From Pseudobutyrivibrio sp. MD2005 (GTDB lineage: Bacteria > Bacillota > Clostridia > Lachnospirales > Lachnospiraceae), in NCBI RefSeq assembly GCF_000621865.1, contig NZ_JHXE01000008.1:124001-188000 (forward strand): 64,000 nucleotides of DNA. The letters are read 5' to 3'. Below are positions 1 through 64,000 of the stretch, in pieces. The notes under the pieces are model-generated. The model worked only from the letters and a program-made list of their open reading frames with translations. It was not told the DNA's origin and did not search any database. The number at the start of each line of letters is the position of its first letter. Positions within the stretch are counted from its first letter, which is position 1. Position numbers and translations under genes: made by a program.

Positions 1-1104
1 CCAAATGGTGTATCTTCCCTGTTTATCCACAGAAGCATAATCCGATGTTCTATAAAAACGTTTTCCCCCAATTGTAACAAATGATTTTTCATTTTCATTA
101 GAGAGATTATGATATCCTCGAAAGAATGGAAGAAATACACATAGCTCTCCCTCATTCCCTTGATTACCGTCTTCATCAAGCAATACAATCTCACTGCCTT
201 TAGTAGGATATCCTATAGGAGAGTTGCTGTATGCCCTGTCCAATCTATAATATCCTAAAGGATGGCCTAACTCACTTGGGCCATAAATATTGACCACATC
301 AAAATCCTTTGGTTCTATATCAGACACTATTTCTCCACCGGTGTATCCAACCCTCATACTTTTTATGCCAAGTTGCTGTAACACATTCAAAAACGTTGGC
401 GTCATAAACGTAGAGTCTATCCCGTGGTCATTAAAATACGCACAAAGTCTTACTGGATCTTTGGTTGTCTCCCAAGAAAGCACGTGTATGGTAGATCCTA
501 GACTAAGAAAACCTATGGTTATATATATGCCTGCCACGTACGATTCTGGAACAACATGAGCAAAAATAAGTGGCTCTTCTATGGTCTCATCCCCCAGTGG
601 ATACACATAATCACGCAGAAAAGCCTCTCCTTCATAAATACGCTCATATACCCCGTATTCCTGAGCAGCTCCTTTTGGCGTGCCACTGCTACCTGATGTA
701 TATATGTAAAATGCAAGGTCATGTAAGTCAGGCTCGACAAAATCTGCGCTTTCTGGTAATTTCATTGCCTCAGCCCATTCCTTGTCACTCATTACCAGCT
801 TACAATCGCAATCTTTTATAACGTAATCTATACGCTCTTTTCCCATCAAGTCCTCAAGGGCAACCCACGCTGCACCAGCCATCATAACACCTATGCGTGT
901 GGCGATATATTCCATTCCTTTTGCATAGTAGATTCCAACAGTATCTTCTTTTCCAATTCCAATATTTTGAAGGTAATGATTAACTCTCATGGCATATCCT
1001 AAGAGTTCCTTATATGTGGTTTTTCGATTGCCATCGTGATCCACCACTGCTATGCGGTCTGGATGATTTGTTGCCCATTTTCGCAATCTGTCAATGTATT
1101 CCAT
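1..1104 (-). CDS. AMP-binding adenylation enzyme, 3' end cut by window edge
   Basis: ANL-superfamily adenylate-forming enzyme (acyl-CoA synthetase, NRPS adenylation domain or D-alanine ligase type), which activates a carboxylate with ATP. The reading frame stays open to the left edge, so only about 368 N-terminal codons are visible. Seen motifs: TSGSSGTPKG (A3, ATP phosphate loop) near residue 135, NIYGPSELG (A5), and FYRTSDY (A7). The C-terminal subdomain lies outside the window. The start ATG at 1104 has AAGGAG 13 bases upstream, a long spacing. It follows the MATE gene by about 26 bases on the same strand, so the two are probably co-transcribed. The substrate cannot be told from the sequence. 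Confidence 0.85.
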   Translation of the reverse strand, partial: MEYIDRLRKWATNHPDRIAVVDHDGNRKTTYKELLGYAMRVNHYLQNIGIGKEDTVGIYYAKGMEYIATRIGVMMAGAAWVALEDLMGKERIDYVIKDCDCKLVMSDKEWAEAMKLPESADFVEPDLHDLAFYIYTSGSSGTPKGAAQEYGVYERIYEGEAFLRDYVYPLGDETIEEPLIFAHVVPESYVAGIYITIGFLSLGSTIHVLSWETTKDPVRLCAYFNDHGIDSTFMTPTFLNVLQQLGIKSMRVGYTGGEIVSDIEPKDFDVVNIYGPSELGHPLGYYRLDRAYSNSPIGYPTKGSEIVLLDEDGNQGNEGELCVFLPFFRGYHNLSNENEKSFVTIGGKRFYRTSDYASVDKQGRYTIW

Positions 1105-1130
1105 GCTTTTTTGACATCTCCTTGTAGAAT

Positions 1131-2846
1131 TTACTCTATTTCGAACGCATTACGATTGAAACTGAGCGATATCAAATTAATTCTTTTACGTGTTAATTTT
1201 TCTGTTATCTCCGATACTATAAAAGATCTAAGTGACTCGATTTTTTGATCTCTATCTGTAAGGTCATAGTAAATACCATCATCCTTGGTAATAATGCGCA
1301 CCCTATTTCCTGACTCGACAATACACTCCGCCAAAACAGTCTTTTCTGGATTAAGGTCGTATATAAGCATAAACAATTCCTCGAAGAGTATCATGACTCT
1401 GTTTACTGTGCCATCACTTTGACCGCTCTCTATTAGTGTATCCCCTATTTTATCCCTAATAGCAACAATCACTTCAGGGGTGACTTCAAACTCATACATC
1501 CAGATATGACGTTCTCTTTCTAATGGCGGAATAAATAACACATAACTATCCCTGCCATATTTTATGCAAACATAAAAGTATGCTATTAGATAGCCAAAGA
1601 CAGGTGCTATCATAATTCCAATAAACAAGCCGTATACACCCCAAAGATAATCACCTATTACAGCAAATGGAACCGCAATAACAAAATCTCGCAAAGCACA
1701 TATCAAAACTCCCAAAGGAATTTTATCAATAAGAATATAATAAGAGGAGTCAAGATACATTCTGCTTGTAAAAATCAGTGTTATAGACATTATGCGAAGT
1801 CCATCTACTGCAATTTTTACTGTTTGAGGATTCTCTATACCGAAATAGTAGACTATATAAGGAGCCCCAAGCATTATTCCAACTGTAACAATAATGCTTA
1901 TAATTGCTGCAGTCTTCCTTGCCAGTTTCCAGACTTCTATTACGCCCTGATATGTTTTTTCTCCAAGATACACACTTATAATAGGAGTAAGAGCATCGCC
2001 GACTCCACTAAACACAATTTGGATTTCTTTTATAAAAGCGATTATGGGAACCAGTGCCAGCATGCTACCATTATAGGTTCTAAAAATAAATGAATTCATA
2101 ATTGAAAGGAATAGCATCAAAAATAAATAAGTACTAGAATCCACAATACTGTATTTCACAATTTTGATAAACTTAGAAAATGAAAAATATAGTTTGATAC
2201 GAAGTGAATTTCCTCTCCTAATAAAATGAAATGATAGGATGAATAATGATGCAACAAGGCTAATAAATGATGCAAATCCAAGACCACTTGCGCCATTTAT
2301 CCCTGCTAAATAAACTGATAGAACTATATTGCTGATAGCCGAAGTCACATTAGCAATCGTACTAAGCAACTCATCTCCATCAGCAAAGACCATGCCTGAA
2401 AGAAGCGCTTCAAATGGTGAAATCAAAACAACATATTTTATCCAGAAAAGATAATTTTCTGCATGTATCAAAGTTGCACTCTCTGGATTCATGTATTCAA
2501 GATATGTATTTCCGCAAAAATAAAGCAAAACAAAAAGTACTACACCTATAAAAGAAGTGCATAGTATCCCAACACCTAAAGTATTGTCGGCTTCGCTTTT
2601 TTCAAAAGCACCAACTTCTCTTGAATAAATAATTGGAACTCCCAGTGAAAACAAGAGCGCAAAAAAGGATGCCAGCGAATAGGCAGGCATTACCAGATTA
2701 ACACCAATAACAGCATGCTCTCCTAGCCTTAGTCCAGCTATGAATGCATCTGCCATGACTGTAAATGTTAAAAAAAACGATGTAATTATTCCACCTGTAA
2801 GCATGGAATAGAATTTTGAAGAAATAAATGTCTTTTTAGATAACAT
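1131..2846 (-). CDS. MATE-family membrane transporter with C-terminal RsbW-like ATPase tail
   Basis: About 571 residues. The first 440 or so form some twelve hydrophobic segments typical of MATE/MatE drug or metabolite exporters. The last 115 residues are soluble; the stretch LFEELFMLIYDL resembles the N box of GHKL anti-sigma kinases of the RsbW/SpoIIAB type, and the end pattern (DDGIYYDLTD) looks like a G1 box. ATP binding is inferred only. Start chosen at the ATG at 2846 because AGGGGTG lies just upstream; an in-frame start 60 bases earlier has no ribosome site. It is followed by the adenylation gene, so the exporter may handle that enzyme's product. The membrane call is firm; the tail assignment is weaker. 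Confidence 0.8.
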   Translation of the reverse strand: MLSKKTFISSKFYSMLTGGIITSFFLTFTVMADAFIAGLRLGEHAVIGVNLVMPAYSLASFFALLFSLGVPIIYSREVGAFEKSEADNTLGVGILCTSFIGVVLFVLLYFCGNTYLEYMNPESATLIHAENYLFWIKYVVLISPFEALLSGMVFADGDELLSTIANVTSAISNIVLSVYLAGINGASGLGFASFISLVASLFILSFHFIRRGNSLRIKLYFSFSKFIKIVKYSIVDSSTYLFLMLFLSIMNSFIFRTYNGSMLALVPIIAFIKEIQIVFSGVGDALTPIISVYLGEKTYQGVIEVWKLARKTAAIISIIVTVGIMLGAPYIVYYFGIENPQTVKIAVDGLRIMSITLIFTSRMYLDSSYYILIDKIPLGVLICALRDFVIAVPFAVIGDYLWGVYGLFIGIMIAPVFGYLIAYFYVCIKYGRDSYVLFIPPLERERHIWMYEFEVTPEVIVAIRDKIGDTLIESGQSDGTVNRVMILFEELFMLIYDLNPEKTVLAECIVESGNRVRIITKDDGIYYDLTDRDQKIESLRSFIVSEITEKLTRKRINLISLSFNRNAFEIE

Positions 2847-2926
2847 GTTGTCTACACCCCTGTAATTCAATTCTATAGAATGAAATTGTATTTTTTGTGA
2901 AAACAACGCTTATAATTAAAAAGGCC

Positions 2927-2962
2927 GGCGATTTTTATCCTCATATCAGATATAAAATCGCC
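2927..2962 (-). terminator. Hairpin between mtnN and the MATE gene (second of two)
   Basis: Arms GGCGATTTTTA and TATAAAATCGCC form an imperfect stem. On the minus strand it is followed by GGCCTTTTTAAT, a U-rich tract. It lies in the 5' leader of the MATE gene, so it could act as terminator or attenuator. The stem shares the core GGCGAT with the neighbouring hairpin. Confidence 0.5.
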
Positions 2963-2980
2963 AAAATGTGTTTAAACAAC

Positions 2981-3032
2981 AACAAGCTGGCGATTTATCC
3001 TACATAATTAGGTTATAAATCGCCAGCTTGTT
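2981..3032 (-). terminator. Intrinsic terminator after mtnN
   Basis: Near-perfect inverted repeat, arms AACAAGCTGGCGATTTAT and TAAATCGCCAGCTTGTT, about 18 bp stem with a loop of some 16 bases. It sits 30 bases past the mtnN stop codon. The trailing T-run on the minus strand is interrupted (TTGTTGTTTAAAC), and a second hairpin follows. Confidence 0.65.
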
Positions 3033-3061
3033 ATTTTCAAGAAGTTAAATTGAATCAAACT

Positions 3062-3748
3062 TTATTTAATTTTTGCTATTACATCAAGCACAATACTAAT
3101 TGACTGCTCTGCTGCCTTGCCTGCAAATGTGTTGTAATCCATAGCACTGCCTTCTGCGTCAGAGATAGAACGAATAAGTGTAAATGGAATCTTATTGACA
3201 TAGCATGTGTGAGCTATGCTTGCGCCTTCCATATCTGCAGCAATAGCATCAAAGCGATTTCTGATAGTCTCGCGCTGCTTATTTGTATCTACAAACAAGT
3301 CACCTGATGCAATTACACCTGTCTCGTAATTGATTCCCTTTGCAGCGAGCACGCTTGTTACAGCCTTTCTGAGCTCATCATCTGCAGCAAAGTTGATTAC
3401 ATTGATTCCTGAAATCAAGCCTTGAGGGTCACCAACTGCTGTAGTGTTCATATCATGCTGAACAGCTGACTCTGCAACTGCCACATCAAGCACCTTTAGA
3501 GTAGGAACAAGTGAACCAGCTACACCGATATTGATGATATGATCTACTCCAAAGTGAAGAGCCATAATCTCTGTACAGATAGCAGCAAAAACTTTTCCGA
3601 TACCACTAACTGCTGCTACCACTGGTACACCTTCTATCTCACCACAGATAAAAGTAACTCCACTGATTGTCTCAGTAGTCTGATTTTTTATAGATGGCTT
3701 GAGATTCTCAATCTCAATCTGCATCGCACCGATGATTCCGATTTTCAT
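3062..3748 (-). CDS. mtnN: 5'-methylthioadenosine/S-adenosylhomocysteine nucleosidase
   Basis: Hydrolyses methylthioadenosine and S-adenosylhomocysteine to adenine and the ribosyl product, feeding S-ribosylhomocysteine to LuxS. About 228 residues, normal for the family. Visible family motifs: the N-terminal MKIGIIGAMQIEIE, a GVAGSL nucleotide-site loop, ADMEGASIAH (catalytic Glu and ribose-binding Met-Glu) and the late RSISDAEG holding the purine-site Asp. The start is the ATG preceded by GGAGGGACATTT; a longer frame 17 codons upstream runs into luxS and lacks a ribosome site. It lies 22 bases after luxS, so both enzymes of the S-adenosylhomocysteine recycling route come from one message. Confidence 0.96.
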   Translation of the reverse strand: MKIGIIGAMQIEIENLKPSIKNQTTETISGVTFICGEIEGVPVVAAVSGIGKVFAAICTEIMALHFGVDHIINIGVAGSLVPTLKVLDVAVAESAVQHDMNTTAVGDPQGLISGINVINFAADDELRKAVTSVLAAKGINYETGVIASGDLFVDTNKQRETIRNRFDAIAADMEGASIAHTCYVNKIPFTLIRSISDAEGSAMDYNTFAGKAAEQSISIVLDVIAKIK

Positions 3749-3770
3749 AAATGTCCCTCCTATTTGCGTA

Positions 3771-4295
3771 TTAAGAATCAAAAAACTGTCTACCGTCATC
3801 TGTAACTAAGCGCTCAGACTTTGGATATACGAAGATAGCTTCGTTATCTGCATTCTCTTCAAGGTATTTTGCAAAACGTGCAGCATACCACTTAGCCATT
3901 GGAAGATTATGCATAAGGTTATTTCCACAGTTAACTGGCTCTGAACCTGGCACCTCATCAGCATCAGCAACAGACTTGTATGCTCTGAGTACTAAATCGT
4001 GGATTTCCTTTGGTGTACGGTCTCCCTTCATGATGAGATAGCATCCAGTAAGGCATCCCATAGGGCCCCAGTATACAATCTGATCCTTCCAATCAGGCTC
4101 ATTTCTTAAAAATGTAGCAATGATATGTTCAAGTGTATGCATAGCCGCAACATCAACTGCAGGCTCCGTATTTGGTTTTGTCATTCTTATATCGTATGTA
4201 GTAACCTTGTAGTCTCCAAGTGTATCTACTCTACTAGTAAAGATTCCTGGAACGATCTTTGTGTGATCAACAGAAAAACTTGCTATTAATTCCAT
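3771..4295 (-). CDS. luxS: S-ribosylhomocysteine lyase LuxS
   Basis: Cleaves S-ribosylhomocysteine to homocysteine and DPD, the precursor of autoinducer-2. The 174 residues cover the family length. The metal-site motif MHTLEHIIATFLRN (HxxEH) is near residue 52 and the partner Cys lies in GPMGCLTGCYLI near residue 85-95. The start ATG has AAAGGAG eight bases upstream. First gene of the luxS-mtnN pair; a plausible promoter lies just before it, within the end of the folate operon. Whether AI-2 is used as a signal here is unknown; the pair may serve only methyl-cycle detoxification. Confidence 0.97.
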   Translation of the reverse strand: MELIASFSVDHTKIVPGIFTSRVDTLGDYKVTTYDIRMTKPNTEPAVDVAAMHTLEHIIATFLRNEPDWKDQIVYWGPMGCLTGCYLIMKGDRTPKEIHDLVLRAYKSVADADEVPGSEPVNCGNNLMHNLPMAKWYAARFAKYLEENADNEAIFVYPKSERLVTDDGRQFFDS

Positions 4296-4337
4296 TTTTA
4301 ATCTCCTTTACATAAATGGGTTGTTACTATATTTTTT

Positions 4338-4366
4338 ATCCTAGCACAATATTCCTTGCTTTTCCA
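4338..4366 (-). promoter_or_regulatory. Possible sigma-A promoter of luxS-mtnN
   Basis: On the minus strand TGGAAA (-35-like) is followed after 17 bases by TGC-TAGGAT, an extended -10 form. It lies about 45 bases upstream of the luxS start and abuts the folB-folK stop. Only a consensus match by eye. Confidence 0.35.
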
Positions 4367-5197
4367 TTATAATTCAAGCTTCGCAAGCATCTGCGCCATT
4401 GTCTCCCCGTATACGGGATGCCTTAACCATGGGGCAATTTGTGCTAGTGGCTTCAGTACGAAATCTCTAAGATGAAGCTCAACATGAGGAATGGTAAGAT
4501 CATTTGTTTCCATTACTAAATCATCATATAAAAGGATATCTAAATCAAGTGTCCTTGGTCCCCAATGAATTGTTCTTACGCGTCCTGCTTCGTTTTCTAT
4601 CTTATGTAGCTCATTAAGCAATTCATTTGGTGTAAATAGTGTTCTTATTAGCATGGCACTATTTAAAAAGTCATCCTGCTCTACTCCACCATAAGGCTTT
4701 GTTGTGATATAATCCGCCACCTTTATTACTTTTGTGTTCTTTAGCTTATCAATCTTTTGAACAGCATCATCGAGATATTTCTTTGTATCTCCCATATTGC
4801 TTCCAAGAGCAAGCGCTACATCATGCCAGGCTCTATGAATCTTCACGCTGACTGTCTCAAGAGGCAGCCCTATTGGAGCCCCTGGCTTTTCAATTTCCAC
4901 ATCTATTTCCTGCACAAGTGGATTACTTACAAGAAGATGTGTGGCCAGCTCTTCCGCACATCGCTCTATAAGCTTATAAGTATTGGCTGTCAAAAAATCA
5001 TTTATCTGATGGCAGACAGTCCCATAGTTAACCGACTGCTCCAAATCATCTGTCAGGCCTGCACTTCTTGTGTCCACATAAAGGGCTACGTTTATCACAA
5101 ACTTCTGACCAAGCTTGTTTTCCTCTGGAAACACACCATGATTTGCAAATATCTCCAAGCCTTTTATTGAGATTTTATCATATACATTTTTGCTCAT
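4367..5197 (-). CDS. folK: Bifunctional dihydroneopterin aldolase / HPPK (FolB-FolK fusion)
   Basis: Two consecutive steps of folate synthesis in one 276-residue chain. Residues 1-120 are dihydroneopterin aldolase (KGLEIFANHGVFPEE start, typical of FolB; tetrahydropterin site YGTVC region). Residues about 128-276 are 6-hydroxymethyl-dihydropterin pyrophosphokinase, shown by ALGSNMGDTKKYLDDA and the signature WGPRTLDLDILLYDD. The gene overlaps the end of folP by about 20 bases, implying translational coupling. FolB-FolK fusions are common in Clostridia. Last gene of the riboswitch-controlled folate operon. Confidence 0.95.
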   Translation of the reverse strand: MSKNVYDKISIKGLEIFANHGVFPEENKLGQKFVINVALYVDTRSAGLTDDLEQSVNYGTVCHQINDFLTANTYKLIERCAEELATHLLVSNPLVQEIDVEIEKPGAPIGLPLETVSVKIHRAWHDVALALGSNMGDTKKYLDDAVQKIDKLKNTKVIKVADYITTKPYGGVEQDDFLNSAMLIRTLFTPNELLNELHKIENEAGRVRTIHWGPRTLDLDILLYDDLVMETNDLTIPHVELHLRDFVLKPLAQIAPWLRHPVYGETMAQMLAKLEL

Positions 5198-6032
5198 TTA
5201 AAATTGCCCTCGTCATTTCTATAGCTCTTTTATTTTCCTTAACATCATGAACTCTTACAAATGCTGCGCCCTTCATCACTCCCATTACTGTGGTTGCAAT
5301 AGTTCCCTCCACTCTTTCATCTGAAGGTAAATCCAAGGAAAGACCTATCATAGATTTGCGGGATGTAGCAAGCAAAACAGGATATCCAAGCTTGTTAAGC
5401 TCCTCTAATCTGTTGGTAAGAATCAGATTCTTTTCAAGGTCTTTTGCAAATCCAATGCCTGGATCCAAAATGATATTGTCCTTTTTAACCCCTGCTTTCA
5501 GCGCTATATCAACAGAATCCTGTAAATCACTTAGCACATCTTCTATATAATTGGTGTAATCCATATCTGGCCTATTATGCATTAGGCATACAGGTACATC
5601 ATACTGGGCTGCAAGCTGGGCGATTCGAGGAACACCTCCACAATTTTCGTAGAACTTCTCGTATCTAAATCCCCAGATATCATTAATAAGATCTGCGCCA
5701 CTCTTTAAAGCCTCTGCGATAACATCAGCCTTATAACTATCGATAGAAACAGGGATATCGAAATCTGATTTAATCATTTCGATAACAGGTGCAACTCTCT
5801 CAATCTCTTCGTTGATTGATATCTGTTCATGTCCAGGACGTGTGGATTCTCCGCCAACATCGATGATGTCGGCCCCCTCCTCTATCATCTTTGCGACATG
5901 TTCTTTTGCTTTATCTAAAGTGTTCCACTTGCCTCCATCAGAAAAGGAATCAGGTGTCACATTAAGTATTCCCATCACATAGCATTTATAGTCAGTGCTA
6001 TTTACATCAAATTCTTTGTTGCCTATCTTCAT
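5178..6032 (-). CDS. folP: Dihydropteroate synthase
   Basis: Condenses hydroxymethyl-dihydropterin pyrophosphate with p-aminobenzoate to make dihydropteroate; target of sulfonamides. 284 residues, full length. Visible: MGILNVTPDSFSDGG near residue 21, DVGGESTRPG (sulfa/pABA loop), SIDSYKADV, INDIWGF, DPGIGFAKD and ATSRKSMIG near the C-terminus (pyrophosphate binding). Middle gene of the HD - folP - folB/folK operon. No key residue appears to be missing. Confidence 0.96.
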   Translation of the reverse strand: MKIGNKEFDVNSTDYKCYVMGILNVTPDSFSDGGKWNTLDKAKEHVAKMIEEGADIIDVGGESTRPGHEQISINEEIERVAPVIEMIKSDFDIPVSIDSYKADVIAEALKSGADLINDIWGFRYEKFYENCGGVPRIAQLAAQYDVPVCLMHNRPDMDYTNYIEDVLSDLQDSVDIALKAGVKKDNIILDPGIGFAKDLEKNLILTNRLEELNKLGYPVLLATSRKSMIGLSLDLPSDERVEGTIATTVMGVMKGAAFVRVHDVKENKRAIEMTRAILNEQKCI

Positions 6033-6062
6033 TTTGTGTTCTCCCTTTTTGCCAGCCTAAGA

Positions 6063-6578
6063 TTAGATATATACTTCCATATTACGTTTTTCCATGCTCC
6101 AATTGCACTCCTTTTGAGCCGTGCAATCAAAGCACTGGCGAGCCGCCTTGTCCGCTATATACAAAATGTCACCCAAGGTATTTTGGGTGTTATCCACATG
6201 ATTGCTACGATGATTTCTTATGGCATCCACAATAAGTGCAATATCATCCTCACTATATCCACAATCCGCAAGAATTATCCCCGCCAAATCGGCGCCAGCC
6301 TCTTCATGTGGAATGCCCTCATCGTATTGCTTAGCCCTTCCGATATCATGCAATATGGCCGCAGCATAAATTATATTTCTGGAAATCCCAAGATTGTGTT
6401 CTAGATTCAAGATGTAAGCTATACGAGCAACGTCCATAAAATGGTCAAAACCATGATTACAAAAGATTCTATCCACCTCGAATTTTCGAATCCTCTCAAG
6501 CTCCTTCTGATAAAGTGGATGCTTATATATCCTTTGACATTCTGAAATATTATCGATTTGATACATATTGTTTTCCAT
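6063..6578 (-). CDS. HD-domain phosphohydrolase, first gene of folate operon
   Basis: A 171-residue HD-superfamily metal-dependent hydrolase. The metal ligands are visible as NHGFDHFMDVAR (H...H), ILHDIGRA (the HD pair) and IRNHRSN. HD enzymes cleave phosphate esters, and the place at the head of the folate operon suggests a nucleotide or pterin phosphate substrate, possibly removal of phosphate from dihydroneopterin triphosphate; that is inference. The ATG at 6578 has AGGAGG ten bases upstream and is preferred; a TTG two codons earlier is also in frame. The ribosome site lies inside the 3' arm of the riboswitch hairpin. Confidence 0.85.
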   Translation of the reverse strand: MENNMYQIDNISECQRIYKHPLYQKELERIRKFEVDRIFCNHGFDHFMDVARIAYILNLEHNLGISRNIIYAAAILHDIGRAKQYDEGIPHEEAGADLAGIILADCGYSEDDIALIVDAIRNHRSNHVDNTQNTLGDILYIADKAARQCFDCTAQKECNWSMEKRNMEVYI

Positions 6579-6583
6579 AAACA

Positions 6584-6628
6584 AAAGCCCTCCTCATGCT
6601 AGTCCTGACAACTACATAAGAAGGGCTT
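6584..6628 (-). promoter_or_regulatory. Expression-platform hairpin that includes the ribosome site
   Basis: On the minus strand AAGCCCTTCTT pairs with AGGAGGGCTTTTG; the 3' arm holds the AGGAGG ribosome site of the HD gene and is followed by TTTTGTTT. The hairpin could block translation or end transcription. It is the output switch of the THF aptamer just upstream. Confidence 0.65.
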
Positions 6629-6657
6629 ATAAATTTAAAGCAATATCGTCTTGATAT

Positions 6658-6760
6658 GTAGCAGTGGGATGCGACTTCAAAACCGCAAGCAAAATCTTTT
6701 CGTCCAAGTGACAACTCCCCGTTCACCTGGCACTTAACGCTTTGAAATCTACTCTGCATT
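6658..6760 (-). ncRNA. Tetrahydrofolate (THF) riboswitch aptamer
   Basis: On the minus strand the sequence holds the conserved core of the folT/THF riboswitch: GCAGAGTAGATTTCAAAGCG, then GTTAAGTGCC, then GTGAACGGGGAGTTGTCAC, an internal helix, and the closing GGTTTTGAAGTC-GCATCCCACTGC. The paired ends GCAGAGTAGATTTCAAA and TTTTGAAGT..GC match the P1/P2 layout of published Clostridial examples as I remember them. It lies 80-180 bases upstream of the HD-folP-folB/folK operon, the expected place for folate feedback. Identified from memory of the consensus; a covariance-model search would confirm it. Confidence 0.88.
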
Positions 6761-6794
6761 AATGTGTGTGCGCTCTGCGCATTCTTTTGTAAAG

Positions 6795-6823
6795 ATACTA
6801 CTATGTTTTCTATTCTATTTCAA
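6795..6823 (-). promoter_or_regulatory. Sigma-A-type promoter of the folate operon
   Basis: On the minus strand TTGAAA (-35) is separated by exactly 17 bases from TAGTAT (-10). Transcription would begin near 6788, about 30 bases before the THF aptamer. Good consensus match and position. Confidence 0.6.
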
Positions 6824-6867
6824 TATGAAAATGCACTACATTCTGGTAGTATCTAGGGATTTTTCTC

Positions 6868-7953
6868 CTACCTGATTTCAATATTAATCCTATTTGGCAA
6901 GTTTTCGTCTTCCACGCACTCATAGGTCAGGTTCTCAGCCAGACCTTTTAAAACCGAAACACTCAGATTATCATCTGATTTTGTCAAATCTGTCCGCTCA
7001 CCACTATACTCAAATGTCCACTTAGCTACACCTGATTCCTCAGAATATTCGCAGACAGACTTTACAAGGGGTGTTCTGGAATATGGAATTAAAAGCTGGG
7101 TTGCTTCCTCGAACACAAGCCTGATACGATTTGTCAGCTTTGGAGTAATTTGATTTTTGCCGCACCAAACCTCAATCAGACGAGCCATACCAAGGAAATC
7201 ATAGTCATGACTGTCAATGTTCAGCTCAAGCACCTTTAGCTTGTGTACAAACCGTCTGGTTTTCTCACGTTTCGGATGGTCAAAGATTTCCTCTGGGGTG
7301 CCTTCTTCGTATATTCCACCCTCATCCATGTAAAACACACGATTAGATATTGCCCTGGCAAGATTCATTTCATGAGTGACAATCATCATGGTCTTTCCAG
7401 TCTTGGCCAATTCGCGGATAACTGCCTGCACTTCCCCAACCATTGTAGGATCTAATGCACTTGTAGGCTCATCCAATAGTATTACCTCTGGATCCATAGC
7501 CAGTGTGCGAGCTATTGCAATGCGCTGTTTCTGTCCGCCAGATAGCTCATCCGGGTAGCTCAAGGCTTTTTCCCCGAGACCTACCATTCTAAGCAGACGC
7601 ATGCCCTCATCGTAGGCTTCCTGCTTGCTTATGCCTAGCAAATCCATAGGAGCCAGAGTAATATTTTCAATCACTGTCTTGTGACCAAATAAGTTGAAGT
7701 TTTGGAATACCATTCCAACACGCTTTCGAACCTCATTCATATCACAATCTGGAGCCGTAACTTCCACATCATCAACCCAGATTTTGCCAGATGTTGGCTT
7801 TTCTAATAGGTTGATGCAACGTAACAGCGTACTCTTTCCTGTACCTGATGGTCCGATAACAGATATTACATCTCCATCATTTATCTCCACACTTACATCA
7901 TTAAGAGGTGTGACGCTAGCATACTGCTTTTTCAAATGTTCTATTCTAATCAT
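6868..7953 (-). CDS. Polar amino acid ABC transporter ATPase with RsbW-like C-terminal tail
   Basis: GlnQ/HisP-type import ATPase. Walker A GPSGTGKST at residues 34-42, ABC signature LSGGQKQR near 136, Walker B VILLDEPTSALDP near 157-169 and switch His in MIVTHEM. Such proteins usually end near residue 245; this one has about 115 extra residues. The tail contains RLVFEEATQLLIPY, similar to the N box of GHKL/RsbW-type ATPases, and resembles the tail of the MATE exporter nearby. It may link transport to a partner-switch pathway, an inference. It overlaps the fused binding protein-permease gene by eight bases. Confidence 0.92.
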   Translation of the reverse strand: MIRIEHLKKQYASVTPLNDVSVEINDGDVISVIGPSGTGKSTLLRCINLLEKPTSGKIWVDDVEVTAPDCDMNEVRKRVGMVFQNFNLFGHKTVIENITLAPMDLLGISKQEAYDEGMRLLRMVGLGEKALSYPDELSGGQKQRIAIARTLAMDPEVILLDEPTSALDPTMVGEVQAVIRELAKTGKTMMIVTHEMNLARAISNRVFYMDEGGIYEEGTPEEIFDHPKREKTRRFVHKLKVLELNIDSHDYDFLGMARLIEVWCGKNQITPKLTNRIRLVFEEATQLLIPYSRTPLVKSVCEYSEESGVAKWTFEYSGERTDLTKSDDNLSVSVLKGLAENLTYECVEDENLPNRINIEIR

Positions 7954-10216
7954 CTGTCTTCACCCCTTTCAAAATATCTGATGCTTTGCGTAACTTAGGA
8001 TTTAGTTTAATGGTTATCTTATTAATAATTAATCCAAGCACTCCCTCTAGCACAAAATATATTATGGTTACAGCAATCAGAGGGAAAAATGCTTCATAGG
8101 TACGGCTTCGAACAATATCTCCCATTTTGGTCAAATCCTGTACAGCGATATAGCCCACAATGGCAGTTGCCTTAATCAGCCCCACAATCTCACCTTTATA
8201 TGCAGGCAGAACATGAGGTAATGCCTGAGGGAGAATGATTTTGAAAAATGTTCTGCGATTGGAATATCCCAAGGCATAAGCAGCTTCATACTGACCTATG
8301 TCTATTGCGCCTACGCCAATCTTTAAAAGCCCATACACCGAAGCGCCAAAAGACAGGGTAAACCCAATAACTGCAACCGCAATTCCGTTAATGGAAATAT
8401 CACCAAAAACAATATAAAAAAGAATCATCAAAAGGACTACCATAGGCATTCCACGTACCAGCCAAAAACAAAAACGTGTAACTGCGTTGGCTACTGGATT
8501 TCCGTTTCTACAAAGCATCAGTACAGAAAATCCTAATATTGTACCAAGAAGTAAAGATAGAAGTGTTATTACCATTGTGGTTATAACACCATCCACAAAC
8601 AGCTTCCATCGACCTTCTCGGATAAATGTTTTGTTGAAGCTATCTTTAGTAGTATCTATAAATGACCTAACTTCTGATGAAGAAGTCTGAGTGTCAGACG
8701 AAGCCCTGACAATCAATTCAAAGGCAGCAGGATAGTATTCAACAAAATCTACTGCCTGTGCTCTCTCCTCAGTGATAATAATGCTTCCGGCTCCCATATC
8801 AGCTTTGCCAGATTGCACCGCCGCAAGTATTGCCGAAAACTCCATGCCGGTGAACTCCACTTTTACATCCAGCTTTTCAGCCATCATAAGGATTATTTCA
8901 AGATCGAATCCTTTAAGCTCACCATCTCCACCTACATAACTCATGGGCTCAAGTGTATCACATACTGCCACCTTTACTGTGCCATTGGCCCCTTCCCAAT
9001 CCTGCTCAGGGAGGACTTTTACACTTTCATCTGCCCCAGTCCACTTGTACCATGCATTTTCAATATCAGAGGATGAAAGCTTATCGTAAGCATCCTGCCA
9101 TTCATCTCTACGGCTATCCCCCTTTGAAAATGCAATTCCAAATTCGCCATCCTTCAGACTCTGTGGAAACAATACAAGATCCGAATTTCTATTTAGAGCC
9201 AATTGGCCAACTGCGTTATTCATCAAAAAGGCATCAGTTTTATGGGTTTTAAGAGCCTGTATCATATCTGGCGTGCTGTTGAAGAAAGTAAACTCTCCTA
9301 CATCTGGAGCTTTACTCTTAACCAACTCTTCAAATGGTGCCCCAGTGAGCATAGAAACTGTCTTGCCAGACAGCTCAGAAAACTCAGTAAGTTCTGGCTT
9401 GGCAGCATCTGCATCCTTGACCATAATACCAATCTCTTCAATAAAAGTAGGCTGTGAAAAACTGACGACTTCTCTTCTTTCTGGAGTAGCAAACATTGCA
9501 GCAAATACACAGTCCACATCCCCCACCTCTAGAGCTGCAATTAAACCGTCATAATTATATACATTAAACTCGATTGTGGCTCCCAGCCACTGGGCAAATC
9601 TATAAGCAAGCTCAATGTCATAACCTCTAAGCTCTTTTCCAACATAGTAGGTATATGGTTCATAAACACCAGAAGTGCCCACAACCAGATGAATATCAGA
9701 AGTTTCTGGAACGTCAATCTTTGGCATAGTTGTATCACCATTTATTATCCAACGATTTTGCATATCGTCACGTGTACCATCTTCATTTATTTCATCAATA
9801 AACTCATTTATTTTATTCTCTAAATCAGGAATTTCAGTTTTAGGAGATATTGCTGCCGCCATGGTGTAGCTCTCCCCTAAAGTCTCATCCAAAAGCTTAA
9901 CGCCTTGCTGCCCATTCTTGATTGACGTTTCCATTGAAGTTTTGCCGAAAACATAGGCGTCTAATTTGCCCTGGGCAACTGCAGTGTAGCCCGTAATAGG
10001 ATTGCTGTAATATACAATCTGAGCCTGAGGCAGTTTCTGGGCAACCACTTTGTCTTCACCTGTGCTCTCATTCATACCAATGGTGCATTCTGGGCTGTTG
10101 AGCTGTTCAAGTGATGTTATTGTCGAGTCATCCTGCCCTTCGTCTTTCGATTTGCAACCGGCAAACAAAGTAAGCGACAACGCCAGTATGCTGATTATGA
10201 TAAATGTTCTTTTCAT
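7946..10216 (-). CDS. Fused substrate-binding protein / permease of a polar amino acid ABC transporter
   Basis: A 756-residue lipoprotein-permease fusion. The signal peptide ends in the lipobox LFAGC, so the N-terminus is lipid-anchored outside the cell. Then come three modules of the SBP_bac_3 fold: about residues 25-155 (N-terminal part shortened), 170-400 (complete, with GYDIELAYRFAQ) and 410-510 (ending EERAQAVDFVEYYP, apparently shortened). Residues about 530-757 form the HisM/GlnP permease with several membrane spans and the EAA-type loop (EAAYALGYSNRRTFFKI). The ATG at 10216 is preferred to the one three bases earlier because of its spacing to GAGGGG. Works with the downstream ATPase. 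Substrate not determinable. Confidence 0.9.
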   Translation of the reverse strand: MKRTFIIISILALSLTLFAGCKSKDEGQDDSTITSLEQLNSPECTIGMNESTGEDKVVAQKLPQAQIVYYSNPITGYTAVAQGKLDAYVFGKTSMETSIKNGQQGVKLLDETLGESYTMAAAISPKTEIPDLENKINEFIDEINEDGTRDDMQNRWIINGDTTMPKIDVPETSDIHLVVGTSGVYEPYTYYVGKELRGYDIELAYRFAQWLGATIEFNVYNYDGLIAALEVGDVDCVFAAMFATPERREVVSFSQPTFIEEIGIMVKDADAAKPELTEFSELSGKTVSMLTGAPFEELVKSKAPDVGEFTFFNSTPDMIQALKTHKTDAFLMNNAVGQLALNRNSDLVLFPQSLKDGEFGIAFSKGDSRRDEWQDAYDKLSSSDIENAWYKWTGADESVKVLPEQDWEGANGTVKVAVCDTLEPMSYVGGDGELKGFDLEIILMMAEKLDVKVEFTGMEFSAILAAVQSGKADMGAGSIIITEERAQAVDFVEYYPAAFELIVRASSDTQTSSSEVRSFIDTTKDSFNKTFIREGRWKLFVDGVITTMVITLLSLLLGTILGFSVLMLCRNGNPVANAVTRFCFWLVRGMPMVVLLMILFYIVFGDISINGIAVAVIGFTLSFGASVYGLLKIGVGAIDIGQYEAAYALGYSNRRTFFKIILPQALPHVLPAYKGEIVGLIKATAIVGYIAVQDLTKMGDIVRSRTYEAFFPLIAVTIIYFVLEGVLGLIINKITIKLNPKLRKASDILKGVKTDD

Positions 10217-10219
10217 CAT

Positions 10220-10357
10220 ATCCCCTCAGTCCCCCATCACATATATACGTACTGTCTCGTTTATTATCTGACATTTCGCGAGTCCAATGGGCATTTTCAC
10301 ACATTTTTTAGAATTAATTGATATACTTACCATATCTATCAGTATGAGGAGATTACA
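10220..10357. promoter_or_regulatory. Divergent intergenic region
   Basis: Short gap between the minus-strand transporter operon and the plus-strand AAA+ gene. It must hold both promoters. The AT-rich stretch upstream of the AAA+ gene has no clear paired -35/-10, and it lacks the CTTTA direct repeats seen before the two CIS operons. GAGGAGA lies seven bases before the AAA+ start. Confidence 0.3.
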
Positions 10358-12529
10358 ATGTTCACTTCAAAGGATTATTTCGATAATAATAAAGAGAAGA
10401 AGCCTTACAGCAATCCAGCGGAACACCTACATGATTGCATTCAATTGCTTGATTTTTTGATAGATAAAACAGTTTCGTTCATGCTCAATGAACCTACAGA
10501 TGTGTATCTGCCTGGAAGTATTATGTCTGATTCAATGGCCCAGTTTTATTATGAAACTGGCCCTTTAGAGCGCAATAATAGCGTTTGCTCCGATGATTTC
10601 AAGAATGATTTTCAGTTGGCATTGAATCATATAAGAAGCAGAGAAGAAGCTACTGGAATTGAGCTTCCAATTGTAACGCTGCGACAGGAATTTGACCTTA
10701 ATTTTTTTGAGGAGCTTTCCTTACTGCTTTGCATTGGTTATTCACTAAATATTAATCGAAGGAATCTCTATGCCTACATTGCCAATGACGCCGCTCTTAA
10801 TACTCCCACCACTGGTGTGCTATTTTGCATCTATCAGCAGATTGATAAAGATGCAGACATAAGCATGTTGTTTAATCTCACAAATAATATGGGAAAAATG
10901 AATATATTTTTCCTGATTCCCTTTGACAATCAGACCTCTAAAAAGTCTCTTATGGAGATTCCTTTGGCACTTAGAGATGATGTGTTTTCTTATATACTTT
11001 CCCAAGAAAATCCGGCTCAAAGTATTCCCTATACACGGGTATATGAATACGAAAAAACAAACCTTGATATATTTAGCCAGCTGTCTTCCTACGATATTAA
11101 AGACGATGGATTTGTTTATATATCCTCTGAAGAGCCAGAGGATGTGCTTCAGTTTATAAGAGAAAAAAATGATGAGAGTATACTTGTATTAAACAGTGAA
11201 CTATTGCTTTCTGACGCTAAAGGCTATAGACCAAATCATGTGGAAAAGCAGCTAACACACACCATTTCTATGCTGTTATTTAGGCTAAGAACAAGCGATG
11301 ATATTCTTTGCGTAAAAATGCCTTATCCTCTGCATGAATATAGCAGCCTGGTGTTACAAATCATTAATCAGTATTTGCCTAATAAAACTATTTATATTTA
11401 TGGAGCAGATAAATTCCCAATTGAGCTTGTTTCTTCAGTATATAGAATTTCATCCATAGATTTGCCTACAGTAGATTTTGAAGAGCGAGAACGAATCTGG
11501 AATTATTTTCTAAGCAAAGAAGGCATGAAGCTTAATTCCGATATTAATATTTCTGATTTGGCAGATTGCTACGAAATAGCATTTTCTAAAATCCGCTATA
11601 TAGTTACTGCAACTGCTAGAAAAGCTAAATGGAAAGGAGAAACCCAGCTTGATTCCTTTGAGCTAAAGGAACAACTCAGACACATGGGAGAATCTGGATT
11701 TATGTCCCTAGCTGTTTACATTCCTCCTGTTTACTCCATTGATGATTTAGAAATAAATGACACGCAAAAGAATGTCCTTAAGATAGCCTGCAACCGCTTT
11801 AAAATAAAAAATCGTGTAGAGAAAAAGCATGGAATAAAACGAAGCGGTGCTTACGGTAACGGAGTGTCTGTACTTTTGTGTGGGCCACCCGGAACAGGAA
11901 AAACCATGGCAGCTCAAGTAATATCAAAGGAATTGTCTCTGCCACTTTATAGAGTAGATTTGTCACAGCTTATATCAAAATACATTGGTGAAACTCAGAA
12001 GAACATAAACGAGATATTTGATCAGGCAAGAAAGTCCAATGTAATACTATTTTTTGATGAAGCTGATGCTCTTTTTTCAAAGAGAACAGAAGTAAAAGAT
12101 TCAAACGATAAATATGCTAATTCCGAGACAGCCTACCTGCTGCAAAAAATTGAAGGCCATAGCGGTATGAGTATTCTTGCCACAAACCTGTTTTCAAACT
12201 TCGATGCAGCATTTGTCAGACGTTTATCTTATGTCATTCATCTTGAGAAACCTGACGAAGCTACCAGATTGAATTTATGGCAATCAATTCTTCCAGTTAC
12301 GGTTGAACTAGCTAAAGATATAGACTTTAAGTTTTTCGCCAATAAATTTGATTTTTCTGGCAGTGAAATCAAGAGCATTTTATATAGTGCGATGTATATG
12401 GCCGAATCAGAAGGTCGGCCACTAGGTAATAAAGATATCGCCAGAGCAATACAATTAAGGCCAGATAAGCATAGTTCTATTAATATGGCCGCTGAACTTG
12501 GTAAATATTCTGGATTTATGCTTTCTTAG
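10358..12529 (+). CDS. AAA+ ATPase of the CIS-associated type (second copy)
   Basis: A 723-residue cytosolic protein. The last 250 residues hold one clear AAA+ module: Walker A CGPPGTGKT near residue 509, Walker B ILFFDEADALFSKR near 563, and the arginine-finger region AFVRRLSY. The first 450 residues form a long, poorly conserved region that may be a degenerate AAA domain, as in the ATPase at 57640-59991, which it resembles in length and motif order. eCIS clusters always carry such an ATPase (Pvc15/Afp15-like), thought to act in assembly or cargo handling. This copy stands on the opposite strand, directly before a putative cargo gene. Confidence 0.85.
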   Translation: MFTSKDYFDNNKEKKPYSNPAEHLHDCIQLLDFLIDKTVSFMLNEPTDVYLPGSIMSDSMAQFYYETGPLERNNSVCSDDFKNDFQLALNHIRSREEATGIELPIVTLRQEFDLNFFEELSLLLCIGYSLNINRRNLYAYIANDAALNTPTTGVLFCIYQQIDKDADISMLFNLTNNMGKMNIFFLIPFDNQTSKKSLMEIPLALRDDVFSYILSQENPAQSIPYTRVYEYEKTNLDIFSQLSSYDIKDDGFVYISSEEPEDVLQFIREKNDESILVLNSELLLSDAKGYRPNHVEKQLTHTISMLLFRLRTSDDILCVKMPYPLHEYSSLVLQIINQYLPNKTIYIYGADKFPIELVSSVYRISSIDLPTVDFEERERIWNYFLSKEGMKLNSDINISDLADCYEIAFSKIRYIVTATARKAKWKGETQLDSFELKEQLRHMGESGFMSLAVYIPPVYSIDDLEINDTQKNVLKIACNRFKIKNRVEKKHGIKRSGAYGNGVSVLLCGPPGTGKTMAAQVISKELSLPLYRVDLSQLISKYIGETQKNINEIFDQARKSNVILFFDEADALFSKRTEVKDSNDKYANSETAYLLQKIEGHSGMSILATNLFSNFDAAFVRRLSYVIHLEKPDEATRLNLWQSILPVTVELAKDIDFKFFANKFDFSGSEIKSILYSAMYMAESEGRPLGNKDIARAIQLRPDKHSSINMAAELGKYSGFMLS

Positions 12530-12545
12530 CAAATTGGAGGTTTTT

Positions 12546-14396
12546 ATGTCAGATTTTAATAACATACTCGATGAAGTCAATGAAATTGATCCTAATTTAG
12601 GACTAGCCAATTCCAATAATGATATTGATGATGAGACCGATCAGGCTGTGCGCGTAAATACAAACCCTATTCCTGCCACTACAACTGAAGAAGGTGTAGC
12701 CTTAGGCGAAGCTCATCTTAGTATCCAAGCTAAAAAGCAGCAGCTAATTGCGTCTAAAGTAAAACACTGGGGAATCAGCTTTAGCGATAGCAACAAGATG
12801 GCAAGAATAAAAAGGGCTATTCCAGCCCTAGATAATGCCCTAACACAAAATATGCCTACACAGATAGATTCTTTCAACGACGCTCTTAAACATATTAATG
12901 ATTTATACGGTGAAGTTATTGACGCTTGTATCTCTTATGTAGGAAACATAAAAACTCGAGATAGAGGAAAATCAAGAGATGGAAAAACCAGACTTGAGTT
13001 AACTCAGCAGGTTTTAGAGCAGACAAAAAAAGAGGCTGGCGCTTTTCAAGTCTATGCCACTGAATATTTCGCTGAACATGGTGAAGAAGGAAATCCTTGG
13101 ACTTCAGTTCTTTATATGGTACGTGCAAATGATTTGCGTAAGGATTCCGATAGTTTTGAAGAAGCTTCTGGTGGTGGCATTTCTACAGTTTATAGAAGAA
13201 AAGTAAAAGATAATGAAAATGACAAGGCTCCCAATAAAGACAAAAAAAAGGATCCATTCAAAACAACTTATATAAAAGCTGAAGAAAGCCTTGCTTGGAA
13301 AGGAACCTATGATTCTGCTATAGAATTATATTTAAGTAGTGGCGCTCCGAAGGCTAAAGAGATTGTAGATGCATATAAAAAAGCTGAAAAAGGTCTTTGT
13401 AATAATATCAATTATGTGTGGGACTCCGTGGATCGCGCTTTAGATTTAGATCTTAATGAAAAGTTAAATAAATCACACAAGGAATACCTACAATATGAAG
13501 CAGAAAAAAGAGAACAAAATCTTAATCTCGCTATAAATTATTTAAGTACTTATAAAGAAACACAGATTTTCATAAATGAAAATAGAGAAGCAATAAAAGT
13601 CTTTCTCACATACATACATAGAAAAGCTGCAGAATTCAACGTTGCAACAAAATCCGCTGGAATTGCTCCTGGTTCTATAATATCCAATAGAAACGTGTCT
13701 ACCAGCCGCGTTGCAAAAAAGCTTGGCGTCAAAGATGTTGTAGCAGAATCACAAACCATTCTTATGAAAGACAAAAATGGTTCTATGATTAAAGCCAATG
13801 AGATGGAAGACGCTGGAAGCAATAATTTGCATGATACTCTTATGCGAGCCAAGCGCCATAAGTTAGACGTTGTATTTACGCCAAGAGCATTGAAACAGGC
13901 TTGGGAGCTTCAAGTATTAGACCTTATTTGTGGACAGGTAGATCGTCACATAAATAATTATTCTGTAGATGCTGAATTAGATCATAAGCGTTGCCAAATG
14001 ATAGTAAAGAGTGTAAAAGGCTTCGATAACGATATGTCATTTGGTGCGAAAACTTTGTCTGCTATGAATAAGTCGCCACATGTAAAATCTCTTGTTTCCG
14101 ACGGAAAGATTAGCGTACCATATCTATCTAGGAGTTTTTATGAAAACATCATGGCATATACGCCTGAAATGGCGGAGTCTGAGCAACTGGATATCCGAAG
14201 CAAAGAAGAAATTAAGGCACTTCAATCAAGGCTAAAAGATATTCAAGCCCAATTAAAAAAGCTGGTTGACGATAATAAAATTCAATTGTTAGATAATGAC
14301 GCACAGTGGCTTGCAGCTGCACGTAATTATTACGCAAATATAGATACTAATGAAAAATACTATGCAGATTCTTATGTAGTACTAAAACTCAACTAA
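12546..14396 (+). CDS. Putative CIS cargo protein with PI3/4-kinase-like catalytic motifs
   Basis: A 616-residue protein with no signal peptide. Near residues 462-472 it carries GQVDRHINNY, matching the DRHxxN catalytic loop of phosphatidylinositol 3/4-kinase-like and HipA-type kinases; GFDNDMSFG at 492-500 fits the metal-binding DFG/DND element. A Lys in AESQTILMKDKNG upstream could bind ATP. The N-terminal half (about 115-200) includes VIDACISYVGN followed by a charged helix, also found in the proteins at 45549 and 50918, and the protein starts MSD like those two. ATG at 12546 is chosen for its GGAGG site; the upstream frame overlaps the ATPase gene. Kinase activity and export by the CIS are inferences. 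Confidence 0.6.
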   Translation: MSDFNNILDEVNEIDPNLGLANSNNDIDDETDQAVRVNTNPIPATTTEEGVALGEAHLSIQAKKQQLIASKVKHWGISFSDSNKMARIKRAIPALDNALTQNMPTQIDSFNDALKHINDLYGEVIDACISYVGNIKTRDRGKSRDGKTRLELTQQVLEQTKKEAGAFQVYATEYFAEHGEEGNPWTSVLYMVRANDLRKDSDSFEEASGGGISTVYRRKVKDNENDKAPNKDKKKDPFKTTYIKAEESLAWKGTYDSAIELYLSSGAPKAKEIVDAYKKAEKGLCNNINYVWDSVDRALDLDLNEKLNKSHKEYLQYEAEKREQNLNLAINYLSTYKETQIFINENREAIKVFLTYIHRKAAEFNVATKSAGIAPGSIISNRNVSTSRVAKKLGVKDVVAESQTILMKDKNGSMIKANEMEDAGSNNLHDTLMRAKRHKLDVVFTPRALKQAWELQVLDLICGQVDRHINNYSVDAELDHKRCQMIVKSVKGFDNDMSFGAKTLSAMNKSPHVKSLVSDGKISVPYLSRSFYENIMAYTPEMAESEQLDIRSKEEIKALQSRLKDIQAQLKKLVDDNKIQLLDNDAQWLAAARNYYANIDTNEKYYADSYVVLKLN

Positions 14397-14406
14397 TTAA
14401 CAACAT

Positions 14407-14442
14407 AAAAGCCGGTAAGTTCATTAAAACTTACCGGCTTTT
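14407..14442. terminator. Bidirectional terminator between converging units
   Basis: Perfect stem AAAAGCCGGTAAG / CTTACCGGCTTTT with an 10-base loop, flanked by A- and T-runs on both sides. It ends the plus-strand AAA+/cargo pair and the minus-strand structural CIS operon. Confidence 0.9.
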
Positions 14443-14445
14443 AAT

Positions 14446-14742
14446 TTACATATCCGTTGTATCAACTGACTTTTCCTCCACCTCCATACTATCTGTGTGG
14501 AATGTAGCCTGGCTATCGAATACGCTTTGTTTGTTGTTGATAGCATAAGCATCTGCCATAGCGTGAAATATATCACCATTATCAGCATTGAATGAAACTG
14601 GATTAGGACGTGTCATGAATAGCTCATCCACCTGTTCTCCATCATCATTATTCCACTCTTTCAGCTTATCTCGTTCTTCCTTTGCCTGTTCCTCGTCGGT
14701 GATTAGCTGCAGATAAGCTTCCCAATCTGTTCCTCTAATCAT
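14446..14742 (-). CDS. Small acidic protein at the end of the CIS structural operon
   Basis: 98 residues, strongly acidic, with no domain that I recognise. A helical, charged N-terminal part (DEEQAKEERDKLKEW) is followed by a low-complexity acidic tail. It lies 12 bases after the gpI-like baseplate gene and just before the operon terminator, so it is translated with the baseplate genes. It could be a small baseplate or assembly protein; there is no direct sign of function. Confidence 0.6.
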   Translation of the reverse strand: MIRGTDWEAYLQLITDEEQAKEERDKLKEWNNDDGEQVDELFMTRPNPVSFNADNGDIFHAMADAYAINNKQSVFDSQATFHTDSMEVEEKSVDTTDM

Positions 14743-14754
14743 AAAATACTCCCA

Positions 14755-15828
14755 CTACTGAATTATGATATGTCCATCAAGCCTCTTCTTTTCATCGAGA
14801 CTTCCATTCTTTTCATCGTACATTTGAGCATTCATATCAAGATATGTGTAGCCATCCATTGAAGACTTCTTTTCAAGATATACAATGTTTAAATTGGCTC
14901 TAACTGGAATAAACTGTTTTAGAAGATACATGATTTGCATACGCTTATCTTCTGGCACAAAGTTTTCCACAAACATTATGATATCAAATGGAGAATTACC
15001 ATATATATTTTTATCCGCATCCAGATTATCCATCATAGCCTGCTCAACAATTATAGGCTTCTCTTCAAGGACGATCTCACACAGCTTCTCAAGGGCTGCC
15101 CTAGTACCCTTCATTCTGTTAAGGCTATACAAGCTTTTTACTAGTGTTCTTAGCTGATCGTCACTTAAAAAGCTTCCCTCAACGTTTACTCCCATCCAGC
15201 TGGCAAATACAGGTAAAAGCTCTACTGGCGTGGTGTCTATGTCTAAAAGCTTAGGCGCAGCTTCCAACTGCTCCTGAAAATCATTGTAGATAGTTGAAAA
15301 AATAGATAGGTACTTTTTCAAAAATTCATTGTTCTGCTGATATATTTCCGGCAATGTCTGGAAGAAATTATCTCCTGGTAAAAACATTCGTATTTGCGAT
15401 ATGCTACAGTCTTCCGTACCTAGGATCTCAAGATAAATAAAGCAATAACGTCCCACAACATCAAACAATATGGCATCGCTAGTTGCTATATATGCTTTGT
15501 TTTCTACAGAAATAAACACTTTTGCCTTTTCATTCAACGGAATACTGCTATCTAGTAGAAATTCATTCCAGGTGGTTTGTTCGCTCATGTATTTATTGTC
15601 TGTAGCAAAAACATGCACCTTAAATAATACCTCTTCGCTTTTTTCTATTTTCATAGATAATCGGCCCCAAGGCATTTCTGTATCTCCACTGTCTAGCGCA
15701 GAAAAAAACACACCGTGCTCGTAGCAATCTTTGTCTATTTTGATGGTTTCTCCATCCAGGGTAATTCCATAAATAGCAGCTTTTTCAAGGCGGCTCTTAC
15801 GAAATGAATAATTTCTTAAATAGGCCAT
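14755..15828 (-). CDS. Baseplate/tail protein of the P2 gpI family
   Basis: 357 residues. The central segment (VELLPVFASWMGVN followed by LRTLVKSLYSLNRMKGTRAAL, given here in two parts) is typical of phage P2 gpI-like and eCIS Pvc12/13-region tail proteins, which sit at the edge of the baseplate. The N-terminal 150 residues look like a beta-rich domain and the C-terminal end is short, without the long collagen- or fibre-like region of receptor-binding proteins. It starts two bases after the baseplate J-like gene. No tail fibre gene follows, which matters for the way this machine works. Confidence 0.8.
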   Translation of the reverse strand: MAYLRNYSFRKSRLEKAAIYGITLDGETIKIDKDCYEHGVFFSALDSGDTEMPWGRLSMKIEKSEEVLFKVHVFATDNKYMSEQTTWNEFLLDSSIPLNEKAKVFISVENKAYIATSDAILFDVVGRYCFIYLEILGTEDCSISQIRMFLPGDNFFQTLPEIYQQNNEFLKKYLSIFSTIYNDFQEQLEAAPKLLDIDTTPVELLPVFASWMGVNVEGSFLSDDQLRTLVKSLYSLNRMKGTRAALEKLCEIVLEEKPIIVEQAMMDNLDADKNIYGNSPFDIIMFVENFVPEDKRMQIMYLLKQFIPVRANLNIVYLEKKSSMDGYTYLDMNAQMYDEKNGSLDEKKRLDGHIIIQ

Positions 15829-15830
15829 AT

Positions 15831-17918
15831 CTACTCCTCAATGTTTGTTTCTATATCGACAAATAATTCTCCTGGCACAAGTAAAGCATTAGGGTTTGGC
15901 ACTATGTCCATTCCACTTAACTTGGCATGTGCCCTATCTCTAGGGGTAATGCTGAAATCATAAACAAAATCAACGCAATCCAGTTTCTCAATATCATGGA
16001 ACAAATCGTGGAATGATAGGGTTTCGCCAAAGTTTTGATTGCCGTTAACATAGTCTAGAGCTTTAAGCAACAAGTTCTTGATTACTCCATCGCAGTCCTT
16101 ATAATTCTTTTTCACGTAAATTGTGCCATGAACATCTACAGGAACATACACAGGCTGTACCAACGATACTCTTGTTGTAAGCATTCTTCTGCTCTGCAGA
16201 TAATCTGTGATAATTTCTGCGTACAGATTAGATATTCCCTGACAGCCTTTATCTGAATAAGGCATCAAAGTAACATATATATCATTTTTATTCTCTTCTT
16301 TGTAGGCATGGACTTTTTTAATACATAGCTCTGGAATTTCCGCAACCAGTTTCTCGTAATCCCTTTCTCTAACTAATGTATATGGCTTTCTCAAATCACC
16401 TAAGAATCTATTTGATAATTCCTTTACTGTCTCGCCTGCCCTGCCACCTTCACCAGGAGCCGGATTCGTAAATACGATATCACTATCATACCCTTCTGGT
16501 TTGAATTTCTTACCCGCAAGGATATTTCCTTTTTCGCCCTGAGTTACAGCGCAACCACAAATATAGATTGTGGAATTGATATAGTTGCCAGCGTCGTGGA
16601 CAACTATATGTCCAACATTTTCATCAATGCTGTAGTTTAATACGCCCTCACCATTCTTATCTGGCTTTACAAAACTATAAGAAAAGCTATGATCAGGCTC
16701 TTCTGTCTCCACCAAAAGTGAGAAGGACTCCTTTACAACATTTTCAATATTAATATCAAACTCCTGATCATCAAATCCATATAGCTCACCAATTTTATAA
16801 TGGCGCATCATTTTTTCGTTGTAAGCCACTATTTTAATTGAATCATTAGCTGCTGCTATTTGGTTTGAAAATCTAAATATAAATCTTCCATAGCCTACAT
16901 GTTCTACATCGAAAGTTCTTTGGCCACTTTCTATTTCACCTGCTGTGTATTCATAATACTTTCCGTCTTTTTCCTTACAATAGACTCTAAAGTATCCTTC
17001 CTCAAGCAAGTCTAAATATAGCTGTATTTCCTTTTCCTTGGCAAAAGTGAGGCATGTGCTTTCTGTGCTTTTTTGCCATACTTCGAATAAGAATCCATAA
17101 ACACCATTTATTACCGGTACCACATCATAGTTTGATTTCTCGAGTGTACCGCGAATCACATAACCCATCTTGCCATTTTCAAATTTATATTCTTGCATTG
17201 TTCCAGCGTTTTGCTTGATTCGAAGCTCCCCACTGGCAACCATGCCGCCTGTGTAGTCATGAACTGTGATTGGTGCAAATCCCTTATCTGTATAGGCTTC
17301 CCACTTTATTTCTCCAAAAGAATTAACAAACTTTCTATCTACAGTCGGATTGCGCCACTCATTATGAGATTGGCGAATATAGAATATAGCATCTTCCCCT
17401 TGTGCAATAGGATTCTCTATGCAGAAATAGAATTCCATACCCTCTTTTGCATCCTTGCCAAATGGATATCGATCAACTGTCATCTCATCATAAAGAATCA
17501 ATGATAAATCCTCTATTTCTCCAGCCTTGGAGATACTATATAAGCCAATAATTTTGTTGCCACCGATTTCCACCTGACGATTGCACTCGTAGGAAAGATC
17601 TCCCAGAGTAAAACGCTGATTAACAGGGATCAAAAATGGCTCATTTGCATTAAGGGTCTGTAGCAGCACGCGAGCGCATTTATTGTTTTGTCTCCTGAAA
17701 TTCATCATGTTCAGAAGCTTTTCCTGAACCTCAGGTGACACCGATGCAATCTGTCGCTGCTGATTTAACTGAACAGCAAAAAGGTTTTCCAGAATTGTAA
17801 TTCCTGGATCAGAAGGATGAAAATTTGTCCAGTCTTTACAATATAATGGAATCTGCATTTTTGCTCTTTCCATTATGTCGTCATAGCTATCTAGTTTATC
17901 TTCCTGCGTAAAAATCAT
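15831..17918 (-). CDS. Baseplate J-like protein (smaller copy)
   Basis: About 695 residues, baseplate wedge protein of the gpJ/gp6 family. The end of the protein is the most typical part: FTNPAPGEGGRAGETV, then RDYEKLVAEIPELCIKKV, as in phage Mu gp47/P2 gpJ and Pvc11/Pvc12. The first 100 residues include DPGITILENLFAVQLNQQ, also common in such wedge proteins. The ATG at 17918 has GAGAGG seven bases upstream; a TTG five codons earlier is less likely. Together with the 995-residue protein it would form the wedge ring around the hub. Confidence 0.85.
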   Translation of the reverse strand: MIFTQEDKLDSYDDIMERAKMQIPLYCKDWTNFHPSDPGITILENLFAVQLNQQRQIASVSPEVQEKLLNMMNFRRQNNKCARVLLQTLNANEPFLIPVNQRFTLGDLSYECNRQVEIGGNKIIGLYSISKAGEIEDLSLILYDEMTVDRYPFGKDAKEGMEFYFCIENPIAQGEDAIFYIRQSHNEWRNPTVDRKFVNSFGEIKWEAYTDKGFAPITVHDYTGGMVASGELRIKQNAGTMQEYKFENGKMGYVIRGTLEKSNYDVVPVINGVYGFLFEVWQKSTESTCLTFAKEKEIQLYLDLLEEGYFRVYCKEKDGKYYEYTAGEIESGQRTFDVEHVGYGRFIFRFSNQIAAANDSIKIVAYNEKMMRHYKIGELYGFDDQEFDINIENVVKESFSLLVETEEPDHSFSYSFVKPDKNGEGVLNYSIDENVGHIVVHDAGNYINSTIYICGCAVTQGEKGNILAGKKFKPEGYDSDIVFTNPAPGEGGRAGETVKELSNRFLGDLRKPYTLVRERDYEKLVAEIPELCIKKVHAYKEENKNDIYVTLMPYSDKGCQGISNLYAEIITDYLQSRRMLTTRVSLVQPVYVPVDVHGTIYVKKNYKDCDGVIKNLLLKALDYVNGNQNFGETLSFHDLFHDIEKLDCVDFVYDFSITPRDRAHAKLSGMDIVPNPNALLVPGELFVDIETNIEE

Positions 17919-17945
17919 CCCAATACCTCTCAATAACTGTCTTTA

Positions 17946-20933
17946 CTAAAATGTATGTATCCTATGTTCCCCACTAACCACTACGAAAAACATATTATTA
18001 GGAAGCTCCTCAAGACTAGCAACATGAGTTCCCTCAGCATCTGTGTACTCTGCAACAACTTCAAGTCTTTCTACTCTATTAGCGCCACTTACAGAATTGA
18101 GCTTCATAAATATCTGCTTTCTTCTTGGGATAGTTCCTATGTTCCATCCCATATGTGATCCTGAGGAAATTGGATTTAGATATTCCTTCAACACCCTCTT
18201 CATTTCTTCCATAACAATAAAGCTATCCTCTGTCATATCTCGCCTAATCCATGCATCCACAGATATTTTTACCTTTAGCGGTTCTACTACAAATACATCA
18301 TCCTCGGCGACTGTCAGCTCGCTATTTTCTACTACATGTCTTTTTATTGTTGGTGCCAACCTTTGGAAAGTGAGGGAATTCTTTTCAAAGTCCTTCATCA
18401 GCACAATGATATTTAATCGATTCTCACTTTTTCTAAGATATGGGTCCACACCACTGACAACTGCTACATGCTCTATATTGTTGGACATGGCAGTTATATC
18501 TCTAATGTAATCTGCGGTAGACACAAGCCTTCCGCTGTTGCTTAGCAGATTGGCTCCATGTATAAGGGCATTCTGGAAGCTCTCTATATTGTTTCCTCCA
18601 GAAGCTGGAATAGGATTTGTAATATCTCCAATAAAATCCAGATACTCTACGGATTGATTAATGGCATTTTCACTGACGTTACCATTTTCGCCATCACAGC
18701 TTCTTACAAATACGCTGAAGGCCGGGCCATCCATGTAGGTAGGTATTTTATTGTACAAACCATCTCCGAATATAACCTGGTTAGTAACTCTATTTAAAAT
18801 ATAATGTCTATCCTCTTTTGTAGAAAACTCTAGAGAATCCACCTCATCCCATTTCACATAGAAATTCTGAATTGCCCCTAAAATATCTACGTCCACCTTC
18901 ACTTTATCAGGGCTTGTTTTCATAAGGATATCCATCTGCTCAGGTGTAAGCACATTCCTTTCATTTACCCACAATTCAATATCTAAGATATTGTTGCCCT
19001 CTATTGGGAATGACATATTCGGTGTGATTTCGTCCAGATAGAATATCTGCTCCTCCTGAGAATCAATATTTAAAACTTCTACAGCGTTAAGCTTTAATTG
19101 TTGGATGATAGGAGCAACTATTTCATGGTTAGTCTGTCTGGCTGCAGTCAGTCTTAACCAGTATCCTTCTCTTCCTTCTATAGTTCTTTTTACAATATCC
19201 TCAGGTGGCAAAAATCTTATTACACCATTTTGAGAAAGATTGTGAGTGCCATCCTCTATCTGAATCTGCTTGAATCCATCTCGTGCCAAATACTCTAAAG
19301 CAAAAGGCTGACATGGCACGGCTGTTCCTGGTTTCAACCCCACAAATAATCCTATCGGACCATTTGATAATGGTTTGTCCAGGCACAGATATAAGGCATT
19401 ATCGTTATATTGACTAGGATGGAATAAATCCACGCTTTCATCTATGATTACTTCATTACTTACATCCTTTGTTTCATTGCCGCCTATTAACAAGACCTCT
19501 TTTGGTTTGTACATCTTATTGTTGTAGTCATATGAACATTTAAGGTTCTTAAAAATAGGATAATGGTGAAGTGAAGGCACCATGTAGCAATTGTATGATT
19601 GAATCAACTGAATTCTAATGTAGTGGCCGGCTCTGCCAGATACGTCCACTGACTGCCAATCCGAAGGACATTCGAAAGTAAACTTCATATGCCCTTCATT
19701 GCCATTTGCAAACATTCTGATGTCGTAGCCTTCAATATCCAAACGTCTCCAAGAGCTTCCGTTGTAGTAGCACATTGTGACCTCATCTGGATACACATCT
19801 GGCCCAACCTCATCGACCTGATTTCTAGGCTTTCTTTTGATTATCTTTAAACTTTCATCCAGCTCCTTTTGGCTTATTTTTACTGCATTTGTATCAAATA
19901 ATAAATCAAATTCCAATGTAAGAATTGACTCTTGCTTGATGAAATAATTTTCAAGATTAATGTAACACTCTTTATATAAGTCAAGCTTATCTGAAAATGG
20001 AGTGAAATTTTCTACTTTAAATGATTCCTCCTCATTACCTACAAAATCCATCTTACGAGGCGAACCTGTAGAGGATATATCTATTCTATCTACACTTATA
20101 GTTTCTATAATTGGCTCGTTTGATATGATTTTTAATGTTGTAGGCTCCTGGGCGATTGCTTCAAACTCTTCCTCTTCTTCATCTCCTTCTGGCAGGCCAA
20201 TGCAACTAAAGTCCTTTTGAAGAATTACACCTGTGGATGTTACGTGGTATTCAGATACCGGCATGTAGCCATTAGGTCCCTTAAACAAAAATGAGAACAT
20301 TCCATCTCTCATTTTTGATAAAAGAGATTCGTTGCCAATTAAATCTATTTTTATATCTTCGTTTTCAACATCAAAAATGTATGGATGGGAAATGATGACA
20401 CTATCCTCTCCCTTTGCCTTCATATTTGAAAAATCAAATAGTGGGAATGGTTCAAATGAAAGTTCATCGATAAATTCATTTGCAAATTCATAAACTCTGC
20501 CATCACTTTTTCTGGTTAAAAAGCCACCAGCAAATTTTGAATTAGTAACATAAAGTGGTGCGGTAGTTTCAAAGACAACTCTTTCACCTGTCTCTGTAGA
20601 TAAGAGTTTTGTTCCCATTGGAACAAAGGTACCTTCCATGGTATCTGCAATCAAATCTATAAAGACTACTGAACCAGAAGGCTGAGCCGGCATCAAAGAT
20701 AGTCCAAGAAGGTTTACAAGCTGTGCATGATATTTAAGCAGCAAATGATTGAAATGCTTAACATTGCTCATTGTCTGCTCGGCATATAAAAGCGCGATAG
20801 TAGAACCTATGTCAGGGTTTTCGGTATCGAAATGCCACTGAGGGACATAGGATTTCGCAAGCTCCGCTATTCGCTTCTTAATATCTTCTTCTGTTCTGCC
20901 ATCTAGAATAATTGAAAAAGAATCATTTACCAT
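17946..20933 (-). CDS. Large baseplate J-like protein
   Basis: A 995-residue wedge protein of the eCIS Pvc11/gp6 type. The N-terminus has the family pattern (DTENPDIGSTIALLYAEQ, then HFNHLLLKYHAQLVNLLG); the region around residue 770-870 has GGNNIESFQNALIHG and TAADYIRDIT-like GRLVSTADYIRDIT motifs typical of baseplate J proteins. The gene ends 12 bases before the smaller J gene and begins six bases after gp25. A complete baseplate needs both J-like proteins in other eCIS particles, so this arrangement looks canonical. Confidence 0.88.
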   Translation of the reverse strand: MVNDSFSIILDGRTEEDIKKRIAELAKSYVPQWHFDTENPDIGSTIALLYAEQTMSNVKHFNHLLLKYHAQLVNLLGLSLMPAQPSGSVVFIDLIADTMEGTFVPMGTKLLSTETGERVVFETTAPLYVTNSKFAGGFLTRKSDGRVYEFANEFIDELSFEPFPLFDFSNMKAKGEDSVIISHPYIFDVENEDIKIDLIGNESLLSKMRDGMFSFLFKGPNGYMPVSEYHVTSTGVILQKDFSCIGLPEGDEEEEEFEAIAQEPTTLKIISNEPIIETISVDRIDISSTGSPRKMDFVGNEEESFKVENFTPFSDKLDLYKECYINLENYFIKQESILTLEFDLLFDTNAVKISQKELDESLKIIKRKPRNQVDEVGPDVYPDEVTMCYYNGSSWRRLDIEGYDIRMFANGNEGHMKFTFECPSDWQSVDVSGRAGHYIRIQLIQSYNCYMVPSLHHYPIFKNLKCSYDYNNKMYKPKEVLLIGGNETKDVSNEVIIDESVDLFHPSQYNDNALYLCLDKPLSNGPIGLFVGLKPGTAVPCQPFALEYLARDGFKQIQIEDGTHNLSQNGVIRFLPPEDIVKRTIEGREGYWLRLTAARQTNHEIVAPIIQQLKLNAVEVLNIDSQEEQIFYLDEITPNMSFPIEGNNILDIELWVNERNVLTPEQMDILMKTSPDKVKVDVDILGAIQNFYVKWDEVDSLEFSTKEDRHYILNRVTNQVIFGDGLYNKIPTYMDGPAFSVFVRSCDGENGNVSENAINQSVEYLDFIGDITNPIPASGGNNIESFQNALIHGANLLSNSGRLVSTADYIRDITAMSNNIEHVAVVSGVDPYLRKSENRLNIIVLMKDFEKNSLTFQRLAPTIKRHVVENSELTVAEDDVFVVEPLKVKISVDAWIRRDMTEDSFIVMEEMKRVLKEYLNPISSGSHMGWNIGTIPRRKQIFMKLNSVSGANRVERLEVVAEYTDAEGTHVASLEELPNNMFFVVVSGEHRIHTF

Positions 20934-20939
20934 AAACTC

Positions 20940-21365
20940 TTATAACTCCTCTGCCTCATCTTCTATTGCGCTTTCATTGTTTAGATAGAAAGGAAATACA
21001 AAGCTATCCATGAAATCACTATCAACCAGATAGTAATCGATGTTAATAATCAATGCGCCCTCTTTACTATTAGGGTCTACATTAATATCAACATCAGATA
21101 TTCTGGTCTCCTGCTCCAAAATAGTGTTTCTAAGCTCAGATGTAAAAATGTTAAGCATTGTAAGTGAAGTATCCATAAATGTATAACTCATCATCTTGGT
21201 ACCAAAGTTTGGATTCATAATCCTTTCACCCACGGCTGTCATAAGAATCAGATACAAAGATTCCCTGACGCTATCTCTGCCAGAAGATACCACAAATCTG
21301 CCTGTAGCCGGGTCTACCTGTGGTGGAAACTTCATAGACTTGCCTAAATTTGAAAACATATCCAT
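20940..21365 (-). CDS. gp25/GPW-family baseplate wedge protein
   Basis: 141 residues with the gp25 lysozyme-like fold pattern: SLYLILMTAVGERIMNPNFG (the conserved R-x-x-x-P-x-FG block) near residues 36-55. In phage T4, T6SS and eCIS this protein anchors the first sheath ring to the baseplate. Equivalent to Pvc9. It precedes the J-like genes as in other eCIS loci. Confidence 0.92.
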   Translation of the reverse strand: MDMFSNLGKSMKFPPQVDPATGRFVVSSGRDSVRESLYLILMTAVGERIMNPNFGTKMMSYTFMDTSLTMLNIFTSELRNTILEQETRISDVDINVDPNSKEGALIINIDYYLVDSDFMDSFVFPFYLNNESAIEDEAEEL

Positions 21366-21383
21366 ATGCTAACCCTCTCTTCC

Positions 21384-22196
21384 CTAGCCAAGAGAAATCA
21401 TATTTCCTCCGATTTTCGTAGAGCCTGAGCTGCTCAATTCTACTGTGGAATTGCCCTCTACCTTTACCTTTGCTCCAGATACGCTTACATTCATATCCGA
21501 TTTCATAGTAGCGCCTTCCGATGCCTCTACCAAAAGCTTTTTAGCTTTGAGAGTAACCTTGCCAGTGTCTCCATTCATAATTAGAGATATGTTATCACCT
21601 ACCTGCACTGTGAGATTCTTCGCAGCCTTGATTATCATCTTGCCATTTTCTGTTTTCATAACAATCTGATTTTCTTTTTCTTTATCTGACAGGTACACCT
21701 CTTTCTTTTCGTTATCCATGTGAAATTCAAAGGCGTTTTTAGCTGTCTTCAATGTGATGGCATCCTTTGCGCCATCACCTTTATCATTATCAAAAAACTC
21801 TAGTGTGTTTCCATTTTTGGTAGTTATTTTTTTGTATTTGTTTTTACTGTCCATAGCCTTTGTGTAAAAGCTATCATTGTCCTTTGGAACACATCCGATG
21901 ACATATGGTTTATCGATTATGCCATGGTCAAACACTAGCATTACCTGATCTCCAACTTCTGGCAGGAAATAGGTACCCCACTTTGAGCCAGATGACATCT
22001 GAACCATCTTTGCCCACTTAAGTTCATTAGCTTTCTTGTCTCGCATTGGAATACTGACACACACTTTGCCAGGGTGATCTTTATCATAGTTTTTTACAAC
22101 CAATCCAAGGACTACACCCCAAATGCGATTATCCCCAGTTTCTGTTTTAAGTATCTGCTTGTTTGCAATGTCATCAATTACGTCGTATAAACCCAT
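21384..22196 (-). CDS. Baseplate spike protein (gpV/gp5-like, VgrG C-terminal part)
   Basis: 270 residues. Residues about 22-115 form an OB-fold as in gpV/gp5 and VgrG (GVVLGLVVKNYDKDHPGKVCVSIP, seen in two parts, then WAKMVQ and LPEVGDQVMLVFDHG). From 120 to the end the sequence repeats short polar beta strands ending in a Ser/Gly-rich segment, the usual triple-stranded beta helix of the spike. It sits directly after the gp27-like hub gene, so the split hub plus spike equals one VgrG. No extra effector domain is fused to it. Confidence 0.9.
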   Translation of the reverse strand: MGLYDVIDDIANKQILKTETGDNRIWGVVLGLVVKNYDKDHPGKVCVSIPMRDKKANELKWAKMVQMSSGSKWGTYFLPEVGDQVMLVFDHGIIDKPYVIGCVPKDNDSFYTKAMDSKNKYKKITTKNGNTLEFFDNDKGDGAKDAITLKTAKNAFEFHMDNEKKEVYLSDKEKENQIVMKTENGKMIIKAAKNLTVQVGDNISLIMNGDTGKVTLKAKKLLVEASEGATMKSDMNVSVSGAKVKVEGNSTVELSSSGSTKIGGNMISLG

Positions 22197-22216
22197 AAGC
22201 TTCTCCTATATTTTGT

Positions 22217-23350
22217 TTAAGGAATACATGCTGCCTGTCCCACAATATCTGTCAAGTATCCATCTGTCTGATTTAATTTGTGATGGATGCTGTATATATA
22301 AAACTTATTTGTAACTGGAGCTCCCAAATCCTCTAGATTTATAAATGCACCAGGGATTAGATTAGGAATCCCTATAGTTGTTCCTCTAAAGGTTCCAAAT
22401 CTAAAGGATATTGATTCCTTCAAAGACTTCACTCTATTTGTAGCATCGCTATCTGACTTTATGGTTGGATCAATATAAATCTTTTCACTTCCCTTAATCA
22501 GTCCGGCAGCTTTGCTACCTAATGAGATTTTATTTTTAATTTTATCTTTTGCTGAAATCACCTTACCTTTACCATCATCCATTCCTCTGGCTTCGATGGT
22601 TTCTGCAAGGCCGGTGATATCGTATTCTACTTCACAATTGAATAATCCTTTTGTTGCTGAAATGTTAATCTCTTCCGAAGGATCACATTTTGCTGGTCTG
22701 AAATAAACATTTCCACCTACTGTAAAGAATTCATAATTAAACTTTTTTGCCGCCTTTACAACAAATTCATAATCAGACTCAGCCACCATTTCTATATTGG
22801 GATTATTGTTTGGTGTACCTGGCGGTGGAGTGTCCGGCGTATTTGTTATATAAAGCTTTTCAATGATTCCCGAAGATTTCATTTTGCTATAGGCTGTTTT
22901 TTCAAGTATTTCTTTTACTGCTGCAGAATATGTCTTAGCCTTCAACTGCTTGGAATAAGAGCCTGCCATCATGACTCCCTTTATGTCCATACCTGTAACT
23001 GTAATATGTGGAGCTTCTCCTGCTTCATAGGCAAAGGTTACCTTGGTGATAACTCCTGTAAATACTTCCTTTACCAGACTGGCATATCCTAGATATATTT
23101 TTAGTGAAGCACCAATAACTACTGCTTTTGACAAGCTTTCATATTCGAACCTGGCCTGAACCCTATCGAATACGTTATATATTTCAAATGTAGCTATGGA
23201 TGCCTCAAAGCCTGCGGAGATTTCCACATCAATATTATTAATAACAATAGGATTTTTTGATATATCCTTACCGTTAATCTCTATTATTGATCTGGGATCC
23301 GTAAACCCGCCATAATCCTTATATAGATCACCATATATCAGTTTATCCAT
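22217..23350 (-). CDS. Baseplate hub protein (gpD/gp27-like, VgrG N-terminal part)
   Basis: 377 residues, equivalent to Pvc8 and phage late control gene D protein. The pattern of alternating beta strands with VEISAGFEASIATFEIYN, IYLGYASLVKEVFTGVIT and FRFGTFRGTTIGIPNLIPG is typical for the hub trimer that sits at the end of the inner tube. It lies directly upstream of the spike and downstream of the two linker-like genes. Confidence 0.88.
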   Translation of the reverse strand: MDKLIYGDLYKDYGGFTDPRSIIEINGKDISKNPIVINNIDVEISAGFEASIATFEIYNVFDRVQARFEYESLSKAVVIGASLKIYLGYASLVKEVFTGVITKVTFAYEAGEAPHITVTGMDIKGVMMAGSYSKQLKAKTYSAAVKEILEKTAYSKMKSSGIIEKLYITNTPDTPPPGTPNNNPNIEMVAESDYEFVVKAAKKFNYEFFTVGGNVYFRPAKCDPSEEINISATKGLFNCEVEYDITGLAETIEARGMDDGKGKVISAKDKIKNKISLGSKAAGLIKGSEKIYIDPTIKSDSDATNRVKSLKESISFRFGTFRGTTIGIPNLIPGAFINLEDLGAPVTNKFYIYSIHHKLNQTDGYLTDIVGQAACIP

Positions 23351-23363
23351 TTACACTCCCCAT

Positions 23364-24200
23364 TTACTTTAAGTTAAGCAAATTATTAAAATCCTTCATA
23401 CTGCTGTATGTCAACGTACTTCCAAGCTGTATATTCTTGTCACCTTTTCCAAAAAACTTCTTATAAACATTATCCCAATATTTGTTTGACTCAGAAGCGG
23501 TTCCTTCATGAGTATCATCCTTATTGATTTTTGCGGATTGACGTATGCTCATTGAGATTTTTGCTCTGATTGGCTTTCCATCTGTATCAAACATCACATA
23601 CTCGGCGTTTACTTCCTCAAGCACACCCCAAAATATCATTTTTCCCCAAGCAAATATTATGTATTGTGTTTCAACATCGTTACACAGCGAGCAAAAGCCA
23701 TCAACTATTGGTGCAATATTATAATAATCCCTACCCTTATATAGATTAGCGGCTGCTGAAACAACAGTAGATGCAGAGAATCCTGTGGTTGAACTCAGAC
23801 AAATTGATGAATCTATATATATTTCAAAGCTCATATTAGTTTGGGCATCAATGTTGTATTGGGCAATATGGGAACCAATATCTCCAGTTACAGATTGTTG
23901 CTGTTGGAAAGAACCATTCATGGCCGTATATCGCATTGTACTTGGATTAAATTCTACCTCTATCCAATAATATGTAAGTTGAGAATTCAAAATCTGTATA
24001 TTTTGCGCATCTGAGAGGGTAACTCCTCTTTTTAAACCAATTAGCTTAGAGGCAACTAAATATTGCGCAGCGTCAGCCGCCTTTTTCATTTGCTCTGCAG
24101 CTTCTGTTGTCATAGTTGTAGCTTTCGCTCCGTCTACTCTAGTAATCTTTTTTCTCGGAAAACCAATTATTGCTCTATTAAACCCACCAAAAAAACCCAT
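23364..24200 (-). CDS. Pvc7/LysM-region hub-linker protein, paralog 1
   Basis: 278 residues. The core has IEVEFNPSTMRYTAMNG and FAWGKMIFWGVLEEVNAEY followed by DGKPIRAKISMSI. The same F-W-G-x-M ... G-x-P-x-R-A-x-I frame appears in the next upstream gene, so the two are paralogs. In eCIS loci this position holds the Pvc7-type tube-to-hub adaptor, often with a C-terminal LysM domain; no LysM is visible here. Confidence 0.72.
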   Translation of the reverse strand: MGFFGGFNRAIIGFPRKKITRVDGAKATTMTTEAAEQMKKAADAAQYLVASKLIGLKRGVTLSDAQNIQILNSQLTYYWIEVEFNPSTMRYTAMNGSFQQQQSVTGDIGSHIAQYNIDAQTNMSFEIYIDSSICLSSTTGFSASTVVSAAANLYKGRDYYNIAPIVDGFCSLCNDVETQYIIFAWGKMIFWGVLEEVNAEYVMFDTDGKPIRAKISMSIRQSAKINKDDTHEGTASESNKYWDNVYKKFFGKGDKNIQLGSTLTYSSMKDFNNLLNLK

Positions 24201-24223
24201 ATATATACCTCTTAATTACATAA

Positions 24224-25132
24224 CTAAAATGGCAAATTGAAAAAGTTTCCGGCATTTGCATTCTCTCCCCATTGAGAAAGAACAGTTCTATCCATGTCCC
24301 TAAATTTATTGTACTTGTTAATCCACTGATTTCTGAAGCCGGCAGAAATACTTCTTTCAACCGTAAGTATCTGTAAATTTATTCTAGCTCTACACGGATC
24401 TCCGTTGCGATGAAACATCGTATAAGTAGCCTGGGCCGAAATAAGAGAACCAACATAAGACATTTTTGAGCCCCAAAAGAACCCTACAGTTCTAGTAAAG
24501 CTATTTCTTAAAAGTGACAATATAGCCTCTGTTTCTTCCTTCACTTGGCACTTGCTTCCTGAGCCCCAGTTAAGTAGATTCTGAGCAACATTTGATGCAT
24601 TCAGTATGTTTGCGGAATCAGATGCAAATGCACTGGTATTATCCTCTTCATCAATGATAATAGGTATACTTACACTGATACGAGGTGGCACCTGTTGATA
24701 TCCAGCACTTTCAGTTTTTCCTTCTTTGTTCTTTTCAGCTGTAGTATCTTGAATATAAGCAAGCTTACTACCTATTGCATTTATCTGTACCTGCGATGGA
24801 TTAAACTGAACCTTCAGCTTTTTTACTTGTACACCCTTAGCTTTATTTTTTACCTCATCAATTGTCAATCCCGGAAATAATGCACTCATCAATGCCGCCA
24901 ATTCTTGCGCATATACGGTCACCGCTGCAAGCTGTTCAGCCAATTTAGTTAAGTCTACTAACCCCGCTAAATTTATAGGTACCATTGGCCTGTTTGCCTC
25001 CAGCCTTTCAGCTTCTTCCTTCTTGATGGGATTTACCATACCTGTATCAAAAACTACAAGATATCCATGTTCAATATTTCCCACAGCAGAGCCCAATGCA
25101 TTACCTGCCAAATCCGTAAATGCGTTACCCAT
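24224..25132 (-). CDS. Pvc7-type hub-linker protein, paralog 2
   Basis: 302 residues. The central VKKLKVQFNPSQVQINAIG, the FFWGSKMSYVGSLISAQATY segment and NGDPCRARINLQI match the pattern in paralog 1, but the first 120 residues differ and are hydrophobic and Ala-rich (residues about 55-95). Expected to join tube, hub and baseplate. Two divergent copies next to each other may form a mixed adaptor ring. No LysM motif seen. Confidence 0.7.
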   Translation of the reverse strand: MGNAFTDLAGNALGSAVGNIEHGYLVVFDTGMVNPIKKEEAERLEANRPMVPINLAGLVDLTKLAEQLAAVTVYAQELAALMSALFPGLTIDEVKNKAKGVQVKKLKVQFNPSQVQINAIGSKLAYIQDTTAEKNKEGKTESAGYQQVPPRISVSIPIIIDEEDNTSAFASDSANILNASNVAQNLLNWGSGSKCQVKEETEAILSLLRNSFTRTVGFFWGSKMSYVGSLISAQATYTMFHRNGDPCRARINLQILTVERSISAGFRNQWINKYNKFRDMDRTVLSQWGENANAGNFFNLPF

Positions 25133-25134
25133 AC

Positions 25135-26937
25135 TTAATAACCTCTACGCTTTCTTTCTGTGTCTAGCTTTTTTTCCAGTCTTCTAAACACCTGATTTGA
25201 GATGGAATCTACCTGTCCCTTTATGTTTTTATCAACCATTTCCATCACATTGTTTTGTATATTTCTTACCACTTCTTCATTGTCAATTTGATTTACCACT
25301 TCGGTATGATTGGTTTCTGTGGTATTTACATTTTGGGTCACTTCCACAAGCCTGTTATCTACATAATTTCTTTGCTGCCTGATTTCATCTAAAATATCTT
25401 CAGAAATCGTCTGCTCCTCTGTCTTATGCACTAAAGTAAGTGTGCGCTGCTCCACCTCAATATTTTTTGCAACCTGCTCAACCTGCTTTTTTTGCTCAGT
25501 AATATTTCTAACCACTTCCTGTTGGCGTGAAATATTTTCCAGTTCTGTTATGTCGCCAGGTCGTCCGTTTTCTGCCAAATGTACTAGAAGCTCTCTTGTA
25601 AAAGGATCTGCCACCTGATTGACAATAACTTCTTTGATTTGATCATAAACAGTGTTTTGAATAGTATTGTCAGGTATGCTTCCTATTATCTCTCCAGAAA
25701 GCTCTGGATGCTCCAGCAGAAGCTGGCTGGTATTATATATATTCTTTCTGTCTGGAACTGGATTTGTAATCTGATTATTAATTACAATCTGCTGTTCCAG
25801 CTGTCTTATTTCTTCCAGCTTTTGCTGATTTCTAATATTGATTTCGTTTAATGCTTCCTGCTGCAGATTCTCTACATAATCCGATTTATATACAAGCTCA
25901 TCTGTCTCTTTTATTATGTTTTCTTCAATCTGTCTGCTGTAGTCATTTTCTTCTATTATGTGGAAAACGCTTAAAGTTCTATCTGTAAAAAATCTATTTA
26001 AGGTGTTTTCTGCTGATTGATTGTAAGCATTTTTAAGCTGATACCACTGCTCATCCCTAATGTATTTATCACCTGCTCTAAGGCTCATTACATTTTCAAT
26101 CAAATTCATGATGATTGATGCATTTACTGAAGATAAAATATCTCCGTTTTCTGTTACCTCTACTACATCATCACCTTCATTAAGCTCCTCCCATCTATGA
26201 ACCAGATAGTTTCTGGTATCACCTTCAAATGTATGAAAGATGGAATTAAGCGTTAATTCTCTTGATTCATTTTTCTGTTCTGCCAAATGAAACTCTGCCT
26301 GACGAATTATTGCAGGCATATCTGGGTTTGCCCTAAGCAGCTCAGTTACTTCTTTGTATATTTCTTTACTGTGCAGTCTGTCGAAAACTTTTTCATATAA
26401 TTCTTTTTCTTTTCGACTTGCCAGTACCTCTTTGTCACCCTCGTTCTTCTTTTCTGGAATCCTGCCATTTTCCTGAATAATTCGCTCCATCATGCTTCTA
26501 AATGCAACAGGATTATTTTCATTTATTCTGATATAGTTGATGGTTTCATCCATCTGTTCTTTTATTTCTTTAACCTGCTTTATAAACTGGCTGGTGTTTT
26601 CAACTCCCAGCTTTCTTAATACATTCTCAACATAAACCTTATCCTGATATGTAAAATGATGATTGTCCGAATAATACAGACGATTAATCATTTCATTTAA
26701 CATCTCGATTTTGACATTCTTAGTAGAATTCACATTAGTAGTGTTTGTAAGAGTTGTCATGCCAAAATCTTCAAGATACACCTCTGGTGGCTCGGAAACT
26801 AAATGTATTAATTCTTCCTTTTCCATTCGCACATTCATGCATCCATAATTTGTGCGAATCCTCTCTGAAAAACCGCTGTAGAAAGGTGTCAAAGGTTTCA
26901 ATTTTCTCATTGAATCAGCAGATTTGATTTTAAGCAT
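25135..26937 (-). CDS. 600-residue coiled-coil protein in the CIS operon, possible tape measure
   Basis: I recognise no family. The chain is mainly helical with long Glu/Gln/Asn-rich heptad-like stretches, above all residues about 330-600, and it ends in a basic RRLEKKLDTERKRRGY tail. The N-terminal 70 residues are different, with MLKIKSADSMRKLKP. It lies between the second tube-like gene and the hub linkers. No other obvious tape measure (Pvc14-like) is present in the operon, and the length and helical character would suit this role, which is inference only. Alternatively it could be a scaffold or tip-bound protein. Confidence 0.6.
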   Translation of the reverse strand: MLKIKSADSMRKLKPLTPFYSGFSERIRTNYGCMNVRMEKEELIHLVSEPPEVYLEDFGMTTLTNTTNVNSTKNVKIEMLNEMINRLYYSDNHHFTYQDKVYVENVLRKLGVENTSQFIKQVKEIKEQMDETINYIRINENNPVAFRSMMERIIQENGRIPEKKNEGDKEVLASRKEKELYEKVFDRLHSKEIYKEVTELLRANPDMPAIIRQAEFHLAEQKNESRELTLNSIFHTFEGDTRNYLVHRWEELNEGDDVVEVTENGDILSSVNASIIMNLIENVMSLRAGDKYIRDEQWYQLKNAYNQSAENTLNRFFTDRTLSVFHIIEENDYSRQIEENIIKETDELVYKSDYVENLQQEALNEINIRNQQKLEEIRQLEQQIVINNQITNPVPDRKNIYNTSQLLLEHPELSGEIIGSIPDNTIQNTVYDQIKEVIVNQVADPFTRELLVHLAENGRPGDITELENISRQQEVVRNITEQKKQVEQVAKNIEVEQRTLTLVHKTEEQTISEDILDEIRQQRNYVDNRLVEVTQNVNTTETNHTEVVNQIDNEEVVRNIQNNVMEMVDKNIKGQVDSISNQVFRRLEKKLDTERKRRGY

Positions 26938-26940
26938 CTA

Positions 26941-27906
26941 TTATTTACCCTTCTTTTGTGCCTCTCCTATTCCAAATGCGCTTTGGGTAGGTGGCCACTT
27001 TCTTCCGTTATCTTTTGCTGTGGTAGCATAAGCTTCTAATATTTCTTGTCCGTAATAGCTTTTATCATCTGGATACGTTCTTTTATTAGCGTCTTTCTTT
27101 GAGCCAATCTCACCATCTAAATATGTATTGATATCAGCGCTCTTATCACCATCAAACTTACCATAAGCAGTTTTGTATGCTCTGGCATTTTCCTCTTCTT
27201 TTTCTTTCTTTCCTACCTCGCCAGTCAAGTATGTAAAGGTCTTGTCCGCACTTTCATCTCCACCTAAATGTCCATCAGACTTAATGTATGATCTGGCATT
27301 TTCTTTTTCTTTACTTGCATCTATCTGCATGTTGTATTCAGCATCGTCGGCCTGGCGTCCATATACAGCCTTCTTCATTGCCTCCTCTGTAATTTTGCCT
27401 CCGCCAAATAGCTTTGAATATCCATCTTTCTCTTTTAGAATCGTTTCAGGTAAATCCAGAACTACAATCTGTCTATAAGCTATTTTTATTACTTCAGTTA
27501 AAAGGCCGCCTTTTTCAGCATCTAATGTGCCATACTCTTTACCCGTTACAGTACATCCAGTAAAGGCAAAGGTTCTTCTGGAATAGCCCATAAAATTGCC
27601 TTGATAAGGCGATACCATTAGAAGTAATGGCAGCATTAACTCGGTACCATTTTGAAGAGGATCATAATACAAATCTGTAGCGGCATATCTTTCTATTTCA
27701 AGTGTAAATGGTTGTGAAATAGGCTTACGTCTCATGTGTACATAGTCGTTCAATCCACCTTCTTGAATGTACTCATATTCAAAATTTTTGGTAAAGGCTC
27801 TAACACTTTTGACTGGAACATCAAACATCATTTCCACTCTAAGTAAAAAGTTAAAACCTGGAACCGGGCTAAACCCATTGTTATCTGTAAAAATACTCAT
27901 AGGCAC
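26941..27906 (-). CDS. Second tube-like protein with a repeated C-terminal tail
   Basis: 321 residues. The first 165 follow the gp19/T4-like tail tube fold (GFNFLLRVEMMFDVPVKSV, RKPISQPFTLEIER, FTGCTVTGKEYG), matching Pvc5-type tube initiator proteins. After it come 150 extra hydrophilic residues with an internal repeat: ENARSYIKSDGHLGGDESAD..TYLTGEVGKK and ENARAYKTAYGKFDGDKSAD..TYLDGEIGSKK. Such a tail is not usual for tube proteins and may reach into the lumen or to the linker ring. Distinct from the main tube. Confidence 0.75.
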   Translation of the reverse strand: MPMSIFTDNNGFSPVPGFNFLLRVEMMFDVPVKSVRAFTKNFEYEYIQEGGLNDYVHMRRKPISQPFTLEIERYAATDLYYDPLQNGTELMLPLLLMVSPYQGNFMGYSRRTFAFTGCTVTGKEYGTLDAEKGGLLTEVIKIAYRQIVVLDLPETILKEKDGYSKLFGGGKITEEAMKKAVYGRQADDAEYNMQIDASKEKENARSYIKSDGHLGGDESADKTFTYLTGEVGKKEKEEENARAYKTAYGKFDGDKSADINTYLDGEIGSKKDANKRTYPDDKSYYGQEILEAYATTAKDNGRKWPPTQSAFGIGEAQKKGK

Positions 27907-27919
27907 TACCTACTAAAAA

Positions 27920-28189
27920 TTAACGTGACCTAGATGGTTTCATATCTAGGATGCTTTTTTCTTTTGGTTTATCTGAGGGTCTTAAAGACTGGTTGATAGA
28001 TGAAATTTCCTTACACCAGCGACGTCTCTGATTATGTTCTAGCGAGAGCACGTCCTCACTACCCCAATGGAAGTAATATGAGATAAATGACATCTCCTCA
28101 TACATTTCCTTCTCTGGATAGAGCTTTAGCCCTCTTCTGTAAAATTTATAGGTACCTGAAATACCTTTCCACAATCTGGACATACACAC
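27920..28189 (-). CDS. DUF6760-type small CIS protein
   Basis: Up to 89 residues. The core YPEKEMYEEMSFISYYFHWG, then LSLEHNQRRRWCKEI matches the short protein (DUF6760-like) that lies between tube and linker genes in most eCIS loci. Its task is not known. It overlaps the previous gene by about 60 bases if the first ATG is used; a shorter start at about 28105 (MYEEMSF) would cut the conserved YPEKE, so the real start remains uncertain. Confidence 0.7.
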   Translation of the reverse strand: MCMSRLWKGISGTYKFYRRGLKLYPEKEMYEEMSFISYYFHWGSEDVLSLEHNQRRRWCKEISSINQSLRPSDKPKEKSILDMKPSRSR

Positions 28190-28488
28190 TGAACCTTTGG
28201 TGGCTCAATATCGTTTATACGTTGATACATATCCTGAAGAAATGCCAAATCTGCTGTAAATAATCTTTCGATAAGTGTTCCGTTTACCGCTGGCATTCCT
28301 TCTATCTCTGTAACAACCTCGGCTAGAAGTGCGATTGTCAGATATGATGGATTTGATAATACTCTAGGATCTCTAGTAGCACTAATCTCGTCTCTTGCAG
28401 TGGCAAGTCTCATTTTTCCCCTCTTATGAACTCCACCTTCGCCATCTACATAACCCCTAGGTAACTCAAAGTCAAAAATTGTTTCCAT
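28126..28488 (-). CDS. Small tail-assembly-like protein with zinc-ribbon end
   Basis: 120 residues. N-terminal part FDFELPRGYVDGEGGVHKRG and ATARDEISATRDPRVLS match small tail assembly proteins that follow the tube gene in eCIS and T4-like systems. Near the C-terminus the pattern CVCPDCGKVF suggests half of a zinc site. Position right after the main tube gene and translational overlap with the DUF6760-type gene are typical. Probably an assembly chaperone or small structural protein. Confidence 0.72.
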   Translation of the reverse strand: METIFDFELPRGYVDGEGGVHKRGKMRLATARDEISATRDPRVLSNPSYLTIALLAEVVTEIEGMPAVNGTLIERLFTADLAFLQDMYQRINDIEPPKVQCVCPDCGKVFQVPINFTEEG

Positions 28489-28518
28489 ACACCTTCCTCC
28501 TTAGCTTTTATATATAAG

Positions 28519-28568
28519 TACCAAAACCATCACCCGAAATGAGCCCACTTCAGATGATGGCAATGGTA
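28519..28568 (-). other. Stem-loop after the main tube gene
   Basis: Arms TACCAttgCCATCA and TGATGGttTTGGTA (minus strand) pair around a loop of about 22 bases, nine bases past the tube stop codon. There is no strong T-run, so it may slow exonucleases or partly end transcription, which would raise the amount of tube and sheath mRNA over the baseplate mRNA. Confidence 0.5.
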
Positions 28569-28576
28569 TCTACATA

Positions 28577-29092
28577 CTAGTTAGGAATAATTAATTCTTC
28601 GTATGCGATTTCAACTGTTTCAATTGCAACCTCAGACTGAGTAGCATTCAAATCTGGAGCCTGATATTTAGTAACCCATGCGTTTACTAAAACCCAAACC
28701 TTAGTGCCTTCAATCTCGTTTTTAACTGTTGTTGGTGCACCAGAGTTAATATCAATAAGCTCTATCTGTACACGTGTACGAGGAATAGCACCTCTTGTCT
28801 CAGATACGCACTCACGAACCCAGTTCTTAAATGCGTTATCTGCTGTGTATCCAAACTTGAGTGTTACATTTCCATGCTTTACAAGTCCTGGAATCTTCTG
28901 TGGTGCAAGTGAGTTTGAGTTGCCCTGTCTAAACTCAATTACATCAACTGTTCCTTCAATTCCTGTTACTTCGGAGAACGCGGCCTTTCCATTTACGCTA
29001 TCCACAGTAACCAGGAAATTCATTTTGGTTAATGGATAAAAATTATCCCCATCAGCATATGCTGTTAAAGCTCCATTCGCATTATCTGCCAT
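28577..29092 (-). CDS. Main inner tube protein (gp19/Pvc1-like)
   Basis: 171 residues, normal length. It starts with a short tail and YPLTKMNFLVTVDSVNGKAAFSEVTG, continues with IEFRQGNSNSLAPQKIPGLVKHG, and ends VAIETVEIAYEELIIPN, all typical of T4 gp19-like CIS tube proteins. Hexamer rings of this protein form the rigid tube that the sheath pushes out. It lies directly after the sheath gene. Confidence 0.95.
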   Translation of the reverse strand: MADNANGALTAYADGDNFYPLTKMNFLVTVDSVNGKAAFSEVTGIEGTVDVIEFRQGNSNSLAPQKIPGLVKHGNVTLKFGYTADNAFKNWVRECVSETRGAIPRTRVQIELIDINSGAPTTVKNEIEGTKVWVLVNAWVTKYQAPDLNATQSEVAIETVEIAYEELIIPN

Positions 29093-29118
29093 AATTACTT
29101 CTCCTTATCTACTGTGAT

Positions 29119-30819
29119 TTACTCTTCTCCACCACCGGCTTCTGCTGTAAACTGAGAAATTCTGAAGATTACAAACTCTGCTGGCTTTGTAGGTGCAATA
29201 CCAATGTTACAAATCAGACGACCATTCTCGATATCATCTCGAGTCATTGTGTTGGTTCCGATTTCTACGAAGAATGCTTCTGCTGCAGAATCACCTGCAA
29301 GCATTCCTGCTCTCCAGAGGTTATCAAGGAATGATGCAACTGTGATTGAAACTCTGCTCCAAAGCATTGAATCGTTTGGCTCAAATACAACCCAGTTAGT
29401 AGAAGCCTTGATACTTTCCTCAACGAAGATGAATAATCTTCTAACATTGATATATCTGAAGCTTGATGAAGAGCTGGCTGTACGAGCTCCCCAAATTCTG
29501 ATTCCCTGTCCAGGAAGTGCTCTGATAAGATTGATGCCTTCTGGATTAAGGATATCCTGCTCAGCCTTTGTGTAGTTGATAGAAAGTCCTGTACATGCTA
29601 CTGTCTCGTTTGCAGGAGCCTTGTGTACACCTCTGTTGATATCTGTTCTTGAATAAACACCAAGAACTGAACCTGATGGAGGAATGTAGCTAGACTTATT
29701 TGCACTTCTATCAAATACCTGTACCCATGGATGATACATAGCTGCATATGTGCTATCGATTAAGCTTCTAAACTCAATCAAATCCTTTGGCTTAGAAAGC
29801 TTCTCTGGCATATCAAGAACTGCAAATCTGCTTCCAAGGTTCTCGCAGTGAGCAACAAGTGCTACCTGAACTTCAGGAATAGTAACACCAGGAACAGCCA
29901 TCATGCTTACTGTAGTATTTTCTACAAAGCTCTGGATACCAGTTCTCTGGCCAGGTCCCTTATCAAGACCGATAAATGTTCCTGCATTTACCTTTGAGAT
30001 GTTTCCATCTGTACCACCCTCAAGAGTGAAGGAAATGCTCGTAGCATCCTTTTCAAATATCTCTGCAAGAGGATTTACACTCTTAGGTGCACCACTGATT
30101 GTAATAGTAGCGATTTCAGATCTCTCTGTTCTATCAACTATATAATCCTGTGAACCTTCGATGAAATTAATTCCAGGATAGCTTTCAATCTGATCCTGAT
30201 ATCTGATTGTTAAATCAGATTGAACAAGGAATGCTACCTTCTTTGGAATCAATTCTGTATCGACTACATCACCCTTAAATGGTGTTGCCACTGTAATCTC
30301 TCTGTCGAAGATTCCTGTTACTGTATTGAATTCTTTTTCAAATACAATAATGTCGCCTTCTCTAATTCCCTCAGCATTCTTTGCACGATATGTTGTATCT
30401 GAAATCTTCTCAATAAACTGAATCTTACGCTTTGTTGTCTGAGAAAGTGATACGACAATCTTGTTGCCCCATTTACCTGGGTTAACAGCCTTTGCTGTAA
30501 TAAATCCCTGCTTCTTAGATGCTTCCTTAGCATCATCAGGTGCAACTCTTTGTACATAGCATCTTGTTCCACCATTGGTGAAGAACTGCTCTACTGCATG
30601 TGCAAGGAATCTGTACTCGCCATGAGTAAATTCACTTAAGAATCCACCATAAAGTCTAATAAAGGAATTAAAACTGGTAACTAATTCCGGAGCCCCCACA
30701 ACTGGTCCCTTTTCTGCCATTCCTACGAAGCCGGCTGTACTTGTGCCAACTCCTTCTATCGCTCTAGGACCATTATCAATTTCTTCAACATATACTCCGG
30801 GTGATAGATATTCCGCCAT
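29119..30819 (-). CDS. Contractile tail sheath protein
   Basis: 566 residues. The N-terminus YLSPGVYVEEIDNGPRAIEG, followed by GVGTSTAGFVGMAEKGP, is diagnostic for CIS and phage sheath proteins (Pvc2-4, Afp2-4). The conserved C-terminal domain is clear: IRIWGARTASSSSSFRYINV (ARTL-like block), NVRRLFIFVEESIK, WVVFEPND, and the strand region that links neighbouring subunits. Only one sheath gene is present, while Photorhabdus PVC and Serratia Afp have three. Contraction of this sheath powers injection. Confidence 0.97.
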   Translation of the reverse strand: MAEYLSPGVYVEEIDNGPRAIEGVGTSTAGFVGMAEKGPVVGAPELVTSFNSFIRLYGGFLSEFTHGEYRFLAHAVEQFFTNGGTRCYVQRVAPDDAKEASKKQGFITAKAVNPGKWGNKIVVSLSQTTKRKIQFIEKISDTTYRAKNAEGIREGDIIVFEKEFNTVTGIFDREITVATPFKGDVVDTELIPKKVAFLVQSDLTIRYQDQIESYPGINFIEGSQDYIVDRTERSEIATITISGAPKSVNPLAEIFEKDATSISFTLEGGTDGNISKVNAGTFIGLDKGPGQRTGIQSFVENTTVSMMAVPGVTIPEVQVALVAHCENLGSRFAVLDMPEKLSKPKDLIEFRSLIDSTYAAMYHPWVQVFDRSANKSSYIPPSGSVLGVYSRTDINRGVHKAPANETVACTGLSINYTKAEQDILNPEGINLIRALPGQGIRIWGARTASSSSSFRYINVRRLFIFVEESIKASTNWVVFEPNDSMLWSRVSITVASFLDNLWRAGMLAGDSAAEAFFVEIGTNTMTRDDIENGRLICNIGIAPTKPAEFVIFRISQFTAEAGGGEE

Positions 30820-30845
30820 ATAATCACTCCTTCTCTAAATAATAA

Positions 30846-31238
30846 TTAATTAACAATAACCTTTGTCTGTCCGCTATTCGCAATTGAAATATTTCCAGCA
30901 TAAGCGCACATCAGGCAATCTCCTTGACAAACGAACGCTTTTCCACCCGACTTGGTTTTCTGACCACTTGCCATCCACGGCCCTGGCAACACTGGCATAC
31001 AAGGCTGAGGAGTAAGTACTCCAAGAGCTGCCGCTGTTGCTGCTGCAACCGCTGGGTTAGCAAGACTTGTGCACATTCCAAAGGGCTTTATGCTTGTCAA
31101 TGGTGTATTGTCCATCATTGTCGCAGCAGGTTTGCCTTCTATCTGTACCGAAGGATTAGCCATTGCTGTAAAAACAGATGGTGCTGTTCCCATAGTGCAT
31201 ACCAGGCTTCCGCCACTTACCAATATTGGACCACTCAT
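30846..31238 (-). CDS. DUF4280/PAAR-like spike-tip protein
   Basis: 130 residues rich in Gly, Ala, Cys and Pro. It has the DUF4280 pattern: GGSLVCTMGTAPSVF, then PAATMMDNTPLTSIKPFGMC, and a C-terminal CQGDCLMCAYAGNISI. These proteins act like PAAR tips that sharpen the spike and may bind metal through the Cys residues. The gene sits upstream of sheath, apart from the hub and spike genes. Confidence 0.85.
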   Translation of the reverse strand: MSGPILVSGGSLVCTMGTAPSVFTAMANPSVQIEGKPAATMMDNTPLTSIKPFGMCTSLANPAVAAATAAALGVLTPQPCMPVLPGPWMASGQKTKSGGKAFVCQGDCLMCAYAGNISIANSGQTKVIVN

Positions 31239-31990
31239 TCATCTCTCCTTTCCAATTGTAATTTGCGGGCATTTGTAAAATCCAATACTTGATACCGTCG
31301 TTTTCCATCCACGTGATAGCACAAGATTACGTTTTTGTTTTCTGTGCTTGTGGCTCTTACTCTCAAAAGGTATTTTCCGTTTTCATCCACATGACCAAAA
31401 ACTATTCGGGCAATAGGATTTGTCACTTCAAATTCCTCCTCCAGTAAGTCAGCTAGCATCAGCTTGGTTTGAACCTTTAGCTCTATCGCCTCAACTGCTT
31501 CGAAGCTTGCTTCATCGGTATGAATCAGACCGTAGTCTTTTCCTATAAGCTCCAGGTTGTGAGGATTAAGAATCTTAACCATTTTCCTTGCCCTATCATA
31601 TGATTGATAGGAAAATGAAGCTGATGACGGTACCACTGCCGAAATATCCTGTATTCCTGGCAGTTCCCCTTCTATACTCCACAAACTAGTAAAGGTGCTT
31701 TCTGTGACTTTTGGTATCAAAAGCACTTGTTTTATCGGTCGCATCTCATCAAGCTCTTCATAGTTCACATCTACTGTTATTGGCTCATATCCGTAGACAT
31801 CCACCTGTATCTGGCGGTTTAGCCTTTGACTGTTGATGAGTATATAGTTGCCATTTTGTTTTCGCGTCATCGGAAAAAGTTTTCCATCTGAGTGAAAGGT
31901 AACTCTGGAATCGTTGATTCCTTGACCTGTTGTGGCATCTATCAGTTCCAAGCACAAATCCATGCGATGAACAATTGATAATAGCGCCAT
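31235..31990 (-). CDS. CIS protein with N-terminal Ig-like/CarboxypepD-type domain
   Basis: 251 residues, family not firmly recognised. The first 95 residues look like a carboxypeptidase-regulatory or Ig-like beta sandwich (LIDATTGQGINDSRVTFHS, QIQVDVYGYEPITVDV), the kind of module found in proteins between cap and sheath genes in some eCIS loci. The rest contains one helix-rich part (about 150-190) and ends in charged strands. It overlaps the PAAR-like gene by four bases (ATGA type), suggesting a tightly coupled pair, perhaps the tip protein and its holder. Confidence 0.6.
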   Translation of the reverse strand: MALLSIVHRMDLCLELIDATTGQGINDSRVTFHSDGKLFPMTRKQNGNYILINSQRLNRQIQVDVYGYEPITVDVNYEELDEMRPIKQVLLIPKVTESTFTSLWSIEGELPGIQDISAVVPSSASFSYQSYDRARKMVKILNPHNLELIGKDYGLIHTDEASFEAVEAIELKVQTKLMLADLLEEEFEVTNPIARIVFGHVDENGKYLLRVRATSTENKNVILCYHVDGKRRYQVLDFTNARKLQLERRDE

Positions 31991-32035
31991 TTGAATACCT
32001 CCTTTCTTTACTAGTTTGATAAAGGGCTAATGCCT

Positions 32036-32617
32036 TTATTTCTTTTTCATATCTACATTGAATGCTGCCTCTACTACCTCCGGTGTAGTAATGACATCCT
32101 CAGATGACATGAATACTGGGCCAGCCTTAAAGAATAGGCTTAGGTTGTATGGTTTGTGCAACGCTTGCCATATTCTATGTTTTTCGTCTATGCTCATTTT
32201 TGCCTGAGAAAAGACAATTGGTGGTTCTGGATATTCCAGCCATGGCTGCAATTGAACCGGTAGCACTGAATCGTTATCGTTTATGATTTGTACAACCTTT
32301 CCAAGAATTTTTTGAACATCCAAATCCTTAAGTCCCATTTGGGAACCGCCATTTACAAAGATGCAATAATACAGCATGTATGGTCTTGGTGGTCTGGCAA
32401 GTCTTACACGGCCTTTTCTAATGTTTGGGCCAAGAGCTATGTCCTGCATTTCCACTATGTCATACAGGTAAACACCTACTAAGTAGTCAACGTCTTGAGA
32501 CATTGGCGATGACACCTGTATGTTGTTTGATGATGGAATTGGCTCTGGACACATCTTCTCTCGAAGCAATGCCACCAAATGGTTACTACAATCTGAAATA
32601 ATTGAATAGTCTGCCAT
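32036..32617 (-). CDS. DUF4255 cap/terminator protein (Pvc16-like)
   Basis: 193 residues. DUF4255 hallmark stretches: ADYSIISDCSNHLVALLRE at the start, YLVGVYLYDIVEMQDIA, and RPPRPYMLYYCIFVNGG, then the W-L-E-Y-P and KPYNLSLFFKAGPVF blocks. In eCIS particles (Pvc16/Afp16) this protein caps the far end of tube and sheath. It is the first particle gene after the membrane module. Confidence 0.92.
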   Translation of the reverse strand: MADYSIISDCSNHLVALLREKMCPEPIPSSNNIQVSSPMSQDVDYLVGVYLYDIVEMQDIALGPNIRKGRVRLARPPRPYMLYYCIFVNGGSQMGLKDLDVQKILGKVVQIINDNDSVLPVQLQPWLEYPEPPIVFSQAKMSIDEKHRIWQALHKPYNLSLFFKAGPVFMSSEDVITTPEVVEAAFNVDMKKK

Positions 32618-32638
32618 AAATCTTCTCCTATAACCTGT

Positions 32639-35227
32639 TTACAGCAACGTCATTAACATTTCCATTATCTGATCTGCCCAATCTTCAACCTGATCTGTTA
32701 CCACTATTCCATACTCTGTATCTGGTACATAGTAGGCAACGCAGTCGAAAAGCTCATCTGATGAATCCTCGTCGAGATAAACAGTTTTTCTAAAGGTAAG
32801 AGCTGTATTCAAATCATTGATAACACCTTCTGAATCCTCATAAGTATCTTCATAGGCTACAAATGAGTAATACTCTCCTCGATTTGATAATGTTGCTCTA
32901 GTCTCGCTGGCGTTAAATACGTATCTGTAATTTGTAACTGCAGCTATATGCTCCAAATCAAGATACTCAGGTGTTATTTCTGTCGGCTGCGTATAAACGT
33001 ATGGATTCTGCTCTGTCGCTAACTGTGTGAGCTTTCCTAATCCGTAATTTGTAACATTTGAGTTGTTGTAGTTTTGTCCAAATTCAGTGGTTGCTTTTAC
33101 AAGGGCCACCTTCTGTCCATCTGATAGGCTATCGAAGCCTCCGCCAAACAAACCGTTTAGAAGATTGTCTAAATCATCGGCTGAAATATCTCCACTGAAT
33201 GCATCCTGCCCGTCTACTATTGCTTGGGCAACCTCATCCATAAGTTCATCTACATCTGCATCCGACAGGCCTGTGCTTGCTGCTATTTGCTTTTTCATAT
33301 CATTTAGCGCATTTTTTACACCATTTGGATCTATGGCACTCATGGCAGCCAGGGCATTTAAATCATTCCTTATCTGACCTGCATTGCCTTCTCCTAATGC
33401 ACTGCCAAAGTCATTCATTAGGTCTGAGACTGCCGAGCCAGCTAATCCCGAGCCAGCTGATCCTGAGCCATCGTCATCTCCCATTTGGCTTGCCACTGCA
33501 TCTATAAGTGCTGCATATCTATCTGCTTCACCTAAATCGTTGTTATCTAATGCTGTCTGATATCCTTCCTGATATTCATCTAAAAGTGCCTGAAGCTCAT
33601 CATCTCCGCCTGCCATGCCACTTTCAATGTCAGATTTTAATGCTTCCAAGAAATCGATATAGGCTTGAACTACCTCGTGAGCATAATCGCCATAAGGATC
33701 ATCCTTTACTGCATCATACATTGCGTTTGCCTCATCAAGTCTTGCATCGATGTAGCTAATCATGTCTGTTTCGCCCATACGATTTCTAAGATTTGTGATG
33801 AAAAACTGTAGCTCTAATCTGGTGGATTCAGCCTCTGACTTTTGGTCATCTAAAGCTGCGTCTTTAGCTTCGTTTGTGGTTCCTTCATCTGCTGCAAGTC
33901 TTTGATATATGTCTCCGGCACCTGATGTTGTCTGTGTCTGAAGCTGCTGGGTGCCATATGGAACCAGCTCGTCTGTCAAAATTGATTTTTCTAGGTCTCT
34001 TCTGTAACCAACTACCGACTCTGAAATGTTTTCCATAGCCGCCAGTCTTTGAATATTCGCCTCTCCTGTTCCTCCATGTTTGAAAAATGGATTAACATCT
34101 CCTGTTCTATTAAATCCACCGCCACTTACGTTGTAATATAAATACTGTAAATCAGCGTATTGGCACTGAGCCAAGATTGACTGGCCTTGCACAAGCTGTT
34201 GAGACTCGTGTGTTGCACCACTGTCCTCTATTGTTCCCATGGTTTCCGATACTGCTTCGGTTGCCATAGTGCTTGTTGCCGCAGGTGGGTCTTCGAAATA
34301 ATCTTCGTATGGGTCAGGATAATCTCCATCATCCTCTACTGGTGATGTCAATCTACCAGTCAAATCATTCAACCCATTTTCCTGCAGGTTTGCCATAACC
34401 TGTGCTCGTCTTTCATGATCGATGTATTCCTCGGCCACTAGTATTTGTACCAATTCCTGTAGCGGAATACTTTGGTAAGCTTCTGTTAGATAAAACTGGT
34501 GCAGCTGATCTAGTGTTGTATCAGAAAGATTCGTAACATCATCTCTGATTGGAGTATGCTCAAAGAAATATTTGATTGCGTGATACTCGTATTCTATGGC
34601 ATCTGTTTCTGCATCGTTGTTTATCATTTCCTGGTCGTAATCATACACAGCTTTTAATGCCATTGTTTCAGTTAAATCAGAGATGTCATAAGGGTCTGTT
34701 GTGTTGTACGGACAAATTGGATTTCCTGTACGTAAATCATAAGTAATTGCATCAGACCTTGTTTCGTTTGTAAGCCCAAGTGCTAGGATTTCACTGTCAT
34801 CAACTGGTGTTCCTTGATAGGAGATATCTGCTAAAGCACTTGCTGCAGATATTTCATACCACTGGCCATCTCCTAATTCTGATTTGTAATAGAGATTGTT
34901 CTGACCAGTATCACTCTGGCTTATCTGAGCCACTTCATAAATCTGATTGTTGATAACACTGATATGAATCAAATGAGTACCAACTATTAAAGTGGCATCG
35001 CTGACTGCATTCAGCTGGTCTTGAGTAAAATAAACTGCTCGGTCCAGATTAAATCTGGCAAGTGTATAGCTGGCGCCCTGCCAAATTCCTACTCCGCCAA
35101 CAACGCAGGCTAAAGCAATTGCCAGAGGCTTTTTCTTTGCTTTGAAGAACTCAGCAAACTTACTTGTCCCCTTTGGCTGCTTGTCATTCAATATGTGATT
35201 ATCATTTTCATGACTTCTTCTTACCAT
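32639..35227 (-). CDS. Large membrane-anchored protein of the CIS operon
   Basis: About 862 residues; no known family. One membrane span near residues 31-55 (AIALACVVGGVGIWQGASYTLA) follows a short basic N-terminus, so about 800 residues should lie outside the cell. The outer part is acidic, with an Asp/Tyr/Pro stretch (DGDYPDPYEDYFED) near residue 305-318, a helical section (about 430-560), a Gly/Ser/Asp-rich segment and repeated small helices. ATG at 35227 is chosen because the upstream GTG lies on the stop of the preceding gene. It overlaps the TolC-like gene, so the two are made together. Probably part of the envelope anchor of the machine. Confidence 0.7.
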   Translation of the reverse strand: MVRRSHENDNHILNDKQPKGTSKFAEFFKAKKKPLAIALACVVGGVGIWQGASYTLARFNLDRAVYFTQDQLNAVSDATLIVGTHLIHISVINNQIYEVAQISQSDTGQNNLYYKSELGDGQWYEISAASALADISYQGTPVDDSEILALGLTNETRSDAITYDLRTGNPICPYNTTDPYDISDLTETMALKAVYDYDQEMINNDAETDAIEYEYHAIKYFFEHTPIRDDVTNLSDTTLDQLHQFYLTEAYQSIPLQELVQILVAEEYIDHERRAQVMANLQENGLNDLTGRLTSPVEDDGDYPDPYEDYFEDPPAATSTMATEAVSETMGTIEDSGATHESQQLVQGQSILAQCQYADLQYLYYNVSGGGFNRTGDVNPFFKHGGTGEANIQRLAAMENISESVVGYRRDLEKSILTDELVPYGTQQLQTQTTSGAGDIYQRLAADEGTTNEAKDAALDDQKSEAESTRLELQFFITNLRNRMGETDMISYIDARLDEANAMYDAVKDDPYGDYAHEVVQAYIDFLEALKSDIESGMAGGDDELQALLDEYQEGYQTALDNNDLGEADRYAALIDAVASQMGDDDGSGSAGSGLAGSAVSDLMNDFGSALGEGNAGQIRNDLNALAAMSAIDPNGVKNALNDMKKQIAASTGLSDADVDELMDEVAQAIVDGQDAFSGDISADDLDNLLNGLFGGGFDSLSDGQKVALVKATTEFGQNYNNSNVTNYGLGKLTQLATEQNPYVYTQPTEITPEYLDLEHIAAVTNYRYVFNASETRATLSNRGEYYSFVAYEDTYEDSEGVINDLNTALTFRKTVYLDEDSSDELFDCVAYYVPDTEYGIVVTDQVEDWADQIMEMLMTLL

Positions 35228-35229
35228 AA

Positions 35230-37329
35230 TCACTCTTCCTCATTGCCTTCAGCGTCGCCCTCATCTTCCACCGGTCTTACTACTGTAAATTCCGCTGGAT
35301 TAAAGTTTGCTTTGTAAAGCAATTCTTTGTTGACGTCATACAGTTCAATCTGAGCATGTTCAATATCTGTTAGTAACAAAGTCAGATATCTGAAATCGTT
35401 GTCTATCGAAATAAGTTCATCATCTACAAGTGGTGCATTTGTTGAATCAAGGAGCTTGAAATACTTAATCTTATCATCCTTGATATCCTTTAATCTAAAG
35501 CTTACCAGTCCGCTTTGTGATGATTTTATACTGTACTTTGCAACCACCTGGTAAATGGTCTTTGGAACTGTGTTATATCCATCTGTGATAGTAAGCTCTC
35601 CTTCGTAGGCCTTTGGATCAATCTCACAATCACTTACAAAGTTTTCTCCATCATAAAGTCTGATAAATACCTTATCTGTACTATTTATCTTTGCTATAGC
35701 AAGATGTCTGATTTCATAACCGACCTCTGTTCTCTCGCCTATCTGTTCATTTCCTACCCAAAGCTCGTAATCAGTGATGCTTCCTTTAAAGCTTTCCGGT
35801 ATAGAAACACCAAGTCTGAATCCGTTTTTATCTATGAGGGTTCTTATATAATATTTAGGTCCGGTTAATGTGCTTGCCTCAAGGAAGCTATCTCCTCCTA
35901 TGGAGTTATATAAAGCTGCATCTCCTGAAAGGAGATAGTAGGTGATTGCTCCGCAAGTTGTTCTGTCGTAAGAGAACAATGCTCGTGTATAATCATCTAG
36001 CGCCTTTAATGCATTCATTTGGGCTTCTTCATAGCTATTCTGAATATCTGTATATTCTGCATAGGTCATCTTGCCAGCCTTGTTTAGCATATATGCATTA
36101 TCTAAATCTACCGAAAGATTGGTCTGGTCTTTTACGTAGGATTTATATGTATTCTTTAATGTTGTGATATTATCAAATCCGGCTGTTACGTTGTTTTCAA
36201 GCTCAGTTTCAATATTTATCCTTTCCTTGTGGGCTATCATATATTCGCAAAGGCTATCGTAGCAAACATATGGGTCATCAGATATGTATCTAAGTCCATC
36301 AAGAGTTTTTTTCCACCATTCCTTTGGAAAATATAATTTAATAAACCAAATCTTTATCTTTTTCTTACCTTCCCAATAAGAATCCAGCTGTTTTAGAAAT
36401 GCAGCATATTGTTTCTTAAATTGGGTCTTATTAATTTCTCCTCCCGCCATGATAGTGTCGTAATATGGCTGAATCATGTATATATCTCGTGCAAAATGGT
36501 TTTTATAGAGAGAAAAGTTTGTCTCAGCAGCCATTTTGTCTGCCACTTCTACTACGTTTGCCTCATATAAAGCCTGGTCCCTATCCTTTGTGTACTGAAT
36601 AATTTTTTCAAGTAATGCACGGTCAAGAGTGCTTTCTACGTAAGGTGAAGTATATGTGTATACCTCTGGAGGTAAGCTTAGATTTATCATCTTGCCAAGC
36701 TCTTTTTCGCTAGTGGCTTTTGTGTTCTTGTGAGTTGCAAGTGCTTCAGTCAGATTTGTTTTTTTGGTGTTCATCTTGTCCAAATCCGACTGTGTGGCTG
36801 TTCCAACCACCACCTGGAGTGTCGTCTTATCTATCTGTTCATCAAGAATTTCAAGCTGTGCTTCCTCATATTTTATCTGCTCTTGAAGAGTGTAAATCTT
36901 AGTATATAGATTTCCTGACTTTTCATATATTTCAAATACTTTATCCGTCAACTGGTGATCTAGCTTATCTATCTCGGCTTGCTTTTCTATAGCCGTATAC
37001 TGGAAATCATATGATTCCTGTTCATTAGGCTGCTGTGGCAATTTAAAGCTTAATAGCGGTGACCAATTAAAGGTTGTAAGCTCTCTGTATTTTTCATAAG
37101 CTGATTTTACAGCTGATCTATACTTAATCTGAGCTTGATCATATTTAAGTAACAGTTCTTCCAATTCCTCCGAATTGGCTAGCGCTAAAGCTTTTGCTAT
37201 ATCAACAGTAAGTACAAAAGAATTTCTTGCCTCGGCCTTAGACGGGCAAATTGTGCCACTAATAATTGTTGCTACAAGTATGAAAGCAATTGCTTTTTTT
37301 ATGTAATTCTTAATACGTAGCAACTCCAT
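35230..37329 (-). CDS. Secreted TolC-like coiled-coil protein of the CIS operon
   Basis: 699 residues with a signal peptide (KKAIAFILVATIISGT, cut likely after AEA near residue 34). Next comes DIAKALALANSEELEELLLKYDQAQ, the pattern of outer-membrane efflux proteins (OEP/TolC helices), and long paired helices up to about 480. The last 200 residues are beta-rich and end in an acidic tail. TolC-like proteins normally span an outer membrane, which this organism is not expected to have, so it may form a helical channel through the cell wall or a structural rod. It overlaps the MORN gene by 20 bases. Confidence 0.65.
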   Translation of the reverse strand: MELLRIKNYIKKAIAFILVATIISGTICPSKAEARNSFVLTVDIAKALALANSEELEELLLKYDQAQIKYRSAVKSAYEKYRELTTFNWSPLLSFKLPQQPNEQESYDFQYTAIEKQAEIDKLDHQLTDKVFEIYEKSGNLYTKIYTLQEQIKYEEAQLEILDEQIDKTTLQVVVGTATQSDLDKMNTKKTNLTEALATHKNTKATSEKELGKMINLSLPPEVYTYTSPYVESTLDRALLEKIIQYTKDRDQALYEANVVEVADKMAAETNFSLYKNHFARDIYMIQPYYDTIMAGGEINKTQFKKQYAAFLKQLDSYWEGKKKIKIWFIKLYFPKEWWKKTLDGLRYISDDPYVCYDSLCEYMIAHKERINIETELENNVTAGFDNITTLKNTYKSYVKDQTNLSVDLDNAYMLNKAGKMTYAEYTDIQNSYEEAQMNALKALDDYTRALFSYDRTTCGAITYYLLSGDAALYNSIGGDSFLEASTLTGPKYYIRTLIDKNGFRLGVSIPESFKGSITDYELWVGNEQIGERTEVGYEIRHLAIAKINSTDKVFIRLYDGENFVSDCEIDPKAYEGELTITDGYNTVPKTIYQVVAKYSIKSSQSGLVSFRLKDIKDDKIKYFKLLDSTNAPLVDDELISIDNDFRYLTLLLTDIEHAQIELYDVNKELLYKANFNPAEFTVVRPVEDEGDAEGNEEE

Positions 37330-38530
37330 AGAATCCGAAATCCCCTCTCTTTTCCGGACAGAAAAACTGGTACTCTATTCCATCTTTTAAGAATGTATAT
37401 AGATAAACTGTCGAATCTCTGGAATATCCAGTAACGCTGAACACGTCATTGGTGTTCCCCTTTGTTATTGTCATTGAAACTGGCTTAAAGGTTGCATCTC
37501 CACTTGCAGCCATTTCTTTGACTACAATTTGCTCTGCCAATTTCAACTTCGTATAACCTTGATAATTTGGTGTGCCAAAATATTCGATTAGCTCTGCAAC
37601 CGATGACACTCTTTTTCCTCCAAGGGTAATGTAGTTATGAGTTACATAAATAATGTCTACCATTATTTCGTCTTCTATATTTGTATCTGTGCTGTCCCCT
37701 TGGTAAACAGCATCTATATCTTTCAAGCAAGCAACGAATTGATTGTTGTCCCCCATGTAAAAATCTGTACTGCCTGAATATACGCTTCCAATTTCTGCTG
37801 TAGACTTGCCAAGCAAATCGCTATATACTAGCTCGTCCTGACTAAATAGTCCCTGGTAAACTTGATTGGAACCGTTGTTATAGAGGATTCCCTGTCCATC
37901 CTTCTTGCCTTTTGAGAAAGCACCATTGTATTCCATGCTTCCATTTTCTCTGTACAGGGTGCCCTCTCCTTCGTAAAGGTTGTCCGAGAAGCTTCCCTCA
38001 TACTTGAGTATATTAGCTGGATAATAGGCTTTGCCTTCTCCTTCATATTTGTTTGCTTGAAAATCTCCTATATAAACTGTGTCGCCAGCTTTGCTGTACA
38101 GGGTTCCTTTACCTGTGACAGCTCCTTTAGATACATTGCCTTCATAGGCTATATATCCTGATTTGGCTTTTATTTTTACAGGGCCACTTACAAATCTAAG
38201 AGGTATTGCATTGTAATAATATTCCCTTACTCCTGCAACATTGTTGAAGGATATGATTGGATTGATTACCAGCAGATAATATGCACAAAGCACGCCAATC
38301 GCCAGTACTATAAAATAGACTAGCCGCTTGGAGACTAACCACTTTGTTATGCCGTAGTAGTCTTTCTTATGCCGGGGTTTTACCGAAAGTGTTTCAGTAA
38401 AGAACTTTCTAATTACTGTAGTGACTTTGGTCTTTACATATGATGGGGTAGTCCACAGTTTAAACTGTGTATATATGCCCATTACCCTGGATTTAATGGC
38501 ATTAATTAGAATCTGTAAAATATTTTCCAT
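37310..38530 (-). CDS. Membrane protein with MORN repeats
   Basis: 406 residues. A basic cytosolic N-terminal part of about 70 residues, a membrane span near 72-94 (VYFIVLAIGVLCAYYLLVI), then five to six MORN repeats at about 120-215 (YEGNVSKGAVTGKGTLYS, YIGDFQANKYEGEGKAYY, YEGSFSDNLYEGEGTLY and NGAFSKGKKDGQGILY). The C-terminal 150 residues are a beta-rich domain. MORN repeats bind lipid head groups or proteins. With the neighbouring membrane proteins it should form an envelope complex. Confidence 0.8.
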   Translation of the reverse strand: MENILQILINAIKSRVMGIYTQFKLWTTPSYVKTKVTTVIRKFFTETLSVKPRHKKDYYGITKWLVSKRLVYFIVLAIGVLCAYYLLVINPIISFNNVAGVREYYYNAIPLRFVSGPVKIKAKSGYIAYEGNVSKGAVTGKGTLYSKAGDTVYIGDFQANKYEGEGKAYYPANILKYEGSFSDNLYEGEGTLYRENGSMEYNGAFSKGKKDGQGILYNNGSNQVYQGLFSQDELVYSDLLGKSTAEIGSVYSGSTDFYMGDNNQFVACLKDIDAVYQGDSTDTNIEDEIMVDIIYVTHNYITLGGKRVSSVAELIEYFGTPNYQGYTKLKLAEQIVVKEMAASGDATFKPVSMTITKGNTNDVFSVTGYSRDSTVYLYTFLKDGIEYQFFCPEKRGDFGFYGVATY

Positions 38531-38533
38531 TTA

Positions 38534-40360
38534 TTACCTTTCAACAAACAGGCTGTAATCGTATTCCTTTGTGCCTGCAAGTTTTAATAAATCTTCACAT
38601 GCAAATACGTACCACTTAGCTATTTCATCATCGCTATCCTGTTTAAGGATTTCTGTAAACATATTTCGTGCCAGATAAAAATCATTATGATAATACATTG
38701 ATAATGCCTTTTTAAACTGATCCCTATTAGCAAGTCTCTTTTTGCTAATAGCAGCAGGAAGAACATCCAGTACCTCATAAAGATTCATATTTCTTCCATC
38801 ATCTGAAAGATTTACGTAGCCGATGCATCTAGACTTTATACTGTCATCCACATAAGCTACCATCTGCTCAGTCATTACCATACCCACTTTGTATTCCTTG
38901 ATTTTTTTTGTGATTGCTTCAAGCAATTCCATATCTCCGGAATCAATGTAGGTAAAGGCCTGTTCACTTGTACCAGCTACACCAAATGTAAGCTTGGTTT
39001 CATGCATCAATACAACTATTTTTCTGTTGCTTAATGATTTAATTATGTTTGAGGCGAAATTAATTGCCTTTTTAGGATTGTCTTCAAAAAGGAAATGCAT
39101 AGTGCCAAGTGTTGGTTCTCCAAATAGGAGTACGCCATCATTTTCCACCTGATTCTTTGTTAAGAAGGCAAAATCCTTATTCATCTGCTCAAGCAGTTGA
39201 ATCTCACTTAAATCTCTGTTCCAGTCCAGGCCGATATTAACTATTATGCCTCGCATCTTTTGATACTCACCTGGTGTAACATCTAGCATGCTATCCTTAT
39301 GTAGCATTGTGGTGATGTTTCGTGGGGCAAATCTTGAATATGCCATAAACATCTTGTCTCGTGAGTAGTTTGCCCTTTTCTTTTCTTCTAAAACATCTCT
39401 GGCTGCTAGCCAAATTCTTTCATAATCTCGATTTGGCTTTTTAGGAACTTTAACGCTAGTATCTCTTCCATTGGAAGCACTTTCTACCGCCATTGCCAGT
39501 CTCTGCAAATCATCATGTTCACGATTAGCAAAATTCAATAAAACTATTGCTCCTGCCACCCAGGCAATCACAATTCCTAAAAAATAAATCTTTTCAGTTA
39601 CGAAATATGTAATGCCAACCACCACATACATAACCATTTGCTGTATGGCAAATCGCTGCCAAACGAAGGAATTTGTCTCTCGATATAGATATACAAAAAC
39701 CATCATCAAAGCTACTGCTGCACCTACAAATAATAGTGCAATGAATAGAGCAACTAGATTGATTATTATTGCTGTTAGCAATCCATCTGGGAATGGCTCT
39801 GGAAGGAACTCAAATACCGTAGTATCGATTAAATTGTAATCTTCCTCGACCACCTCAATTGACTTGTCATATATTGCTGTACAAGCATATTCGTTTATCT
39901 GAAGAAAATATCTAACCCCTATTCCAGGTTCGACTGACCTCATGACCAGATATAACTGATCATTCAAAACATATAGGCCGTAAGCATCTTTTTCTGAAAC
40001 GCCTGCGATTTTATAGGAATTTGTCTCTTCATATTTCTCATCAGAAACAATCAGTGTCATGCTGTCCCCGATATATAGAAGATAGTGACTATCCATTATT
40101 GCCAGGCCAGCAAGCTTACCATCAACAAACTTTGTAATGTCCACCGGCTTTGCGGCCAGACTTTTGTCTTGTTTAAGTTCATAGAGATAGGTACGACTGG
40201 TTTCCTGCTGCACAAACATACCGTTCTCCTCTGCTGTGCTTACACAACCAAGGATTTTGTCGCTAGTAGGTACAGAAGGTAACGCTATAACTGCTACTAC
40301 TATTATCCATATTAAAATTGTTGTAATAATTCCATAGATAAAGTATTTTCTCTTTCTCAT
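38534..40360 (-). CDS. Membrane protein with degenerate class III cyclase domain
   Basis: 608 residues. One membrane span near 7-29, an outer domain of about 160 residues, then about three spans at 195-285 and a HAMP-like linker. Residues about 335-530 have the class III adenylate/guanylate cyclase pattern (FAPRNITTMLHKDSMLDV, NDGVLLFGEPTLGTMHFLF, LTFGVAG and LYEVLD). The usual first metal Asp appears replaced in GIIVNIGLDWN, so catalysis is doubtful. The end has a TPR-like FKKALSMYYHNDFYLARNMF segment often found after such domains. It lies between the MORN gene and another membrane gene of the CIS operon. Confidence 0.72.
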   Translation of the reverse strand: MRKRKYFIYGIITTILIWIIVVAVIALPSVPTSDKILGCVSTAEENGMFVQQETSRTYLYELKQDKSLAAKPVDITKFVDGKLAGLAIMDSHYLLYIGDSMTLIVSDEKYEETNSYKIAGVSEKDAYGLYVLNDQLYLVMRSVEPGIGVRYFLQINEYACTAIYDKSIEVVEEDYNLIDTTVFEFLPEPFPDGLLTAIIINLVALFIALLFVGAAVALMMVFVYLYRETNSFVWQRFAIQQMVMYVVVGITYFVTEKIYFLGIVIAWVAGAIVLLNFANREHDDLQRLAMAVESASNGRDTSVKVPKKPNRDYERIWLAARDVLEEKKRANYSRDKMFMAYSRFAPRNITTMLHKDSMLDVTPGEYQKMRGIIVNIGLDWNRDLSEIQLLEQMNKDFAFLTKNQVENDGVLLFGEPTLGTMHFLFEDNPKKAINFASNIIKSLSNRKIVVLMHETKLTFGVAGTSEQAFTYIDSGDMELLEAITKKIKEYKVGMVMTEQMVAYVDDSIKSRCIGYVNLSDDGRNMNLYEVLDVLPAAISKKRLANRDQFKKALSMYYHNDFYLARNMFTEILKQDSDDEIAKWYVFACEDLLKLAGTKEYDYSLFVER

Positions 40361-40371
40361 ATCGTTACATC

Positions 40372-41199
40372 CTACTGAAGCATCGTCTCGGTACCAATCT
40401 CCTTAAATGGATTGAAAAAAATTCTTAAAAAAGGAACACCTCCAGTAAAAATCTGGCTAATCACCATTATGATTACTAGTACTAATAGAATTAAACAGAA
40501 CACAAGTAGTATTCTAAATAATAGTTCCTGGTGTCGTTTGAACCATCGTTTTAGTCTGACACGCAGCTTGTACTTTTTAGCTGGTGCCTCGGCCATATGC
40601 ACATCCTTGTATAATTCTATGAATGTGTTATAACCATTTCTCCATCGCTTTGCTGAAAGAATCAACTGAGAATTAGCTTTCTGATCAGCAAATGGTTCTA
40701 ACATGTCTAACAAAAGTCCTACACACTCATTAGCGCAATCCCTTTCTTTTATCTTCTCTGAATACTCCGTCATATCTACGCAGTAATCAAAATAAATACT
40801 GTTGTCTTTTGAAAGGTTAATTCTATTCTGGGAGAGTATTAAATACAAAATGGAAAATGGAAGATTAATTGTCATACACTCCATAACCAATCGTATACAA
40901 ATTCCCTCTCCTTCATTCAATGTAGGGCTGCTACCTCGGTAAAACTCATTTAGCGGTCGAAACTCTCTATAAGGGAAAATGAAAAACCATCTACTTCCCA
41001 TAGAAAACATCTCGCATGCTTTGTTTCCTTCCAGTTCACTTACCAGCTGTTTTGCCAGTGTGTGATCTTTGATTTCCCAAAGCGTGCATTTAATGCCTCC
41101 GGCTTTATATTTGTCTTCGCAAATATGCACTGCATTTACCGAATTATTAACAGCGGTATATATGGAATTTAAGTGATATTGGTTTGTTACAAACTCCAT
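40372..41199 (-). CDS. Single-span membrane protein of the CIS operon
   Basis: 275 residues without a recognised family. Residues 1-205 are soluble and mixed helix/strand, then come a very basic stretch (KKYKLRVRLKRWFKRH) and a membrane span near 230-252 (LLVFCLILLVLVIIMVIS). The basic side should face the cytosol, leaving about 20 residues outside. It may fix the cytosolic end of the CIS to the membrane complex. EssB-like pseudokinase folds have similar layout, but I cannot show that here. Confidence 0.6.
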   Translation of the reverse strand: MEFVTNQYHLNSIYTAVNNSVNAVHICEDKYKAGGIKCTLWEIKDHTLAKQLVSELEGNKACEMFSMGSRWFFIFPYREFRPLNEFYRGSSPTLNEGEGICIRLVMECMTINLPFSILYLILSQNRINLSKDNSIYFDYCVDMTEYSEKIKERDCANECVGLLLDMLEPFADQKANSQLILSAKRWRNGYNTFIELYKDVHMAEAPAKKYKLRVRLKRWFKRHQELLFRILLVFCLILLVLVIIMVISQIFTGGVPFLRIFFNPFKEIGTETMLQ

Positions 41200-41205
41200 A
41201 TAGCT

Positions 41206-42999
41206 TTACTCCTGATTTTCATTTACGTCCTTTTTTACAATCGCATATGCGTATGTGCAAACAACTGGAATATCTGTAAGTGAAATACGAATTTCGTATA
41301 CGCCCTCTTTATTAGGAGCAGTGTAAACACCTTCGGCTGAAATCTCTCCACTGTTAGGCTCTGTAAGTTCATATGTTACACCGCTCTTTTCAATTCCAGT
41401 GAATTCAACGTCAAAGAAATAATTATCCTTGTATCCAAGAACAACAGTAGGTGTTGTAGCTGCAATTGAAATATTGTCAACCTCATGCTCAAGTCCAAAG
41501 TCATCTTCTGAAGGGAATTTGATTGCTGTCCATCTAAATGAAAGAATCAGCTGATCAACATTATCTAAAAGATTTACACCTACAATGAAGCTTCCCTTAT
41601 CATTAAGCACCTTTACTGCAACATCTACATTTGGAAGTGCATTGTCCTTGTCTCTAAATATATTTGCTGCTCCGTAGATAGTGCTTCGATTATCACCTGG
41701 TAGGACAGACTGGCTATCAAATACCTCAAAGCCAACATCTACATACACGTTTCCTTTACCAAGGCCATGTAATATTTCTCCTGAGAAATGGGTTGTGCCT
41801 TTTCCATTATCATCTCCAAGTGGTATCTCAACTATTCCACTTGCAATCTGAGGTGCCTTGGAATCGCCCATGTGCTCATACTTAATTACCTTACCTGCAT
41901 CAGACTTGTAGTTTTCAATTACGGTAGGCTCGTCTTTTGAGAAATTGCTTATATAGTCTCGGGTTACCACTTCATTCTGTGGTATAGTAATGTATTTTTT
42001 TACCTCGGCTTCTGTAATCTGATCGATGATGTATGCCATATCGGTCTTAACCAGCTTAATCTTTGCTATGATTACATCATTGCCCTGAGCCTGAACATTT
42101 CTCATTTCAAGGCTAAGCTTTCCGGCATTTCTAGCAGCCAGGCTTTCAGGATCTTCCTTTAAGATAGCAACGTCGATTGTGCCCTTAACATTAACCTTCT
42201 TGCGCTCTCCAAATATTGAGATTGAACCTTCTTTTAAGATAAGCTCAGTGCTATCTACTGTGTTATTCTCGGCCTTAATCCAAAAGTCCTTATTGATAAC
42301 CTGCTCATTAGCCACCTTCATCTCTGGAATATTAATTTCCATTTCATGGCTTCCTTCACTTGTTGTGAAAACAGGCATCTGTAGAATTCCCTGGAATGCT
42401 ACAGGAACAGGCTTTTCTGCCTTTCCTGTAAACTGTAGGCGAACTCTTGATGAAATGCCGGCACAGTTTTCTGCTGGAAGAATCAATTTAACTTCAACAT
42501 CTTCGCTATCGAAAACTTTAACTTCGCGATAGAATTCATCCTCCATCTCTAATAAATGAAATTCTTCTGAAGTATCCTTCAAGAACAATTCATAGCTTTC
42601 ATGCATTCGATTGTATTCATAAGCCTGCTCTCCAGCTGACTGATTTAATGAATACACTGCGTGTACAGGATCTTCCCTGTATCGTATGCAAAGAAAAGCT
42701 TCATCTGATGTAAGCTTGTCAAAACCCTCTATTGCTGAAAGCTTTTTTACTACAGATGCTTCAACTACAATTTCACGACCACTTCCATCTATAGCCACAC
42801 CACTTTCAACTAATAGTGATAAATCGTCCAAACTTACCACGTTTAGTCCGCAGACTACACCAGAGCCATACATCATGCTATTAAGGAAACGCCTTTTGTT
42901 ATTCATGTATGTCTGCTCTGCCTCAAAGTCCACGCTCGTCAACATCTTTCCCGTATAATAACGGTTTCTTTCAAAAGGTAACAACTGATTATTTCTCAT
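41206..42999 (-). CDS. Conserved eCIS protein, first gene of the structural operon
   Basis: 597 residues. The N-terminus ERNRYYTGKMLTSVDFEAEQ, followed by YMNNKRRFLNS and YGSGVVCGLNV, is the hallmark of a large protein found in nearly all eCIS and related tail-like loci. The rest is beta-rich, and residues about 510-590 are a bacterial Ig-like domain (VFDVEFTGIEKSGVTYEL, GEYTAPNKEGVYEI-like). Its role is unsettled; a peripheral particle protein is likely. It heads the operon downstream of the palindrome array and the shared CTTTA promoter block. Confidence 0.8.
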   Translation of the reverse strand: MRNNQLLPFERNRYYTGKMLTSVDFEAEQTYMNNKRRFLNSMMYGSGVVCGLNVVSLDDLSLLVESGVAIDGSGREIVVEASVVKKLSAIEGFDKLTSDEAFLCIRYREDPVHAVYSLNQSAGEQAYEYNRMHESYELFLKDTSEEFHLLEMEDEFYREVKVFDSEDVEVKLILPAENCAGISSRVRLQFTGKAEKPVPVAFQGILQMPVFTTSEGSHEMEINIPEMKVANEQVINKDFWIKAENNTVDSTELILKEGSISIFGERKKVNVKGTIDVAILKEDPESLAARNAGKLSLEMRNVQAQGNDVIIAKIKLVKTDMAYIIDQITEAEVKKYITIPQNEVVTRDYISNFSKDEPTVIENYKSDAGKVIKYEHMGDSKAPQIASGIVEIPLGDDNGKGTTHFSGEILHGLGKGNVYVDVGFEVFDSQSVLPGDNRSTIYGAANIFRDKDNALPNVDVAVKVLNDKGSFIVGVNLLDNVDQLILSFRWTAIKFPSEDDFGLEHEVDNISIAATTPTVVLGYKDNYFFDVEFTGIEKSGVTYELTEPNSGEISAEGVYTAPNKEGVYEIRISLTDIPVVCTYAYAIVKKDVNENQE

Positions 43000-43037
43000 A
43001 TATAGCCCCTCTTATCCGATAGTTTACTGATATTAAT

Positions 43038-43089
43038 ATAATACCATTTAAGCTGTCTAAATATTTTAAAGGTTTCTTAAAGATTTCTG
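43038..43089 (-). promoter_or_regulatory. Promoter with CTTTA direct repeat, structural operon
   Basis: On the minus strand: CAGAAATCTTTAAG, AAACCTTTAAAATA, then about 20 bases to ATGG-TATTAT (-10). The two CTTTAAN heptamers are exactly 11 bases apart, the spacing of OmpR/PhoB-family sites, and there is no good -35. The same block occurs before the cargo operon at 57537-57586. Likely bound by the response regulator at 61446-62144. Confidence 0.6.
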
Positions 43090-43135
43090 TTAACAATTTG
43101 TTCACAATTTGGCTGACTTGGGTGCCTGATTTGGC

Positions 43136-43412
43136 AACTACATACATTGGTAATTGTAATTAAAATAATATGTAGTTTTTTCAAGCTTTTAGGTTGTGCG
43201 CAATCCAATTCTACATACTACTTGGGCTTAGCCTCAATTAATATGTAGTTTCCAGATTAATTACAAGTATCTTGCATAGTTTTTTCTTGTCATTCTACAT
43301 ATTTTTTCACTTCATACAGATATAATATGTAGTTCATTGGATTTCATTGCTGAAAACAACAAAAAAACTACATACTATTGCAGCTCGCAGCTACAATAGT
43401 ATGTAGTTTATA
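43136..43412. repeat. Array of four ACTACATA/TATGTAGT palindromes
   Basis: Inverted pairs at about 43136-43177, 43208-43251, 43292-43334 and 43359-43412. Each unit spans 42-53 bases, and units start 72-84 bases apart. The arms (AACTACATA / TATGTAGTT, 7-16 bp) are conserved, the loops differ. Too degenerate and too spaced for a CRISPR array; it could be operators or structured RNA. Confidence 0.8.
43359..43412 (-). terminator. Intrinsic terminator of the cargo operon
   Basis: Perfect 16-bp stem AAACTACATACTATTG / CAATAGTATGTAGTTT with a 13-base loop, followed on the minus strand by TTTTTTTGTTGTTTT. It is the last member of the palindrome array and lies 80 bases past the cNMP-domain gene. Confidence 0.8.
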
Positions 43413-43426
43413 TTATTTTCTATGAC

Positions 43427-43462
43427 TTCTTGTGGGCTACTTAAGGAAACAGCCCACAAGAA
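43427..43462 (-). terminator. GC-rich hairpin after the cNMP-domain gene
   Basis: Perfect 12-bp stem TTCTTGTGGGCT / AGCCCACAAGAA around a 12-base loop, 30 bases past the stop codon. There is no T-run on either side, so it may be a 3'-end stabiliser or Rho-assisted stop before the stronger terminator. Confidence 0.5.
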
Positions 43463-43491
43463 CCTATATATTAGACGATAGAGATTCCTTC

Positions 43492-44121
43492 TTAGCTGAA
43501 ATGAGACGTATCTATATTTTTATATTTATAGAATCTCATGCCTACCCCTTTTGTTTTGTTTTCCTCCGGGGTCTTGTCCTCATCATTTTGGGCCGGATTC
43601 AATACATAGCTTTTTAGATTATCCTTAAGTAAGTCATGCTTTTTTAGATACTCTTCCACAGCCTTCTCTATATCTAGAGTGACAGCCTTTGCGATTTCTT
43701 CTTTGTATTCGCTTTGCTCTACCAGCTCAGTACTAAGCTGAACAATCTGGTGCTGCATAGTACTCATGTTATTTGCCATATTCTTCATAATCTGAATGGC
43801 ATCCTCAGGATTTTCTTGAATAAATGTCCCCATAAGAGCTTCAGTTACACGAAGAAGCTTTGTCTTTGAATAGGTGATTATGGTATAGATAGCAGGCTTT
43901 CCTGTAAGAATACCAAATTCACCAAAGCAAGTGCCCGCGCCAAAAATACCAATCAGTACTTCACTGTCTGTGCCGTATCCTGTGTACATTTCCACATGGC
44001 CAGATACAATCTTGTACATATCAAAATTGATTTCACCTTCACGTAAAATCATTGTTCCTGCTGGTACATCATAGATCTTATTCCTATTTAAGATGCTTTT
44101 CTCGTCAAACAACTTGCTCAT
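43492..44121 (-). CDS. cNMP-binding-fold protein without DNA-binding domain
   Basis: 209 residues. Residues about 18-115 form the cyclic-nucleotide-binding fold (PAGTMILREGE, FGAGTCFGEFGILTGKPA). The Arg that holds the cyclic phosphate in the cassette (usually PRxATV) is replaced, the sequence being KPAIYTIIT, so ligand binding is uncertain. After it comes a helical, coiled-coil end with no helix-turn-helix, so it is not a CRP-type regulator. Last gene of the cargo operon. It might react to, or dock on, the cyclase-like membrane protein encoded in the next operon. Confidence 0.78.
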   Translation of the reverse strand: MSKLFDEKSILNRNKIYDVPAGTMILREGEINFDMYKIVSGHVEMYTGYGTDSEVLIGIFGAGTCFGEFGILTGKPAIYTIITYSKTKLLRVTEALMGTFIQENPEDAIQIMKNMANNMSTMQHQIVQLSTELVEQSEYKEEIAKAVTLDIEKAVEEYLKKHDLLKDNLKSYVLNPAQNDEDKTPEENKTKGVGMRFYKYKNIDTSHFS

Positions 44122-44125
44122 TTTT

Positions 44126-45124
44126 TCACCTACTTCCCGTGTACAGTTCTTTTACTGCGTCATACATTTCAGGATTTTCCTGCCAATAAGCATCTTTTAT
44201 GTCTTCCCATTGTTCTGAAGATATTCCAAGGGAAGAGTTTTGAATCATGCCGCGCATTACTAATGGGGTTTCATGTGTTCCAAACATCCCATCAATAAAA
44301 TTCATTCCCCTTTCATTGCGGCAATAGTAGTAAAGGCTTGAGTGCTCCTTGCCTGCAAGCAGCACTGCCTGATATGATTTTTTCATTAAGCCCACCAGAT
44401 ATATTTGTTTGTCGTCGTTTAATGTATCAAAGACTACTATGTCAATCCTGCCACTTGGCCTTGTGTGCACAAGAAGTGCCGCTAAAATCACTCCATCTTT
44501 TATCACTACGCTAGATAAATCCGGATCAAAATAATCTTTCACATACTCCGTGAGCATAGGGTCTACATACATATCTCTTTTGATATATTTTTGTTCCATT
44601 TCCTTCAAGAATATGGAAATGGATTTATTATCTACATCAGATAGAGATTTAACGCCTTTTATTTCAGAGTCCTTTGTAACATCAGCTAATAATACATGGT
44701 CCTTTAGTTTAGAGATTTCTATTTCAAAATCCAGGTCATAGGTATTCTTAAACTCAAAATGCCAATCTCCAAAAAAATTGCCTAAATCTTCGTAAGTACT
44801 TAGGGCAGGAATATCTACAGTGATTGTGGGAACCAAAGTATTTCCAAAGTCCCAGAACAAATCTGTAAGAAGCTCGCTAGCTACATCCTCATTTCTTCTG
44901 TTGGAATCTACATAGAGCCATTTGATATTGTAATTTTCCGGCTTTTTGTCTTCAAACTCTACCACATAGATTAGAACTCCATACCCATCAAACTTTCCAT
45001 CTTCATCTCTACGTAGACAGCCAATACCTATGGTATCTTTCCTGATGCGTAAATCCTCTATTAAATCATCAGGTATTAAATGTTCAAATAGAGAAATATT
45101 TGAATCTGATATAGTAGTAATCAT
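44126..45124 (-). CDS. GNAT-fold protein (tandem), degenerate acetyl-CoA loop
   Basis: 332 residues, apparently two GNAT-type acetyltransferase folds in a row. The first has KWLYVDSNRRNEDVASELLTD, where the usual R/Q-x-x-G-x-G/A loop is not kept (RRNEDVA), so acetyl-CoA binding is doubtful. The second covers about residues 150-330. With the 134-residue helical gene just upstream it equals the single protein at 52333-53733, which carries the helical part as its N-terminus. It starts two bases after that gene. May be a cargo adaptor. Confidence 0.65.
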   Translation of the reverse strand: MITTISDSNISLFEHLIPDDLIEDLRIRKDTIGIGCLRRDEDGKFDGYGVLIYVVEFEDKKPENYNIKWLYVDSNRRNEDVASELLTDLFWDFGNTLVPTITVDIPALSTYEDLGNFFGDWHFEFKNTYDLDFEIEISKLKDHVLLADVTKDSEIKGVKSLSDVDNKSISIFLKEMEQKYIKRDMYVDPMLTEYVKDYFDPDLSSVVIKDGVILAALLVHTRPSGRIDIVVFDTLNDDKQIYLVGLMKKSYQAVLLAGKEHSSLYYYCRNERGMNFIDGMFGTHETPLVMRGMIQNSSLGISSEQWEDIKDAYWQENPEMYDAVKELYTGSR

Positions 45125-45125
45125 A

Positions 45126-45530
45126 TTAGAATTCCCCTCTCACCTTTAGCATTTCGATATATAAGTCCTGATAGTCCTTCAGCAGCTTTAATCGTTCCAT
45201 GCCCACTTGCCAAAATGGATTTACGTTTTGTATTAAAACATAAATATTGTCATAGAGAGCTAGAAATGTTTGCTCAAGCTCATCCGCTGGCACGGTCTTT
45301 ACTGTTTCAATGTCCCAAGTCTGTATCTTTCTTGTTAGGGCATCAATATTTTTCATAACATGGTCTTCATAAAAAGCCAACACCTCTACACCAGAGTCCG
45401 CCATTTTCCCATAGTATTCCTTAAATTTTGGTGACTCTAATACAGTCTGTTTGATTGTTTTTAAATCAAACTCTCCTTCCGGTAATTCTATTGTTAATTC
45501 TTCATCAATAGTTTCATTTACTTTTTCCAT
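45126..45530 (-). CDS. Small helical protein, homolog of the N-terminus of the gene at 52333
   Basis: 134 residues, all-helical and acidic. The segment LALYDNIYVLIQNVNPFWQVGMERLKLL matches YEVFAALYYFIKLVNPMSAVGAERLEYF in the fused protein at 52333-53733 (shared NVNP/LVNP and V-G-x-E-R-L, quoted in parts). Here it is a free protein followed two bases later by the GNAT gene, so the pair is a split form of that fusion. Likely a binding partner of the A-type cargo whose gene is next upstream. No enzyme motif seen. Confidence 0.65.
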   Translation of the reverse strand: MEKVNETIDEELTIELPEGEFDLKTIKQTVLESPKFKEYYGKMADSGVEVLAFYEDHVMKNIDALTRKIQTWDIETVKTVPADELEQTFLALYDNIYVLIQNVNPFWQVGMERLKLLKDYQDLYIEMLKVRGEF

Positions 45531-45548
45531 TTTTTATCCCTTTTATAA

Positions 45549-46850
45549 TCAATTTTCTTGCTTATCATCTTCTTCATAATCTTCTTCCGAAATATTAATT
45601 AAACTATTCATTTCTTCATCTGCACGCCTTGCAATTTCTTCCCAGTTCGTTCTACCATTTATACCATGACCTGTTTTAATCTGAGCCGTTCCACTTCTAT
45701 CCAAACCTGGCCTCCAGCCAAACAGCTTAAAGAAAACAGATTGTTCTGGGTTTAACCTATAGCTAGTTGCTTCGTCAGAAACAATATATTTTATTTCTTG
45801 CTTCGTTTTTTTACTCTTATCTTTTTTTGTACCTGCATAACGAGCTTTCTGAGCCGCCATTTCATTGTGATATCTAGTCCAGGTAGAAGGCATATGCGGC
45901 GTAGGCAATAACATCATAGGTACTTTTTTATTACCTAAAACTCTACCACCACTTATAAAATCTATGGTATTCGCAGCTCCTACCACAATACCATTAAGAA
46001 TCCAAAATGGAAGAAATGCTCCCATTGCTACTAAATTAAATGCATTTCTAAAAATACCGCCCCAAATGTGATCTCTTAAGACTCCTTTTGCAACCTGCCC
46101 TGCAGTTCGGTTAGAAAAAGTGTTGGTAAAAGGTTTTTTGATTGCCCTTCCCATGTCTTTAAATCCATCAGGTATTCTTTTAGTAAAAAAATTTTTAATA
46201 CCGCGACCAATACTTTTAAAGCCTTTCTTTATGAAGTTCTCCTGTGGTTCTTCCTGATAATTGTAAGAATTACGCTTTGCCCTAACCTGTTCTCTAAGTG
46301 CCTTTACTTGATTTGTTCTAATCTTTGCTGACTTAGAAAAACATATTTTAAAGCGAAGATAACTGTTGCATTGATTTTCTAATACATTCAATCTATCAAC
46401 CAGTACAGGGATTTGGGCCTCAGCAGCTGCTGGATCATCCTGTTCAAGTTTCTCTTTATAGGCATCCTCTTCTTCGAAAAACTCAGCCATAACACTTCTT
46501 ATTTGAGCCATAGTATCGCCATCGTCATCTCTAGCAGCCGTATAGCTCTTATCAAATTTGATAGCATCCCTATATCGAGCTTCCGCAAGCTTTTTTTCAG
46601 CAGCTTTCTCCGCCTTAGTTTTAGGACGGTTCTTTTGTCGTACGATGAACATGTTGTCTTCATGGGCATTAACTTGATTAATAAATTCATTATCCAATAT
46701 GTTGACTTGTTCCTGCTGATTTTGCTGAATGTTATCAATCTGATTAAACCCATTTAATTGAATTGAATCATTCAAATTATTAAGTTGATTATTATCTTTT
46801 TCTATAAGATTCTGTTCATCTAGTTTTTTATCAACATATACATCACTCAT
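45549..46850 (-). CDS. A-type putative cargo protein (copy 2) with hydrophobic segment
   Basis: 433 residues. Starts MSDVYVDKKL, like MSDIYLNKNL at 52318. An Asn/Gln-rich disordered part (10-60) and a charged helical part follow. Shared blocks with the protein at 50918: DDGDTMAQIRSVMAEF, CNSYLRFKICFSKSAKIR. Residues about 260-300 are hydrophobic (FNLVAMGAFLPFWILNGIVV), enough for one or two membrane passes; the C-terminus is polar. No signal peptide. AGGAGGTGAC before the ATG. I infer a cytosolic cargo that can enter membranes, with the common N-terminus as a loading signal. Confidence 0.55.
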   Translation of the reverse strand: MSDVYVDKKLDEQNLIEKDNNQLNNLNDSIQLNGFNQIDNIQQNQQEQVNILDNEFINQVNAHEDNMFIVRQKNRPKTKAEKAAEKKLAEARYRDAIKFDKSYTAARDDDGDTMAQIRSVMAEFFEEEDAYKEKLEQDDPAAAEAQIPVLVDRLNVLENQCNSYLRFKICFSKSAKIRTNQVKALREQVRAKRNSYNYQEEPQENFIKKGFKSIGRGIKNFFTKRIPDGFKDMGRAIKKPFTNTFSNRTAGQVAKGVLRDHIWGGIFRNAFNLVAMGAFLPFWILNGIVVGAANTIDFISGGRVLGNKKVPMMLLPTPHMPSTWTRYHNEMAAQKARYAGTKKDKSKKTKQEIKYIVSDEATSYRLNPEQSVFFKLFGWRPGLDRSGTAQIKTGHGINGRTNWEEIARRADEEMNSLINISEEDYEEDDKQEN

Positions 46851-46874
46851 AGCTTGTCACCTCCTAGCTATTTA

Positions 46875-47702
46875 TCAATAAATACTCTTCTCACCATACA
46901 TAACATGCACGTCTGCCTTTGGAGTTGCTAATGAATGTATAAAAGACGTAACACTTGGATTGACTGAATAAAAGTCAATTTGTGCCTCCTCACCATACTG
47001 CTTCACTATCAAATCAATCCATTCTATCAACAATCCCATCGTCACACTTGGATTATCTGTAAAGGACACCAGTAGCATCACTGTAACAATTATTGTCTCT
47101 AAGGTTTCCGCTGAACATAAAATAGCCGCACTACATTCATCCCTAGGTAAAGCTACCATCGAAATATCTTCATCAATTCCCTTTCCAACTGACCCATATC
47201 CATTTGACTCAATTTTTTTCCGCAAGGCTTCCTTTTGATTCGTCTCAATCAATCCAATTTTTTGCACCGACGATGACGGCTTCTTATTATTTAGCATTTG
47301 TTGAATTGGTTTGTTTGAGAGAAGATCTGAAACGCCAACACTTTCAACATTATTTTTCTGGTGGGTATCAAATTTCCTGGCTTTGAAAAATGCATCAAGA
47401 CCGTTCATATTATCTGTGTAGTAGCATTCCATCCTAAGTAGCTTGTAATGCTTTGCTAAAACATCTATTGAATTCATAAGCATTGTAGCAGCCTTTTTTC
47501 TTCGCATATCAGGCCTAGTGTAAATGGAGACAATTCGCCCCACTTTTCCTTTCACGTCAATGCTAAAGGCTGCCGCCGCCACTGGGCTTTCAGCATGAAT
47601 CACACCTAAAAGAATCAGCACATCATCTGATTCCTCCCCATCGAGAAAAAGAAGTGGATCAAAATATGATTGATTTGTACTATTAATGCCAGTCAATTCC
47701 AT
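46875..47702 (-). CDS. GNAT-fold protein (tandem) between cargo genes
   Basis: 275 residues. First GNAT unit (about 1-115): SIYTRPDMRRKKAATMLMNSI, the P-loop position, and FFKARKF at its end. The usual Gly in R-x-x-G-x-A is Lys here (RRKKAA), so catalysis is doubtful. A second, more distant GNAT-like unit follows (about 170-275). It lies between the B-type cargo (47735) and A-type cargo (45549) genes, as its relatives do at 52333 and 56682. Possible modifier or chaperone of cargo. Confidence 0.65.
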   Translation of the reverse strand: MELTGINSTNQSYFDPLLFLDGEESDDVLILLGVIHAESPVAAAAFSIDVKGKVGRIVSIYTRPDMRRKKAATMLMNSIDVLAKHYKLLRMECYYTDNMNGLDAFFKARKFDTHQKNNVESVGVSDLLSNKPIQQMLNNKKPSSSVQKIGLIETNQKEALRKKIESNGYGSVGKGIDEDISMVALPRDECSAAILCSAETLETIIVTVMLLVSFTDNPSVTMGLLIEWIDLIVKQYGEEAQIDFYSVNPSVTSFIHSLATPKADVHVMYGEKSIY

Positions 47703-47734
47703 GCTACAATCTCTCCTCTCCTTTTAATTCACCT

Positions 47735-50167
47735 CTAGTTTTTTTGATCCTCACTGGATTGCTGTTCCTCCTCAAGGATCTGGTTAATTTGATTGACCTG
47801 ATCGTCCTCTTTTTTCTTTTGGGCGTCTTGGGCCTCTTTAGCCTTTTTTTCCAGCTCTTCCTGTTTTTTCTTTTTAGCTTTTTCTAAATTAGCTTTTACC
47901 TCATTGTTCAATTTTCTTTCAGCCTCTTGCTTTGCATCTTTAAGCGCATTTTCCATAGTATCACCAGGTTTATAATAACTAGTCTGCTGAGATCGCTTAA
48001 GAATTGAAAGGGCCTTATTAAATTGACTCAACTCATTGCTTTGTTTGTACACACCTAGTTGGTGCTCGTACTCATATCTGTCAAGAAGAAGCTCATATCC
48101 ATCACCAGTAGGCATCTCATTTTTATGTTTTTGGTAATAGAATATGTCATCCCCTTCAAACACTTTAGTCAAATCTTCAGTATCCATAAGTGCATATAAT
48201 ATTGAGCTATGTGAGGAAATATAATTCTGAAACAACATATTATAGTCCATAGCAACATTAACGCGACTTTGCATCTCAATGAACTCTTCATCACTCAATA
48301 TACCTAAATTATAAAGTGCGGTAGGAACAGTCTGTACTTCTCCCATAATCTGTACAAAATGGTTAATCTCTTCAAGATTCGAGGTAATATCTTCTATATT
48401 CTTAAACTCAAGTTTTGTCATGTCAAAGCCCATAATATAGTCAATTAGTTCCTTATTTGTTTCTTTCACCTCCTCTATTTTCTTTCTTCTTTCTTCTTCA
48501 TTTTGTGGAAGTTTATCTAAATGACTTGCCTGCTCATAGTTTATTAGTTCTACAGCTCCGTTATATTTCTTAACCTTATCTTCTTCACTAAGATTGCCAA
48601 GTAGATAAAAAATGGAATTTGCTTGTCGTGACGGTGTTATCTCCTCCTTATGGTTCTCACAAAATTCGTGAACCTTTTTTTCATGCTCATTCTGAGAAGC
48701 TTGCATAATTGTAGGATCTAATGCTTTTGCAGTATTAAATCTTTTTTCGAAATTCTTCTCAATCTTATCAAGCATGCTAGCTGGTATTTTCCTGCCTCGA
48801 TGTATTTCTCCATAATATTTCTGAATTGTTTGGCGTCGAAGATTTTTATCCTTTAATAATATCTCCCAATGTTTCGGGAACATCCTTTTTGCATACTCAC
48901 GAGCTTTTTCGTTCTGGTGGGCTAACCCGGCGACAGTAGTATTTACGCTTGAAGCATGTCCATTTAGTGTTGAGGTCATCTTGCTACGAATGGCGTCAAT
49001 ATCGACTTCTTGCTCGTTTTTCTCAGAGCTTTTACGTTTAGCATTAATCTTTTCCCTCTCTTTAATAAGCATTGCTTCAGGATCATCGCCCCTATTAAAA
49101 GTGAGGCCAGATATTTCAGCTAATCTAAGATTATGTATCGAGTCATAATATTCGTATTCTCTTTTTATATTTTTTCTCTGTTCCTCAGATATATCCTCCC
49201 TACCCATAGCTCTTTGGGCATCTCTCGTCTTCCGGTCCACAAATTCATCATCTAAACTATCAACAGTCTCCTGTCCAAATATTGCATATTTTTCGCAAGA
49301 CATTATTTTTAGCTTTTTCTCAGTTTTTGTCGCAGTACCCAAAATTACGTCGGTTCTGGCTTTAATTTCATCAAGGACTTCATCATCTACATGCGTCTTC
49401 AACTTGCCAAGGTTAATCATTTCACGATAACTACTCATCGTATTATCTGCCTCCATTGCAAGCCTACAGATCATCATACGTTCGGAAGCATTTTTCAAAA
49501 ATTCATCACTGTTATTATATTTTAATTTCTTCAAATCAAAATCTAGTATGATTTTAAACATTTTCTCTATCTCTAGAGCTTTTTTCTCAGCCTGCTCTTC
49601 AGTAGCCTCTTTTGCTGAAACGGACAGATTAATCATACTGTCCACCATAGAGATCACACTTCCTCCGTTAAATGTATTTATTAAAATAGCTGCTGTATAA
49701 TTCAGTCGCGCATTATCCGCAACATTTTTTCCTGCTATATCCGTTGCAATATCTTTAACCGAATCCTTCATTGTGGTTAAATAATTGTTAAAACTGTCAT
49801 TAATCTTTTGAGCCTTTTTTACGCGATTAATTTTCTTTTTATAATTCTTTTTAGCGCTGCGACGGTCTTTCCAAGTCATTTTTTTACCATTATTTATAAT
49901 GGTATGCTCTGCCTCTATCTGGTTCATAACCTCCTCAGGAATCTCTTGCTGTGGAATCTTTTTCTGTTCCAATCCAGCCTCTTTTTCAGCAGCAAGAATA
50001 GACTGCTCGGTAACCGCCTCATTGGCCTCTGATTCTAGGTGCGCATCTAGATTAGCGTAATTGAAAAAGAAATCCTGACTCTGCTGCATCTCTTCCCTAC
50101 GCTTATTTATATGCTCTTCTCTTTTTTGCTCTAATGTTGTTTTTTTACTACCGAATAACCACCCCAT
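47735..50167 (-). CDS. B-type putative cargo protein (copy 2), large coiled coil
   Basis: 810 residues, nearly all helical and highly charged, with no membrane span. Starts MGWLFGSKKTTLEQKREE. Two related internal units: FDLKKLKYNNSDEFLKNASE near 215 and FDMTKLEFKNIEDITSNLEE near 615, a pattern also seen as INFEMTANMFTDEYLAANIT in the protein at 53755. The end is a Lys/Glu coiled coil with a Gln-rich tail. AGGAGGGG precedes the ATG. No enzymatic motif recognised. Likely exported by, or bound to, the CIS. Confidence 0.55.
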   Translation of the reverse strand: MGWLFGSKKTTLEQKREEHINKRREEMQQSQDFFFNYANLDAHLESEANEAVTEQSILAAEKEAGLEQKKIPQQEIPEEVMNQIEAEHTIINNGKKMTWKDRRSAKKNYKKKINRVKKAQKINDSFNNYLTTMKDSVKDIATDIAGKNVADNARLNYTAAILINTFNGGSVISMVDSMINLSVSAKEATEEQAEKKALEIEKMFKIILDFDLKKLKYNNSDEFLKNASERMMICRLAMEADNTMSSYREMINLGKLKTHVDDEVLDEIKARTDVILGTATKTEKKLKIMSCEKYAIFGQETVDSLDDEFVDRKTRDAQRAMGREDISEEQRKNIKREYEYYDSIHNLRLAEISGLTFNRGDDPEAMLIKEREKINAKRKSSEKNEQEVDIDAIRSKMTSTLNGHASSVNTTVAGLAHQNEKAREYAKRMFPKHWEILLKDKNLRRQTIQKYYGEIHRGRKIPASMLDKIEKNFEKRFNTAKALDPTIMQASQNEHEKKVHEFCENHKEEITPSRQANSIFYLLGNLSEEDKVKKYNGAVELINYEQASHLDKLPQNEEERRKKIEEVKETNKELIDYIMGFDMTKLEFKNIEDITSNLEEINHFVQIMGEVQTVPTALYNLGILSDEEFIEMQSRVNVAMDYNMLFQNYISSHSSILYALMDTEDLTKVFEGDDIFYYQKHKNEMPTGDGYELLLDRYEYEHQLGVYKQSNELSQFNKALSILKRSQQTSYYKPGDTMENALKDAKQEAERKLNNEVKANLEKAKKKKQEELEKKAKEAQDAQKKKEDDQVNQINQILEEEQQSSEDQKN

Positions 50168-50181
50168 AGTTTCTTCCCCTC

Positions 50182-50862
50182 CTAACTATCGCCTTGTGCC
50201 ACCGGTAATATAATCCTTACCGAAAACCCTTTTCCCACGTCAGATATAACACTAATATTGCCGCCATGATCCTTTACTATCTGATATACAAAATACATTC
50301 CCATGCCATGTCCATTTTCCCCCTTATGAATAGCACTTCGGTATCCGCTTTCAAATACATGGTCAACCTCAGCTTCAGGCATTCCCTTTCCATCATCCTT
50401 ATAAACTATCAGGATTGAGTCTTTGCCGGCTTCGCTTACCATAACATTTATGTTGCCGGTCCTTCCCATGTACTTAAGTGAGTTTTCAAAGAGATTGTAA
50501 AATAATCTTATAAACTGCCATCTGTCAGCCTGTATTATCACTTTCTCACTTTGACTAATCACATTTACTTTGATTCCACTTCTGTCAGTAAAATCTTTCA
50601 TATACTGTGATACTTCCTTCACCACATCTAGAATGTCCACCACTTCGAATTTGTACTCAAGCAGCGATGAATCATTATCGATTACAAGCTTTAGGATATT
50701 GGAAAGATATTTAATATTGCCACAAATCTTAGTCACAACCTCTTTTTGTTTTTCATCATCCAGCTTTCCTTCCTCCAACAATTCTCCGTAACCTTGAATA
50801 ATTGAAAGAGGCATTCTTACATTGTGGGAAAGCAAGCTTCGCATCCATTTTACGTCATCCAT
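50182..50862 (-). CDS. Soluble sensor histidine kinase inside the cargo operon
   Basis: 226 residues, only the kinase core. The H box is SHNVRMPLSIIQGYGELL near residue 13-30 with the phosphoacceptor His present; N box NLFENSLKY near 125, G1 DDGKGMPEAE, and G2 NGHGMGMYFV, all intact. No sensor domain and no membrane span, so the signal must come from a partner. There is no response regulator gene beside it; the OmpR-type regulator at 61446 is the nearest candidate. Placed between two cargo genes, 15 bases before the B-type copy 2. Confidence 0.88.
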   Translation of the reverse strand: MDDVKWMRSLLSHNVRMPLSIIQGYGELLEEGKLDDEKQKEVVTKICGNIKYLSNILKLVIDNDSSLLEYKFEVVDILDVVKEVSQYMKDFTDRSGIKVNVISQSEKVIIQADRWQFIRLFYNLFENSLKYMGRTGNINVMVSEAGKDSILIVYKDDGKGMPEAEVDHVFESGYRSAIHKGENGHGMGMYFVYQIVKDHGGNISVISDVGKGFSVRIILPVAQGDS

Positions 50863-50917
50863 ATCTTCTCCCTTTTTATCTGGTTATCCATCTACTTACA
50901 TCCATACTGCCGAAATG

Positions 50918-52318
50918 TTAGTTTGGAACAAGTCCTCTATTATTATCAAAAGAATCAATATCTTGTTTTTTTATATTTACATATCTATTGATATATGAAC
51001 TTGTATTGTAGTATGGGCCAAAAATCATTTCTGGTAAGCTAATCTTCCTATTTTGCTTACTGTTAATAAATGCATCCAAACCATATTTAACATTTTTTGT
51101 TTTTGATGAAATAGGCCCCTCAAATAGTATAGAATAATGCATTGCCCATTCCTTTGGTGTATATGGACGGACCAATGTGAATGGTGAATGAGTCTTTCCT
51201 TTTATAAATTTATTTATACCCTTTCCTATCAACCAAGGAACAAGCTGGATTGCAAATACCCCTGTATTAACAACATTTTGAACTGTGCCAAGTGTGTATG
51301 CAGCAACAGTTGGTGCTATTCCAGCCCATGAACCTTTTGATGAATATGACTTTAATTCTTCATTGGCTGCATCCCTTAATTTTGATATAGCACGTTTCCT
51401 TACTCTTCCTTTTCTTGAAAATTTAATTTTGCCAATGCCTATATAGCTATCACATGCCTCTACTAATCGCTTAAGATTAACTGCTGTATTATCAGCATCT
51501 GAATAATACTCTCTATTCATAATTGAATCAGCATCTGCTCCTGAAAATTCAACACTACCATACTCAGTGAGTTCCCCAGCAGCTCTATTACGGAGAGCTT
51601 CTTTTCTTGATTGGCCGGTAAATTTACTCTTTAAACGTTTATACAGGGAAGCCTGCTTTACATTAAGCTTTCCACTTCGATAATCAGCCAAAGCCGTCTT
51701 AACAGCAATCATATTATCTGAATCATCTACACAAACCTCGCCAAATAGAGCTTCATTGTTAAGAAGGTCAGCACCCTCCACTTGTTCTATTCTGTCAATC
51801 TCATTATCTATTTCCTTTTTGTCCATCCACTTCATGAATTCTTTTTCTTTCTTGGATATGGTGTAGGTTTTAGCTTCTCCTTTTTTCTTATCTTGATGCT
51901 TAGCTAATGATTCATATTTAACGTGACTTGTTTTTACTTTTGACTTAAAGAAATCTGATGAGTGTTTATATTCCTCCTGATATATAGGAACCTGCACGTT
52001 TAATCTGTTACGATGAAAATCTTTAAGCAATTTCCATTTTTCATCGTCCAAATCACTATCTTTATACTTGTCTTTTTCAATAATGTCTTGGATTGTTCTA
52101 TAGTCTTTATCGCTAAGATTTAAATGGGCAGGCACTTCCTGCTGAAACATATTGCTAGTAAACATTTGCTTACTTGACGTTTGATTGCTTGACTTTTGCC
52201 TGGTATCCATTATTGGATTATCAAATACACTGTCTTGTGGCTCCTCTTGCTCTTCAAGATCGGTCTGGATAATGTTCTCATCTTTATAAAGATTCTTATT
52301 AAGATATATATCACTCAT
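50918..52318 (-). CDS. A-type putative cargo protein (copy 1) with hydrophobic segment
   Basis: 466 residues. Starts MSDIYLNKNL, then a disordered polar part up to about residue 70. Shared with the 45549 and 12546 proteins: DDSDNMIAVKTALADYR and ACDSYIGIGKIKFSRKGRVR (in the kinase-like protein DACISYVGN). Residues about 335-375 are hydrophobic (TVAAYTLGTVQNVVN, VFAIQLVPWLIGKGI). The C-terminal 80 residues are aromatic-rich and polar. No signal peptide. AGGAGAGG before the start. Probably a cargo that inserts into or crosses a membrane; inference from shared layout only. Confidence 0.55.
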   Translation of the reverse strand: MSDIYLNKNLYKDENIIQTDLEEQEEPQDSVFDNPIMDTRQKSSNQTSSKQMFTSNMFQQEVPAHLNLSDKDYRTIQDIIEKDKYKDSDLDDEKWKLLKDFHRNRLNVQVPIYQEEYKHSSDFFKSKVKTSHVKYESLAKHQDKKKGEAKTYTISKKEKEFMKWMDKKEIDNEIDRIEQVEGADLLNNEALFGEVCVDDSDNMIAVKTALADYRSGKLNVKQASLYKRLKSKFTGQSRKEALRNRAAGELTEYGSVEFSGADADSIMNREYYSDADNTAVNLKRLVEACDSYIGIGKIKFSRKGRVRKRAISKLRDAANEELKSYSSKGSWAGIAPTVAAYTLGTVQNVVNTGVFAIQLVPWLIGKGINKFIKGKTHSPFTLVRPYTPKEWAMHYSILFEGPISSKTKNVKYGLDAFINSKQNRKISLPEMIFGPYYNTSSYINRYVNIKKQDIDSFDNNRGLVPN

Positions 52319-52332
52319 ATTTCCTCTCCTAA

Positions 52333-53733
52333 CTACTCCTGAAGGACAAGTTCCTGGAATAATCCATCTAACAACTCTCTATCGTCTGGTTCCAGATAAT
52401 CTACATAATTGCCTTTTACAACCACTTCTTCTTTCAATAAATCATACATTTCTTCTGTAAACGCATCATTTCTAGTGTTGGTGTAATTTAATACTCGCGC
52501 TAAACCACGTTTGCTGAACAACTTATCTGTTAAGTTGGCTATTGTTTCATTACGCACCTCGTACTTTACAGGTATGCTATCAGTATATTTTCTGATTGCC
52601 TTATCAATTGCGTTCTTTGCCAACAATAAAAGGGCTGGTGAAATTGTATTATCTGTACACTGTCCAATTTCTAGTTCTATTTCTTGAGCTCCGTTCTTAT
52701 GTACAAACAAAGCCGAAACATTATTTTTTTGTTTGATAACGCCCGACAACTCTGGGTCATAATATTCTCTTCCTACATGGTATTTATAATAATCGTTGCC
52801 ATCGTCATTTTTTTCCTCCAGCTCTCCCATTATGTCTGTATATTCATCGTCACTTAGTTCAGACAATGGAGTAATTTTGGAGGTATCTACATTTATTAAT
52901 TTTATGTATTCAGATTCTGCTATTTCCTTAAGGGTTACTGAAACTTTCGTACTATATGTTAAATCTGAGAAGAATCCCCAGCGCTGCATAAAATAATTGA
53001 ACGCTTCAATATTTTCTGACATTGGGCTTATCTGGCAATTTACATAGTCTGCCTTTGCATTGTTTACCTCTGCAAAAAACATTGCCATCAACTCATCTCC
53101 AACACCTTTGTGCTCATATTTCTTGCGAACATTCAGCCATAATAGATCTGCACATATTTTTTCGATGCTGTCATCTAAGTATTCTTTAAATAGGATTACA
53201 CCAGCTGGATGGGACTCACCATTTTCTCTTCGAATAGCTCCAAAAGCGAAATATTCCGGCAAGCCTACTTTGTCATGGAATTCTGCGGGGATTAATGGGC
53301 CAAAGGCATCTAAGTCATCCTTATCCAATAACAAAACATCCTTTAGCTCCATCTCATAATCCATAAAGTACTCTAGACGCTCGGCGCCCACTGCACTCAT
53401 TGGATTAACAAGCTTTATAAAATAGTAAAGGGCAGCAAAAACTTCGTAATAGTAAGGTGTAAGCTCTTCAATGACTTTATAGTCATCTTTGTTTGCTATT
53501 CCATCCTCTAAAATTCTGTCTAAATCTACACCTCTTGCTTTTATTTCATCCTGTATTCTGTAAAGTGTGTCTTGGCTTTTCATTATCAAATCTCTGAGCC
53601 AATCATCATTTACAGCAGCCCCTACAGGATCGTCAATACTCAAATAAGATATAAATGCAGCCATTTCTTTACTGCTTCGCATCTTATCTATTTCTTGTTC
53701 AAGCTCTGCCCCTACATTTATAGAGTTCCCCAT
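52333..53733 (-). CDS. Helical-GNAT fusion protein
   Basis: 466 residues. Residues 1-140 are helical and match the separate small protein at 45126. From about 150 comes a GNAT domain with RKKYEHKGVGDELMAMFF, in which the acetyl-CoA loop (H-K-G-V-G) is intact, then a second GNAT-like half to the end. So this protein equals the split pair 45126 + 44126. It lies between a B-type (53755) and an A-type (50918) cargo gene. Could acetylate cargo or a target protein, or act as adaptor. Confidence 0.7.
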   Translation of the reverse strand: MGNSINVGAELEQEIDKMRSSKEMAAFISYLSIDDPVGAAVNDDWLRDLIMKSQDTLYRIQDEIKARGVDLDRILEDGIANKDDYKVIEELTPYYYEVFAALYYFIKLVNPMSAVGAERLEYFMDYEMELKDVLLLDKDDLDAFGPLIPAEFHDKVGLPEYFAFGAIRRENGESHPAGVILFKEYLDDSIEKICADLLWLNVRKKYEHKGVGDELMAMFFAEVNNAKADYVNCQISPMSENIEAFNYFMQRWGFFSDLTYSTKVSVTLKEIAESEYIKLINVDTSKITPLSELSDDEYTDIMGELEEKNDDGNDYYKYHVGREYYDPELSGVIKQKNNVSALFVHKNGAQEIELEIGQCTDNTISPALLLLAKNAIDKAIRKYTDSIPVKYEVRNETIANLTDKLFSKRGLARVLNYTNTRNDAFTEEMYDLLKEEVVVKGNYVDYLEPDDRELLDGLFQELVLQE

Positions 53734-53754
53734 ACTAATCCCCTTCTGCTAATT

Positions 53755-56664
53755 TTATTTTTTCTTTTCAGCAAAAGTATAATCACTGTTATACCCATTC
53801 TCATTTAAATAATCATAAAGCTTATTTATGTTTTCTTGATTAAATGCAATATCTTCACAGTACTCTTGATAGTCATCGATTCCAATTTTTTCTAAGCCTA
53901 AATTGGCCTCTATCATTTTCTGAATAAGCCTTGATTGGGCATTCTTCTCTAAGGCTTTCCTAAGGTGGAGTCTCTCAGCCGTTGGCTTGTTACTAATCTT
54001 TGACTCTGCTGGATAGCCTTTTATTCCCTTGTCATAATCATCTTTATAGGATTTATAACTTTGGAATTCCTTTTTTAAATATTTTGCCAATATTTCATTT
54101 AATTCATCTTTTTCGTCTTTGTCTAGCTCTTCTGGCTGATGCCATAGCATTCTAAACAGATTTGCCTTTCTCATGTTATCAGTGAACGCTTCCTGATTTA
54201 GGATTTTATATGCCTCCTTTACATTTCCTTGAGCGTCGTACTTGACTTGCTTTGGATCTATAACATTCTTTGCAAATATATGCTTTATTGCCATATATAG
54301 CTCTGGTCCAAGTCCTTCTTTTACCTCTTGTGGTAGCACATCATCTGCTTTCATATCTTCTGTTATAACTCTGGTTATCTTAATCATATCAGGGGTTACA
54401 TTTTCTGCACCTTTCTCGTACAGCCCCTGTAGTAAATATGTTACCTCTGCAGATTGTTTTATGTTTTGGTATTCACATTCTAAATCTGGCATAAATGTGC
54501 CTTTGTATTTCTCATGCATATTAGCTTCTGATTTCAAGGCTACTATTCTCAATCTAACCAGTTCTAAGTATGTCTGCATATGCTTTGGAAGCTTTCCTTT
54601 TTCGTCTGTGTAGTCCTTCCTGATGGTCTCCGAAATTCTTGTTAATGCATCTATCCCTAGTTTAAATATTTCAGGAATAGAGTCCTTACCAAGTGGGATG
54701 TTATAATACAATTCATTCTCTATCATGAACATGTATGGTTCCCATTGTTTCAGAATGATTTTTGCCATCTTTCCGTTTACGGTTACATTTTCAATTACTT
54801 CCTGCGTTTTTCCCTCAAGCAATTTGTTTTCAACAATAAAGTCATACTGTTCTACCATTCTTTTTACAATGTAATAACTATTGAGTTGCGAAGTATCAAT
54901 TCTTGGTGATAAGAAATCTTCTGTTTTTTGAGGCTTAAGACTATAAAAACTATTTATGTCACGCTTCACCAACAGATCTGGACATATCTCTTTGTTTTTC
55001 TTTAAGTTTTCCGAATAATTCTTTTGATCCTCCTCATTATATGAAGACTCCTTCCATTCTTTTATTTCTTCAGCCATAGTCTTTATATCAATTACTCTTA
55101 CATTATGAGAGTATTCGTCCATCACATTGCTATAAGCAACATTTTGTCCATAAGCCCCTTTATAATGTGCCTCATAGAAATCTTTTCTAATTCTTAACTC
55201 TGTCAGATTTCTATCAATTTTTTCAGTTGCTATTGTGTCGTTAATCAAAAATGTTTCTTCAGCATTAAAGGTTCTGCTACCATCAACCATTGAGATAATG
55301 GTAAGCTCATATGCTCTGTATTGGTCTTCTCTTTGAGTAAACAAATTCTGTAATTTTGCCAGATTATATTCTGCTGCATTCTTACGTAAAGCAGTGTCTA
55401 AAGAATTATCATCCTCCATATTCATAATCTTTTCATATGCCAACATTTGTGTCTCTAATCCCTGTAGGATTTCAGCATATCTACTGGCTTTACCTGTTAT
55501 TCGTCTTAAAAGTTCTTTGTTTGTATCATATACAACTGGATTGTTAGCTATCTTTTTTATTAAAGCGTCATGTCTCTTTTGCATCTTAGAGTCATAATTT
55601 TTTTCCAGCTCCACTTTGAAAGGCAACATGTCTTTATATACTCCAATAGCATCCGCCTGTTTCTCATTAAGTTTACTTACGGTGCTACTAACCAGGTCAT
55701 TTCTAGCCTGTGCTCTCTCTGCTGCAGTCTTTTCTACATTATCTACAATGGTTGAAGTAGTCATTGTTTTCCAATCAATTTTTAATCCGTTCTGCTGTAA
55801 ATGACTTGTTATGAAATCCTCTAATATTTTTCCCCTTTCAAAAATCATTTTCTGTATCACAGCTTCCTGGTGTGCATAATGATCCTCGTTTGCATCATAA
55901 ATAGTTCTAAATGCTTTAAACTTACAAGCCGTTTCTACCAAGCTTGTTATATTTGCTGCAAGATATTCATCCGTAAACATATTTGCAGTCATTTCAAAAT
56001 TGATAAGGTCCGTGCAAATCTTGTTTAAGAATATTTCCTTTTGATTTGGTCTATATAAATAATCAGCAATTATTTTACTGTTATTCTCCGTCTGTTTGCC
56101 CTTATCCTTTTTACTAACTTCAGATCTGTCTACAAAATACTTAAGGGCATCTACCTCTACAGTATTTTTAGTTGGTACATTCATGCTTTTGGTAAGGTTC
56201 AAATATTCTGTGTTAAATGTATCGTGGGTGTTTTTATATGCCTTTAATTTATCGCTTTCTCTTACGGTTACTGCAGTAGCATTTACATTTTTAAAACTAC
56301 GCTTGAATACACGATATTTCTCTTTTACTTTGCCAAAGCCTAATTTTGATGCAGCTGCTCTCTGTTCAGGAGTACCTGTAACTTTTTGCTTTATTTTTTT
56401 AGGAATAGGCAAAACTTGAGCCTGAAGTTGTCTTTGAAACATTGCATTAAGCTCTGCATCATCCTTATGAGCTTCCAGATAATCCATTCTACGGCTATAT
56501 CCATCTTTTATCTCCTGCTGAGCAAGTTTCTGAGACGCGTACTCATTATCATAAATAGATTTGTCATACCTGTTATCTTCTAGGTCTTGCACTATTTGTT
56601 GGCCTTCAAGCATTGCAGGATTATCTCTTGAAATCACTTTTGGAAGTTGGTAGAAATCGCCCAT
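53755..56664 (-). CDS. B-type putative cargo protein (copy 1), very large helical protein
   Basis: About 969 residues, helical and charged, without signal peptide, membrane span or known enzymatic motif. Starts MGDFYQLPKVISRDNPAM. Residues about 90-130 are basic (RVFKRSFKNVNATAV). INFEMTANMFTDEYLAANIT near 225 resembles the repeated block of the 47735 protein. ATG at 56664 has AGGAGG eight bases upstream; the longer frame to 56685 lacks such a site. It is the largest protein of the cargo operon and follows a GNAT gene. Function unknown; cargo role inferred from context. Confidence 0.55.
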   Translation of the reverse strand: MGDFYQLPKVISRDNPAMLEGQQIVQDLEDNRYDKSIYDNEYASQKLAQQEIKDGYSRRMDYLEAHKDDAELNAMFQRQLQAQVLPIPKKIKQKVTGTPEQRAAASKLGFGKVKEKYRVFKRSFKNVNATAVTVRESDKLKAYKNTHDTFNTEYLNLTKSMNVPTKNTVEVDALKYFVDRSEVSKKDKGKQTENNSKIIADYLYRPNQKEIFLNKICTDLINFEMTANMFTDEYLAANITSLVETACKFKAFRTIYDANEDHYAHQEAVIQKMIFERGKILEDFITSHLQQNGLKIDWKTMTTSTIVDNVEKTAAERAQARNDLVSSTVSKLNEKQADAIGVYKDMLPFKVELEKNYDSKMQKRHDALIKKIANNPVVYDTNKELLRRITGKASRYAEILQGLETQMLAYEKIMNMEDDNSLDTALRKNAAEYNLAKLQNLFTQREDQYRAYELTIISMVDGSRTFNAEETFLINDTIATEKIDRNLTELRIRKDFYEAHYKGAYGQNVAYSNVMDEYSHNVRVIDIKTMAEEIKEWKESSYNEEDQKNYSENLKKNKEICPDLLVKRDINSFYSLKPQKTEDFLSPRIDTSQLNSYYIVKRMVEQYDFIVENKLLEGKTQEVIENVTVNGKMAKIILKQWEPYMFMIENELYYNIPLGKDSIPEIFKLGIDALTRISETIRKDYTDEKGKLPKHMQTYLELVRLRIVALKSEANMHEKYKGTFMPDLECEYQNIKQSAEVTYLLQGLYEKGAENVTPDMIKITRVITEDMKADDVLPQEVKEGLGPELYMAIKHIFAKNVIDPKQVKYDAQGNVKEAYKILNQEAFTDNMRKANLFRMLWHQPEELDKDEKDELNEILAKYLKKEFQSYKSYKDDYDKGIKGYPAESKISNKPTAERLHLRKALEKNAQSRLIQKMIEANLGLEKIGIDDYQEYCEDIAFNQENINKLYDYLNENGYNSDYTFAEKKK

Positions 56665-56681
56665 ATGAGCACCTCCTATAA

Positions 56682-57503
56682 TCAACCGTAATAACTATTG
56701 CTCACTTCTATTGCGTCGGGAATAAAATACTTTACTAAAGCCTCCACACCCTCGCTGACAGCATTTATGTGTAATATCTGGTTTTCATCACATTTCTCTT
56801 TTAATACATAACTAGCCTCATATAGCAGATAACTAATAATTGTATTTGATGCTCCCGTTGAATAGAGCGTACTTAGCTCTAGCACATCCCCATTCTCCAT
56901 AAAGACTATGTATGCAATAGGCTTATCCTTTTTTACGACAACAAAGCTCAAATCTTTTCTTATCGCTGGATTTAAAAAACCGCCTTCCGGCATCATTCTT
57001 TCTTCATTTGCAGCTTCATCATTTTGCATACTCTCAAGGAAATCTTTTCCTAGTTCTTCAAAAGAAACTACTTTATCACTTTTTTTATTAGTTTTTTCTG
57101 CTGGTGCTATGCTTGATATTTTTACTGAATAGCTTTTTATCTCTTGATTTTTCTCTCGCAAAAAACCTTGAGCATTTAAAAAGCCACATAATTCTTCATT
57201 AACATCAGGCTCGCCTTCCCATGCGACATGTATTGAAATAGCCATGGTATCCAGTATTTCTTTCAATGTGCGAATAAGCTTTTTCGCTCCGCCTTTTCGT
57301 CTTGAAGCAGGTTCCACATATAGCCAGTAAACCCTGTAAACTCCACCAATTATTTCCCCTATAAGACAACCAACTATTTCATCACCATCGATCAGAGCTA
57401 ATGCACTTATATTCTCATCTCTATAAAATGCATTAAGCTCCTCTTCAGGAGCTAATCCATGCAATAATTCAGTTTCTTCTTTTTCGACCCTACATACAAT
57501 CAT
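56682..57503 (-). CDS. GNAT-fold protein, first gene of the cargo operon
   Basis: 273 residues. First GNAT unit about 1-135 with VYWLYVEPASRRKGGAKKLI, the R-R-K-G-G-A acetyl-CoA loop intact, and FLNAQGF; second degenerate unit about 165-273. GGGAGGCC lies right before the ATG. It opens the cargo operon behind the shared CTTTA promoter block. Might be an active protein acetyltransferase, in contrast to the copies at 44126 and 46875. Confidence 0.72.
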   Translation of the reverse strand: MIVCRVEKEETELLHGLAPEEELNAFYRDENISALALIDGDEIVGCLIGEIIGGVYRVYWLYVEPASRRKGGAKKLIRTLKEILDTMAISIHVAWEGEPDVNEELCGFLNAQGFLREKNQEIKSYSVKISSIAPAEKTNKKSDKVVSFEELGKDFLESMQNDEAANEERMMPEGGFLNPAIRKDLSFVVVKKDKPIAYIVFMENGDVLELSTLYSTGASNTIISYLLYEASYVLKEKCDENQILHINAVSEGVEALVKYFIPDAIEVSNSYYG

Positions 57504-57536
57504 ATGGCCTCCCGATATAAATTTCTGGATGATATC

Positions 57537-57586
57537 ATTTTACCATGTTTTGTGTAACTATTTTTAAAGATTACATAAAGATTTCT
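57537..57586 (-). promoter_or_regulatory. Promoter with CTTTA direct repeat, cargo operon
   Basis: Minus strand: CAGAAATCTTTATG, TAATCTTTAAAAATA, then 20 bases to ATGG-TAAAAT (-10). The CTTTA units are 11 bases apart, and some 20 of 26 bases match the block before the structural operon, including the ATGG just before the -10. Supports common control by one OmpR-type regulator. Confidence 0.62.
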
Positions 57587-57599
57587 GACATATAAGATT

Positions 57600-57632
57600 A
57601 AAACAGTGAAGTTTCTGGAACTTCACTGTTTT
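57600..57632 (-). terminator. Terminator of the regulator/AAA+ unit
   Basis: Perfect stem AAACAGTGAAGTT / AACTTCACTGTTT with a 5-base loop, followed on the minus strand by TTAATCTTAT. It lies eight bases past the AAA+ stop codon and separates it from the cargo operon. Confidence 0.85.
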
Positions 57633-57639
57633 ATATCAT

Positions 57640-59991
57640 TTAAAGTCCAACTAAATCAGCATACGGTTCAAAGTCAGCCTTGGTAAATACCTTGCCGACC
57701 TTAACAAACTCGTATTTAACAGCATTTAAATAATGCTGCATATGTACTTCGCCTCCTGCATTTGGATCTGCCGCTGCAAGGAAGGCCGCATTTAAAATGC
57801 AGTTTTTGATATTACCACCAACAAGCTCATATTTCTCGGCCAGGAATCTGATATCAACATCCTTGGCAAGTGGTGTTGTTTTTGGAATTGTTGTTCTCCA
57901 AAGCATTTCTCTTGTATCTACATCAGGGAACTGGAACTCAACAATATATTTCATACGTCTAAAGAAAGCTGGGTCAATGTTGTGCTTGTAGTTTGTGGCT
58001 AGCACAGATACACCATCGTATGCTTCAACCTCCTGCAACAGCAACGCTGTCTTATTGTTGTTTGAAGACTGATTGGAGCCACCGTCATCGCTTCGTTTTG
58101 CAAACAAGGTATCGCACTCATCGAAGAACAAAACTACGTTACACTTCTTGGCCTCTCTAAAAATCATTGAGATAGACTTTTCAGTTTCACCTACGTATTT
58201 ATCAATTACCTTGGACAAATCTACTCGATATAGTTCCAGATTCAATTCATGAGCAATAACCTGAGCACACATTGATTTACCAGTACCAGGAGCACCAAAT
58301 AATAGAACCGAAAGACCACGACCATATGGATACTTCTTGGTATAGTTCCAATCATCATAAATCTGCTTTCTAAAATTCATTTGGTCGATGGCATGCTGCA
58401 ATGTTTCTCTCTGGGTTGGATTCATAACGATATCCTCAAATCCAAAGTTTGCCTTAACCTTGGTAGCCTTTTGCGTAAGCTCAGAGCTCATCTGATTGTA
58501 GCAGCCTCTAAATAATGTATCTCTTGGGATATCAATATTTTTATCCATAGTAGCAAGGGCTCTTGCGTTTTTAAGAGCATCTTTTATCTTGCCGGCTGTA
58601 AACAAAAACTTTATTGCCATTTCTGGAAGTTCCACATCCTTACCTAAGGTGTAATCCTTTGCAAAGAATTTCCAGCATTCCTCACGCTCGCCAGTAGTTG
58701 GTGTTGGAAGCTCCAGCTCTGTGAATTCTTCCTTTGTGATTTCCTTCATTGGAAGCTTTTCCTTGCTCATAGCAAAGCACAGGATATCCTTTTCAATAAG
58801 CTTTCCTAATGCCAAATCCATATATCCAAAGAATTTTTCTTTTTCCTCTTCTCTAAAGGTAAGCTCTGTAAGGCAACAGCAAGAGCCTGTTAAGATGCAT
58901 TCTCTTGTTACTGCCCAAAGAGCATGCTCAACATATCTAAAGTCATAACTAAAGAGCTTTTTACAATTGATGGTTATGGCTTTTAACCCATTCTTTTCGC
59001 AGAATTTCTTAACAAAGAAGCGTCGTCCGCTGCCCTCATCACCATAATAATGAAAGACTCTAACACCTTCGCTATATGAAATTTCCATAGCATCAAGCAC
59101 ACCTTCATTTGCCATTATTGGGTCAAGCACCTCACCCTTTTTGGTTAGCAATTTGAAGAATCTACTATAATCAGCATCAAGCTTGTCGTCTTCGCTTCCA
59201 AACAAAAAATCAATTAATCTTTTATCTGGGCTGACAGCTGTAGAAAAAGGCATGGCCGGATTAACACTCAAAGACATTATTGGCTGTAGCTGCTCTAAGC
59301 AATGACTCATGTCATCATAAAACTTCGCAACCTGGTAATCGCTACCGTAATATATTTTTGCTGCCGATTCTATTGTTGGAACTGGCAATCCACTATTTTG
59401 ATTAATAACTTGGAAAATCGTAGCATACTCTGTCTGAAGAGATGACAGAATGCCTGCTGTAAAACAGAACACAGCGAAATTAGTGTAGTTTAACTTTTCA
59501 GTAATATTTAAAAATGGCAGAATAATTCCTTGTTCTCTGGTCAGTTTACCTCTGTCCATGACATAAGAAATCATTTCCGCTATACCCATGTCGATTGTTT
59601 CATAGGTCGGCTCATCATTAGTTTCTTCTTCATCTGAGGTATTGAACGAGCTAAGTATATCCAGCAAATCTGTTGGAATATCCTCGTCAAATTCATTATC
59701 TTCCTCATCTTCAAAATTATCTAATCCATATTTATCATCTTCTTTTTGACTCTCTGTTTCTGAATTAGATTTGAAAAACTCATCGAAGCGCTTTTTGTTT
59801 TTGATTTCAGCAGTCTCCAAGTCCGGGTACATAACATTTCTATATCCACCCCTGTCTGAAGCATAATCCTTCTGCATCACTTTTATCTGTTCCTTTATTC
59901 TCACATCAACGCAAGAAAAAAGGTAACGCATAAATTCATCGTAACTTTCAAAAGGCTTCTCTCTATCATCTAAGTTGAATTTTTGTACCAT
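57640..59991 (-). CDS. AAA+ ATPase of the eCIS core set (Pvc15-like)
   Basis: 783 residues. An acidic N-terminal part up to about 130, then a degenerate AAA unit with HYYGDEGSGRRFFVKKF near 310-325 (Walker A lacking the Lys-Ser/Thr pair), and an intact AAA+ module: Walker A LLFGAPGTGKSM near 560, Walker B VVLFFDECDTLFAKRS near 620 and ATNYKHNIDPAFFRRMK with the arginine finger. Such an ATPase belongs to all eCIS loci and is thought to help assemble particles or load cargo. It is transcribed with the regulators, not with the particle. Confidence 0.92.
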   Translation of the reverse strand: MVQKFNLDDREKPFESYDEFMRYLFSCVDVRIKEQIKVMQKDYASDRGGYRNVMYPDLETAEIKNKKRFDEFFKSNSETESQKEDDKYGLDNFEDEEDNEFDEDIPTDLLDILSSFNTSDEEETNDEPTYETIDMGIAEMISYVMDRGKLTREQGIILPFLNITEKLNYTNFAVFCFTAGILSSLQTEYATIFQVINQNSGLPVPTIESAAKIYYGSDYQVAKFYDDMSHCLEQLQPIMSLSVNPAMPFSTAVSPDKRLIDFLFGSEDDKLDADYSRFFKLLTKKGEVLDPIMANEGVLDAMEISYSEGVRVFHYYGDEGSGRRFFVKKFCEKNGLKAITINCKKLFSYDFRYVEHALWAVTRECILTGSCCCLTELTFREEEKEKFFGYMDLALGKLIEKDILCFAMSKEKLPMKEITKEEFTELELPTPTTGEREECWKFFAKDYTLGKDVELPEMAIKFLFTAGKIKDALKNARALATMDKNIDIPRDTLFRGCYNQMSSELTQKATKVKANFGFEDIVMNPTQRETLQHAIDQMNFRKQIYDDWNYTKKYPYGRGLSVLLFGAPGTGKSMCAQVIAHELNLELYRVDLSKVIDKYVGETEKSISMIFREAKKCNVVLFFDECDTLFAKRSDDGGSNQSSNNNKTALLLQEVEAYDGVSVLATNYKHNIDPAFFRRMKYIVEFQFPDVDTREMLWRTTIPKTTPLAKDVDIRFLAEKYELVGGNIKNCILNAAFLAAADPNAGGEVHMQHYLNAVKYEFVKVGKVFTKADFEPYADLVGL

Positions 59992-60016
59992 AACCCCACC
60001 ATTATTGTTTTAAGAA

Positions 60017-60556
60017 TTAAAACCACTTAACGTTTTTGGCATTTGCCTCTTCTACTTCCCCGATCTTACCTTCTAACGGCTTCGTGCCTGCATCATTTTC
60101 ATCAAAGGCCTTTAGCTCCTCTGGAAATGCGCTCACATCAATTTCTACTAAATCCAGATATGAATCGCTGCAATAGCCAATATAGCCATCAGCACAAACC
60201 AGTGTCCAGTGTCCTGTCATTTTTACCACATAGCCTGTGTATCCCCTTGGAAGCTTGCCTACTGGGTCATTGTCCATTCCTTCTTCAGCTCGTATGTGAA
60301 GCCATCTTGCATCCCTTACGGTATAGGTGTAGCATTTCACTTCTTCAGGCTCTGGCTCTGGCTCTTCAACTTGCTCCTCTACCTCTGGTTCCTGAGCTGG
60401 TTCCTCTACTACTGCAGGTTCTTCAACGCTTGCTTCCTGCACTGTTTCAACAGCCGGTGTCTTTTGTATTCCATTTTTATCAATCACCATATATGCAGTA
60501 ACGCCAGCAATAATTACAAATATGATTGTTGTTAACGTATATACGAATCTATTCAT
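60017..60556 (-). CDS. Membrane-anchored SH3b-domain protein
   Basis: 179 residues. Membrane span near 5-27 (FVYTLTTIIFVIIAGVTAYMV), an extended Glu/Pro/Val linker near 35-75, then an SH3b domain at about 78-150 (RDARWLHIRAEEGMDNDPVG, YIGYCSDSYLDLV). SH3b domains of exported proteins often bind peptidoglycan. It lies between the kinase-like protein and the AAA+ gene, so it may tie the system to the cell wall or sense the wall. Confidence 0.82.
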   Translation of the reverse strand: MNRFVYTLTTIIFVIIAGVTAYMVIDKNGIQKTPAVETVQEASVEEPAVVEEPAQEPEVEEQVEEPEPEPEEVKCYTYTVRDARWLHIRAEEGMDNDPVGKLPRGYTGYVVKMTGHWTLVCADGYIGYCSDSYLDLVEIDVSAFPEELKAFDENDAGTKPLEGKIGEVEEANAKNVKWF

Positions 60557-60573
60557 TGTTTTCTCTCCCCCAG

Positions 60574-61419
60574 TTACTCTGCCTGTAAATGAATAAATAT
60601 TCCCATTCCCTCTTCTATCGTGCTTCTTGCGTAAATTCTTCCACCAAAGAACTCTACAATAGCTTTAGCTTGGGCAAGTCCCAGTCCTGCTCCACCTTTG
60701 TTGTTCTCGCCTTGGTAGTTCATATCAAAAATCAAATCAAGGTCACTCTCTGGAACACCTTCGCCAGTATCTCTAATGACAATTATTACCTCTTCTAGCG
60801 CCTTAGAAATAGTTATTACAATCTTGCCATTTTCCCCAGTAAACTTAACAGCATTATCAATTATGTTCTTAAATAAAATTCGCAGGCACTTTTCCTCGGC
60901 TCTTGCGTATACCTCGTCATTCGGCTCTGAAATCTGAATCAGGATGTTGGCTTCCTTCATTCTTTCATGATATTCCCTGAGTACCTGTCTAAGTGGTGTT
61001 GCAACAGATATCAAATCCAACTCATCTGCAAAGATAGCGGATTCCGGCAAGATTCCCTTGATTTCGTCAAATTTCAAGGCAGCTTCAAGCCTGTTATTAA
61101 GTCCATCAATCTCATTGTTGGCCGACTCAATTGTCCTCTCCTTCAGCTCAACCTGATTTTCGAACTCCTTCTTCATCCTATCATTTCGTTCTTTTATATC
61201 GTCGTAGCGATCTGTTATGTACTGAAGCCGCTCCTTTTTTTCATCTAATTCTTCTTCAGACTCTTCCTTACAAGCCTTTGCGTACTGAACTGAAGATACA
61301 GCAAACCCCACAAAGCTTATAAACATTATCCATAATTGTTCCTGATAAAAACTAATCATTCCCACTATGAACATTGTGTACATTATCGCCAGTAATAGTC
61401 TTTGTAAATTTGTTTTCAT
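60574..61419 (-). CDS. Histidine-kinase-like ATPase without a visible phosphoacceptor His
   Basis: About 281 residues. Two short membrane spans (about 5-25 and 28-48), a charged coiled coil up to about 110, then a complete ATPase domain: N box NIIDNAVKFTG, G1 RDTGEGVPESD, G2 GGAGLGLAQA. The region that should hold the HisKA dimer helices contains no H-E/D-x-R motif. ATG at 61419 has GGTGGGG just upstream. It lies directly after the response regulator gene, so the pair resembles a two-component system, but phosphate may come from the soluble kinase at 50182 or the protein may act as phosphatase. Confidence 0.82.
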   Translation of the reverse strand: MKTNLQRLLLAIMYTMFIVGMISFYQEQLWIMFISFVGFAVSSVQYAKACKEESEEELDEKKERLQYITDRYDDIKERNDRMKKEFENQVELKERTIESANNEIDGLNNRLEAALKFDEIKGILPESAIFADELDLISVATPLRQVLREYHERMKEANILIQISEPNDEVYARAEEKCLRILFKNIIDNAVKFTGENGKIVITISKALEEVIIVIRDTGEGVPESDLDLIFDMNYQGENNKGGAGLGLAQAKAIVEFFGGRIYARSTIEEGMGIFIHLQAE

Positions 61420-61445
61420 AGTTTTCCCCACCAATAACAAGCCAT

Positions 61446-62144
61446 TTACTTATCCGAAAAAATATAACCTGCACTTCTAACCGTATGAATGCAATCCCTT
61501 TTTTCTAAATCGATTTTCTTTCGGAGATTGGATATGTGCACCATAACAGTTCTAACATCTCCTTCATCGGAGCAACCCCATATTTCTCGATACATCCTGT
61601 CGTACATAATAAGCTCGTCAGGATGATTCACGAACAATACCAACAAATTGTACTCCGTTGGTGACAAATCAACCTTCTTTCGTTCTCCATTTTGTCTGCC
61701 GTAAACCGTGTGTGTTTTTTCATCGATATCGAACTGTTGAAAATGTCTTATATTGTCATAGTTTCTTGGCGTATCACTTGATTGAGCTCGCCTTATATTT
61801 GCCGCCATTCTTGAAATAAGTTCCTGATAATCAATCGGCTTGACCATGTAATCATCTGCGCCTGCATCGAAAGCGTCTATCTTAGTTACGTTATCCCCCA
61901 CGCAACTAATAAAGATTATCGGCGCATTTGTATGCTCTCTAATAAATGGACATAGTTCCAACCCGGTAGTTCCTATAAGCATCATGTCCATTAAAATTAT
62001 GTCGTACTCTTGGTGTAAGATTTTTTCCTCAGTGGTTAGACGATCCACTGCAGTATCCACTTCATAGCCTGCATCGTTCAGGCGAACTGTGTAGATAAAG
62101 CATAAATCCTCGTCATCTTCCACAACTAATACTCGTTTTTTCAT
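61446..62144 (-). CDS. OmpR/PhoB-family response regulator
   Basis: 232 residues. Receiver domain 1-120: acidic VVEDDED at 7-13, phosphoacceptor Asp53 in IILMDMM, Lys in VKPID. Winged-helix Trans_reg_C domain about 130-230: KVDLSPTEYNLLVLFVNHP, the recognition helix DVRTVMVHISNLRKKI, and the wing VRSAGYIF. OmpR-type proteins bind direct repeats 11 bases apart, as found before the cargo and structural operons. So it probably activates both. Confidence 0.95.
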   Translation of the reverse strand: MKKRVLVVEDDEDLCFIYTVRLNDAGYEVDTAVDRLTTEEKILHQEYDIILMDMMLIGTTGLELCPFIREHTNAPIIFISCVGDNVTKIDAFDAGADDYMVKPIDYQELISRMAANIRRAQSSDTPRNYDNIRHFQQFDIDEKTHTVYGRQNGERKKVDLSPTEYNLLVLFVNHPDELIMYDRMYREIWGCSDEGDVRTVMVHISNLRKKIDLEKRDCIHTVRSAGYIFSDK

Positions 62145-62158
62145 ACTCCCATACCTTT

Positions 62159-62458
62159 TTATTCAATCTCCAGTATCTTGATAAAGCCTGTCATCTCTAA
62201 GATACTTAATACTGTGGGCGACACATTGCGTAGCACCATATTTCCCTGCTTTGATTGAGCTGTTTTCTGTCCCATTAACAATGCTCGCAATCCTGCACTG
62301 GAAATGTAATTCAGTCCTTCGCAATCCAAGACAAGATGGCTCATCTTTTGCAAAGATAATAGTATTGCATCCTGGAGCTGTGGCGTTGTCAGACTGTCTA
62401 CCTTGCCTTCAATTTCAAGTATTATTTTGTCCTCTTCAATTTTCTCATTAATAGTCAT
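62159..62458 (-). CDS. STAS-domain anti-sigma-factor antagonist
   Basis: About 99 residues, SpoIIAA/RsbV type. LVLDCEGLNYISSAGLRALL carries the phosphorylated Ser in the S-S-A-G-L motif. The ATG at 62458 has AAGGAG eight bases upstream and is preferred to one seven codons before. It follows the SpoIIE-type phosphatase gene, which would dephosphorylate it. No separate RsbW-type kinase gene is seen in the window. Confidence 0.92.
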   Translation of the reverse strand: MTINEKIEEDKIILEIEGKVDSLTTPQLQDAILLSLQKMSHLVLDCEGLNYISSAGLRALLMGQKTAQSKQGNMVLRNVSPTVLSILEMTGFIKILEIE

Positions 62459-62485
62459 ATATCTCCTTCTTTCCGCCAATTTGAC

Positions 62486-64000
62486 TTAATTACTAGGACC
62501 ATTGTATTGCACGCATAGCTGTGTAATATCATCAAACTGTGTTGCATCACCAACAAACTTTTCTATTTCTTCGGTAACTGCTTCTAGTGTGTCTTTTGGA
62601 TTATTATATTCTTCTTTATTTAATACCTCTAAAAGATTATCCATTCCAAAGAATACTTCTTCCTCGTTTGCAGCCTCGGTAACACCATCTGTGTACTGAT
62701 AAATGAAATCTCCTGGCTCCAATTTGAATGTGTAATCTTCGTATGTACTCTCCTCCATAATTCCCAGAGGCAAGTTGTGCTTATCCTTATAATACTCGTA
62801 TTTACCGTTCTTTCTTTTGATTACAGGATACTCGTGCCCTGCATTTGTTGCAATTACATCACCTGTATTTAAATCAAGAATTGCAAGCCAAACAGTAACA
62901 AACATGTCTGCGTCATTTTTTATGCACAACTGCTGATTAACAAATGAAAGTATTTTTGCAGGGCTTTGACTACCACTTAGCATGGATCTATTCTTAATCA
63001 ATATTTTGGAAACCATCATAAACATGGCCCCTGGAATGCTCTTTCCTGACACATCTGCCGTAACAAGGGCTAGATGATTTTCATCTATTAAGAAGAAATC
63101 GTAAAAATCTCCACCTACTTCCTTTGCCGGGTGCATGGATGCGTATATATCAAAATCGGTTCTATCTGGAAATGCTGGGAAATTATTTGGCAGCGCTGAT
63201 TCCTGAATTCTTGTGGCTATTCCAAGCTCTGTTCCAAGTCTCTCTTTATCAGCGGTAACTTCCTTTACCTCTTCGATGTAGCCTTCCATCCTGCTGATCA
63301 GTGCCTGGAAGCTCTCTGCCAGCTTTCTAGTCTCATCTCCTACTGTTTCATTCCATTCGAAGGTAAGGTTGTCCCCCTCTATTGCTGAAACCTTTTCTGA
63401 AAGCAGTATAATTGGACCAACTATTTCATCTGCCATAAATACTGCTATAAATATTGACACTATAATCAGCAATCCGCCGATTATTCCAAGCATCAAAATC
63501 AGCTTTTTGAAAATCTTATCAATATTCTGTTCTGTAGCAAGTGATTCCTCAGACATTTTTTCTAGCAAGCTATTTGTAGATGCAAAAACTTCTTCCTTAG
63601 GAAGCATTACTACAAGTGCCCACTGTACAGCATCTATAGGTGCATAGGCTCCGCAGTATTCCATACCATCTAATGTGAAATAACCTACTCCATTTGCCCC
63701 ACCCATACCGTCGCGAACAATCTGGTTTAGTTCTTTATTGTTAGTTTCTCTCCAATCAGTGTTTGCGTTTTCTTCAGACACTTCAAATGAACCTGATTCA
63801 ACTGATGAGTAAACAAGCTGACCTTCGCTATTAACAATTATTACAATGCCGCCTTCTCCAACATCCGTTGTTTCAACAAGCTGGCTTAACTCGTCTAAGT
63901 ATATTCCAGCGCAGGCAACACCTTTCAATTCATCACCCTTGTAAACCGGTGTTCCACACATAACAGCGATTCTATCGCCATTTGCCTCTCGTACAATGTT
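62486..64000 (-). CDS. SpoIIE-family (PP2C) phosphatase with Cache and HAMP regions, N-terminus cut
   Basis: The frame is open to the right edge, so the N-terminus is missing. Visible: the second half of an extracellular Cache-type sensor domain, a membrane span (LILMLGIIGGLLIIVSIFIA), a HAMP linker with coiled coil, and a PP2C/SpoIIE domain with the metal motifs EVGGDFYDF, LVTADVSGKSIPGAMF, TNAGHEYP and YTDGVTEA. It removes phosphate from the STAS protein in reply to an outside ligand. First visible gene of the unit that also holds the response regulator and the AAA+ ATPase. Confidence 0.93.
   Translation of the reverse strand, partial: NIVREANGDRIAVMCGTPVYKGDELKGVACAGIYLDELSQLVETTDVGEGGIVIIVNSEGQLVYSSVESGSFEVSEENANTDWRETNNKELNQIVRDGMGGANGVGYFTLDGMEYCGAYAPIDAVQWALVVMLPKEEVFASTNSLLEKMSEESLATEQNIDKIFKKLILMLGIIGGLLIIVSIFIAVFMADEIVGPIILLSEKVSAIEGDNLTFEWNETVGDETRKLAESFQALISRMEGYIEEVKEVTADKERLGTELGIATRIQESALPNNFPAFPDRTDFDIYASMHPAKEVGGDFYDFFLIDENHLALVTADVSGKSIPGAMFMMVSKILIKNRSMLSGSQSPAKILSFVNQQLCIKNDADMFVTVWLAILDLNTGDVIATNAGHEYPVIKRKNGKYEYYKDKHNLPLGIMEESTYEDYTFKLEPGDFIYQYTDGVTEAANEEEVFFGMDNLLEVLNKEEYNNPKDTLEAVTEEIEKFVGDATQFDDITQLCVQYNGPSN

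Follow-up and report, generated by a model that had tools for sequence, protein, structure and literature searches.

Does the contractile injection system encoded by Pseudobutyrivibrio sp. MD2005 form a particle released from the cell, or a machine held in the envelope of its producer? The locus lies in a window of 64,000 nt (the whole stretch of DNA that was analysed) from a genome (G000) of 3.09 Mb in 26 contigs. Its range (14446..62486) was set by an initial annotation, which proposed an envelope-fixed machine from the combination of a core set of eCIS particle genes, five inserted genes for membrane or exported proteins and the apparent absence of a fibre gene. We re-examined each of these elements by profile searches of 40 proteins from the locus (Pfam, E 0.01, with NCBIfam profiles used besides) and by comparison with related loci.

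Particle genes and the inserted membrane module

Sheath, tube, CIS_tube, spike, gp25, J, Pvc16_N cap and AAA+ genes were found clustered, as in contractile injection systems of the eCIS lineage, and no capsid family was detected by Pfam among the 40 scanned proteins. The core gene list of the initial annotation was borne out by Pfam for the sheath, tube, two CIS_tube proteins, spike, gp25, PAAR-like tip, cap, one J protein, Tail_P2_I protein and AAA+ ATPase; its second J protein and its hub matched TIGR02243 and NF033848, respectively, both under the whole-protein cut-offs (Table 1). The second tube-like protein carries a C-terminal extension of varying length, its relatives ranging from 144 to 613 aa. 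A second AAA+ gene lies beyond the initially annotated range, and its relatives adjoin particle genes at other loci. Several of the cargo-like genes had no relative at the other loci examined. A SpoIIE-type phosphatase gene and a gene for a putative STAS-like protein, the latter read by eye, adjoin the locus.

Table 1. Features of the contractile injection locus, with positions in the window.
Feature	Position	Strand	Characteristics
Second AAA+ ATPase, winged-helix domain	10358..12529	+	PF00004 4.5e-29, PF22977 1e-13
Tail_P2_I baseplate protein	14755..15828	-	PF09684 8.6e-9
Baseplate_J protein	15831-17933	-	PF04865 2.5e-8
995-aa baseplate J-like protein	17946-20933	-	TIGR02243 1.7e-23, below whole-protein cut-off
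gp25 wedge	20940..21365	-	PF04965 7.7e-18
Spike (Phage_base_V)	21384..22196	-	PF04717 4.7e-18
Hub	22217..23350	-	NF033848 2.5e-10, below whole-protein cut-off
CIS_tube proteins, two	23364-24200 and 24224-25132	-	PF19266 1.4e-18 and 4e-13
600-aa tape-measure candidate (inferred)	25135..26937	-	Ends conserved, middle variable
Second tube-like protein	26941..27906	-	Alignment to relatives' tube genes and position; no Pfam match
Inner tube (gp19)	28577..29092	-	PF06841 1.2e-32
Contractile sheath	29119..30819	-	PF04984 2.6e-18, PF17482 7.4e-16
PAAR-like spike tip (DUF4280)	30846..31238	-	PF14107 1.2e-25
Cap/terminator (Pvc16_N, DUF4255-type)	32036..32617	-	PF14065 8.6e-22
864-aa protein	32639..35233	-	Hydrophobic N-terminal span 37-55, large part presumed external
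699-aa exported TolC-fold protein	35230..37329	-	No long barrel strands; C-terminal beta domains; signal-like start
406-aa MORN-repeat membrane protein	37310..38530	-	PF02493 2.8e-10; span near residue 65
608-aa protein	38534..40360	-	Several spans, soluble C-terminal domain
275-aa membrane protein	40372..41199	-	Presumed cytoplasmic N-terminal domain, one C-terminal span, conserved IGTE-type tail
597-aa fibre-slot protein	41206..42999	-	CIS13-family domain for baseplate attachment at the N-terminus; C-terminal part constant
Cargo-like genes alternating with GNAT-type proteins	43492..57503	-	
AAA+ ATPase	57640..59991	-	PF00004 1.9e-27

Hydropathy gave every one of the five inserted genes (32639-41199) a hydrophobic span or a signal-like N-terminus, in agreement with the initial annotation. 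In the 275-aa protein, K and R residues are more numerous before the span than after it in 75/75 relatives, one of which is cut short. Under the charge rule, the share pointing to an inside N-terminus was 88% for the 608-aa, 864-aa and TolC-like proteins; the rule was indecisive for the MORN protein (62% of 61). There is a hint, and only that, of a protein-kinase-like N-terminal domain in the 275-aa protein: protein kinases, mostly AKT and PAK, accounted for 43 of 45 PDB rows with a first profile (best E 0.027), and a larger profile returned two rows, one of them a kinase at 0.13. Identity of this protein with EssB/YukC of type VII secretion was rejected: compared by hhalign with four aligned YukC relatives, it scored a probability of 0.7%, for the membrane part only. 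Among 25 relatives of the 608-aa protein only weak single-member Pfam matches were found, and among 19 relatives of the 864-aa protein only Cu_amine_oxidN1, in three (best 0.00086); no family was assigned to either. A possible nucleotidyl-cyclase identity of the soluble part of the 608-aa protein, considered from its motifs, gained no support: none of the 25 relatives matched a cyclase family, and the PDB search gave one weak, unrelated row.

The 699-aa protein shares with TolC and the outer membrane factors their two-repeat, long-helix fold (residues 39-470). It differs from them in scores that fall short of the curated cut-offs (27.3 of 225 bits for TIGR01844; 21.2 of 22 bits for PF02321), in apparently reduced barrel strands, and in a host where an outer membrane is not expected. 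As to a barrel, in a one-chain model helices 54-85 and 103-175 are separated by 17 residues, and the strands at 322-335 are no longer than 6 residues. The internal repeat was weak by profile (4% probability), yet PDB profiles aligned to both TolC repeats. No Omp85 protein was found in the genome, and the cell seems to be without an outer membrane. A contractile tube would not fit through a trimer of TolC size, and the TolC-fold protein is therefore not simply the channel of the needle.

The fibre-slot protein

The absence of a fibre gene, central to the initial argument, did not hold. The 597-aa protein, omitted from the module as first drawn, begins with a domain (residues 9-147) that matches CIS13_fam NF053767 (1.7e-26; 93 bits, cut-off 370), and since a fibre-slot protein is thus present, anchoring can no longer be argued from a missing fibre. 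A similar domain opens a Nostoc CIS protein sited after baseplate and phage-tail genes and a collagen-like protein following baseplate genes in Cereibacter, and occurs in a protein of the Haloferax larsenii CIS. The closest relatives of the whole protein are from Pseudobutyrivibrio assemblies (87-90% identity), many further loci are of rumen or gut origin, and phage records gave no match. With a CIS13_fam N-terminus and a Tail_P2_I gene at the same locus, the protein may carry an eBAP3-type mount; by analogy with section 8 of PMC12923769, we propose that the Tail_P2_I protein may be the mount for the 597-aa protein.

The tip of a fibre is the part expected to vary most. In 11 divergent relatives, taken from sheath-bearing genomes and selected without use of the C-terminus, mean identity was 57% over residues 1-60, 44% over 61-145, 11-22% over 146-385 and 31-45% over 386-597. 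The corresponding values for 69 closer relatives were 77 and 64% for the N-terminal parts, 25-48% for the middle and 63-73% for residues 386-597, the last possibly inflated as this set was obtained partly via a C-terminal peptide pattern. In both sets the C-terminus is thus better kept than the middle; in the divergent one it falls short of the N-terminus (44-57%), and neither alignment exhibited, over residues 386-597, the variable receptor-binding C-terminus of an eBAP3-type eCIS tail fibre. With so constant a C-terminus, the 597-aa protein does not look like a target-seeking fibre, as judged from these alignments. Hydropathy revealed no transmembrane span in it; residues ~40-70 are weakly hydrophobic, exceeding the threshold in 38/79 relatives (maximum 1.86), and were modelled as strands. 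TssK was absent from the 50 matches listed by each of two structural searches, for which the query model was only moderate (pLDDT 69).

These properties bear on the possibility that the system is a released eCIS, in which the 597-aa protein would be a normal fibre with a conserved surface as its target, and the membrane genes would serve particle assembly, sensing or exit. The N-terminal domain is indeed of the fibre-type mount, and PMC12923769 treats eBAP3 proteins as fibres. We nevertheless regard this explanation as unlikely: the C-terminal part lacks tip-like diversification, among the genomes searched, only those with the particle had the 275-aa and TolC-like families, whose genes stand next to the fibre-slot gene, and there were no holin or lysin families among the 40 scanned proteins, although lysis genes may lie elsewhere.

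Whether the constant C-terminus goes with the membrane genes was less clear. Relatives of the 597-aa protein in G335 and G246 have only the N-terminal part in common with the window protein, and the 40 kb inspected at these loci showed none of the 275-aa, MORN and TolC-like genes. In G356, which belongs to another family and has 275-aa and MORN genes, the relative aligns through residue 597. The G296 relative aligns to residue 498, with a MORN gene on the opposite strand and no 275-aa gene found, and that of G232 is cut by a contig end. Given these mixed cases, a tie between the 597-aa C-terminus and the 275-aa gene is suggestive, not proven.

Distribution and history of the module

A sheath was present in 16 of 150 genomes of the family. 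The 275-aa family occurred in 14 and the TolC-like family in eight, every one of them sheath-positive (Fisher 6.7e-18 and 2.4e-9, respectively, ancestry not corrected); genome-wide counts cover the sheath and these two families, the MORN, 608-aa and 864-aa genes having been counted at loci. The two sheath-bearing genomes without a 275-aa match were G006, which is 67% complete with contig ends within the locus, and G046, in which no module gene and no further particle gene was recognised in 80 kb around the sheath. The 275-aa gene and the sheath lie on one contig in 12/14 genomes, and in the other two (G054, G076) on separate contigs, that of the sheath ending close by. The 597-aa, 275-aa and MORN genes occurred together in all 12 sheath-positive family genomes whose locus is uncut by a contig end, a count that leaves out G046 with its sheath only. 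In a phylum sample of 249 genomes, full-length TolC-like proteins were found in two, both particle-bearing, along with four partial matches in frames of 378-404 residues.

The initial annotation had suggested a profile search for co-occurrence of the membrane genes across eCIS loci, and such co-occurrence was seen at loci chosen by the 597-aa protein. Relatives of the 597-aa protein, the putative adaptor, are encoded in at least 512 genome stretches by alignment. Among the best 80, and scoring neighbours where the contig reaches far enough, we found the 275-aa gene in 76/76 eligible loci, the MORN gene in 63/63, the TolC-like gene in 60/60, the 608-aa gene in 65/66 and the 864-aa gene in 47/51. 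These counts include a six-frame recheck that recovered 2, 3, 1, 1 and 0 of 2, 3, 1, 2 and 4 first-pass misses for the 275-aa, MORN, TolC-like, 608-aa and 864-aa genes, respectively, some of the misses being due to selection of the longest overlapping ORF. A single gene order was kept in all 45 loci in which the first five genes are complete; the gaps have medians of 6, 17, 23 and -4 bases, and there is correlation among pairwise distances (r 0.60-0.93; mirror-tree, no control gene). By these comparisons the membrane genes belong with the particle. The genes themselves, their co-occurrence and order, the topology signs and the TolC fold are firm.

In a sheath tree of 23 rows, 13 TolC-like-bearing rows fall on one side of a branch with 100/100 support, disregarding three unlabelled rows, one of which, G046, lies inside this group yet has no TolC-like gene. 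A length filter removed G335 and G246 from the tree, L081 was omitted deliberately, and the root, resting on a long Haloferax branch, is unsure. Several distant loci have 275-aa and MORN genes with TolC-like and 864-aa genes undetected, some of them also without the 608-aa gene. The simplest reading is an older core of 597-aa, 275-aa and MORN proteins that may later have acquired the TolC-fold and 864-aa proteins in a single gain. The same distribution, in which both proteins are confined to one sheath-tree group and missing from other loci that carry 275-aa and MORN genes, could mean that they form a separate export device in a shared operon. This we consider very improbable, as the full-length TolC-like protein occurs only in particle-bearing genomes (8/150 and 2/249).

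A proposed trans-envelope machine and its relatives

What remains of the proposal of an envelope-fixed machine, once the missing fibre is set aside, is circumstantial support from 275-aa and TolC-like families confined to sheath-bearing genomes, one gene order and a TolC fold. To this is added a fibre-slot protein that is constant and tied to membrane genes, from which we argue for envelope anchoring. Together these observations suggest a weapon that is discharged from inside the envelope of the cell, and we consider it fairly probable that this is an eCIS-lineage injection machine operating in the manner of a type VI secretion system, in a cell with a single membrane. We infer the complex, its docking, firing from within and the targets as follows. 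The N-terminal domain of the 597-aa protein would plug into the Tail_P2_I baseplate in the fashion of an eCIS fibre, and its constant C-terminal part would have as binding partner the 275-aa protein, at its cytoplasmic domain, in place of a foreign receptor. The 275-aa, MORN, 608-aa, 864-aa and TolC-fold proteins would form a complex across the membrane into the cell wall, on which the baseplate would assemble, and sheath contraction inside the living cell would push tube, spike and cargo outward.

The premise that known eCIS are released and use fibres was too narrow, since anchored or cytoplasmic relatives have been described (PMC11566945, PMC8894136, PMC12237407), and an anchored mode is already known for the eCIS lineage from haloarchaeal and thylakoid CIS (PMC11566945, PMC8894136). 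The haloarchaeal T6SS of Halogeometricum borinquense is a particle of the eCIS lineage held at the cytoplasmic membrane, and its Cis11 is closest to Bacillota; a single gene, for a putative anchor with six spans, is described there, in contrast to the multi-gene module with MORN and TolC-fold proteins found here (PMC11566945). A likeness to the haloarchaeal lineage lies in the N-terminal domain shared with Haloferax larsenii, a relative not shown to be anchored, and hydropathy revealed no six-span protein among 15 genes of the Haloferax stretch. In the thylakoid-anchored CIS of Anabaena a fibre-like protein shares in anchoring, as the 597-aa protein would here, and Cis13 has a putative transmembrane helix (PMC8894136), whereas none was read in the 597-aa protein. 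The Anabaena crown protein Cis19 (All3314) exhibited weak N-terminal similarity to the 597-aa protein.

The Streptomyces CIS resembles the present system in its Gram-positive host and its locus-linked membrane protein CisA, and differs in having a single such protein, cytoplasmic particles and cell death as outcome (PMC12237407). A machine of that kind, in which the membrane proteins would let cytoplasmic particles hit the producer's own membrane under stress and kill it, has in its favour that the Streptomyces CIS depends on CisA, encoded at the usual fibre position (PMC12237407), and that the phosphatase and putative STAS-like genes stand beside our locus. An exported TolC-fold protein and presumed external parts are more than self-puncture would seem to require, and several cargo-like genes are unique among the loci examined; we therefore hold self-targeting to be quite unlikely.

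The machine fired from within that we prefer would follow the logic of the canonical T6SS, in which TssK links the baseplate to TssL and TssM (PMC6300606), in that an adaptor derived from a fibre would seat the baseplate on a complex in the membrane; it differs in having one membrane to cross. No TssJLM, TssK or other T6SS-specific Pfam family was found at E 0.01 among the 40 locus proteins. The eBAP3 fibre proteins of Bacillota have been reported to resemble TssK (PMC12923769 sections 6 and 8), and the same 2026 fibre catalogue excluded clusters without identifiable fibres and counted eBAP3 proteins as fibres. We give roughly even chances to the more specific view that Lachnospiraceae have built their own type VI-like system out of an eCIS, with an adaptor that resembles TssK and derives from a fibre, and with a new complex across the envelope, not related to TssJLM, that centres on kinase-like, MORN and, in one clade, barrel-less TolC-fold proteins.

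All T6SSs described before the haloarchaeal system were from Gram-negative bacteria (PMC11566945), and there is a real chance that the present locus encodes a Gram-positive one. Within the open-licence PMC literature, none of the titles listed described the membrane module, and "contractile injection system" and "Lachnospiraceae" co-occurred in a single paper, the former solely in its reference list. The titles of three of the best 80 loci mention neither MAG nor uncultured (L079; L129, Butyrivibrio sp. AE3009; L135, Lachnospiraceae AD3010), and as the last two read like cultured strains, the system may be testable. If our reading is true, the anchored mode would have arisen once more from eCIS-type machines, in common Gram-positive bacteria of the rumen and gut, and the TolC fold would be able to serve a cell without an outer membrane.

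Tube-like, candidate tape-measure and cargo-like genes

Lengths of the second tube-like protein vary from 144 to 613 aa overall, with several relatives carrying a C-terminal extension of varying length, and by analogy it may be likened to an evolved tube with cargo attached. The 600-aa protein has conserved ends and a variable middle, its matches span 530–1137 aa apart from one of 167 aa, and it may set sheath length.

In other loci (L059, L087 and genome G041), the 1084–1251-aa proteins that have segments in common with the 632-aa protein are encoded upstream of the fibre-slot gene; the 632-aa protein is a candidate cargo. Large cargo-like proteins of 976, 810, 466 and 433 aa are interspersed with GNAT-type proteins in a further stretch, and these genes are possibly cargo-partner pairs. 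The GNAT-type proteins have relatives in other loci, with 17–30 matching ORFs each (counts that include duplicates and the window's own), and for each of the 976-, 810- and 466-aa proteins the ORFs of the loci compared gave no match other than the protein itself.

Features of the window
Feature	Coordinates	Strand	Remarks
THF riboswitch	6660-6758		91.1 bits; separate from the injection-system finding
632-aa protein	12498-14396	+	Segments shared with proteins of other loci
600-aa protein	25135-26937
Second tube-like protein	26941-27906
Cargo-like and GNAT-type stretch	43492-57503
Putative STAS-like protein	62159-62479		Adjoins SpoIIE phosphatase and kinase

Variation in the membrane module

Nine loci (L077, L080, L087, L095, L100, L108, L115, L131 and L134) encode TolC-like proteins of 1019–1322 aa, and in eight of them the next gene is a shortened 864-aa-type gene, some of these being cut by the locus end. 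Domains have possibly moved between these neighbours. Two 864-aa family genes lie side by side in genome G371 (L166-L167).

Possible regulatory genes

Genome G046 (L044-L046, L171) has a sheath gene belonging to the TolC-bearing group of the sheath tree, near SpoIIE-type genes; other particle genes were not found in 80 kb. Relatives of the putative STAS-like protein follow the Tail_P2_I baseplate gene in genomes G080, G041, G129 and G104, and the protein, the SpoIIE phosphatase and the kinase could possibly exert partner-switch control.
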